36,889 nt of DNA. Source: Lachnospiraceae bacterium. Lineage in GTDB: Bacteria > Bacillota > Clostridia > Lachnospirales > Lachnospiraceae. The notes under the pieces were generated by a model. It searched no databases and was not told the origin of the DNA. It saw only the letters and a program-made list of their open reading frames with translations. The stretch covers positions 1 through 36,889 of the forward strand of contig JAGBBV010000004.1 of NCBI GenBank assembly GCA_017938315.1, written 5' to 3'. Below are positions 1 through 36,889 of this stretch, piece by piece; the first letter of the stretch is position 1; each line of letters opens with the position of its first letter. Made by a program: the position numbers and the translations under genes.

Positions 1-158
1 GTTTTGCCGAAGCGGCGGGGTCTTGTAAATAAGTTTACTTTACCCTTTTTATCTATAATATCTTTAATTATCAATGTCTTATCAACATAATACAAGCCAT
101 TTGAAATAAGTTCCTGAAAACTGTCATATCCAATTGGTAACTGCTTCTCCATAATCAT
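1..158 (-). CDS. AAA-ATPase-like/PDDEXK family protein, N-terminal part only (cut by window edge)
   Basis: About 52 codons are visible, reading MIMEKQLPIGYDSFQELI at the start and ending inside RPRRFGKT, which is the Walker A region. The YYVDKT motif before it is the usual N-terminal signature of the AAA-ATPase_like family (PF09820), which normally continues into a PDDEXK_9 nuclease-like domain beyond the window. I start at the ATG at 158 because AAGGAG (170-165) lies six bases upstream; the ATG at 152 is a weaker option. It follows the paralog ending at 195 by 36 bases, so it is the third member of a tandem array. Cellular role unknown for the family. Confidence 0.85.
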   Translation of the reverse strand, partial: MIMEKQLPIGYDSFQELISNGLYYVDKTLIIKDIIDKKGKVNLFTRPRRFGK

Positions 159-194
159 GCATGGCTCCTTTCCCTTTTCTAAATATGCCTGGCT

Positions 195-1889
195 TTAATC
201 TCCAATGAATACATGTTTTCCTTCAAACGCAAAACCGTACTTATGGATACGCTCCGGCGCAATGCCCTTTGCCAAAAGTTTCTGTTCATACTGTCTGGCT
301 TCTATCTGTGCAAGCGCCGCCTTGACAGTATCCTGCAATGTTGCTTCTTCGCTATTATCATGTACCTTAAACTCCAAAATATAGGCATCCTCATCGGGCT
401 TTAACGGCTCCAGCATCACATCATATCTGCCAAAACCGCTTTCCCGATTGGAGGTAAGCTCATACTTTCCGGTAAGCTCCACAAGAAGTCCCAGCACAAA
501 GCCATGATAAAAGCGCTCCGGCTGTGTGGCAGAAGGGCTATTGCCTGTGTCAAAATAGCTGAACACCGTTAATGCAACCTGATTCATATACAGATTCATT
601 TCCCTGACATCACAGCGCAGCAGTGCCTTAATAAAGTCATTATAATCGTCCTCTGCCTGTACAAACCAACCGCTGACCATACTCTGAAACATCACCTGCA
701 CCTCATAGTTGGTCAAAGCCAGTTCATATTGCGGTTTTTCTGTAACCGGTACATCGCCTGCAACCTGATAACGGATTACCTTCAGGTAACCGCTTGCCAG
801 AAGCAGGCTCCAAACTGCCGCCGCACTGCCGTTCAGTTGGTTGTATACAATCTGCTCGTCAATCGGCGTAATCAGATGCCCACCCTTTAACAGCCCTTCA
901 AAGGACTGCTTGATATTTCGCTTCCCTTCCCGAATCAGTTTACCAACAAGGCTGTTAGAGCTGCTGTTAGCCCAATAAGTCGTTAGATTTTTCTTATCTA
1001 AAAAATTTAAAATAGACCATGGATTATAAATATCACTCTCATTGCCAAAAATAAAACCATCATACCATTTTTTCACATCTGCTTTTTTATCTGCAAGAGC
1101 ACATTCCTCCAGTGCGGAAAATACTTCTGTTTCTTTGAAGCCAAAGATTGCTGCATATTTATTTGACGTAGTCGTTACTACCTCAAGATTATTCAAATCA
1201 GAAAAAATTGATTCTTTACTAACCCGTGTAATCCCGGTCATAATTCCTCTTTCAAGCGCCGGATTAGTCTTAAAAGCAGAGTTGAACAAGCTCCTGGTAA
1301 AGCTGACAAGCTCTTCCCAATATCCATGTACATAAGCTTCCTGCATCGGTGTATCATACTCGTCCAGTAAAATAATCACTCTTTTCTTATAATAACGATA
1401 TAGAAAATCAGACAGTTTGTTCAACGCCAGCGTTGCGACACTATCCTCCATATCCAAGGAAATGCGGTCAAAATAATCTCTGTCCTTATCCGTAAGAGCC
1501 TGACTGTCTCTTAAGAAGTCATACTGCACATATACATCTGTGAGCACCTGACAGATTTTATTCCTCGCCGCTTCGTAGTTGTTCTCCTTAATATTGGCAA
1601 AGGACAAGCTGATAACCGGATATGTGCCCTGCAGCTTCCGATATTTTTCCTCGTTCCAAATCGACAAGCCTTCAAATAAGCTTCCCTTGTCTGCATTTTT
1701 AACCGAAAAGAAATAATCCAGCATACTCATGGTAAGCGTCTTGCCAAAACGGCGCGGTCTGGTAATCAGCGTCACATCATCGCCGCTTTCCCACCATTCC
1801 TTGATAAAATGGGTTTTATCAATGTAAAAATAATTATTACTTATGATTTTTTCAAAATCCTGAATGCCGATTGCGACAGTTCTTCCCAT
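195..1889 (-). CDS. AAA-ATPase-like protein with C-terminal PDDEXK_9 nuclease-like domain
   Basis: The 564-residue product begins MGRTVAIGIQDFEKII, with YFYIDKTHFI and then Walker A in TRPRRFGKTLTMSML. The Walker B-like strand is VIILLDEYDTPM near residue 190. The C-terminal part has GRYDVMLEP and YILEFKV, the D...E-x-K core of a PDDEXK_9 domain. This is the standard order and length for the family. The frame extends upstream to 1934, but GGGAGG (1901-1896) six bases before the ATG at 1889, plus alignment with the neighbouring paralog, favours 1889. It lies 50 bases after its close paralog. The family is abundant in gut anaerobes and its role is not established; I would not call it a defence gene without context. 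Confidence 0.9.
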   Translation of the reverse strand: MGRTVAIGIQDFEKIISNNYFYIDKTHFIKEWWESGDDVTLITRPRRFGKTLTMSMLDYFFSVKNADKGSLFEGLSIWNEEKYRKLQGTYPVISLSFANIKENNYEAARNKICQVLTDVYVQYDFLRDSQALTDKDRDYFDRISLDMEDSVATLALNKLSDFLYRYYKKRVIILLDEYDTPMQEAYVHGYWEELVSFTRSLFNSAFKTNPALERGIMTGITRVSKESIFSDLNNLEVVTTTSNKYAAIFGFKETEVFSALEECALADKKADVKKWYDGFIFGNESDIYNPWSILNFLDKKNLTTYWANSSSNSLVGKLIREGKRNIKQSFEGLLKGGHLITPIDEQIVYNQLNGSAAAVWSLLLASGYLKVIRYQVAGDVPVTEKPQYELALTNYEVQVMFQSMVSGWFVQAEDDYNDFIKALLRCDVREMNLYMNQVALTVFSYFDTGNSPSATQPERFYHGFVLGLLVELTGKYELTSNRESGFGRYDVMLEPLKPDEDAYILEFKVHDNSEEATLQDTVKAALAQIEARQYEQKLLAKGIAPERIHKYGFAFEGKHVFIGD

Positions 1890-1926
1890 AAGCGCCCTCC
1901 CTATATTTTTCAATGAAACGACAGTA

Positions 1927-1941
1927 AAAGCCAAAGGCTTT
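1927..1941 (-). terminator. Small hairpin at the end of the upstream AAA gene (weak terminator candidate)
   Basis: On the minus strand AAAGCC-TTT-GGCTTTT forms a perfect six-base stem with a three-base loop overlapping the stop codon of the gene ending at 1940. Only four T residues follow, so termination would be weak; readthrough into the next paralog is likely. Confidence 0.25.
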
Positions 1942-3646
1942 ATCCAATCAAGACCTCTTTCCCCTTAAAAGCAAATCCATACTTACGAATCTGTTCTTTT
2001 TTCATGCCTTTCTCAAGAAGCACTGTCTCGTATTGCTTTTCCTCAATTTGTGCAAGTGCTGATGCTACCGTATCCTCCAATGTCTTTTCCTCATACGCAT
2101 CATAAACTTTAAATTCTAAAATAATCGCAGCGTCCTCCGCTTTGATTGGTTCCAGCATAATATCATATCGTCCATAGCCGCTTTCCCGGTTTGATGTTAC
2201 TGTATATCTGCCGCGAAGCTCTACTAAAAGTCCTAATACGAAGCCATGGTAAAAACGCTCCGGTTCACTTCCTGAGGGCTGGTTTCCGCTGTCAAAATAA
2301 CTGATTGTTGCAAGTGCCACCTTATTCATATAAATATTCATCAGCTTTTTGTCATCATTTAGAAGTGCCTGAATAAACCGATTATAATCCCCCTTTGAGC
2401 GGCCGGAAAACCAGCTTTTCACCATAAGCTCAAACATCATGCGCACTTCAAGGTTCGTTAACGCCAGCTCATATCTGATGCCTCCAAGATGCATCATCAT
2501 ATCTGTCTGATCGACGGACAGAACTTTCAAATACCCACTGGCAAGGAGCAGGCTCCATATTGCATCTTCGTTTTCATCCAGCTGGTTATATACAATCTGT
2601 TCATCGATGGTAGTAGTCAGTGTTTCTCCCTGAATCAAGAGTTCAAAATCCTGCTTAATGTCCTGACTTCCTTCCCGAATCAGTTTTCCCACAAGGCTGT
2701 TAGAGCTTGTATTAGCCCAGTAGGTTCCAATCTTTCCCGTATCTAAAAAATTGATAATTGACCATGGATTATAAATGTCCTTCTGCTCACCAAATACAAA
2801 TCCATCATACCATCGCTTAACCTCAGTTTTCCGATTACTGAAACCGCACTCATCAAGAGCAGCAAAAACCTCCTCTTCCGTAAATCCAAAAGCAGCGGCA
2901 TATTCATCAGACGTTGTAGTAACCACCTTCAGATTATTTAAGTCTGAAAAAACACTCTCCTTACTAACCCTTGTAATCCCAGTCATAATTGCACGTGCCA
3001 TACTGGGATTTGTCTTAAACGCAGCATTAAAAAGGCTTCTTGTAAAGGAAACCAATTCCTCCCAGTAGCCATGTACATATGCTTCCTGCATTGGGGTGTC
3101 ATATTCATCTAAAAGAATAATCACTTTTTTGCCGTAATAACGATACAGAAAAGCAGACAGATTAAAAAGAGCCGCCGTTGCAACATACTCCGGCATATCC
3201 ATAGAAACTGACCGGTAGAATTGTTTTTCAGTCTCCGACAGGCAATCACCCTCTGTTACAAAGCGGTATTTCGAATACAGTTCAACAAGAATCTGATTCA
3301 TTTTCATTCTCGTATTAAAATAATCTTTTTCTTTCACATTTGCGAAAGACAAGCTAATGACCGGATAGGTTCCCTGCAGTTCCCGATATGTTTCGTCCTC
3401 CCAGATAGAGAGTCCTTCAAACAAATCTCCCCGATTTGCATAAGAAACCGAGAAAAACTGCTCCAGCATACTCATCGTAAGCGTCTTGCCAAAACGGCGC
3501 GGACGCGTGATTAATGTCACATCATCACCGCTCTCCCACCACTCTTTGATGAAGGAGGTCTTATCTACATAAAAATAATGATTCTCTATTATTTTGTCAA
3601 AACTTTGTATTCCGATTGCAACAGTTCTTCCCATACTCCCTGACAC
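1940..3646 (-). CDS. AAA-ATPase-like protein with C-terminal PDDEXK_9 nuclease-like domain
   Basis: This close paralog of the gene at 195-1889 has up to 568 residues. It shares MGRTVAIGIQ, YFYVDKTSFIKEWW, the Walker A block RPRRFGKT, VIILLDEYDTPMQEAYVHG, and the nuclease-like GRYDIMLEP and IILEFKV. Runs of DNA are identical between the two copies, for example around the Walker A codons (1734-1753 and 3478-3497), so the pair is a recent duplication or exchanges sequence. The start is uncertain. The GTG at 3646 has a GGAAAGG site close by, and the ATG at 3634 matches the paralog start, but its GGGAG lies only one base away. It heads a three-gene tandem array running to the window edge. Confidence 0.9.
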   Translation of the reverse strand: MSGSMGRTVAIGIQSFDKIIENHYFYVDKTSFIKEWWESGDDVTLITRPRRFGKTLTMSMLEQFFSVSYANRGDLFEGLSIWEDETYRELQGTYPVISLSFANVKEKDYFNTRMKMNQILVELYSKYRFVTEGDCLSETEKQFYRSVSMDMPEYVATAALFNLSAFLYRYYGKKVIILLDEYDTPMQEAYVHGYWEELVSFTRSLFNAAFKTNPSMARAIMTGITRVSKESVFSDLNNLKVVTTTSDEYAAAFGFTEEEVFAALDECGFSNRKTEVKRWYDGFVFGEQKDIYNPWSIINFLDTGKIGTYWANTSSNSLVGKLIREGSQDIKQDFELLIQGETLTTTIDEQIVYNQLDENEDAIWSLLLASGYLKVLSVDQTDMMMHLGGIRYELALTNLEVRMMFELMVKSWFSGRSKGDYNRFIQALLNDDKKLMNIYMNKVALATISYFDSGNQPSGSEPERFYHGFVLGLLVELRGRYTVTSNRESGYGRYDIMLEPIKAEDAAIILEFKVYDAYEEKTLEDTVASALAQIEEKQYETVLLEKGMKKEQIRKYGFAFKGKEVLIG

Positions 3647-3668
3647 GACCTTTCCAAGTCAAAATATA

Positions 3669-3708
3669 AATCCGCCACACTAATGTATTATCATAAGTAT
3701 AGCGGATT
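3669..3708. repeat. 40-base imperfect palindrome upstream of the AAA array
   Basis: AATCCGC (3669-3675) pairs with GCGGATT (3702-3708). Inside it ACTAATG (3679-3685) pairs with CATAAGT (3692-3698) with one mismatch around the loop TATTAT. It lies 23 bases before the GTG of the AAA gene, within the probable promoter/leader, and TATACT on the minus strand inside it could be a -10 element. It may be an operator, a leader hairpin or the end of a mobile remnant; the sequence alone does not decide. Confidence 0.4.
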
Positions 3709-3821
3709 ATTTACAGAAACGCAATTTTTAACTATGATTTCGTTGTAATCTTGTAATTTGTTCAGTACAGCACTACGCACTTGCTGCGGAGTGTGTGAGA
3801 ATGCATAAATTGCATTAGGCA

Positions 3822-3950
3822 TCAAGGCACCACGAAATGGTTTTGCGTTTCCAATGAGCCCTCAAAGGTTCCCTTCTCTATATATTCCCTGACAACCGCC
3901 GGCATCCCTCCAAAATAGTTTGATGCAAACCGTCTGATGGATTCTATTTT
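3822..3950 (-). pseudogene. Remnant of a DUF4143-type AAA ATPase
   Basis: A 42-codon stretch between two stops reads KIESIRRF..NYFGGMPAVVREYIEKG and goes on to GSLETQ. The YFGGMPxVVxxYxE block followed by Q is the hallmark of the DUF4143 C-terminal part of a widespread bacterial ATPase family, whose members are around 400 residues. No start codon with a ribosome site, no Walker motifs and no continuation are present, so it is a fossil. The rest of the 3661-4124 interval holds only the palindrome nearby and, from 3951 to 4124, AT-rich sequence in which I see no gene or convincing terminator. Confidence 0.6.
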
Positions 3951-4124
3951 TCATGAAAAAACAATGGAGTTGCAAAAAAATGGGCGAATTATTTTAATTT
4001 TATCACAAATATATAGTGAATTTAAAATCATAGCAAACAATAAAATGAGTTATTCGGGTACAGCAGTTCATGCTGCGATTTTTTCTAAAAATAACACTCC
4101 TCGCAAAGCAATCGAAAATATTAC

Positions 4125-5057
4125 TTAAATCATCCCCTGAAAGTTCTTCCCTATCTTCGCAATAAATCCAAGTACATCTTCCTTCATTGCCTCAGGGAAA
4201 GCGGTCAGAACCGGCGCCGTCTCAAAGCTCAGCACGCCTTTAAATCCGATTGCCTTAAGTCCTCTGACAAAGCCATCCCAGTCTGTTGATGTCTGATTCT
4301 CTCTTGTCTTTGTAAAAGTAAATGGTATCTGATGCAAATCTCCAATCCCGTCATTATCATGAATATGCAGTACCTTCAGCCTGTGACCTAATATCGTGAT
4401 GAACTTCTCCATATCCAGTCCCATCAGATTTGCATGACCTGTATCGAAGCAGAAGCCTAAGACCTCTGCCCCATAGTGGGCATTCATTCTGTCAATGCGC
4501 TCTGCAGCCTTATGGGCATCACAGCAAGGGCCTTCTATCAAACGCCCCTTGACGCTGTCATACAGATTTTCTATGCATATGGTAATGCCATACTCCTTCG
4601 CCATCGGCGCAATGGAGTTAATGAAATCTTCCGTCCGTTCCCACTCTGCGTCCTCCGAACCCAGAAGCCGCGCCAGCTTAAAGCCATGAATCACAATATA
4701 TGGGCACTTAAAGAATGCACATACCTTCATGCTCTTGGGAGCCACCACATTTCTTAAATACGCATTCAACTCCTTCGTGCCATTTGGCACATAATTTGGA
4801 TACGGCATATGCATCTGATTTATATAAATACCTGCATCTCCTGCCGCCTTCTTATGGGGTGCAAAAAAGTGCTCCAGTTCGAAATCTGACTGGTCAAAAA
4901 AACTGTTCAGCTCGCCATTATATAAAGCTTTGTTCATAAGATACGAATTCAGGCTGAAATCCGCGCAGGAAAATCCTGCCCTCTTTAACATCGCAAAGCC
5001 TTCTGCCGGTTTTTCGTCACACACCACGTTTTTTGTCTGTACGCCAATTTTCAACAA
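4125..5057 (-). CDS. Xylose isomerase-like TIM barrel, sugar isomerase/epimerase
   Basis: About 310 residues of an AP-endonuclease-2/xylose-isomerase-like TIM barrel (PF01261). Expected metal-site motifs are intact: IENLYD, FCFDTGHANL, LHIHDNDG with downstream DLHQIPF, and LSFETAP near the C end. Family members isomerise or epimerise small sugars or inositols in the cytosol; the substrate here is unknown. The frame extends to a TTG at 5075, but GGGAGG (5071-5066) followed by eight bases and tandem TTG codons at 5057/5054 points to a TTG start overlapping the TGA of the upstream gene, i.e. translational coupling. It is the last gene of the large glycan cluster and looks like an active partner of the degenerate barrel just upstream. 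Confidence 0.85.
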   Translation of the reverse strand: MLKIGVQTKNVVCDEKPAEGFAMLKRAGFSCADFSLNSYLMNKALYNGELNSFFDQSDFELEHFFAPHKKAAGDAGIYINQMHMPYPNYVPNGTKELNAYLRNVVAPKSMKVCAFFKCPYIVIHGFKLARLLGSEDAEWERTEDFINSIAPMAKEYGITICIENLYDSVKGRLIEGPCCDAHKAAERIDRMNAHYGAEVLGFCFDTGHANLMGLDMEKFITILGHRLKVLHIHDNDGIGDLHQIPFTFTKTRENQTSTDWDGFVRGLKAIGFKGVLSFETAPVLTAFPEAMKEDVLGFIAKIGKNFQGMI

Positions 5058-6289
5058 TTTCTCTGCCTCCCACAATTTCGCTCACTTTCAAAATCTGAAA
5101 ACGGCAAGTATTCATCATTATAATACTCGATCCTATTCTGAATCCCCATCTTCCGAAGCTGTTCCTCAATTTCCCTGTAATATACATTGCATATAAAAAC
5201 AGCACAGTCTTTGGGAATATTTCTTAACTCCTCAGGATTTTTCACTTCAATACCATCAGCCACAGTTCCCCATAAGTCCGGGTTATTATCGCAGGTAAAC
5301 AAAGGCGGATATTCCTTGCCATAATGCTTCATGTAATTGCTGAACATCTTTCCCGCGCCAAACATGACACGTTTGTCATATTTCTTAATTGTATGCTCCA
5401 TGGATATCTGCCAGGAAAAATAATCCACCACTTTCTTGATAAAAATATCAAAATCAGCTCTCAGCAAATGAGAATATGCTCCGGAAGTATCACGGAAATC
5501 AAAAATCAACTGTCCATCAAAATCCATCTTTCTTAATCCCCGAATAACTCCCAGCCAGTCCATTTGACTTTCTGCATCATTTTGTCTAATGACCACTGCC
5601 TTTACCCGCCCTTGAAGCAGATGCATAAATTCACAAAAATTCTGTCCTACAAGACTGCAGATTCTAATATCAATACACAATCCAAACTTGTTGTTCCCTG
5701 CCTTGCCATTTAATTCGTCCACAAATTCAGCCAGTCGATACGGATCACTAAAAGTTCCTCTTACCAAATGACCATTATATTCACTGTAATGATTCGGTAT
5801 TAATATACTAATTCCTTCTGCTAAATTATCTGTAAGAGAAAGATAGAAATCTGCATTCTTTTTCCATTCTTCCTCTGTCTCCATCTTCTTTATCAAAGGT
5901 TCAACGATGATATACCTGCATTCCGCTTTGATGCATGCCAGTATACTTTGCTTTGATATCTCATACACCAGCCATTCAAGATCAGCTCTTTTCGTATCCC
6001 ATGGCAATGATGGCGCTGCTCCGACCGTATTTTTCATATGCAGCTCACGGCATTGCGATATGAACTTGTCGGCATTCTCCACAAGTCTTTCCGGAAATAC
6101 AGAAGCAAAACAGCCATCCGGATATTCGTCCATCGTCTCCATTACTTCTTCCCGATGCTCCAGCTCATATGAAGGACAATATAACTTTAAATCTAATGCA
6201 ATATTATCAAACCCTGCACCTGCAAGCCTGTCAAGCGCTTTCGATCTTTTCTTTTCCGGAGCCCCATCCGGCATATATACAACATCCAT
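5051..6289 (-). CDS. Degenerate isomerase-like TIM barrel fused to a C-terminal FGAG Rossmann-like domain
   Basis: Residues about 1-290 align with the neighbouring isomerase through the frame of the barrel (for example LVRGTFSDPYRLAEFVDELN against LIEGPCCDAHKAAERIDRMN). The ligands do not carry over: IENL becomes LIPN, FDTGHA becomes IDIRIC, HIHDND becomes VIRQND, and FE becomes FD. It is probably a non-catalytic or repurposed barrel. Residues about 305-400 carry the cluster's shared domain: RVMFGAGKM, CDNNPDLWG, then NPEEL and the terminal LRKMGI. The ATG at 6289 abuts the stop of the upstream gene, with GAGGAG nine bases before it. It may act as a regulator or partner of the downstream isomerase; that is inference. 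Confidence 0.75.
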   Translation of the reverse strand: MDVVYMPDGAPEKKRSKALDRLAGAGFDNIALDLKLYCPSYELEHREEVMETMDEYPDGCFASVFPERLVENADKFISQCRELHMKNTVGAAPSLPWDTKRADLEWLVYEISKQSILACIKAECRYIIVEPLIKKMETEEEWKKNADFYLSLTDNLAEGISILIPNHYSEYNGHLVRGTFSDPYRLAEFVDELNGKAGNNKFGLCIDIRICSLVGQNFCEFMHLLQGRVKAVVIRQNDAESQMDWLGVIRGLRKMDFDGQLIFDFRDTSGAYSHLLRADFDIFIKKVVDYFSWQISMEHTIKKYDKRVMFGAGKMFSNYMKHYGKEYPPLFTCDNNPDLWGTVADGIEVKNPEELRNIPKDCAVFICNVYYREIEEQLRKMGIQNRIEYYNDEYLPFSDFESERNCGRQRNC

Positions 6290-8605
6290 CTATTGCATCT
6301 CCTCATGTTTCTTAAGTTTCTTTTTTAACTGTGTAGAACTTACTGACTGCGTATATGGAAAAAACACAATATCGGAACCATGCTGCTGCAGATATGTCTT
6401 CTGTGACAGCCAAGTGGGATTATTTTCATAGTCACTTCCCGAAAACTGCACATCAAAATGATACCTCCGAAATGCATCTTCTGTTGATGGCCTGTCTATC
6501 GGAATTTCCACTGCCTCATCCACGTATCGACAGGACTGTACGATTTCCAATCGCTCTTCAAACGAAATCACCGGCATTGTCTTTTTTTCCCGCATTACCT
6601 GCTCATCCGAAACAACACCGACAATCAGATATCTGCATTGTTCTTTGGCCCTCTTAAACATATTTAAATGCCCGATGTGAAACAAGTCAAAGACACCAGC
6701 TATATACCCCACATTATATTTTTTCTGAGCTGCCTTATCATCCGCATCTGCCAATACCAGTTCCTTTCTTGGCAGTTCATACTCCAACATTGGATTAAAG
6801 ATTGCGATTTCTCTGACTCCCATATCAAGAAGCTGGTCTAACACTTCCTGATAATCTTTGATACAGATAAATACTTTGCAGGGTACCTCTATTGTCTGAA
6901 GCACCTCAGGTGAAAAAATTTCATATCCCTCAAAATGTCTGCCCCACTTTTCCCGTGCATTATCTATCAGCCCGGCAATCTCATAAACGCTTCCATACTT
7001 ATCTAAAAAACGCTTGGTATATCTCCCGGAGCCAAATAAATATATTTTTTTACCGTAGGTGTTCTTAAATATGCTGCTAAAATACTTATCATAATTTTCC
7101 TGGGAATAGTTCATCCTCTGCCTGTTGGCATTAACAACATAATAATCACGTCTGCAGGATTTATGATAGATGGACAATTCCTTTTCATTTCTGAGCGGAG
7201 CCAAAAATTTCCACGCAAACTTGCGCCACTCGGCTGCATGTTCCTTCAAGCCAAAATGCTCAAGCATGTCATTCATTGGGTAAATCTGCTCAAAGCCGGA
7301 TTGTTTCATATATATTGTATCAATTGTCCTTAGCAGAATCGCTTTTGCAGGAAAGTTGTCAACATAGCTTTCCTGATCATAGAACAAAAACTTTCCATCA
7401 TCATAGAAACAATTCAAGGCAACCAAATCCGCATAGCCTCTTTTCAATATGATTCCAATCTCGTCCTTTTGTTCCTCAGAGCCTTCTGCTAACATTCTCC
7501 ATTTTTCCCGTGTGGGATCATCCTCTTTTCTGTTTTCCCATCCGGGTTCAAACTGTTCCCAATTCATATTCCGGTAATCAACATGCTCAGAAGATACTTT
7601 AATGTATTCCCAAAAGCATTCCAGTTCCTTAAGTAATGCCTGTACATCTTCTCTGAACAATTTTCTAAAATGTGCCAGCGCAGTCTCACTTTCGATGTAA
7701 GGCATTTGAATGGAATTATCTTTCAACACCACATTTACCATCGGAACATGGTGTTCTTTTAAATATTCATTATTTTCATACAACTGCCTGACAACACTTT
7801 GTCCTTCCGGAAACAATGGCTTTTTCACAACTGTTCCATCTTTCTTCAGAATTGTTGCCAGCGCATTTTGATGTCCTCTGTCAGTAGAGACCGTAATCTG
7901 GTTATATTTTCTCTCTGTGTCTTCCAATGTACACTCAATGAAGAAGCCGTTAGCCATCCCATGCAAGAGCCCGTTTGCACTCAAATCATCATACAAACGC
8001 TCTTCTTCCAAAAAAACAGTATCCGGTGATTTATACTGTGGAAAAATCCTGATATCCAGATTTTCTCTCGGAACATAATCATCTGCAATAATGATCTGCG
8101 GTCTGCTCAGACTTGGAAAAACAGAGAAGAATTTGTATTTTAGCTCCTCCCGGGTTAGAAATTCTTTGATTTCATCTTTTGAGTATTCCCTTCCCCCCAC
8201 CAATTCCTGCGCCTTCTTTGAAAAGCGCACGTAGTTCTCTATTCCGTCAAATATCCGATTTGAATAATAATCTTTTTCCCCACAAAAGTGTTTGATTGCC
8301 AGCCTGTTTTCTGCAAATAAGAGGAGTACTCCATCTGGTTTTAAATGCGACTTTAATACATGCAGAGTATGTTTCGGAATCGGACTTCTATCAATCACAC
8401 CGGCTCCAACAATATAGTCGTACTGTTTTATCAATGTATTTATCCTGTCAAGCTCCACTGTGTCAGCTTCCGGAAATACCTCTGATAAAATATCATACTC
8501 TTCTGCTCCGCACAAAATAAACAATTTATCTGAAGTATCCCTAAATTCATACCAGCGTATTAACCCTTGCGGCATTTCTCTGATTAAACTATCTGCATTA
8601 TTCAT
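6290..8605 (-). CDS. Multidomain protein: degenerate methyltransferase-like, kinase-like, FGAG and cytidylyltransferase domains
   Basis: A 771-residue protein with four recognisable parts. Residues about 20-190 look like a SAM-methyltransferase fold without a clear glycine-rich SAM loop. Residues about 230-470 look kinase-like: TILKKDGTVVKKPL could hold the nucleotide lysine, and ADLVALNCF...FLFYDQES resembles the catalytic D...N and metal-binding D of small-molecule kinases. Residues about 505-600 are the shared domain (KIYLFGSGRYTKRFL, GLIDNAREKWG). From about 625 to the end is a CTP-transferase of the TagD/choline-phosphate type, with GVFDLFHIGHLNMF (HxGH) and SVSSTQL. The likely role is to phosphorylate and CDP-activate a small alcohol for attachment to the glycan, fitting the LicD gene in the same cluster. 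The kinase and methyltransferase calls are inference. Confidence 0.75.
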   Translation of the reverse strand: MNNADSLIREMPQGLIRWYEFRDTSDKLFILCGAEEYDILSEVFPEADTVELDRINTLIKQYDYIVGAGVIDRSPIPKHTLHVLKSHLKPDGVLLLFAENRLAIKHFCGEKDYYSNRIFDGIENYVRFSKKAQELVGGREYSKDEIKEFLTREELKYKFFSVFPSLSRPQIIIADDYVPRENLDIRIFPQYKSPDTVFLEEERLYDDLSANGLLHGMANGFFIECTLEDTERKYNQITVSTDRGHQNALATILKKDGTVVKKPLFPEGQSVVRQLYENNEYLKEHHVPMVNVVLKDNSIQMPYIESETALAHFRKLFREDVQALLKELECFWEYIKVSSEHVDYRNMNWEQFEPGWENRKEDDPTREKWRMLAEGSEEQKDEIGIILKRGYADLVALNCFYDDGKFLFYDQESYVDNFPAKAILLRTIDTIYMKQSGFEQIYPMNDMLEHFGLKEHAAEWRKFAWKFLAPLRNEKELSIYHKSCRRDYYVVNANRQRMNYSQENYDKYFSSIFKNTYGKKIYLFGSGRYTKRFLDKYGSVYEIAGLIDNAREKWGRHFEGYEIFSPEVLQTIEVPCKVFICIKDYQEVLDQLLDMGVREIAIFNPMLEYELPRKELVLADADDKAAQKKYNVGYIAGVFDLFHIGHLNMFKRAKEQCRYLIVGVVSDEQVMREKKTMPVISFEERLEIVQSCRYVDEAVEIPIDRPSTEDAFRRYHFDVQFSGSDYENNPTWLSQKTYLQQHGSDIVFFPYTQSVSSTQLKKKLKKHEEMQ

Positions 8606-8610
8606 TCTGT

Positions 8611-9945
8611 CTAACTCCCCAGCACATCATTCATCCGTTTTCGTAATCTGTCATCTACTCTAAGAATTTTAGAAAAACCAAGTTTTTTTGCTTTTCTAAG
8701 CATAGGTAACTGCTTGTTTTCTGCAACTGCAACGATTAAAAGAAGCTGCTCCTTAAGCTCTGTGACCAACTGAATCGGGCGCAGCGTCTCTGTCCCTTCC
8801 GACACAACAAATCCCTCGATTATATCTTTTAATCCCAGCTTACATAAATAGGCATATACTCTTTGACCGTATGTGCCTGCTCCATATATGATTATCCTGT
8901 CCTGTTTCCCTAAATAGTCCTCAAGATATTCCGCATAAATTTCCTTCTGAACCGTATAGCTGTTCAGCTCCTGAATCTCTACATCGCGCACCGAATTCCA
9001 GAAAAACTGTTCTGTGTCCTTTAAAATATTCGTAATTATATTCCAATAATCATCCGTCCAGTACTCTGGTTTCAGCTCATCTGTTTCCTGTATTCTGAGC
9101 AGTTCTTTTCTAAATTCCTGATAAAAAGCTGACTTCAGCGCAACATGCAGTCGATTATAGTTCCAGTAATATGCCCGAAACATAAAAGCATTTCTGACAC
9201 CGACATAATAAGTATCTTTTATTTCCTTTTGACACATATATCGGTCAATCTCATGAATCTCATCACAGACAAAGAATATTTTATTATTAGAGTTGACCGA
9301 TGAACCGGCATTATCGATCCGATAATAATAATATGCATCATCTGTCAGAATCATCTTTTGTGCCATCATCATTGCCTTAAAATAAAAGGAAGTATCCTGA
9401 TAAGATGCCCCTGGTGTCTCCAAAAATCTGATATGATTTTCCTGCAGAAAATCCTTTCTATAAACAGCAGACCAGATATTGCAGGGAATTGCAAATAACT
9501 TCTTGCATTCCTTTGATGTTATCACTCTTTCACACATTTGGGACTCAAACAAGCTTACTTTCGCCGCCTGTTCGTTTTCAACCGCATAATGGGCAGACTT
9601 TACAATGTCTATACCGTCATCTGATGTAATCCGTGACATCAGGCGCTCATACATATCCGATGAGATGTAATCATCGCTCTCTACGATTCCGATATATTCT
9701 CCACTTGCTTTTTCTAATGCAAGGTTCATACTGCAGCCATATCCTGAATTTGCCTTGTGAATGACCTTGATTCGTTCATCCGCTGCTGCAATACTGTCCA
9801 ATATTTCAGGCGAAGAATCATTTGACCCGTCGTTAATACATATCACTTCAATATCCGTATAAGTCTGATTGATGATGCTTTCCAAACACTGTTTCAGATA
9901 TTTTTCTACGTTATATACCGGTACCAGAATCGATAATCTCGCCAT
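8611..9945 (-). CDS. GT2 glycosyltransferase with C-terminal FGAG domain
   Basis: A 444-residue protein. The GT-A fold of family 2 fills about residues 1-220, with SILVPVYNVEKYLKQCLES, ICINDGSNDSSPEI, and the metal-binding ESDDYI near residue 92. Residues about 345-435 hold the shared domain (RIIIYGAGTYGQRVYAYL), though it lacks the usual D-N after the second strand (it reads GFVVSEG). No membrane segment is visible, so it should work at the cytosolic face. The start has GGAGGG four bases upstream. It sits five bases before the next gene in a tight operon. The donor and acceptor sugars cannot be read from sequence. Confidence 0.88.
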   Translation of the reverse strand: MARLSILVPVYNVEKYLKQCLESIINQTYTDIEVICINDGSNDSSPEILDSIAAADERIKVIHKANSGYGCSMNLALEKASGEYIGIVESDDYISSDMYERLMSRITSDDGIDIVKSAHYAVENEQAAKVSLFESQMCERVITSKECKKLFAIPCNIWSAVYRKDFLQENHIRFLETPGASYQDTSFYFKAMMMAQKMILTDDAYYYYRIDNAGSSVNSNNKIFFVCDEIHEIDRYMCQKEIKDTYYVGVRNAFMFRAYYWNYNRLHVALKSAFYQEFRKELLRIQETDELKPEYWTDDYWNIITNILKDTEQFFWNSVRDVEIQELNSYTVQKEIYAEYLEDYLGKQDRIIIYGAGTYGQRVYAYLCKLGLKDIIEGFVVSEGTETLRPIQLVTELKEQLLLIVAVAENKQLPMLRKAKKLGFSKILRVDDRLRKRMNDVLGS

Positions 9946-9953
9946 ATGCCCTC

Positions 9954-11381
9954 CTACTCACTATCCTCCAATACATCATTCAAAGAAACAATCGGAAATT
10001 CTATACCATTTCTCCTTAACGTATGGTATATATCCTCAAAAAAGTATACTGCAGTAACTACTATAACATCTACCGCAGGTAATTTGTCCGTCGGCTTATA
10101 GACTGGTATTTCTGCTGAAATCCGATCTGCATTGCGGTCAATCACATAACACAATTCATTTTCTGTGTCAGTAAGTTCTTCTATCAGCAGTTTCCCAATA
10201 TCAGAAACACCATATACCGCTATCTTTCTATAGCCTTTTTCTTCAAAAAATCGAGACAGCTTCTTCCCACTATGAATCTCTCTTATCCATCTGGTCAGAA
10301 GCTTATTGTTTTTCTTCGTTCTGTTCAGCCTAAAATTTGCAGAATCCCTCTCCTTTTTTAATTTTAAAATATCTTCTCTTAAATCAATACCATATTTATA
10401 TGCTAACATGACTTTTCTTGTCAATTCATCGGCATATGCAATTTCCCTGATATATTTATCATCTATCCGTTCTAAAATTCCTTTTAGAATATTCTCATAT
10501 TCTTTTATTTCATTTTCTTCCAGTACCGCTTTATTTACTTCCTCCTGAAATCTCACCTGTACTGCATTCATAATAAAATACTGGCACATTGGTGCAAAAT
10601 ATCCGCAGTATTTCATAGACTGCTCATAAATTCCATCAAAAAGAAGTGTCAGATCCTCCAAATAATAGCGTTTCGCCTTACCATATAATTGGTTTGATGC
10701 GGAACTTTGGTCTTTCCTTACCCTATAATAGAACTTAACATCCTCTGTAAGCATTCCGTATTTCTTCTTATTCAAAATTATGGTATTAATAAAAGCGGAA
10801 TCTTCCCAACATTTCTGTTTTTCATTAAAAGGAAATTTTTCCGCTGCATCTCTTTTGACCAGACAATTGGAACCCAGACTCCTGATTGCCCGATAATCCT
10901 GATCAATATCAATTATTCTATCTTCTACAACGTTCTGATTTAACGGATGCGAACCTTCTCTTGCCTCAAAATACCACACATTAGAAGATACTGCATCAAT
11001 TTCATTGTCATTTTCCTCCAGGAAGTCAGCCATTCTCTGGTATGCATTATCAGACCACATATCATCTGAATCAAGGAAATTCACGTATTTCCCTACTGCA
11101 TATTTTAATCCGGTATTTCTTGCCACACTGACACCGCTATTTTTTTCCAGCTTTATGTATTTCACGTTCTCAGGATATTGCACGCGGTATTTTTCACATA
11201 GAATACCGCTGTTATCCGTGGAGCAGTCATTCACAAGAATGAGCTGAATGTTCTCCTCAAATCCTATGCTTTGTCTCAATATACACTCCACTGTCTCTGA
11301 AAGATATTTTTCCGTGTTATATACCGGAATAATTGTTGAAATCTTAAATGTTTTATCCATCACCGGCACAATTACAGACAT
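9954..11381 (-). CDS. GT2 glycosyltransferase with C-terminal FGAG-like domain
   Basis: A 475-residue protein. The family 2 domain begins at about residue 14 with STIIPVYNTEKYLSETVE, then LVNDCSTDNSG and NFLDSDDMW (the DxD site). A charged helical linker around residues 330-385 leads to the shared Rossmann-like domain (KIAVYGVSDIGKLLIEEL, CYVIDRNAD), where the second glycine-loop alanine is replaced by V-S. The ribosome site GAGGAG forms the end of the upstream gene, overlapping its stop codon, so the two are coupled. I take the ATG at 11381; an internal ATG seven codons later lacks a good ribosome site. No membrane segments. Confidence 0.87.
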   Translation of the reverse strand: MSVIVPVMDKTFKISTIIPVYNTEKYLSETVECILRQSIGFEENIQLILVNDCSTDNSGILCEKYRVQYPENVKYIKLEKNSGVSVARNTGLKYAVGKYVNFLDSDDMWSDNAYQRMADFLEENDNEIDAVSSNVWYFEAREGSHPLNQNVVEDRIIDIDQDYRAIRSLGSNCLVKRDAAEKFPFNEKQKCWEDSAFINTIILNKKKYGMLTEDVKFYYRVRKDQSSASNQLYGKAKRYYLEDLTLLFDGIYEQSMKYCGYFAPMCQYFIMNAVQVRFQEEVNKAVLEENEIKEYENILKGILERIDDKYIREIAYADELTRKVMLAYKYGIDLREDILKLKKERDSANFRLNRTKKNNKLLTRWIREIHSGKKLSRFFEEKGYRKIAVYGVSDIGKLLIEELTDTENELCYVIDRNADRISAEIPVYKPTDKLPAVDVIVVTAVYFFEDIYHTLRRNGIEFPIVSLNDVLEDSE

Positions 11382-11387
11382 GATGCA

Positions 11388-12998
11388 TTACTCCTCTATT
11401 AAATTTGAAATAAATTCTGCTGCCCGTTCACTTGCATGACCATCCTCATGAACACCATATTTGTTCAGAAATGAGTCTACCTTCTGCTCGTATTCCTTTT
11501 GTTCAAAATTCATAATATTCTCCACCAACTCTTCATTCGTCTCTGCAATTGAGAATGGCAATGTATCATAATCAATAAGTAAATCATATTCTTTATCTAT
11601 GTACTCTTGTCGATCTGTCGCAAATAAAAAAACTGGTTTTTTTACAAATGCCGGTTCAAACATAATGCTGGAATAATCTGAAATCAATATATCACATGCA
11701 GAGCATAATTCTTCGCTGTCCTCATAATCACTTGCATCAATTACATACTCCGGTTTTACTATATTGATACTCTCTTTCGCTACTGCCGGATGCAGACGCA
11801 GAAAAATATACCATTCTCCCCCAAAGCGAGACTCTAATGAATCTTTCAACTGCGCGTAATCTATTTCTATATTTCTTACTTCCGCAAAATGTCCTGACAT
11901 ATCTTTGCTTTGATATCGGTATGTCGGTGCATATACTAAAAATTTCTTGCTACAGGAAACATTGAACTTCTTACAAACTTTTTCTCTCAAAATATCTCGA
12001 TGAAACATAGCATCTGTCCTCGGTGAACCTGCTTTTATAAATTCTTTATGAAAGCCAAATCCCCGACTGCATGATTCTTCATCAAATTTACTTCCTGTTA
12101 TCATATAATCCATACAATGACCATTATATTTCCATAATTCCACATCCTCTGAAATATCTGTAATCGTAGAAGCATCCAAATAAAATTTCTTCAAAGTAAT
12201 ACTTGCCCAATGTTTGGTATGAATATAAATCTGACCCTCGCGTTTACGCAAATATCCCTGAATAATTGTATTTATAACCCAAATGTGCGCAGTCTCCATC
12301 TCATAAATATATTTTTTCCAATGACAAGCAGAAACCAATCGGACTCCACTAGGAATCTCTACATTAGAATTATTCACAATCCATACAATATCAATATCTT
12401 TCCTAAGCTTTAGGAGCTGCTCTGTAATATACTTTCCATGATCGGAATAGGTTCCGAATGCTTTAAATACAATTTTTTTCTGCTGAATTGGAAGCCGACA
12501 GCAGCTATCTGCAAATTTTGCTCTTTCCTTCTCCAGGTCATAAGACTTTTCATCATAATCATTTCCAAGTTTTATCCGATAATTAGCCTCCATGATTAAC
12601 ATGATAAATATATTATGGATTCTGAGTTTCTCAAGCTGTCTTACGATTTCTTCATAATAATTAATACTCGCTACCAATATGACAAGACTTCCGGGATCAT
12701 AATTTTCCAGTGACTTAATATCTGAAACAATCAGTTTTTCCTCCTTGGTCATAAATCCTTCCAGAATCAAATCCCCCACTTTTATCCCTTGCTTTTTCAC
12801 ATCATTATCTATAACGCCTGTTAATCGTTCTGCGTCCGGATATTTTCTCCAATAATAGGAAAAACAAGCACCGGCGCCAAACAGAAATACTTTTTTCCCT
12901 TTTCTTGCCTGCTCGAACTGTTCCCATGTCTGATGATTAAGTTTTTCAATAGAACTAATGTGTTTCTTCTTCTCTATTGCCCTTGCGATAATATCCAT
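11388..12998 (-). CDS. CDP-glycerol glycerophosphotransferase-like (TagB/TagF family) with N-terminal FGAG domain
   Basis: A 536-residue protein. Residues about 33-140 carry the shared domain (KVFLFGAGACFSYYW, GVIDNDVKKQG, IRQLEKLRI-like end). Residues about 165-530 match the glycerophosphotransferase family PF04464: FKAFGTYSDHGKYI, VWIVNNS, LVYAPTYR, LRLHP and ISDYSSIMFEPAF. Such enzymes move glycerol- or ribitol-phosphate from a CDP donor to a membrane or glycan acceptor in teichoic-acid-like synthesis. The position where relatives have an H-G pair reads KHWASITLKK here, so the exact reaction is uncertain. It overlaps the gene upstream by 25 bases, and AGGAG six bases before the ATG at 12998 supports this start. 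CDP donors could come from the proteins at 6290 or 34685. Confidence 0.85.
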   Translation of the reverse strand: MDIIARAIEKKKHISSIEKLNHQTWEQFEQARKGKKVFLFGAGACFSYYWRKYPDAERLTGVIDNDVKKQGIKVGDLILEGFMTKEEKLIVSDIKSLENYDPGSLVILVASINYYEEIVRQLEKLRIHNIFIMLIMEANYRIKLGNDYDEKSYDLEKERAKFADSCCRLPIQQKKIVFKAFGTYSDHGKYITEQLLKLRKDIDIVWIVNNSNVEIPSGVRLVSACHWKKYIYEMETAHIWVINTIIQGYLRKREGQIYIHTKHWASITLKKFYLDASTITDISEDVELWKYNGHCMDYMITGSKFDEESCSRGFGFHKEFIKAGSPRTDAMFHRDILREKVCKKFNVSCSKKFLVYAPTYRYQSKDMSGHFAEVRNIEIDYAQLKDSLESRFGGEWYIFLRLHPAVAKESINIVKPEYVIDASDYEDSEELCSACDILISDYSSIMFEPAFVKKPVFLFATDRQEYIDKEYDLLIDYDTLPFSIAETNEELVENIMNFEQKEYEQKVDSFLNKYGVHEDGHASERAAEFISNLIEE

Positions 12999-14428
12999 TC
13001 CTGTCTCCTAAGAAGCTCATTCCAAAATTCTGTATGTGCCTTCGTCTGGCACTTTGGATAAACTGTATCATGTGCCAATCTTCCCATAGTTTTCAATCTT
13101 TCCCTATGACAAGCCAGATACTTGATTTTCTTTGAAATGCCTTCATAATCTCCAATGTCAACTGTATAGCCATTTTGATCATCCATAATGTCTTCTCGTG
13201 TTCCTGAAGTCCTAGTGGCAATGGGCACTGCACCATTTGCCATAGCCTCCAATTGCGAGATGCTTCTTCCTTCATAATCAGCTACATTTACATAAATATC
13301 CTGTTTTTGCCAAAATTGATATATTTCCGAACGGTCAATTCTCCCCCAAAAAGTAACTCTTCCTTCCAAATCATTTTCTCGAACATATTCCTTCAGCATG
13401 TTAAGTGCAAGACCATCTCCCGCAATATTAAAATGATAATTTACTTTTTCATCTTCCAGACATGCTATTACCTTTTGCATCAAATCCATTCTCTTTTGTG
13501 GAATTTCAATACGTCCTGCATATCCAACCTGAATCGGTTTTGAGCTGTCTTCTGAATATGTACGTTCCAATCTCTCAACACACTCTACAGGGCAGGTCAT
13601 TGAATGAACTATTTCTTGTGGAATTCCTCTGGCAATAAGTGCCTGCTGTATATCCTGGCTCACACAAACATATTCGTCTATGTATTCCTTATATGTCATA
13701 TAATTATTATAAATCCTTTCACTTCCACCATGAATTACAGAAATAATTCTTATCTCATCAGGCAAATTATATTTTATTATACCTGCAACATATAACACTA
13801 TATCCGGCTGACTTGATATGATTGTGCATGGCAGATGTGATGACAAATATTTTAAAATATTGAAAATTGTTGAGTCTTCAAATAGATGATAATGATCAAT
13901 ATCAATTTTGTCTATGTGCGATTCTAATTCTTTGTCTATGGCATACTGCCCACAATCAGATAAGATTCTAACGTTCGTTTCACCACTCTTTGAAAGCTGC
14001 ATGCACAATCCCTTGGTCCATTCTTCGATACCTCCAAGAACAAGACCTTTATAACAATCAAATATAATTGTTTGTCTGGCATTGTCTTTTGTCTTTTTTT
14101 GCTCAATGCATTGCCTAACACGATACATTTCCTGATATGCATACCTAATCAAATCAAAATAACAAATCTCATTTATCAAACCATATTTTTCTTTAATACT
14201 TTTACGAATTTCTTCTGCCGCAGTTTTGTCTGCTATCGTAATGCATATTGGCACATTTTTTACGTTCTGAAGAACTTCCGGCGGATAAATTCTATATCCA
14301 TCAATATAGCTTCCCCATTTTGACGGATTACTATCAATAATATATTGAATAGTTATACTTCCTTGTTGTATATATTCTAATAAATGACTACACCTTCTAC
14401 CTGAGCCATATAAAGTTACATTCTTCAC
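12974..14428 (-). CDS. GT4 glycosyltransferase with N-terminal FGAG domain
   Basis: A 484-residue protein. Residues 1-85 are the shared domain (NVTLYGSGRRCSHLLEYI, IIDSNPSKWG, GYRIYPPEVL). A family 4 GT-B glycosyltransferase follows: GLVLGGIEEWTKGLCMQL in the N-terminal half, then GYAGRIEIPQKRMDLM, FNIAGDGLAL, VTFWGRIDRSEIYQFW and the nucleotide-binding EGRSISQLEAMANG. It is a clear paralog of the gene at 17866-19308 with the same domain order, so one arose by duplication within the cluster. No signal peptide or membrane segment. Donor and acceptor sugars are unknown. Confidence 0.88.
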   Translation of the reverse strand: MKNVTLYGSGRRCSHLLEYIQQGSITIQYIIDSNPSKWGSYIDGYRIYPPEVLQNVKNVPICITIADKTAAEEIRKSIKEKYGLINEICYFDLIRYAYQEMYRVRQCIEQKKTKDNARQTIIFDCYKGLVLGGIEEWTKGLCMQLSKSGETNVRILSDCGQYAIDKELESHIDKIDIDHYHLFEDSTIFNILKYLSSHLPCTIISSQPDIVLYVAGIIKYNLPDEIRIISVIHGGSERIYNNYMTYKEYIDEYVCVSQDIQQALIARGIPQEIVHSMTCPVECVERLERTYSEDSSKPIQVGYAGRIEIPQKRMDLMQKVIACLEDEKVNYHFNIAGDGLALNMLKEYVRENDLEGRVTFWGRIDRSEIYQFWQKQDIYVNVADYEGRSISQLEAMANGAVPIATRTSGTREDIMDDQNGYTVDIGDYEGISKKIKYLACHRERLKTMGRLAHDTVYPKCQTKAHTEFWNELLRRQEWILSQGQ

Positions 14429-14464
14429 AAAATCCCTTCTTCGTCATCTATTTTACAATGTATA

Positions 14465-15610
14465 TTATATAGGATAATCCCAAATTATTTTTTTCTCAGG
14501 AACTCCCATTACTTTAAGTTGAAATTTAATGTCATATGCTTTCTTTATATCGGCAACTGCTATAATAATATAATCATATGTTATTTTATTAATACATTCA
14601 ATTTCCTGAACTTCCTTCATTCCTAACTGACTACAATTTTTATCTACCCATGCTATAATTGTTAGTTCTTTGATATTTAATAATTGTTCATGATATATTT
14701 TTCCTACTTTTCCTGCTCCATACAAAATAATCTTAGCATTTTTTTTCAGTTTTAAATCGGGTAGCCTGTATTCATTCATAAAGGACTTACCTGTCGAAAT
14801 CATTGTCTGCCGGTTCAAAATTCCCATAATACATTTTAATAAGTCTTCTCTTAATACGGTATCACATTCATGTTTTTTAAATAGGGTAATACTGTAATTA
14901 TAAAATAAATGCATTTGCAAAAATATATCTTCTTGAAAGGTGTGAGAGTAGCTTTCGATATTCTCCTCATAATGATAATATGCATCGTGTACAATACAAA
15001 TACATCTTGCATTTAATGCACACCAAAATGTCATAGAATAATCTTCCCCATAATGCATATCGTCATCAATAGTAGATAATGCTTCTTTTGCGAATTCAAA
15101 AGAATATAGTTTTCCACTTAAAGAGGCAATTAAACCGTTTCCTTTATTTTTCTTACTAAATATAATATCTTCAGTAATGTCTTTTGGATTATTATATACG
15201 CCTTCTGTAATATGATTCTTCAAGACACATAATCCTTCTTTTCGATCCTCATAGATATTTGACATTACAACATCAGCCTTGCTTTTTATTACTTCTAATA
15301 GTAAGGCCTCAATACAGTTTGGTTCAATCCAGTCATCTGCATCAACAAATGTTACATATTTTCCTCTTGCCATTGACATTCCTGTCTTTCTAGCCGCTGT
15401 ATTTCCCTTATTCAATTGATATATATATGTAATTCTCTGATCCTTGTCACGATATTTTTCACATATTTTTTTTGAATTGTCAGTCGATCCATCATCTATC
15501 AATATGATATCCAAATTATAATATGTTTGAGATAAAACACTTTCTAAACATCTTTCTAAATATTTGTCTGCATTAAATATTGGTATTATTATACTAACTA
15601 GCTGATTCAT
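14465..15610 (-). CDS. GT2 glycosyltransferase with C-terminal FGAG domain
   Basis: A 381-residue family 2 enzyme: VSIIIPIFNADKYLERCLES at the start, LIDDGSTDNSKKICEKY, and TFVDADDWIEPN holding the DxD near residue 92. The shared domain covers about residues 290-375 (KIILYGAGKVGKIYHEQL, AWVDKNCSQLG, KVMGVPEKKIIWD). The closest relative in the window is the gene at 20537-21700, which has the same layout and a matching I(S/P)EDKIIWE-like tail. It is followed by the GT4 gene after 36 bases. The region is markedly AT-rich compared with the flanks of the window. Confidence 0.88.
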   Translation of the reverse strand: MNQLVSIIIPIFNADKYLERCLESVLSQTYYNLDIILIDDGSTDNSKKICEKYRDKDQRITYIYQLNKGNTAARKTGMSMARGKYVTFVDADDWIEPNCIEALLLEVIKSKADVVMSNIYEDRKEGLCVLKNHITEGVYNNPKDITEDIIFSKKNKGNGLIASLSGKLYSFEFAKEALSTIDDDMHYGEDYSMTFWCALNARCICIVHDAYYHYEENIESYSHTFQEDIFLQMHLFYNYSITLFKKHECDTVLREDLLKCIMGILNRQTMISTGKSFMNEYRLPDLKLKKNAKIILYGAGKVGKIYHEQLLNIKELTIIAWVDKNCSQLGMKEVQEIECINKITYDYIIIAVADIKKAYDIKFQLKVMGVPEKKIIWDYPI

Positions 15611-15631
15611 TCTTTATTCCTTTTTATGTAT

Positions 15632-16735
15632 TTAATCGCTAATGTCACCAAATGTATGTTGTACATTGCATACATTCAATAATTCAACATATTGTCTACT
15701 AAGCTCCTTATACTTTGTATAAAACTTATCATCATAATGACAATTTGCCATCAATTCCTCTAATGATATTGATTTATTAACATCATCCGGCATAACATAC
15801 GGCAAATTCATAGCCTCAATTAATTCTTTTGTCCTAGCATCATGCATAATCCAAAGTGCAGGAATATCATTTATCAGTGCCATCATATTACCATGAAATC
15901 TGCTTCCTACGGAAAAAGAGAAATCACCCTTTCTCAAAAAATCTGACCATTCATTTGCTGTAAAGAAAATATTTCCATATTTTTTTATGTACTCCTTTAA
16001 TTCACCCGGTTGAATTATACTTAATCCTGGAAATTTTTGTTCAATATGCCTCTGCTCAATATCTTTATCTTCCCAGATAGATAATGGCATATCTGCCATT
16101 GCCTGCATCATAAATAATATCTTTCTATTATAGCCATACTTGATTATCTTGTGTTCAGATGTTCTTCCAGGGGTAACATTAATTATAGGTTTGCTTAATG
16201 TTGGCTCTCTCAATTTCCAAACACCACTATTTTTTCTGTATGGTTCATAAAAAGAAGGGCAACCAATTACTTTCCAGTTATGAATATGTAACATATCTAA
16301 GCATTCACCTGTAATATTTCCCCTTACACCAATATACCTGCTATGTTCACTTAAAATATGCAACGCCCGAATTGTATCTTGTCCTAGGCGCGAAACAAAA
16401 TCAGTCAATCTATCATCTATATTCATTTGAATGCCTATACCCAATGTTAGCAAATTAACATCAGTATTTTCTAAAGGCAAAAATGTTCTTCTTAAAACTC
16501 GACCATCTGAGTTTATCCAATTAGAAGCTGGTAACACAAAAACAAATTTTTCTTTATCTTCCCACTCCTGAATCTTATAGCAATCTACTTCCAAATTAGT
16601 GTCTAATTGATTCTGTATCGCATCTGCAAAACACGCATTTCCTGTATTAGCACCGCATAATCTAACGCCCTCTTCGCCCTGTACATGCTTCCGTTCTATT
16701 AATGGTGCTATCGTATTTACTAATACCGGTTTCAT
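15632..16735 (-). CDS. Polysaccharide pyruvyl transferase family protein
   Basis: A 367-residue protein of the PS_pyruv_trans family (PF04230), which adds ketal pyruvate from phosphoenolpyruvate to sugars of surface polymers, giving negative charge. Diagnostic features are the N-terminal ANTGNACFADAI, the middle YIGVRGNITGECLDML, and the C-terminal FSVGSRFHGNMMALI, where the R-F-H-G loop is the usual family signature. It is one of the few cluster proteins without the FGAG domain. Upstream and downstream spacing is 21-26 bases, so it is in the operon. Some family members have other activities, so pyruvylation is probable, not certain. Confidence 0.82.
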   Translation of the reverse strand: MKPVLVNTIAPLIERKHVQGEEGVRLCGANTGNACFADAIQNQLDTNLEVDCYKIQEWEDKEKFVFVLPASNWINSDGRVLRRTFLPLENTDVNLLTLGIGIQMNIDDRLTDFVSRLGQDTIRALHILSEHSRYIGVRGNITGECLDMLHIHNWKVIGCPSFYEPYRKNSGVWKLREPTLSKPIINVTPGRTSEHKIIKYGYNRKILFMMQAMADMPLSIWEDKDIEQRHIEQKFPGLSIIQPGELKEYIKKYGNIFFTANEWSDFLRKGDFSFSVGSRFHGNMMALINDIPALWIMHDARTKELIEAMNLPYVMPDDVNKSISLEELMANCHYDDKFYTKYKELSRQYVELLNVCNVQHTFGDISD

Positions 16736-16761
16736 GTTTACTAAATCTCCCTTCCTATTTG

Positions 16762-17829
16762 CTAATTCCTCTTATACAACTTCGATATATCAATTATGTG
16801 CATATTTTTATTTCCTATTTTAACTAATTGATCTAATATATCGGAATAATCAATTGCTGCTATCAAAATACTTCCCTTCCACTTTTCCAATATATTAGGG
16901 GTATCAACTTTTATTTCATCAATATATGTATCCTTTTTACTTATATCATTATCTATAATAAAAACAATTTTAATTCCACATCTATTAATTTTCTTCACAA
17001 ATTTCTGTCCTATTTTTCCCGCACCAAAAATGCACAAATTATCATTTAATATTTCTGATTCCAAGGCCTCCTTAACTATAATATCTTCTTGAGCATAGAT
17101 AGACTTCAGAAGGGCAGAATTATATGCCCTATTTATCAATTTAATATATTTTTCCGGTTCTGGGCACTTGTCGATATAGCTAAGTGACACCTTTTTTACT
17201 TCTTCTACACACTCTATCTGTCTTTTGGTTGTCAAACCACCTCTTCGGAAATTTGTTAATACTTTATCTATGTACTTAAACTTTACCCCTGCCAGATAAA
17301 ATCGGAATATCATTTCATAATCAGCTACGATAGGATAATTCAAGTTAAATGTTCCATACTTATCATAAATGCATTTTCTTACAAACACTGTCGGGTGTGG
17401 AATCATACGATACCAAATATCGTCTATTTTATCAGGCAAACTTATCATCTGTACTGCTCCATCATATCCAATGATATTCATTCTTGCATAGATAATATCT
17501 GTATCATCTTGAAAATTATTTACAATAGTTACTAATGTGTCCCTTTCGTACCAATCATCTCCATTTACGATGCCAATTATATCCCCAGTTGCTTGTGCAA
17601 TACCCTTATTCATTGCATCATAAAGTCCATTATCTTTTTCATGTATAAGAACACTTATCCTATTTTTATACTTACAAATCTTCTCCCATGTTCCATCCGT
17701 AGACATCCCATCTACCATAATATACTCAATATTATCATAAGTTTGATTCAAAACACTATTAATTGTTTGTTCAATCGTATTTACAACATTAAATGTAACT
17801 GTAATAATGCTAACTTTAACATTTTCCAT
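16762..17829 (-). CDS. GT2 glycosyltransferase with C-terminal FGAG domain
   Basis: A 355-residue protein of the WcaA/EpsE-like GT2 branch: VSIITVTFNVVNTIEQTINS, YIMVDGMSTDGTWE, and GIVNGDDWYERD (DxD). HPTVFVRKCIYDKYG and YPIVADYEMIFRF follow, typical of this sub-branch and distinct from the other four GT2 genes here. The C-terminal shared domain spans about residues 268-350 (LCIFGAGKIGQKFVKKI, FIIDNDISKKD). No membrane segments. It is 36 bases downstream of the GT4 gene at 17866. Confidence 0.88.
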   Translation of the reverse strand: MENVKVSIITVTFNVVNTIEQTINSVLNQTYDNIEYIMVDGMSTDGTWEKICKYKNRISVLIHEKDNGLYDAMNKGIAQATGDIIGIVNGDDWYERDTLVTIVNNFQDDTDIIYARMNIIGYDGAVQMISLPDKIDDIWYRMIPHPTVFVRKCIYDKYGTFNLNYPIVADYEMIFRFYLAGVKFKYIDKVLTNFRRGGLTTKRQIECVEEVKKVSLSYIDKCPEPEKYIKLINRAYNSALLKSIYAQEDIIVKEALESEILNDNLCIFGAGKIGQKFVKKINRCGIKIVFIIDNDISKKDTYIDEIKVDTPNILEKWKGSILIAAIDYSDILDQLVKIGNKNMHIIDISKLYKRN

Positions 17830-17865
17830 TCTATTATTAACAGCTCCTTGCTTTTTATATATTCT

Positions 17866-19308
17866 TCAGTCCCACAAATTGTTTAGAACCCTGTTCCAAA
17901 ATTTTATATGAGTGCTCATTTGTGCTTTATTCAAAATCACATCATAAGATTTTTGTCCGAATTTTCCTAATCTATCTCTATGCGTAGATAATTCATATAT
18001 TCTATCAGCCATCTCCTCATAATTACCTATTTCTACAATGTAGCCATTTTCACCATCTGAAATATCTTCTCTAACTCCAGATGTTGCTGTAACCACTGGA
18101 ACAGCACCATTTGCCATTGCTTCCATAATTGAAATACTCCTGCCTTCAAAATCTGCAATGTTAACACATACATCTATTGCTTGCCAGAAATCTGGTATTT
18201 CTGACCTATCAATCTTTCCAAGACATATTATCTTGTTATTTAATTTTCGTTCTTCAATAAAATTGCAGACATCCTGTAGAGCACTTCCTTCCCCTGCGAT
18301 CTTCAAAACATAATTGACCTTTTTTTTCTCCAATGAATCTATCATCTTTAGCAATAGATCCATTCTTTTTTGAGAAATCTCTATTCTTCCTGCATACCCC
18401 AATCTTATAGGATTCATTGGATTCGTTGAATACTCACGAACTAATTCTTTACTACATTGAACGGGGCATGTCATATGCAAAACTTTTTCTTGATTAATAC
18501 CTCGCGATACTAATTCTTGTCCTATATCCATAGAAACCCCTATATATAAATCTGTACATTCTCTAAAATCTATATAATCTGCATATACTCTATCATTACT
18601 ATTGTGTACCACCGATATAATATTAATTAATTCAGGATAAATATTCTTAATTAAGTATGCTGCTACCATTATTTCATTTGTTGTACATGTCACAACATGG
18701 CATGGCAATTTAGACAACATCACATCAATAATATTATTTATACTGTCTAAAGAAAATCTTTCTTGATGATTAATATTCGCATATAAAATATGTCCCACCA
18801 AATCTAAAGGGACATTATATTTTCCATTATCCGAAATAATATAAGTTTTATCATTTCCACTTTTCAACAAATTTGCACAAATATCCATAGTCCATGCTTC
18901 TACACCACCTAATATTAATCCATTATAACAATCAAACAACGTACTTTTTTTTTCATGTATCAAATCTGTTCTCGCCAAAATCCTCTCTTTTATTTGGCTA
19001 TTATTTTTTAACAATTCCAGTATAAGAAAATTATACCTAATCTCGTTCTCAGGTTTTAATCCATAAACAATACATAACAATTCTTTAACAGATGTTGCCG
19101 TAACTTCATCAGCTATAGTAATACAAAACTTATTCTTCGCGTATTTCAAAAGAATACTAGGAGCATGTATTACATATCCCTCAATTTTAGTATCCCACTT
19201 ATCCACATTATTATCTACCACCAATGCTTCTGTATATTTCAAACATTTTAGCAATTTGCAAATTACCCTGCATCTTTTTCCTGCGCCAAACAAAACTAAA
19301 TAATTCAT
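17866..19308 (-). CDS. GT4 glycosyltransferase with N-terminal FGAG domain (paralog of 12974-14428)
   Basis: A 480-residue protein. Shared domain at residues 1-85 (YLVLFGAGKRCRVICKLL, VVDNNVDKWD, GYVIHAPSILLKY). The GT-B part has LFDCYNGLILGGVEAWTMDI, LGYAGRIEISQKRMDLL, KIAGEGSALQD, ICLGKIDRSEIPDFW and EGRSISIMEAMANG. It matches the paralog segment by segment, including the IDRSEI phrase and the HxKFWN-like end. An A9 run lies at the HEKKSTLF codons; I treat it as ordinary AT-richness. It follows the radical SAM gene by eight bases, so it is in the operon. Confidence 0.88.
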   Translation of the reverse strand: MNYLVLFGAGKRCRVICKLLKCLKYTEALVVDNNVDKWDTKIEGYVIHAPSILLKYAKNKFCITIADEVTATSVKELLCIVYGLKPENEIRYNFLILELLKNNSQIKERILARTDLIHEKKSTLFDCYNGLILGGVEAWTMDICANLLKSGNDKTYIISDNGKYNVPLDLVGHILYANINHQERFSLDSINNIIDVMLSKLPCHVVTCTTNEIMVAAYLIKNIYPELINIISVVHNSNDRVYADYIDFRECTDLYIGVSMDIGQELVSRGINQEKVLHMTCPVQCSKELVREYSTNPMNPIRLGYAGRIEISQKRMDLLLKMIDSLEKKKVNYVLKIAGEGSALQDVCNFIEERKLNNKIICLGKIDRSEIPDFWQAIDVCVNIADFEGRSISIMEAMANGAVPVVTATSGVREDISDGENGYIVEIGNYEEMADRIYELSTHRDRLGKFGQKSYDVILNKAQMSTHIKFWNRVLNNLWD

Positions 19309-19316
19309 ATGTAACG

Positions 19317-20510
19317 TTACTCCCCAATTTTTGTATTATCTATCTGTTCTGCTACTGGTACCGGATAATTCACTGCATTCATCCCATGACATCTTCGGCA
19401 CATATCCAAATATCCTTTCTCAGAAAATCCTAAATTAAATTCAAGTAATTCCTTTTTATAATCTTCACCTATAAGCTTATCTAAATCCAAATAATCTTCC
19501 TTTCCTTCGTGTATGTTCAAATTGTCAGATACACTGCGAGCCATCACACAAAAGTATAACTTGTTTCCTCTAACTTCCCTACATGGTGTAAGGCAATTGT
19601 CAAAAGCTTGAATTAATCCTTCTTCATTCATTTCCCTATCAAAATACTCAAATCCATAATCAATCCAGCTTCCATCTTCTGGAGCTAGATTGTACTTAAT
19701 TCCATATTCCTCTAATGCATCTATTAATTTATTATAAGACTCTTTTAATCTCGGAATCGCCTTTGAATAATTTGATATGCGAAAAAGAATATTATACTTT
19801 CTGCATGCTTCAAGTACCTCTTTTGTAGGAAAAATGGTTCCATTTGTTGTAATGCAAAATACTGCCATTTGTCTTCGATACCTTTCCCCAATGTATGTAA
19901 TCACATCTGAAAGATTTCTATATAAAAGCGGCTCTCCACCAATTAATACAAATTCATTTATAAAATCTATCTTTGAAAAAAAAGAATCTGCACTTTTATA
20001 TGCTTCAAAAAGTGTCATATCTTCTGCTGTACTCTTAACATTGTAACAAGCATGTGCGCACTTCTTACATTTTAATGAACATCGTTCTGTAAGTGTAATC
20101 TGTGCTAATCTCATAAATGTTTTATCAAAGCAATATGTAGCTATACTCGGAAGTATTTTATCGTTAAACTCCTCATAAAAAAAATAGTCTTTTTTGTGTT
20201 CCAAGTTGAAATTATTTAGTTGCTTTCCTATTTCACCAGAATACTTTTTTGAAGTAGCTATAACAATTGCTACTTTACTATTTTTTTCTAAATACTCTTT
20301 TAGGGACAAAATAGGTTTGCCAATCAAAAATGTACCATGTAGTATCGCATTATTATCTATATATCCTCCCAGAAGTCCAAATGCATTAAGACAAATTCCC
20401 ATTGTCTTTCCCAACTGCCCTGCACCAAAAACAAACACCCTTTCATGAAATCCTTGCGGTATTTTAGTCACATAATCATCAAATTCATGTCTTTTCCTTC
20501 TCCACTTCAT
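19317..20510 (-). CDS. Radical SAM protein with N-terminal FGAG domain and C-terminal cysteine region
   Basis: A 397-residue protein. Residues about 18-125 are the shared domain (RVFVFGAGQLGKTMGICL, GGYIDNNAILHG). A radical SAM domain follows with ITLTERCSLKCKKCAHAC, giving the CxxxCxxC motif for the 4Fe-4S cluster, then LIGGEPLLYRNLSDVI and FCITTNGTIFPT. The C-terminal third has further cysteines (NCLTPCREVRG, YFCVMAR, MCRRCHGM) that could bind a second cluster, as in SPASM-type enzymes. In a sugar cluster such an enzyme might epimerise, dehydrate or oxidise a sugar. I do not recognise a specific subfamily. Expected to be oxygen-sensitive, fitting an anaerobe. Confidence 0.85.
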   Translation of the reverse strand: MKWRRKRHEFDDYVTKIPQGFHERVFVFGAGQLGKTMGICLNAFGLLGGYIDNNAILHGTFLIGKPILSLKEYLEKNSKVAIVIATSKKYSGEIGKQLNNFNLEHKKDYFFYEEFNDKILPSIATYCFDKTFMRLAQITLTERCSLKCKKCAHACYNVKSTAEDMTLFEAYKSADSFFSKIDFINEFVLIGGEPLLYRNLSDVITYIGERYRRQMAVFCITTNGTIFPTKEVLEACRKYNILFRISNYSKAIPRLKESYNKLIDALEEYGIKYNLAPEDGSWIDYGFEYFDREMNEEGLIQAFDNCLTPCREVRGNKLYFCVMARSVSDNLNIHEGKEDYLDLDKLIGEDYKKELLEFNLGFSEKGYLDMCRRCHGMNAVNYPVPVAEQIDNTKIGE

Positions 20511-20536
20511 TTACAATTCCCCTCTCCCCTGCATCT

Positions 20537-21700
20537 CTATTTTAATATAAAAGTTGGAGTTTCCCATATTATTTTATCTTCACTAATTCCTGCATTTACT
20601 AAATTTTGTTGGATTTTATTAGCAGCATCTTTATTTTTAACAGCAATGACTAGCAAATCAAATTTTAATGATGAAAGTCTTTGTACATTTTCAACCTTTC
20701 TGGAAGCAAAATTATATTTATCATAATTTTTATCAATCCATGCTACCACCTTACAATTACTAAAACAGCTAATTTGAGCATAATACCCTTGTCCAACTGT
20801 GCCAGCACCATAAATTACAACTTTTTTTCCACATAACATATTTGGTTTTGGATAGATATATTTAACCATTGGAATATCTTGGTTTATTCTTTCATTCATT
20901 TTTCCCCATAGTCTAAACAAATACCATCTTTCCAACAAATAAAATGTATTACTTGAACAAGAATAATGTTCCAGTATACTTCTCATACAAGTATACAAAC
21001 TTGTCTCTTGTACAATTTTATTTATATTTTGCATATGTGTTATAGAATCTTCTCGTATGGAATAGTAATAATATGCTTGATTCAAAAGTGATATTTTCCT
21101 ACACCTAAACATACATTCCAACGTAGCAATCGAATCTTCACCTACTGCCTGTCCATCCGGAACTATTTCATAAGCATCTTTTATAATATTAGAACAGAAC
21201 AATTTTGTACAAAGAGTTGCCCCCATCCGTTTACTGCTATCAATATTTAGAAAGTACTCATTTACATTTTTGTCTATATCATCAATTCTTATAACATCAT
21301 TAGCAAGGCAATCACAAGCATTACCATTTATAATTATTCCTGAATAGACAAAATCAGCTTCAGTTTCTTCTAAATTATCACATAACTTTTCAAACATATC
21401 CAATGCGATATAATCATCTCCATCTACAAAACCAATATATTTACCACTAGCTATTCTCAATCCTGCTTTCCTTGCTGTAACTAATCCACCATTTTGTTTA
21501 TGTATCACTTTTATACGAGAATCTATTTGCAAAAACTTATCGCAAATAATTCCAGAATTATCAGTGGAACCATCATCAACAAGTATTACTTCTATATTTT
21601 TTATTGACTGGTTAATTATGCTTAAGATACATTTTTCTAAATATTGAGAAACATTGTACACTGGAACAATAATACTAACTAAAGGCAACTCATTATTCAT
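20537..21700 (-). CDS. GT2 glycosyltransferase with C-terminal FGAG domain
   Basis: A 387-residue family 2 enzyme with VSIIVPVYNVSQYLEKCILS, ILVDDGSTDNSGIICDKF and YIGFVDGDDYIALD (DxD). The C-terminal shared domain is at about residues 292-380 (KVVIYGAGTVGQGYYAQI, AWIDKNYDKYN, NAGISEDKIIWE). It pairs with the gene at 14465-15610. Its ATG overlaps the stop of the phosphatase gene by four bases (ATGA), so translation is coupled to the CMP-sugar module, which hints that it acts in the same part of the pathway. Confidence 0.88.
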   Translation of the reverse strand: MNNELPLVSIIVPVYNVSQYLEKCILSIINQSIKNIEVILVDDGSTDNSGIICDKFLQIDSRIKVIHKQNGGLVTARKAGLRIASGKYIGFVDGDDYIALDMFEKLCDNLEETEADFVYSGIIINGNACDCLANDVIRIDDIDKNVNEYFLNIDSSKRMGATLCTKLFCSNIIKDAYEIVPDGQAVGEDSIATLECMFRCRKISLLNQAYYYYSIREDSITHMQNINKIVQETSLYTCMRSILEHYSCSSNTFYLLERWYLFRLWGKMNERINQDIPMVKYIYPKPNMLCGKKVVIYGAGTVGQGYYAQISCFSNCKVVAWIDKNYDKYNFASRKVENVQRLSSLKFDLLVIAVKNKDAANKIQQNLVNAGISEDKIIWETPTFILK

Positions 21701-22185
21701 CTAATCATTTCCCCTTCACAATATATTTGATTAATCCAATCAATAAACTCCCTCACAGCCCCATTTCCACCAGAAGATTCTGTAATACATTCTGAGATTT
21801 CTTTTATTTTACTAACAGCATCTCTCGGGCAACCTCGAAGTCCAACCATTTGCATACACTCATAGTCATTCATATCATCTCCAATGTACGCTGTCTCACT
21901 TAAATCAATCCTTTCTTGTGCAAGTATTTTTACCATATCTTCTATTTTATTTTTACTTCCTTGCACAACGTTTTTGATTCCAAGCTCTTTGCACCTATTA
22001 AGCACAATTTGTGATGTTCTGCCAGTTATAATAATTGGTATTATGCCCATTTGGGGTAGCATATTATGAATTGCATATCCATCTTTTACATCAAAACGCT
22101 TCATTACTTCCCCTTTTTCTCCCATGTAGATTCCTCCATCTGTTAATGTACCATCTACATCCATTACCAATGCTTTTATTTTCAT
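21697..22185 (-). CDS. KdsC-like HAD phosphatase (ulosonic acid phosphate phosphatase family)
   Basis: A 162-residue cap-less HAD phosphatase with the full KdsC-type motif set: LVMDVDGTLTDGGIY (nucleophile and acid aspartates), IIITGRTS, a lysine in VVQGSKNKIED, and YIGDDMNDYECM. The CPRDA and SGGNGAVREF elements are typical of KdsC and nonulosonate phosphatases, which work as tetramers on 8- or 9-phosphates of ulosonic acids before CMP activation. The length matches the family. Neighbouring aldolase and CMP-sugar synthetase genes support a role in a CMP-ulosonate-like pathway. The exact substrate is unknown. Confidence 0.88.
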   Translation of the reverse strand: MKIKALVMDVDGTLTDGGIYMGEKGEVMKRFDVKDGYAIHNMLPQMGIIPIIITGRTSQIVLNRCKELGIKNVVQGSKNKIEDMVKILAQERIDLSETAYIGDDMNDYECMQMVGLRGCPRDAVSKIKEISECITESSGGNGAVREFIDWINQIYCEGEMIR

Positions 22186-22187
22186 AT

Positions 22188-23027
22188 CTAAAACCCTACA
22201 AGCATTACACTGATTCCATCACCTATCGGTAATGCACTATATTTACCTTTCTTTTCTGATATAAATCTGTCTACCGCCTCTTTAGGTCCCCTAAAATTAT
22301 CTGCAAAATAGTCATGAATTAGAATTACACCATTTTTAATCATTTTATCTTCAAAATATACTAATCCATTGTATGTAGGCTCATATAAATCAAGATCAAG
22401 ATTCACGAAACAAAATCTTTCGTTAATGCCTTTTGCTGTATCCGGAAAATATCCTTTATAAATTCTACAGTTGTCTTTATATTGCATTTTTGATAAAACT
22501 AAATCTTCTGATGTATTTGAGTAATCTCCCACTTTTGCTTCTGACATGTTCAATTCTTTTTCTATATCTTTAGAATTAAAACCTTCAAATGTATCAAAAA
22601 GATAGAGTTTCCTATTCGAATAATAACTATTGATATATTTTGCAAAATCTCCCTCAAAAACACCAGCTTCAGCAACACAAACATTTTCATCTAAGTCTTT
22701 TTGCATTAAAGCCAGCTTTTCCAAAAAAACTCTTCGACTTTCCAAAGGAGCTGTCACAAAACTATCATCTATCATATTTTCTTCAATTCCTAATTCATCT
22801 AATTGTTTCTTTATACTATCCAATCCCGGTGCAGAGGTTATAACAACTTTATCATACTCTAGTTTTAAGCACTCATTAACTTCATAGATTTGTATTGAAT
22901 TAATACTCCCCCCCCGTATCTTTGTACTATCATTATCAGTAAATCCTACTATTTTATATTTTTTTGAAATTTGTTCAAATAATCTAATTGCACCACCACC
23001 AGCACCAAAACAAATTGCTTTTTGCAT
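22188..23027 (-). CDS. TylF-type methyltransferase with N-terminal FGAG domain, in-frame G8 tract
   Basis: A 279-residue protein. Residues about 1-95 are the shared domain (KAICFGAGGGAIRLFEQI, GFTDNDSTKIRGGS). Residues about 110-279 are a TylF/MycF-like O-methyltransferase: VAEAGVFEGDFAKYI, LYLFDTFEGF, CFVNLDLDLYEPTYNG and ILIHDYFADNFRG. Such enzymes methylate sugar hydroxyls using SAM and a divalent metal. Codons for R38-G39-G40 lie in a run of eight G residues, so slippage would shift the frame early in the gene. The longer frame starts at 23045, but AGGAGG lies nine bases before the ATG at 23027, which I prefer. Paralog of the interrupted gene at 29958-30943. Confidence 0.85.
   Translation of the reverse strand: MQKAICFGAGGGAIRLFEQISKKYKIVGFTDNDSTKIRGGSINSIQIYEVNECLKLEYDKVVITSAPGLDSIKKQLDELGIEENMIDDSFVTAPLESRRVFLEKLALMQKDLDENVCVAEAGVFEGDFAKYINSYYSNRKLYLFDTFEGFNSKDIEKELNMSEAKVGDYSNTSEDLVLSKMQYKDNCRIYKGYFPDTAKGINERFCFVNLDLDLYEPTYNGLVYFEDKMIKNGVILIHDYFADNFRGPKEAVDRFISEKKGKYSALPIGDGISVMLVGF
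22908..22915 (-). repeat. G8 homopolymer tract inside a methyltransferase gene (phase currently ON)
   Basis: Eight consecutive C on the plus strand are G8 in the coding sequence (CGG GGG GGG). In frame at 8; gain or loss of one base would truncate the protein about 40 residues from its start. Such a run stands out in an AT-rich region. Confidence 0.7.
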
Positions 23028-23041
23028 ATCATGTATCCTCC

Positions 23042-24655
23042 TCATTCATATAGACTTGGTGTAATTATTCTTACATCTATTAAGCCTTTTACCTTATTTT
23101 TATATATTTCATATAACTTCTTTACTTCTCTATTTGTATCCTTTACAGATAACCTTCCATTTGTATTCGGAAAACTATTGTTTACATAATTATTCTGTTC
23201 TCCTATTAATCCATCAAAGCCTGCCAAATTTATCTTTGATACTTTAATTTTCTTTAACAAATTCAGCAGCATTATTGTACTATTATCATAAAGGATACTA
23301 TCTTCAACAATAAGTGATGCATAATCCACCATAATTGTATCTTTCACATGATCATGCATGCTTGACACAAGAATGCATTTTTCTCTTTCAATACTTTTAC
23401 ATACCTTTCCCCAATGAATTGGATTAGCATAAAAATGGTAATCACACTTAATGTGTTCTGGAATAAAATTCACACTGACTACTATTGGATTATTCTCTCT
23501 AATAAAAGAACAAATAGTTTCCTGATATGTGTTAACAGTTCTGCCAGGAGCAATTATTAATACTTCTCTTCCTTCAAATTCTTCTGTGAGCTTTTTTAAG
23601 GATTCCTTATCATCATATTGATTTTCATTATATTCTCTATAAATCCGCTGTATGTTTTCATAATCATATCTCTGTCTTGTAGCTTCATCTATACCAGAAA
23701 TAATATATTTTATATCTTTACTATTAAGCCTATACTTATTAGTGAGATAAATTATATTGTTTGGATGTGACTTATATATTCCTGCCATAAATGCTGGTAT
23801 TGAATATCCCCATTCATATTGCTGTTTTAATGGTTCCAAGTATCGGTCTATTGTATCCAATATTTTATCTAAATTATAATCATAATTCTTTTTCCTATTT
23901 AAATAGTTTACAATCAATTCGGTATTAAGATTTCCTGCACATTTTCCCATTCCATTTAATGTTGCATCTAAAATAACCTTTCTTCTCCCCTCTGCCAATC
24001 GTACTATCTCCTGCGAAAATGCAAATGATGACTGAAAGTTATTATGGGAGTGAATATCAATACAAATATCTTTATTTAAATTGAAATCAACCAGATTGTA
24101 ATAATGAGTCATATCGTCTAAATACATTGCACCATATGTATCTACAATCCCATAACTATATGGTTCAATTTCATTGATCATATCTATTAAATTCAATAAG
24201 TCCTTATCTGAATAAGCTAACGAATTTACACCTTGTACAAATAATTTATAACCTTGATTTTTAACCTTTATAAGTGCTTTTTTTATATCATCTAGCTGCG
24301 TCTCAAATTGTTTTTTGGTAAATCCAACTCTAATTCCCGTAATAGAATCACCTGAACATTTTTCCAACTTATCAAAATCATACATATTGAAATCAATAAA
24401 TGCAACATACATTGTATTCTTTTCATTTTGTTCTGGTAAAAATCTACTTATCTGATGCACTTCAGTAAAAAATGTTGAATCCCCTCTATAGTCTACTAAC
24501 TCATGGGAACGTAAAAAACCTACTTCTACAATATCAATACCAGAGTCCGTCAAATCTCTTGTCATATTGCCTATTGTCGCATCATCAAATTTGCAATCAA
24601 TAATTCTTCCACCATCTCTTAAAGTACAATCCAATACCTGAACATTTTTCATCAT
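23042..24655 (-). CDS. DRE-TIM aldolase (4-hydroxy-2-oxovalerate aldolase-like) with C-terminal DUF115-like domain
   Basis: A 537-residue protein. Residues about 1-290 are an HMGL-like TIM barrel: VLDCTLRDGGRIIDCKF (catalytic R-D), IVEVGFLRS, IVDTYGAMYLDDM, DIHSHNNFQSSFAF (the metal-binding HxH) and LNGMGKCAGNLNTEL. It resembles the HOA-like aldolase group, longer than a typical member because of about 190 extra C-terminal residues. These include EVLIIAPGRTVNT, CDYHFYANP and INLAGFDGL, which parallel the nucleotide-sugar-transferase-like DUF115 protein at 26203. It overlaps the CMP-sugar synthetase by four bases. I infer carbon-chain extension of a sugar with pyruvate or a related donor in place of a NeuB or KdsA synthase. 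The reaction is not proven by sequence. Confidence 0.8.
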   Translation of the reverse strand: MMKNVQVLDCTLRDGGRIIDCKFDDATIGNMTRDLTDSGIDIVEVGFLRSHELVDYRGDSTFFTEVHQISRFLPEQNEKNTMYVAFIDFNMYDFDKLEKCSGDSITGIRVGFTKKQFETQLDDIKKALIKVKNQGYKLFVQGVNSLAYSDKDLLNLIDMINEIEPYSYGIVDTYGAMYLDDMTHYYNLVDFNLNKDICIDIHSHNNFQSSFAFSQEIVRLAEGRRKVILDATLNGMGKCAGNLNTELIVNYLNRKKNYDYNLDKILDTIDRYLEPLKQQYEWGYSIPAFMAGIYKSHPNNIIYLTNKYRLNSKDIKYIISGIDEATRQRYDYENIQRIYREYNENQYDDKESLKKLTEEFEGREVLIIAPGRTVNTYQETICSFIRENNPIVVSVNFIPEHIKCDYHFYANPIHWGKVCKSIEREKCILVSSMHDHVKDTIMVDYASLIVEDSILYDNSTIMLLNLLKKIKVSKINLAGFDGLIGEQNNYVNNSFPNTNGRLSVKDTNREVKKLYEIYKNKVKGLIDVRIITPSLYE

Positions 24656-25314
24656 ATGATGCCTTTCATTTTGTAATATTGTGCAACTACTTTCGCAAAT
24701 TCAAAATCTTCGGCAGTATCAATATCTACTGCTTCAAATTGATTAATCACATACATATATGGATTCTTGCCAATTCTTTGATGCATTTGGGTAAATACTT
24801 CCTTTCTAAATATAAAGAACGCTCCCGTTTCCATATATATTGGTTCTAGATTTTGTGTTGTAACAATGTCTTGCATGTTATAATTAAATGGTTTCCCATG
24901 ATACCAACAATAATCCTGAATGCATGTACAGCTAAATGCAGAATCATATCCTTCATATAAGACTTTATCCAATGCCCTTTGTATTGATTCAGCTTTCGTA
25001 AATGGCTGTGTTACATGTGTCAATACATAAACATCTGCATCTACATCTCTAATAAAATAATCTATGATTTCAAGTCCTTTTACCTGAAATCCATCAAGAT
25101 AACTATCTCTCTTTAAAAATTTTAATCCATCTGGTATGTACTGTTTTATTCTTTCATCGCTGCAATATACATATTTTTCGTGTATACTTTCTACCTCTTT
25201 TATAGTATTAAAAATGTAATCACAGAGAGGTCTTCCTTCTAACTCCATTAAATTTTTCCCTGGAAGCCTTTGATTATTTAGTTTAATTGGAATAAATGAA
25301 ACCACTTTCTCCAT
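24652..25314 (-). CDS. CMP-sugar synthetase (acylneuraminate cytidylyltransferase family)
   Basis: A 220-residue cytidylyltransferase (PF02348): FIPIKLNNQRLPGKNLMEL is the CTP-binding loop equivalent of the PARGGSKGIPGKN motif, then YVYCSDERI, VLTHVTQPFTKAESI (the QP-F element) and AVDIDTAEDFEFA with the metal-binding DxD near the end. These enzymes couple CTP to ulosonic acids (Kdo, sialic, legionaminic or pseudaminic acid). The loop is atypical, so the acid may be unusual. The stop overlaps the start of the aldolase gene, and a KdsC-like phosphatase gene lies two genes on, giving a compact CMP-sugar set. Ribosome site AGGGG precedes the ATG at 25314. Confidence 0.87.
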   Translation of the reverse strand: MEKVVSFIPIKLNNQRLPGKNLMELEGRPLCDYIFNTIKEVESIHEKYVYCSDERIKQYIPDGLKFLKRDSYLDGFQVKGLEIIDYFIRDVDADVYVLTHVTQPFTKAESIQRALDKVLYEGYDSAFSCTCIQDYCWYHGKPFNYNMQDIVTTQNLEPIYMETGAFFIFRKEVFTQMHQRIGKNPYMYVINQFEAVDIDTAEDFEFAKVVAQYYKMKGII

Positions 25315-25325
25315 TGTTTTTACCC

Positions 25326-26216
25326 CTATTTTTCCAAATATAATACAATATAGTCAGCTAATCCTTTTTCACTGCATTGGCTTTTCCACACATTGTCTAG
25401 TGTCTCTGTGATAAATTCATCACTTACTGCCGTTCCTGGTCCTTTATCCTTTATCCATCCCATCATATTTCCAATGCCATATCTTTGAAAGTATTTAATA
25501 TTAACTTTAGAAAAGCCTTCTTGTTCTGCAATCAATTTCAGGTTTTTTTCTGAAAAAATCCAAAGATGCTGAGTGCTAAATAATAATTTTTTTTCGTAAA
25601 TATCCCCTAGTAGCTTTCTCATTATGGGTGCATCTGTTGGTGTTCCTATTATTGCTTTTCCGCCTTCTTTTAACAACATATATATATCTTTGATAAATCC
25701 TTTCGGATCTTCCACATGTTCAATTACATCAAACGATGTTATAACATCCATTTGCTTTTCGTATTTATCTAATGCATCTAACATATATCCATAAGTTTGA
25801 AACCCTTTTTTATCCATAATTGCCCTATATGTCTCAGATGGTTCAACAGCAATTACTTCTTTTGATACACCTTTCAAAAAGTCAAGAAAAGCTCCACAAC
25901 CGCATCCAATATCAGCTACTACTTTATTCCTATAAATATCAGTTCCTGTATATATAAGCTTATCCAAAGTTTCCTTATCATGTAATTCGTAAAACTTGTC
26001 CGCTTCTGAGCTTCCTTCCAGTTCTTCCCTATATTCTTTGCTTTCATAGTATTGCTGCACATTATCAAACTGATTGTCATGCCAGATAACTTTACATTCT
26101 TCACATTGATATATCGGAACATTATTAGTTGTGTATCTTCCTAATCCACCATTTCGAATCAACCCTTGATAAATAGTTCTGCAATGTTGACTTCCACACA
26201 ATTTACATTTTCTCAT
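25326..26216 (-). CDS. Class I SAM-dependent methyltransferase with N-terminal zinc-ribbon-like cysteines
   Basis: A 296-residue protein. The N end has CKLCGSQHC and, some 30 residues on, YQCEECKVIW, a likely zinc site seen on sugar methyltransferases. The Methyltransf_23-type core follows: VVADIGCGCGAFLDFL (SAM loop), VIAVEPSETYR, ITSFDVIEHVEDPKGFI and MLLKEGGKAIIGTP. It overlaps the upstream gene by 14 bases, and GGAG seven bases before the ATG at 26216 supports the start. The probable target is a nucleotide-sugar or glycan; the position methylated is unknown. The C-methyltransferase C-terminal domain found in some relatives is not visible. Confidence 0.85.
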   Translation of the reverse strand: MRKCKLCGSQHCRTIYQGLIRNGGLGRYTTNNVPIYQCEECKVIWHDNQFDNVQQYYESKEYREELEGSSEADKFYELHDKETLDKLIYTGTDIYRNKVVADIGCGCGAFLDFLKGVSKEVIAVEPSETYRAIMDKKGFQTYGYMLDALDKYEKQMDVITSFDVIEHVEDPKGFIKDIYMLLKEGGKAIIGTPTDAPIMRKLLGDIYEKKLLFSTQHLWIFSEKNLKLIAEQEGFSKVNIKYFQRYGIGNMMGWIKDKGPGTAVSDEFITETLDNVWKSQCSEKGLADYIVLYLEK

Positions 26217-27444
26217 TTTCTATCTCCGCAAACACTTCATCTAAATTTTTTCGTTCAAATACTTCAAGTTTTCCACCTCTAGTGGCATTATAAATCTTAA
26301 CCCCATGTGAATCAGCATACTGTCTTGCCGAATAATACGCATTCTTTATTTCTTCTTTATAAGATACTGCAAATTTTTCCCGTATTCCATCTGAATATGA
26401 CTCACAAAAATGTGTATTATTTCCATCTTTTCCCCATGAAAAGTCAACGCCAATAAGATATATCTTCTTAAATCCCATATATACTGCGAACTGTAGCATG
26501 TCATACATTATTGTTCTTCCACCATATACTCCTTTTTCTAATTCAGTTGAAAAACTTGGATAACCTGGAAAATAGTTTTCAAATTTTCCACAATAAAAAT
26601 GAACTTTTTTATTCTTCATTTTATCTTGATTTACTATTTTTCTTATGAAATAATTGCATTCATTAGGTAAATTTTCTTGTTCCTTTTCAAAGAAAATGTT
26701 ATCTCCCAACATATAAAAATCCGGTCGCCAATTGGTTTTGGAAAAAATCTTGTATATTCCATTGCAGCCAAAACTATAAATATTATGATTATGTATACAT
26801 TCCAAATCTTTATCCGTCAAGCTTGGACCATTTCCAACCAAAAAGCAAACATCTCCATTATGCTTGTTATAATATTCCTTTAAATATTGAAATTCTTCAG
26901 CATGCCATCTTTCAATATCTTTATTTAAATCTAATACTTTAAAAAAATCATATTCAATATGAGACAATTTCTCACTATCGTCAACCTCAGTAATTACTAA
27001 AACTTCCTTATTTTGATTTTCTAAATTTATATTGTCTTTATCAAAATAATGTATACCACATTTTTTATTTATTTCAGAAATTATTTTTTCAGAAATTGGT
27101 GTTCTACTATAAAATGTAATATTCTCATAGTGAATTAAATTCCACCGTTCTACTATTTCTTTAGCGTTGTAAAACCCTGATTGCATATATGGGCATACAT
27201 AATAGTTTTTAATTCCTACTTTTTCCAGTTGTCTTGATACACTTAGTGCCCCTGTATTCGTAGTTATTATGACTTTTTCATTATTATACTTTTCTAAAAA
27301 CTCATCAAATGAAATTATAGATATCTTTCGTAGCTTTGACCCTACTTTAGTTTTATCATTATCAACAATGGCATATATATTTTCTATGCCAAAAAATTCT
27401 ATAGCACTATGGCAATTATTTCCTGCGCCAAAAAAATAATACAT
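26203..27444 (-). CDS. DUF115/GT42-like transferase with N-terminal FGAG domain
   Basis: A 413-residue protein. Residues 1-90 are the shared domain (YYFFGAGNNCHSAIEFF, AIVDNDKTKVGS, LEKVGIKNYYVC). Residues about 200-400 read like the MptE-like/DUF115 fold (PF01973): CFLVGNGPSLTDKDLECI, YSFGCNGIYKIF, RPDFYMLGDN, then FAVYMGFKKIYLIGVDFSW and IYNATRGGKLEVF. The GNGPSL and GVDF elements are also shared with GT42 sialyltransferases, and Maf flagellin nonulosonate transferases belong to PF01973. The likely job is transfer of a CMP-activated acidic sugar, which the adjacent aldolase, phosphatase and synthetase could supply. GAGGTG four bases before the ATG supports the start. Confidence 0.8.
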   Translation of the reverse strand: MYYFFGAGNNCHSAIEFFGIENIYAIVDNDKTKVGSKLRKISIISFDEFLEKYNNEKVIITTNTGALSVSRQLEKVGIKNYYVCPYMQSGFYNAKEIVERWNLIHYENITFYSRTPISEKIISEINKKCGIHYFDKDNINLENQNKEVLVITEVDDSEKLSHIEYDFFKVLDLNKDIERWHAEEFQYLKEYYNKHNGDVCFLVGNGPSLTDKDLECIHNHNIYSFGCNGIYKIFSKTNWRPDFYMLGDNIFFEKEQENLPNECNYFIRKIVNQDKMKNKKVHFYCGKFENYFPGYPSFSTELEKGVYGGRTIMYDMLQFAVYMGFKKIYLIGVDFSWGKDGNNTHFCESYSDGIREKFAVSYKEEIKNAYYSARQYADSHGVKIYNATRGGKLEVFERKNLDEVFAEIENEKM

Positions 27445-27465
27445 ACTTCACCTCTATTATACCTT

Positions 27466-28662
27466 TTATTTTTTATTTAGAATACTATCTGATAATATCA
27501 TCGCCTTACTGACTACAACATCAGAATTATAATGTTCCCATTCTCCCCATCTTCCAAGTCCATACACTTCTCGTTGTTTAAAATAATCCAATAACTCTTG
27601 CATCAATTCTTTTTTTCCAATAGTGTTCAACGGATATGCATATTTGTTAATATAATGATATTGGCTATCATTCGTATGTAGCCTTTCTGTATTTGTTTCT
27701 GACCAGTATCCAATAGAATTAGCACAAAAATTTTTTCTAACTAAGATTCTATGATAATCTAACTCTTTCTGCGGATAATAGATCCAATGTGCATCTGTAT
27801 TTATCTCTCCTTGATAATAGCTAATTGTTACTGATGTATACTTTAACTGTTCAATTATGTTCTTTATTTTTCGATTAATTCCTTCTATATTTTCAAACTC
27901 CATCCAAGGTATTGTATTTATAATATAGTCTGCGTGAAATCTACAATTCACAACATGATGTTCTACGTCAATCTCTCTTACATTCTCATTATATATAATT
28001 TTATCAGATATTCTATAGGCTAGTCTCTTCCATACTTCTCCACTACCATATCTCTTAGGATAATAGAATTGAGTATGTGCTGGTTGACTACCGTATGGGC
28101 AATGTTCCAAACAACTACGTAGAGTCTCATCAAAGGATACATTAGGTAACTTATCTAACCAATAAGTTCCTAATATATTAAGATTTTCTCCAAACATTTT
28201 CTGATTATAAGGAATCATGTACTCATCCGCTATCTTGTTTCCCAATTTCCAATATATCCAATCAACAAACTTCTCAGGCATCTTTTGATTATTATTGCAT
28301 CCTGCTGCTGCAGTTGATTTTAAATATATTATTTGTTCATCTATTGGTAATTGCCATATATTTGACTCAATTGGGCTATTTATAAACTGATTATGTAGAT
28401 ATATCTTAGAATTTCTTGTGAACAATTTCCATTCGTCCATTGGCATATATTTAAAAAGAAATTCAAGTACTTTTTGATTTTTTGTATCAATAAAATGCCC
28501 TCCACCAATATCCAATGGTTTATCATCAATAATTTTGCTTCTGCAAAGTCCACCGGCTTCTTCTTCCTTTTCTAATACAAGAAAATCTGTTTCTCCTTTT
28601 TCAAGTAACCTATTAGCAAATGTTAGTCCAGCCGGACCTGCACCTAAAATCAAAAATTTCAT
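27466..28662 (-). CDS. FAD-dependent amine oxidase-like / UDP-galactopyranose-mutase-like flavoprotein
   Basis: A 398-residue flavoprotein with an N-terminal dinucleotide-binding fold: KFLILGAGPAGLTFANRL, FLVLEKEEEAGGLCRS and LDIGGGHFID. Further family features are YMIPYNQKMFG, KRYGSGEVWKRLA, YIINTIPWMEF and the C-terminal GLGRWGEW, which resemble the second FAD/substrate region of NAD(P)-binding protoporphyrinogen-oxidase-like and UGM-like enzymes in polysaccharide clusters. The probable role is redox-neutral or oxidative modification of a nucleotide sugar, for example ring contraction to a furanose. True UGMs share this overall pattern, but I cannot confirm their substrate residues. No FGAG fusion. 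Confidence 0.75.
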   Translation of the reverse strand: MKFLILGAGPAGLTFANRLLEKGETDFLVLEKEEEAGGLCRSKIIDDKPLDIGGGHFIDTKNQKVLEFLFKYMPMDEWKLFTRNSKIYLHNQFINSPIESNIWQLPIDEQIIYLKSTAAAGCNNNQKMPEKFVDWIYWKLGNKIADEYMIPYNQKMFGENLNILGTYWLDKLPNVSFDETLRSCLEHCPYGSQPAHTQFYYPKRYGSGEVWKRLAYRISDKIIYNENVREIDVEHHVVNCRFHADYIINTIPWMEFENIEGINRKIKNIIEQLKYTSVTISYYQGEINTDAHWIYYPQKELDYHRILVRKNFCANSIGYWSETNTERLHTNDSQYHYINKYAYPLNTIGKKELMQELLDYFKQREVYGLGRWGEWEHYNSDVVVSKAMILSDSILNKK

Positions 28663-28667
28663 TTTTA

Positions 28668-29690
28668 CTAAAAAATCCCCTCTTCCAACATAATTTCTTT
28701 TAATAATTCTGCTCGTTTGCTTGTTACATGTTTTTCTAAATACTTTTTGTATTTTTCAATATTAATTGTTGCATCTCTATATTTATTCATAAGTATTTCA
28801 AATTCTTCATAGTTCTTAACACATTGACACATTTTATCCATTTCATACCATTCTGTATCTGCATTTTTAGGGTACCTAGCAATAATATGACATTGTCCAG
28901 CTATTTCTTCCAAAAAATGTGGCGTAACTTGATTCCATCCATTTGCATCCAATCTTGTATTATCCATACCTGGTGTCGTATATACTGCAACCTTAGATTG
29001 TTTTACTAAATTCCAATATTCTTCTCTTGTATCTCCATAACTAATAAATTTCCCTGTTCTTGATAAGTAGTATATATAATGACCATTTTCATATTTTCTA
29101 CGTACCAAGCTAAAGTCTTCATGTCTATTTTCATATTCATCTATATATTTCATTAACATAGGGTTTTGTCTTGCAAACAATACTAAATCATATTTTTTTT
29201 CAAATTTGTTCGAAAAATCAATATAATAATCTGGTAAAGATAACGGAAAATGATAAATTTTTATAGGGCATTGTTTTCTTAATAAATAGTCATATACTTC
29301 CTTGCTCGATACTAATACAAAAGGATTATTTTTGTATGCATTAATAAATAATCTATATTGATCTTCGCCCAAGAAATAGTCTATAAGACATGGTATGTAT
29401 TTCTTTGAATTATAAATACCCTCTTGACGTTTAGTCGCCGCATCAAACATAAATACACCCTTTGGTCTTTTTATATCTATAATACGAAATAATTTATAAA
29501 TAGGAATATGTGTTTTCATATATATTTTTCTGCATTTTTCATCAAAATTAAATTCAAAGTTACTTCTAACGCATACTTCTTTTTCTAATACCTGACCTAT
29601 TATATCTTCCCATTCATAAATAATATCAAAGCAATATTTTTTATTATTTTCTTTTGTTTTCATTATCTCTCTTTTTGACAAAATAACCAC
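28668..29690 (-). CDS. Probable GT-B glycosyltransferase (family not assigned)
   Basis: A 340-residue protein with a GT-B-like C-terminal half: YDLVLFARQNPMLMKYI, SYGDTREEYWNLVKQSKVAVYTTP, then TPHFLEEIAGQCHIIARYP, the position where CgeB/GT1-like enzymes bind the nucleotide-sugar. The N-terminal half (FDIIYEWEDIIGQVLEKEV, PKGVFMFDAAT) fits the acceptor-side Rossmann fold. I do not recognise the exact family. Start: GTG at 29690 with AGGAG five bases before it; an internal ATG ten codons on has a poorer site. It follows a 267-base gap, the largest break inside the cluster. Confidence 0.65.
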   Translation of the reverse strand: MVILSKREIMKTKENNKKYCFDIIYEWEDIIGQVLEKEVCVRSNFEFNFDEKCRKIYMKTHIPIYKLFRIIDIKRPKGVFMFDAATKRQEGIYNSKKYIPCLIDYFLGEDQYRLFINAYKNNPFVLVSSKEVYDYLLRKQCPIKIYHFPLSLPDYYIDFSNKFEKKYDLVLFARQNPMLMKYIDEYENRHEDFSLVRRKYENGHYIYYLSRTGKFISYGDTREEYWNLVKQSKVAVYTTPGMDNTRLDANGWNQVTPHFLEEIAGQCHIIARYPKNADTEWYEMDKMCQCVKNYEEFEILMNKYRDATINIEKYKKYLEKHVTSKRAELLKEIMLEEGIF

Positions 29691-29957
29691 TTTTTCTCCT
29701 AATATATGACCTTCAATAATTTCTCATAAATAGAGTAAATTTTACTAATCATCTTTCCATTTTCTTATAGTTTCTTCCAGCATTCTCTAGTATATTGATT
29801 TCTTAATAACCGGACTTTTAAAATAATAATCATATAAAACCTAAATCGTCCTCTCCCTTACAATTACCATTCACTTTTGCGATGCAATTATATCTATTTT
29901 GGACTAAAATTTTTTCTTATCAAATTAGATTCATTGAAGTATATTATCAAGCTCAGA
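29691..29957. other. Intergenic gap inside the glycan cluster
   Basis: AT-rich interval between the methyltransferase stop and the GTG of the glycosyltransferase. On the minus strand TATAAT occurs near 29891, but no good -35 lies at the right distance, so a promoter is only possible. Short interrupted frames suggest decayed coding sequence. No terminator hairpin with a T-run is seen. Confidence 0.4.
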
Positions 29958-30943
29958 TCACTTCATAATCACCAGCGTCCCATTCGCATCGCACAATGGC
30001 ATTTTATTCAGGAATTCATACCTGCTTTCATATCTGTCCACCGCCTTCTCAACACCTCTAAGACTGCTGTTATAATCATGTACAAAAATATATCCTCCTT
30101 TTACCATCCTTGGATAAAAATATTCTAATGCATGATATATTGACTCCTCAAAATCAACGTCAATCGACACAAATTTGAATATATCTTCCAACCCATTTAA
30201 AGACTCTGGAAAATATCCCTGTTTTATTTCTATTTGTTCCAAATGCTGCATTTTCTCAATTACTTTTTTTACATTGGTATCTTTGTACGCTGACACAAAG
30301 CTGTCAGTGCAATTTCCATTTTTAACTTCATTCAAAGCTTCATTTGCATCAAAACCATCAAAAGTATCAAAAAGGTACAACTTACTATTTGGAAATGCTG
30401 CATTAATATATTGAGCAAACTCTCCCCGAAAAACTCCTACTTCGGCAACAGCACCCCTAAGCTTTCTTTTTCTGATTTCTTTTACTACTAGCTCAAAGCA
30501 TTTAATGCGTACATAATCTTTTTCGCCGTACCCCCCCCCCGAACTAATGTTTGTATATCTGTAGTATCATATGCCTCCACTCCTCGGACAATATGATACC
30601 GGTTTTGAATTATTTGCGCATATTCTTCTCCGACCACACTTTTAATGAAATCATAGTCTTGATTCAAGTCTTTTAATTCAAAATTCTCATATGTAAAAAT
30701 TACCTTGTCTAAAGTTATACCTAAGTCTATACATTGTTCATATATTTCCTTTGAGTAAAGGTTTATAACTAATACCGCATCATAATCAACATCTAATAAT
30801 TCTTGGGGCAGGAGTACTTTCCTTCCCATATACTCATCACATTTTTTGTTGCTATCTATAAATCCCTTAATCTGATCTACTGGGACATACCTTCCAATCA
30901 CTTTTCCTACCAGTCTCCCAGTTCCCCATACATATAAATTCAT
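29958..30943 (-). pseudogene. FGAG-TylF methyltransferase gene, frame broken at a G10 tract (phase-variable, OFF)
   Basis: Read to the tract, residues 1-135 are the shared domain plus linker (LYVWGTGRLVGKVI, GFIDSNKKCDEYM, QTLVR). With ten G residues the frame then stops at 30488 after 151 residues. In the next frame the protein resumes at once as YGEKDYVRIKCFELV, AVAEVGVFRGEFAQYI, LYLFDTFDGF, VSIDVDFEESIYHALEYF, IFVHDYNSSLRG and TLVIMK: a complete TylF-type methyltransferase. Eight or eleven G would restore a protein of 327 or 328 residues, so I treat the gene as switched off, not decayed. A basecalling error in the run is the alternative. The start is the ATG at 30943, or the TTG at 30949 nearer to GGAG. 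Confidence 0.75.
30531..30540 (-). repeat. G10 homopolymer tract, candidate slipped-strand phase switch
   Basis: Ten consecutive C on the plus strand (G10 in the coding sense), the longest G/C run in the window, placed exactly where the methyltransferase frame breaks. The open frame needs a count of 8 or 11. Confidence 0.8.
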
Positions 30944-30960
30944 AACCAATTTTTCTCCAT

Positions 30961-31806
30961 CTATTTGCAATTCATAAAGCTGCTTTCATGTTCTATATTA
31001 ATCAGCTTTAAACTACTCACCGGATGCACTTTCCTCTTTTCCTCCGACGGCAGTTCCATGTACTCTCCGAATTTAAAGCTTAAATAGCTGTCATAATCTT
31101 TGATTCCCTGAAATGTTATGCCCTCAAATACCATATCTGCGCTGTTTTCATACCAGCATCTATAATAGCCATACTCATTATTTGGTGTAGGGAACATCAG
31201 AATCCGAACCATTCTTGTTTCTTTCCGGTTTGCACTACGAATCATACCATGATAATACCGGAATATTTTTTCCTCCGGAAGCTTGTCTAACATCTTATAT
31301 ATCTGACGTTTCCAAAAATTCTTTTCTGCTATCTTTCCTACCTTCGACCAAAGAATTTTACGCACACAAAAGCATTCAAAATTTTTTATGCTTCGCAAAA
31401 AATAATTGTCTGGTACACCATCTAGCGGAAAAATATCTATAAATATTCCCTGAAAGTATGGCATATGCTCCTGATACTCTCTCAAAAACAGAGTATTCTT
31501 ACGACGTATTTTTCCGTATCCCCAACGGTAACCTTTTGTATTTCTATGGTCTTGAAAGATAAACCGTGTCTTGTCAAGTTCTGTCTTGCAAGCCTTGCGG
31601 AATTTTTCATACTCGGGTCTGAGCATTGCAACATCTGCATCGTCATCCCACGGAATAAAACCGCCATGCCGCACTGCTCCTAAAAGGGTTCCTGCTATTA
31701 TGTTGTATTTGATTCCGCACTTCTTACAAATTCTGTCGACTTCGACAAGCATCTCCAATTCTATTAATTGAAGCTGCCGAAGCTGACTGCTGTTTAATTC
31801 AATCAT
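30961..31806 (-). CDS. LicD family phosphotransferase
   Basis: A 281-residue LicD protein (PF04991). The signature is intact: YNIIAGTLLGAVRHGGFIPW followed by DDDADVAMLR, then IFIDIFPLDGVPDN. LicD enzymes transfer phosphocholine or a similar phospho-alcohol from a CDP donor onto surface sugars, and the DDDxD cluster binds the metal. GGAG six bases before the ATG at 31806 fixes the start; the longer frame to a TTG at 31818 is unlikely. The CDP donor could be made by the cytidylyltransferase domain of the 6290-8605 protein. It is the first intact gene of the long operon, directly after the AAA-ATPase pseudogene, whose promoter may also serve it. Confidence 0.88.
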   Translation of the reverse strand: MIELNSSQLRQLQLIELEMLVEVDRICKKCGIKYNIIAGTLLGAVRHGGFIPWDDDADVAMLRPEYEKFRKACKTELDKTRFIFQDHRNTKGYRWGYGKIRRKNTLFLREYQEHMPYFQGIFIDIFPLDGVPDNYFLRSIKNFECFCVRKILWSKVGKIAEKNFWKRQIYKMLDKLPEEKIFRYYHGMIRSANRKETRMVRILMFPTPNNEYGYYRCWYENSADMVFEGITFQGIKDYDSYLSFKFGEYMELPSEEKRKVHPVSSLKLINIEHESSFMNCK

Positions 31807-31857
31807 AATTTTCTCCAAGTTAGTTTAGAGTTAATATTTAGCTGCTCCTCAAATAAT

Positions 31858-33067
31858 TTATTTCTCCCACTTCTCAATCACACACTCATGTTTCTTGGTA
31901 TTTTTATCATAACAAATCCCTGCCAGCAGAATATTTCCCTCATATTCCTGTAAACTCTGCGGATAGTTTTTCTCTTTAATCTGCCCAATGGCTGTATGCA
32001 CAGACAGATTCCACTTCAATTCCACTAATAATACCGGCTTTTCAGAATACTTTTTTCTCGGAATAAAAACAAGGTCTGCAAATCCTTTTCCTGTTGGATA
32101 TTCCCTGACCACTGTATAATACTGTCTCGCTGCATACAATGCCAATGAAATGGTGTAAACTTAGAATTGTGGACTGCATTCGCGATTTCTGTCCACCCTG
32201 CCCCTTCCACTGCATTATAGAATTCCTTACTGATTTCGCGATTTGGGATATAGACCTCTTCCTTTTCAAAATCATACGATAAATAACCCAAGTGAACTAA
32301 AAGAGTGAGTACATCATCCGCATTTTCAAATGTTGTCATGTCATTGGCAAACCGGCCGGTATTAATGTGCAGATGTTCTCCTGCAAGCATCTGCGTTACC
32401 GTCTCTCTAAGTCCGTCATAATTCATCTCAATATAAGAACGCAGCGCCTCATAGGTTTCTGTTTTTGTCCAATAACTGTCAAACACTCCGCTTAAGCATG
32501 CTTCCACTACAGCTTTGGGATTATATACAGACTTCACTTTTAAAAAGGAATAACCATCATACCACGACTTCATTTCCTCTAAGTCTCGCTCGTACTTCAC
32601 GCACAATTCATTAACTTCTTCCTCTGTAAACCTTGCATATTCCTCCAATTCTCGCTGATTTGTCATGAAAAATTCCTGAAACATATTTAATGCAGAATGG
32701 CTTCCGTATTTTTTATCGGCAGAATTCCCGTCATATATGCCAATGCAATATATTCTTTATCTTTCATCCAGTCACGCAGGAAATCCAGATATTTTTTCTG
32801 TCCCTCCACATCTTGTTGTTTCTCTCTGAATATACAGTCCCATTCGTCAATCAGGACGACATATGGTACCTTTTTTTGAGCATAAATATCCTGCAGCGTA
32901 AAAGTCAGATTTGCTTCATCAAACAATTCACAATCTTTATTCTGCATTTTTAATTCAAACAGGATTCTTTTTTTCAGAAGAGAGATCAGCTCCGTTTTAT
33001 CAACATATATTTTAGAATTCAATGATCGTTGAAATTTCTCATTCCCCGGATTTAAATAACTTCCCAT
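31858..33067 (-). pseudogene. Broken AAA-ATPase-like/PDDEXK_9 gene
   Basis: Three pieces of one gene in two frames. It begins MGSYLNPGNEKF and IYVDKTELISLL, then jumps to the region that normally lies about 90 residues after Walker A, so an internal in-frame deletion has removed the Walker A loop. VVLIDEWDCIF and YMTGILPIK follow. A lost A in the run at 32709-32714 shifts the frame where KYGSHSALNM should follow. The second piece (MKSWYDGYSF, YNPKAVVEA) ends in a deletion near 32155, after which the third frame gives SLALYAARQYYTVV, GKGFADLVF and VLLVELKW, the nuclease-like part. Promoter and ribosome site (GGGAGG, nine bases before the ATG) survive. It belongs to a different branch from the three genes at the other end. 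Confidence 0.88.
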
Positions 33068-33111
33068 GAAAAGCGCCTCCCTTTCCTTTCACTGTATACT
33101 ATTTCACGTTT

Positions 33112-33140
33112 ATTATACTAAAGAAAGCTTTCCCTGTCAT
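33112..33140 (-). promoter_or_regulatory. Sigma-A type promoter before the AAA pseudogene and LicD operon
   Basis: On the minus strand ATGACA (33140-33135), 17 bases, then a perfect TATAAT (33117-33112). The spacer contains the palindrome AAAGCTTT. Predicted transcription starts near 33105, about 38 bases before the pseudogene ATG. No terminator is visible between here and LicD, so it may drive the whole glycan cluster. Confidence 0.7.
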
Positions 33141-33217
33141 TTTTATCTGTAATCATTTCTTCTCTCAACTGTAATTTGCTTACCCATAGTCGACATCTTA
33201 TTCGCTATCACTGTACT

Positions 33218-33261
33218 AAAAAATCCCGACATAAGACCATTTCATATCTTATATCAGGATT
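33218..33261 (-). terminator. Rho-independent terminator after the Uma2 gene
   Basis: Minus strand: AATCCTGATATAAGA (33261-33247), a ten-base loop, TCTTATGTCGGGATT (33236-33222), then the T-run to 33218. The 15-base stem has only G-U type imperfections. It separates the Uma2 gene from the promoter of the glycan cluster. Confidence 0.8.
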
Positions 33262-33274
33262 CATAACTGCTGTT

Positions 33275-33832
33275 TTATTCCCATCCCTCAAATATTTCTT
33301 CCAAGGTCATTTTTATCATTGGGAATTCTCTGAGTGCAAGCTCTGTTTTCACATTATAGCTCTCACTTTTTTCATCTTTATCCAAAATGTAATTTGCTTC
33401 CAGCTCATACTTTCCATTCTTTAAATAATATACTTCAATCGCTTCTTCCTTCGGTGATATAATCCAATATTCGCTTACTCCACTGGACTCATATATCTCT
33501 TTTTTCGTTCCTCTGTCCCTTTTAGTTGTTGAAGGACTCAAGGTTTCTGTGATGAATTTCGGCACTCCATAATATCCGCTTCCTTTGATTTTATTGCGGT
33601 CACAGCATATCATAATGTCAGGTCTAAGATAATCGTCCGAATCTTTGGAATAATAATAATCCAAATTCTCCATAAATACTCTGCAGATACTGCCCTTCAG
33701 CCCAGTCTTAATCATACTGTGGATATTGCTGTTAATCAATCCATGCCGGAAGTCAGCTGCCGGTGACATATCATAAATCACACCGTCTATCTTCTCGTTC
33801 TTGATATATTCATCCCTGAATTGAAAGTCCAT
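33275..33832 (-). CDS. Uma2 family (DUF820) restriction-nuclease-fold protein
   Basis: A 185-residue protein of the Uma2/DUF820 family (PF05685), which has a PD-(D/E)xK fold but no proven general function. Family features are YDMSPAADFRHGLIN, YLRPDIMICCDR (the P-D of the site), FITETLSPSTTKRDRGTKK (E and K positions) and YESSGVSEYWIISP. Full length for the family. It has its own promoter 41 bases upstream and a strong terminator after it, so it is a free-standing gene. GGTGG five bases before the ATG supports the start. It looks like accessory cargo unrelated to the glycan genes. Confidence 0.88.
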   Translation of the reverse strand: MDFQFRDEYIKNEKIDGVIYDMSPAADFRHGLINSNIHSMIKTGLKGSICRVFMENLDYYYSKDSDDYLRPDIMICCDRNKIKGSGYYGVPKFITETLSPSTTKRDRGTKKEIYESSGVSEYWIISPKEEAIEVYYLKNGKYELEANYILDKDEKSESYNVKTELALREFPMIKMTLEEIFEGWE

Positions 33833-33872
33833 GACACCACCTTACCTTTCCATACTCTGTATAGTCAGTTTC

Positions 33873-33901
33873 AGTATACCACATTTCAGTTAGCATGTCA
33901 C
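33873..33901 (-). promoter_or_regulatory. Sigma-A type promoter for the Uma2 gene
   Basis: Minus strand GTGACA (33901-33896), 17 bases, TATACT (33878-33873), with TG two bases before the -10 element adding an extended -10 character. The start codon is 40 bases downstream. Confidence 0.65.
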
Positions 33902-33950
33902 TTTCTGATACAAGATATAAAATTGTCAATGTACTATTTTGTTACTTTTT

Positions 33951-34676
33951 TTAATTTATATACATCTCAGGTTCATTTAAAAACACATCAGTTATGCCAC
34001 TTTTCTCCAACTCGCTCAAATCAAGCCTTGTTCCAGTCGGTTTCTCCGGATAAAGATGTCCGGTAAACCACGCTCTTACTGTGTATTCTTTTATCCTATC
34101 CGGCAGAAGGTCTATCCCTTTCCAATATGGATGAAGTGCATCCGCTCCTGTGCCCCTCAGCTTATACAGACAGTCGGAAACTTTGGAATCTAAAATTCCC
34201 GTTTCTGCTTTTGGATTTAGCTTCTTGATTCTTTCCATGGACTTTGCCGAAAAGCTTGAGAAGACAATTGCATCCTCCACTCCTCTTTTTGCCGCCAGAT
34301 CGAGTATCTTTTCCTCCATACCCGGATACGGATACACGCTGTTCTTTAGCTCAATATTCACTTTCATTCCCGTCTTAAGTCTTGGCTCTATTAAGTCAAA
34401 TACTTCTTCCATCGTGGGAATCTGCTGGCTTTGATTGACATCCGCATAGATATGTAATCTTTTTAGTTCTGCTAATGCATAGTCTCTTACAAAGCCAATT
34501 GATTCAGTCGTTCTGTCCACTCTCTCATCATGGATTACTACAATTTCTCCATCCTTTGTAAGCTGTATATCCAGTTCAATGCCTGTCAGATTATTTAATT
34601 TGATTGCTTTTTCAAATGCCAACAGTGTATTCTCAGGATACCGCTGGCTGCATCCCCTGTGCGCCCATATTTTCAT
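33951..34676 (-). CDS. Glycerophosphodiester phosphodiesterase family protein
   Basis: A 241-residue GDPD TIM barrel (PF03009). WAHRGCSQRYPENTLLAF gives the catalytic HRG and the E-N-T element. ELDIQLTKDGEIVVIHDERV supplies E, D and the second catalytic histidine, and VNIELKNS the third-strand E-x-K. No signal peptide, so it is cytosolic; such enzymes split glycerophosphodiesters to glycerol-3-phosphate and an alcohol. Placed eight bases after the cytidylyltransferase fusion gene, it may recycle glycerol phosphate for a CDP-glycerol-like donor. The sequence after its stop is AT-rich with a run of T but no hairpin. Confidence 0.88.
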   Translation of the reverse strand: MKIWAHRGCSQRYPENTLLAFEKAIKLNNLTGIELDIQLTKDGEIVVIHDERVDRTTESIGFVRDYALAELKRLHIYADVNQSQQIPTMEEVFDLIEPRLKTGMKVNIELKNSVYPYPGMEEKILDLAAKRGVEDAIVFSSFSAKSMERIKKLNPKAETGILDSKVSDCLYKLRGTGADALHPYWKGIDLLPDRIKEYTVRAWFTGHLYPEKPTGTRLDLSELEKSGITDVFLNEPEMYIN

Positions 34677-34684
34677 GTTATCAT

Positions 34685-36022
34685 TTATCCTCTATTTTCT
34701 TTTTTTAAAAACGCTTCCATGATTCCGGATATTGTAATGCTTTCCGTTCTGGTCAGTTTAAATTCACTTTTATGATTCCCATTAATCTGATTAAGCATAT
34801 CGCTGATCTCATATCGAAGACCATCCCCCAAAAATCTTTCCGAATACTTTTCTATTTTTGATGCATCCTCATAGTGCACTTCAAAGTATGTCGTCTTCCA
34901 CCAAGGCGCCTCTGCTACAATGTATCCCTCTGTACCTGCTATCAGAAGCCTTCCTTCACTCTTTACACCAAGTCCACAGGTAACTGTTGCCAGTCCTTTG
35001 GGGAACTTTAGAGATGCCTTGGTAAACAGGTCAATATGTCCTGCCCCATAGATGCTGTCAAAGGAGATGTCCTCATATTCACAGCCCAGAAGCTTTATGA
35101 CCGGCAGCAGACAGTAGCTGCCAAGCTCCAGAAAGCTTCCGCCATACTTTGTATCTGTCAGTTCTCTTGATTCTGTATTTTCCAGTTTTGTAAAGCAGGC
35201 ATCCACATATCTGATATTTCCGACGAGTCCGCTTCGGGCTACATCCATCAGTTTGGTGAAACCGGGACAATATGCTGTCTTGATTCCTTCAAAAAGAATT
35301 TTATTCCTCTGTTTTGCTATATCAAAAAGCTCTGCTGCCTGTTCTTTCTTCAGTACAAAAGGTTTTTCACAGATCACATGCTTGTCATGCTCGAGTGCAT
35401 CCTTTACATACTCATAATGCGTCTCATGAGGCGATGCCACATATACAATCTCTGTTTTCTCATAGAGTTCCTCTAATGTTTCAAAGGCATTGATTTCATA
35501 TCGCCCGGCAAATTGCTCCGTGCTTTTTTTATGTGGATTATACGCTCCCTGTATATTGATACCGCTTACGCTCTTGGCTTCCATCAGGAACCTGCCTGTT
35601 ATCCTGCCGGTGCCTATAATGCCGATTCGCTGTATCTTGAAGTTCCGGTTTCTGAGCATTGTACTCGATACATCCTTAGTTCTCTCCAGATACACTACCT
35701 TGCAGTAGTCCGCCATATAGTCAAAATTGCCGAGCCAGTCACTTCCTACCGTAAAGATATCTACCTTATACTTCTGTACATCGCTTACCTTTTGGCCGAT
35801 TGTTTCTTCTATTATGATTTCATCTGCAAAACCCGTTTTCTTGACATTTTCAATCCGTGTCATCAGGTCATCCACGACATTCAGCTTCCCTCTTGCTTTA
35901 TCATAATTCTCTGTCGTGACGCCTACAATCAGATAGTCTCCTAATGCCTTTGCTCTCTGCAGGAGTCTGTAATGACCTTCATGAAAAAGATCAAAGGTTC
36001 CATATGTGATTACTTTTGTCAT
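34685..36022 (-). CDS. TagD-like cytidylyltransferase fused to Gfo/Idh/MocA oxidoreductase
   Basis: A 445-residue fusion. Residues 1-130 are a glycerol-3-phosphate-cytidylyltransferase-like domain with ITYGTFDLFHEGHYRLL (HxGH), FTVGSDWLGNFDYM and KDVSSTMLRNR (the SST loop). Residues about 133-445 are an NAD(P)-dependent oxidoreductase: RIGIIGTGRITGRFL, YVASPHETHYEYV, KHVICEKPFVL (the EKP catalytic lysine) and GGSFLELGSYCLLPVI. The two activities could make and activate an alditol phosphate in series, as reductase-cytidylyltransferase pairs do in ribitol-phosphate polymers; this is inference. GGGGA before the ATG supports the start. Followed by GDPD after eight bases, so the two are an operon. 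Confidence 0.88.
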   Translation of the reverse strand: MTKVITYGTFDLFHEGHYRLLQRAKALGDYLIVGVTTENYDKARGKLNVVDDLMTRIENVKKTGFADEIIIEETIGQKVSDVQKYKVDIFTVGSDWLGNFDYMADYCKVVYLERTKDVSSTMLRNRNFKIQRIGIIGTGRITGRFLMEAKSVSGINIQGAYNPHKKSTEQFAGRYEINAFETLEELYEKTEIVYVASPHETHYEYVKDALEHDKHVICEKPFVLKKEQAAELFDIAKQRNKILFEGIKTAYCPGFTKLMDVARSGLVGNIRYVDACFTKLENTESRELTDTKYGGSFLELGSYCLLPVIKLLGCEYEDISFDSIYGAGHIDLFTKASLKFPKGLATVTCGLGVKSEGRLLIAGTEGYIVAEAPWWKTTYFEVHYEDASKIEKYSERFLGDGLRYEISDMLNQINGNHKSEFKLTRTESITISGIMEAFLKKENRG

Positions 36023-36048
36023 GATGTCATTCCCCGTTTCCTAACCTC

Positions 36049-36889
36049 TTATTCCAAACTTTTCGTTACATACTTGTATATTTTTTCTCCGCAGTCCCCG
36101 TCCGGACTGGCATTGATCTGTGCATATTCCGCAATCTGTGTCTGCCTGTCAAAAGCTTCTCCGTGGATATTTCCGTCCAGTTCATCTGCGATACTGTTGA
36201 ACACATTCTCAACGCAACAGTATTGAAGCCATTGAGAATTTTTTCCATAACCATTCGCATGACGATATACCTCTTCTTTATGAAAACCCATTTCTACTTC
36301 ATGAATCTCTTTGGTATATAAATCGATATCATATAGCTTTCTCTCCGGTGAGAAAAGGAATCGATATTTTTTTGTGTTTTTTATATCAAGCATAAACGAA
36401 CCCATCCCCCAGTTCGATATATATGGGCTGATATCTTCTGCCGAGATATCAAATGGTGATTCCCATTCTTCCGTTTCACCTGTATTTGGATTTAATTTCA
36501 CAAATTTATTCCCCCATGTTGGTGAGAATATAATTTCATCATCCATAAATGCCATGCTGCCAAATATTCTCTTGTCACATTCCGTCTTATATCTCCTATG
36601 TATTGACTTGAGTCCTTCCACTGCAAGATCATAATCTTTTGTCTCACCGGTTATCATATTCCAGCATGTAACTGTCGTACCTTCATATGGAATCAGCCAG
36701 AAATCCTCTCCATTAATTTCCCTTAATCCTGCTCCGATGATGAATCTGTTAATGTTGATTGGAATTACTGACACGTTCAGTGTGTCCATATCAATCTGTA
36801 AAAGCTGTGTGCCTGCCGGATTCATAAAGTACAGTTTCTCACGCCATATCCATCTGGATGCAGGAATTCTCTCATTATCCGGCATTACA
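36049..36889 (-). CDS. Protein of unknown function, possible beta-propeller (N end outside the window)
   Basis: The frame is open to the window edge; the first methionine seen (36885) has no visible ribosome site, so the gene probably continues upstream. At least 278 residues are visible. The chain has repeated short segments of the form value-strand, turn, value-strand: LYFMNPAGTQLLQIDMDTL, TTVTCWNMITGETKDYDL, NKFVKLNPNTGETEEWE, RKLYDIDLYTKEIHEVEM. This is the pattern of beta-propeller blades. No signal peptide or membrane segment is visible in this part. It is 26 bases from the cytidylyltransferase fusion gene and probably co-transcribed. I do not recognise the family. Confidence 0.7.
   Translation of the reverse strand, partial: VMPDNERIPASRWIWREKLYFMNPAGTQLLQIDMDTLNVSVIPININRFIIGAGLREINGEDFWLIPYEGTTVTCWNMITGETKDYDLAVEGLKSIHRRYKTECDKRIFGSMAFMDDEIIFSPTWGNKFVKLNPNTGETEEWESPFDISAEDISPYISNWGMGSFMLDIKNTKKYRFLFSPERKLYDIDLYTKEIHEVEMGFHKEEVYRHANGYGKNSQWLQYCCVENVFNSIADELDGNIHGEAFDRQTQIAEYAQINASPDGDCGEKIYKYVTKSLE

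Follow-up and report, generated by a model that had tools for sequence, protein, structure and literature searches.

The enzymes of a glycan pathway are commonly treated as independent of one another. The question raised here is why so many sugar enzymes encoded together in a stretch of Lachnospiraceae DNA (the window; 36,889 nucleotides) carry the same small added domain, and whether this domain is confined to the one cluster. An earlier note, made from the sequence alone, had described such a module in 14 genes, and all 14 segments were present in the window sequence at the genes it named. In leave-one-out HMM searches against 32 window ORFs, 12 of the 14 held-out segments scored 25.7–62.7 bits and non-members at most 11.7 bits. 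The segments of genes 8611 and 9954 (genes are called by their first position) were weak, with 10.7 and 14.4 bits, and joined the others at 30.3 and 50.1 bits, respectively, with a profile iterated over relatives, which itself contains these two or their relatives. All 14 segments are one Rossmann-type domain family. In 8611, the D of the D-N/K-N motif described for them is missing.

All genes and modules given as position ranges below lie on the reverse strand. The module (positions in parentheses) is C-terminal on five GT2 proteins, namely 8611..9945 (8641..8910; V-type, no acidic residue), 9954..11381 (9969..10238; closely resembling the stand-alone modules of relatives), 14465..15610 (14465..14746), 16762..17829 (16777..17049), and 20537..21700 (20549..20839), and on the isomerase-like TIM-barrel protein 5051..6289 (5111..5386; 110 bits with A1). 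The last of these is related to the untagged xylose-isomerase-like TIM barrel adjoining it (4125..5075; 27% over 222 residues, E 1.8e-24). It is N-terminal on the TagF-like protein 11388..12998 (PF04464; 12585..12905, with an insert of ca. 12 residues), the GT4 proteins 12974..14428 (14144..14428) and 17866..19308 (19021..19308), the radical SAM protein 19317..20510 (20166..20453), the TylF-type methyltransferase 22188..23045 (22758..23033), and the MptE-like (DUF115) protein 26203..27444 (27181..27441). The core of 26203..27444 is weakly like PDB 5mu5 (E 0.034), and a single-sequence structure prediction of this protein was of too low confidence (pLDDT 38) to be used. A tblastn search of 12974 in plasmids returned GT4 matches only, all below 60% identity and none covering more than 80% of the query. 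In 6290..8605 the module is internal (6782..7060), together with a methyltransferase-like part, a kinase-like part (by eye), and a cytidylyltransferase (PF01467). These placements agree with those described before. The fourteenth module belongs, as claimed, to an interrupted gene, but not at the site given: it lies in ORF 30488-30970 (30680..30952), for which phmmer against PDB gave no match at E ≤ 1, and forms the N-terminal part of a module-TylF gene whose TylF part is ORF 29958..30380. The partners are not 14 unrelated enzymes; they amount to about eight kinds (five GT2, two GT4, and two TylF among them).

Between and beside the tagged genes are untagged genes for a polysaccharide pyruvyl transferase-like protein (15632..16735), a HAD phosphatase (21697..22185; KdsC-like by eye), an HMGL-like aldolase protein (23042..24655), a cytidylyltransferase (24652..25314; PF02348, CMP-acid-sugar synthetase-like by eye), a SAM methyltransferase (25326..26216), a flavoprotein (27466..28662; amine oxidase/NAD_binding_8), a protein with no Pfam match at E ≤ 1 (28668..29690), and a LicD protein (30961..31818). 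The assignment of 34685 as a phosphoglycosyl transferase was dropped; its Pfam matches are a cytidylyltransferase and a GFO/IDH/MocA oxidoreductase. A run of ten G is found at the break of the interrupted module-TylF gene. Runs of at least 9 G or C numbered 15 in 2.42 Mb of tagged loci against 16.3 expected under a first-order Markov model, and 10 of these 15 were within or adjoining tagged genes (p 0.15). Since long G/C runs are not enriched in these loci, phase variation by homopolymer tracts is not claimed.

The module is a mini-Rossmann domain of ca. 85–100 residues with a predicted nucleotide-type pocket. Its closest folds are 2g6t, WbpM-type domains, Rex, and the nucleotide-sensing domain of WbaP. 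The Pfam scan of the module segments gave no model at or above its cut-off. The best window score for C2185-like_N (PF22674; cut-off 27 bits) was 23.0 bits in the genome search and 20.2 bits with hmmscan, and the best in the own genome was 24.2 bits. PglD_N (PF17836) missed its cut-off of 23.4 bits with 20.0 bits at best in the window (14465) and 23.3 bits in one relative, and matched 38 of 145 modules at E ≤ 0.01. For PF13727 (CoA_binding_3/Lg-PGT), no match at E ≤ 1 was obtained among the 20 window proteins scanned. The resemblance to CoA_binding_3/PglD_N-type domains noted earlier is supported. That modules also match many NAD-binding families weakly is read as a kinship of fold and nothing more. 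The hhalign probability against Rex of the own genome was 97%, while three other window proteins gave 42%, 9%, and 1%; the genome's genuine Rex is a separate match, and no winged-helix domain was found on the module proteins.

The module was not confined to this cluster. A second tagged cluster was found in the same genome on another contig (C16), and multiple copies per cluster, 14 of them in the window, are a recurrent feature. Within the order, at least 90 of 392 genomes had module matches, and within the phylum 24 of 398 had them, the own genome included in each; the copies per genome are lower bounds because at most 13 (order) or 12 (phylum) candidates were scored in each. Altogether, the collection of tagged proteins reached 772, spread over about twenty enzyme kinds, and in them the module is N-terminal, C-terminal, internal, or stand-alone. 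This agrees with the claim that it is not tied to one reaction. Partners were grouped by seed profiles and by a stricter grouping, as blastp grouping chained unrelated enzymes.

Could the module be an ordinary accessory domain inherited with enzyme lineages that merely co-reside in islands, serving, for example, stability or dimerisation and having no role in the pathway? Its inheritance agrees with this in part. For 501 of 761 modules, against 67 expected, the nearest module of another cluster had a partner of the same type, and the module tree required 113 partner changes, below the 194–207 obtained with shuffled labels. Accordingly, of the free movement between partners that had been proposed, the occurrence on several partner kinds stands, but the modules mostly follow enzyme type. 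On the other hand, 113 changes are far over the minimum of 20, although this number may overstate movement because the tree rests on 85 columns, and modules 48–62% identical occur on unrelated partners. The breadth of about twenty tagged partner kinds also argues against a lineage-bound accessory domain. So do the GT2s of the same genome: of 32 matches, all 7 in the two tagged clusters are tagged, and the other 25 are untagged (0/25). Tag presence among these GT2s is thus all-or-none by cluster, and the module is not a standard part of each enzyme family. Taken together, we regard the accessory-domain explanation as quite unlikely.

Tag presence was also counted over the labelled enzyme groups. 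Transferases and modifying enzymes were tagged in 415 of 486 cases and precursor enzymes in 2 of 104, a count that leaves outside the isomerase-like group (67/132 tagged), the 6290 anchor family (100/110), and nameless groups. When LicD (7/39) and a DUF3880 transferase group (0/16) were added, 422 of 541 transferases and modifying enzymes were tagged. Two GT2 groups (0/6 and 0/4) and two GT4 groups (0/6 each) were untagged, and another count of the collected loci gave 34 GT2 and 21 GT4 untagged complete matches. The tagged proteins 5051 and 6290 resemble precursor enzymes. These results show that the tag prefers transferases and modifying enzymes over precursor enzymes.

This preference bears on a second explanation, in which the module is purely a sensor of nucleotides or NAD(H): each copy would tune its own enzyme, so that flux follows one metabolite, and no complex would form. 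Sensing alone could explain the family because those near relatives whose function is known sense nucleotides, Rex with NAD(H) and WbaP, as far as the accessible part of the report describes it (PMC10942596). The GxG and the acidic residue are kept in most modules, which also speaks for sensing. Identity between modules was 21.2% within a cluster and 20.9% between clusters, and the nearest module on an unlike partner was in the same cluster in 18 of 757 cases against 7.3 expected. Such a near-absence of a cluster signature is expected for a common ligand, and since modules of one cluster have almost no signature in common, a cluster-specific docking code is disfavoured and was left as unsupported. 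However, feedback usually acts on precursor enzymes, and these are hardly tagged; the variable placement fits allosteric coupling poorly, and the acidic residue is absent in 127 of 761 modules, with the full GxGxxG retained in only 42%. A sensor acting by itself therefore seems to us somewhat unlikely.

Flagellin was detected in all 85 tagged genomes checked and in 38 of 51 genomes with no or one module match; genomes with one match (E ≤ 1e-10) were left out of one round of this survey. In the same genus, flagellin is also present in 12 of 12 genomes having at most one module match. By location, 13 of 30 tagged clusters were within 20 kb of flagellin against 2.3 expected, and a flagellin or FliD-like gene was in the flanks (≤10 kb) of only 11 of 80 named loci. 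The C16 cluster of the own genome lies in the flagellar locus, separated from flagellin by 13 kb that hold LicD, cytidylyltransferase, and FkbM-like genes (by eye). In 8 of 9 genomes, picked after the flagellin positions were known, relatives of 6290 and flagellin are on one contig. In many genomes at least, the clusters whose enzymes carry the tag in Lachnospiraceae and other Firmicutes have the look of flagellin glycosylation islands. Because of the relatives of its 6290 gene, we infer that the window cluster, too, probably belongs to a system that glycosylates flagellin.

Alternatively, tagged clusters may make a capsule or teichoic-acid-like surface polymer, and closeness to flagellin would be no more than the sign of a variable chromosomal region. 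Phosphate-linked surface polymers typically involve TagF-like, LicD, and cytidylyltransferase genes, and all three occur among the genes of tagged clusters. No flagellin was found on the window contig (36,889 bases), and among the matches listed, many tagged clusters are not on a contig with flagellin, including those of two genomes, G359 (2 contigs) and G420 (9 contigs). The location data above, namely the excess of clusters within 20 kb, the 6290 relatives, and the C16 cluster, stand against this. Moreover, the accessible part of a report on Clostridioides difficile likewise proposes a cytidylyltransferase and a TagF-like phosphotransferase for its type A flagellin modification (PMC10714395). 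A surface polymer is thus an unlikely product in our estimate.

The common module of these sugar enzymes of gut Lachnospiraceae suggests a docking or sensing tag for a whole pathway. Our tentative reading of the sequences, held at somewhat less than even confidence, is that it may be an association tag with a nucleotide pocket common to enzymes of flagellin glycans. The tag would gather soluble enzymes acting on the growing glycan, in contact with one another, with the acceptor flagellin, or with chaperones of the latter. Such a contact might be steadied or gated by a bound nucleotide (a uridine or cytidine nucleotide, or NAD(H)). Several observations speak against this reading, namely the near-absence of a cluster signature, the sensor function of close relatives, the transferase groups left untagged, the precursor-like tagged proteins 5051 and 6290, and a flagellin that is missing from the window contig, from most named loci with their flanks and, among the positions listed, from the tagged contigs of G359 and G420, yet present in same-genus genomes having at most one module match. 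A more specific and rather doubtful form of this association reading is a nucleotide-gated plug: fusion at either end would let a soluble enzyme join a cytoplasmic flagellin-decorating line, and pathways would evolve by part swapping. The D and V pocket types, which co-occur in 68 of 120 loci, could then be two plug kinds or two ligands.

A single added domain, carried by many members of the same pathway and by hundreds of proteins, most of them from Lachnospiraceae, marks which enzymes belong together; beyond the earlier note, a second tagged cluster of this genome and the connection with flagellin are new. If docking is true, the module would show how many soluble transferases could reach one acceptor protein ahead of its export, and it would provide a natural tag for the construction of artificial glycan pathways. 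If sensing is true, the nucleotide control proposed for WbaP would extend to entire pathways. It is also a sequence marker to find and delimit candidate flagellin glycosylation islands and helps to annotate proteins without a Pfam match, such as 5051. Narrow queries of the literature, covering titles and the openings of abstracts, gave no description of a module common to a whole glycan pathway.

Among known domains, close relatives of the module are the N-terminal domain of 2g6t, an uncharacterised protein of Clostridium acetobutylicum, and C2185-like_N, in which C2185 presumably names the 2g6t gene; the window and own-genome modules score below the cut-off of that Pfam family. PglD_N, VioB, and PerB have the fold in common with the module. 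In those proteins, the domain is followed by a left-handed helix acetyltransferase, to whose substrate site it contributes, whereas no such beta-helix partner was seen here, the 14 window partners being of other families or unnamed. The NAD(H)-binding domain of Rex matches the module by profile (E 2.6e-9); Rex is a DNA-binding repressor, whereas the module proteins have enzyme domains instead of such a part. The extra Rossmann domains of FkbM (2py6) and of sugar C-methyltransferases (KijD1, Methyltransf_14), to which, to our knowledge, no role is assigned, are each on a single enzyme kind, unlike the module.

The module is further likened to the regulatory domain of large phosphoglycosyl transferases (WbaP; PF13727) and to the WbpM-type 3nkl. 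In the accessible text on WbaP, this domain has a swapped beta-hairpin and responds to uridine nucleotides, and the authors propose wider feedback on pathway enzymes (PMC10942596). As described there, its carriers are PglF-like dehydratases and those large PGTs that have a membrane bundle, whereas the module family has about twenty partner kinds, with no membrane-bundle sugar-phosphate transferase among the partner families listed (25 in each of three listings). Clostridial flagellin glycosylation islands are a further close system. The accessible parts of the reports on them mention recruitment via TPR domains or GlfM and no common tag domain. In these islands and in the type A locus of C. 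difficile, variable glycan genes lie in the flagellar locus, as with the C16 cluster here, and for the type A locus the accessible report proposes a cytidylyltransferase and a TagF-like transferase, beside methyltransferases, as in the tagged clusters.

We excised and aligned the 14 segments of the shared 85–100-residue mini-Rossmann domain (the module, or tag) encoded in the window by the genes starting at 5051, 6290, 8611, 9954, 11388, 12974, 14465, 16762, 17866, 19317, 20537, 22188, 26203, and 29958/30488, and ran leave-one-out profiles of 13 segments each against the 32 window ORFs. Held-out segments were recovered in 12 of 14 cases (25.7–62.7 bits; highest non-member score, 11.7 bits), the 8611 and 9954 segments scoring 10.7 and 14.4 bits, respectively, when held out, and all 14 scored at least 30 bits with a profile iterated over relatives. 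These results indicate that the segments form one family, as an earlier note on this DNA had claimed. No Pfam model reached its cut-off over any of the 14 modules; the nearest, all below cut-off, included PglD_N, C2185-like_N, and Methyltransf_14. Over the module, NCBIfam gave just two weak Rex matches, far below cut-off, in ten scanned proteins, eight of them from the window. The note had also spoken of 14 unrelated glycan enzymes; several unlike kinds do share the module, but they number about eight: GT2 (five members), GT4 (two), TylF (two, one interrupted), TagF-like (11388), radical SAM, MptE-like (DUF115; 26203), isomerase-like, and the 771-residue protein of gene 6290. The isomerase-like protein is related to its neighbour 4125.

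The product of 6290–8605 unusually combines four parts (methyltransferase-like, kinase-like by eye, module, and cytidylyltransferase) and is 39–45% identical to 14 relatives; in the collection of named genomes, 237 places code for a relative (tblastn, E ≤ 1e-3), a number that may include other cytidylyltransferases. The interrupted module-TylF gene has a run of ten G (C on the + strand) at its break (30531–30540), and the other module-TylF gene has a run of eight (22908–22915, C on the + strand). G runs of this kind are often phase-variable; they were not enriched across loci (15 observed, 16.3 expected). At the contig end (195–3646) lie two adjoining AAA-ATPase_like/PDDEXK_9 proteins, one of which falls among 14 untagged proteins that group together in the collected loci. 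At 33951–36022, a GDPD-type phosphodiesterase adjoins a cytidylyltransferase–GFO/IDH/MocA oxidoreductase fusion, a pair that may indicate a CDP-activated polyol or similar donor.

The window is a complete contig (36,889 bases) of a 2.63 Mb genome. Across this genome the module profile hit 24 places at E ≤ 1, of which 14 lie in the window and seven on contig C16; the remaining three were other or weak matches (Rex on C15, a 2-hydroxyacid dehydrogenase by eye on C25, and a weak match on C26). The C16 matches make up another tagged cluster, comprising GT8, RgpF, two GT2, DUF4422, DUF268, and a stand-alone module. Matches at E ≤ 1e-6, a level at which Rex can also appear, occurred in 33 of 60 relatives' genomes. 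Across the order, 90 of 392 genomes matched at E ≤ 1e-10, and across the phylum 24 of 398; all three sets include the own genome. Thus, the module is not confined to the window's cluster. Among ORFs of 40 stretches chosen for density, taken together with the window and the C16 stretch, 304 of 663 bore it, as did 490 of 1281 ORFs in 80 named loci, found only via relatives of gene 6290 and mostly Lachnospiraceae by title. At least three tagged proteins were encoded in 73 of these 80 loci, in line with the expectation of many copies per cluster. After de-duplication, the combined set held 772 tagged proteins among 1904.

Partners were assigned by Pfam for 289 tagged proteins in three lots (best 25 of 45, 48, and 57 families) and 20 representatives. 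Among the matches listed were glycosyltransferases (GT2, GT4, GT8, GT11, GT-D, and GT32-type), WbsX, RgpF, TagF-like, LicD, DUF4422, MptE-like, DUF268, pyruvyl transferase, FkbM, TylF, and other methyltransferases, radical SAM proteins with and without SPASM, and HAD, TIM-barrel isomerase-like, and cytidylyltransferase proteins. The module is indeed not tied to one reaction, as had been proposed. Five of the 20 representatives matched nothing in Pfam except the module, or nothing whatever; 138 of the 772 tagged proteins lacked a seed label, and 28 were stand-alone. In the 80 named loci, modules were C-terminal (261), N-terminal (119), internal (107), or stand-alone (13), the internal ones being largely of the anchor family, the relatives of gene 6290 (100 in the combined set). 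Placement tended to follow enzyme type: 196 of 200 GT2 modules were C-terminal and all 19 radical SAM modules N-terminal, whereas GT4 had 32 N-terminal and 17 C-terminal. Three proteins contain two modules (L137:2857–4800, L123:10921–12435, and L135:14887–16272; in two, one near each end), as do ten more in named loci. Stand-alone modules (e.g., L154:9479–9967, L025:17339–17767, and L115:12951–13436) have ca. 140–165 residues, ca. 50–70 of them preceding the module, closely resemble some GT2 C-termini in sequence, and could work in trans.

Free movement between partners, also claimed in the note, held in part. In 501 of 761 cases (67 expected), a module's nearest counterpart in another cluster sat on the same type of partner; modules mostly travel with their enzyme type. 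However, unrelated partners carried modules 48–62% identical (different-partner average, 21%), such as a stand-alone protein with a GT2 and an N-terminal methyltransferase module with a C-terminal GT4 module. A tree of 353 modules with 21 labels required 113 label changes, compared with 194–207 with shuffled labels and a minimum of 20, and partners were mixed in 13 of 45 small well-supported clades. Module identity was scarcely higher within clusters (21.2%) than between them (20.9%); the nearest unlike-partner module lay in the same cluster in 18 of 757 cases (7.3 expected).

All seven GT2 matches within the two tagged clusters of the own genome were tagged, versus none of the 25 elsewhere (Fisher, 3e-7), indicating that the module is not a standard part of this enzyme family wherever it occurs. 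Among the matches listed for five further genomes (191 GT2 in all), eight of nine inside tagged clusters were tagged (placed by hand) and none outside. In the collected loci, with groups named from one representative or seed profile apiece, transferase and modifying-enzyme groups were tagged in 415 of 486 cases, or 422 of 541 once LicD (7/39) and DUF3880 transferase (0/16) are added. Four transferase groups had no tagged member (GT2, 0/6 and 0/4; GT4, 0/6 and 0/6). Precursor-enzyme groups (epimerase, IspD, CTP_transf_3, nucleotidyl transferase, NeuB, aminotransferase, and the cytidylyltransferase–oxidoreductase type of gene 34685) were tagged in 2 of 104. The isomerase-like group (67/132), the anchor family (100/110), and unnamed groups stand outside this count.

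Flagellin was first noticed on scanning untagged neighbours of tagged genes. It was encoded in all 30 densely tagged genomes, and in all 55 further genomes with at least two module matches. Among 51 genomes that lacked a match (47) or had just one, near Rex level (4), 38 encoded flagellin, including all 12 of the same genus. Of the 30 densely tagged genomes, 13 had a flagellin-type gene no more than 20 kb from a tagged cluster (2.3 expected) and 18 had one no more than 50 kb away (4.7 expected); these genomes were chosen for density and include close kin, and the expectations place clusters at random and ignore contig ends. The other 55 included at least 12 within 20 kb and at least 16 within 50 kb (hand count). 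In transcription order, the C16 cluster is preceded by flgL, fliW, flaG-like, fliD, fliS, a DUF3880-like gene on the other strand, and flagellin, then by two LicD-like, two cytidylyltransferase-like, and one FkbM-like gene with small ORFs interspersed (flagellin and flgL by Pfam, the others by eye); 13 kb separate flagellin from the nearest module gene. The DUF3880-like gene (L232:11715–12896) is glycosyltransferase-like. Just 11 of the 80 named loci, with flanks of at most 10 kb, contained a flagellin or FliD-like gene. In nine genomes chosen after flagellin positions were seen, relatives of gene 6290 (35–52% identity) shared a contig with flagellin in eight, 2–32 kb away. The 26203 protein weakly matched the Maf structure 5mu5 (E 0.034); DUF115 is the family of Maf flagellin glycosyltransferases.

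An AlphaFold2 model of the 5051 module (pLDDT 89; alignment of 145 modules) was matched by VIA, with Z differences within 1 taken as tied, to 2g6t of C. acetobutylicum (Z 11.6, rmsd 2.7, 97 aligned), WbpM-type 3nkl (11.3, 2.9, 92), Rex (10.2, 3.2, 91), PerB (10.0, 6.1, 95), WbaP (9.9, 2.7, 88), succinyl-CoA synthetase (9.7, 3.2, 101), FkbM 2py6 (9.5, 3.2, 94), and KijD1 (9.1, 2.9, 92). The top Foldseek match was Rex, and profile searches gave 3nkl (E 2.8e-11), Rex (2.6e-9), 2g6t (2.2e-7), VioB (2.8e-6), and WbaP (1.5e-3). In 791 aligned modules (effective number, 592), GxG was conserved at 97% and 92%, and a third glycine at 57%; strand 2 was followed by an acidic residue in 79%. In a second type (108 of 761), which occurred alongside the D-type in 68 of 120 loci, V-S/T took the acidic position. 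The WbaP domain makes the majority of the contacts in the dimer, and UMP, UDP, and UTP stabilise the domain; broader feedback via such domains has been proposed by the authors of that study (PMC10942596). For a relative, EpsZ, a model has been presented in which a response regulator aids active dimer formation, with these domains in contact (PMC12802240).

Conservation of the pocket, together with what these relatives do, suggests involvement of a nucleotide. A module acting purely as a sensor, for which the feedback proposal speaks, is somewhat less likely than an association tag. The tag marks mainly enzymes acting on the growing glycan, not precursor makers, and sits at either end of an enzyme or alone, and the acceptor in tagged islands is probably a soluble protein; recruitment fits these features better than feedback. 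With a nucleotide role argued as well, we tentatively favour a putative association tag with a nucleotide pocket over the pure sensor.

Both the superfamily to which the fold belongs and flagellin islands have been described before; open-access full-text literature, where most queries yielded little or nothing, gave no description of a tag common to a whole pathway. Clostridium flagellin islands are variable, and recruitment is credited to TPR domains or GlfM (PMC13317340). Type B modification of C. difficile flagellin is treated in PMC5207246. The type A modification is proposed to involve a cytidylyltransferase and a TagF-like phosphotransferase that add a phospho-amino acid to the glycan (PMC10714395), and the products of 6290 and 11388 in the window could do likewise.
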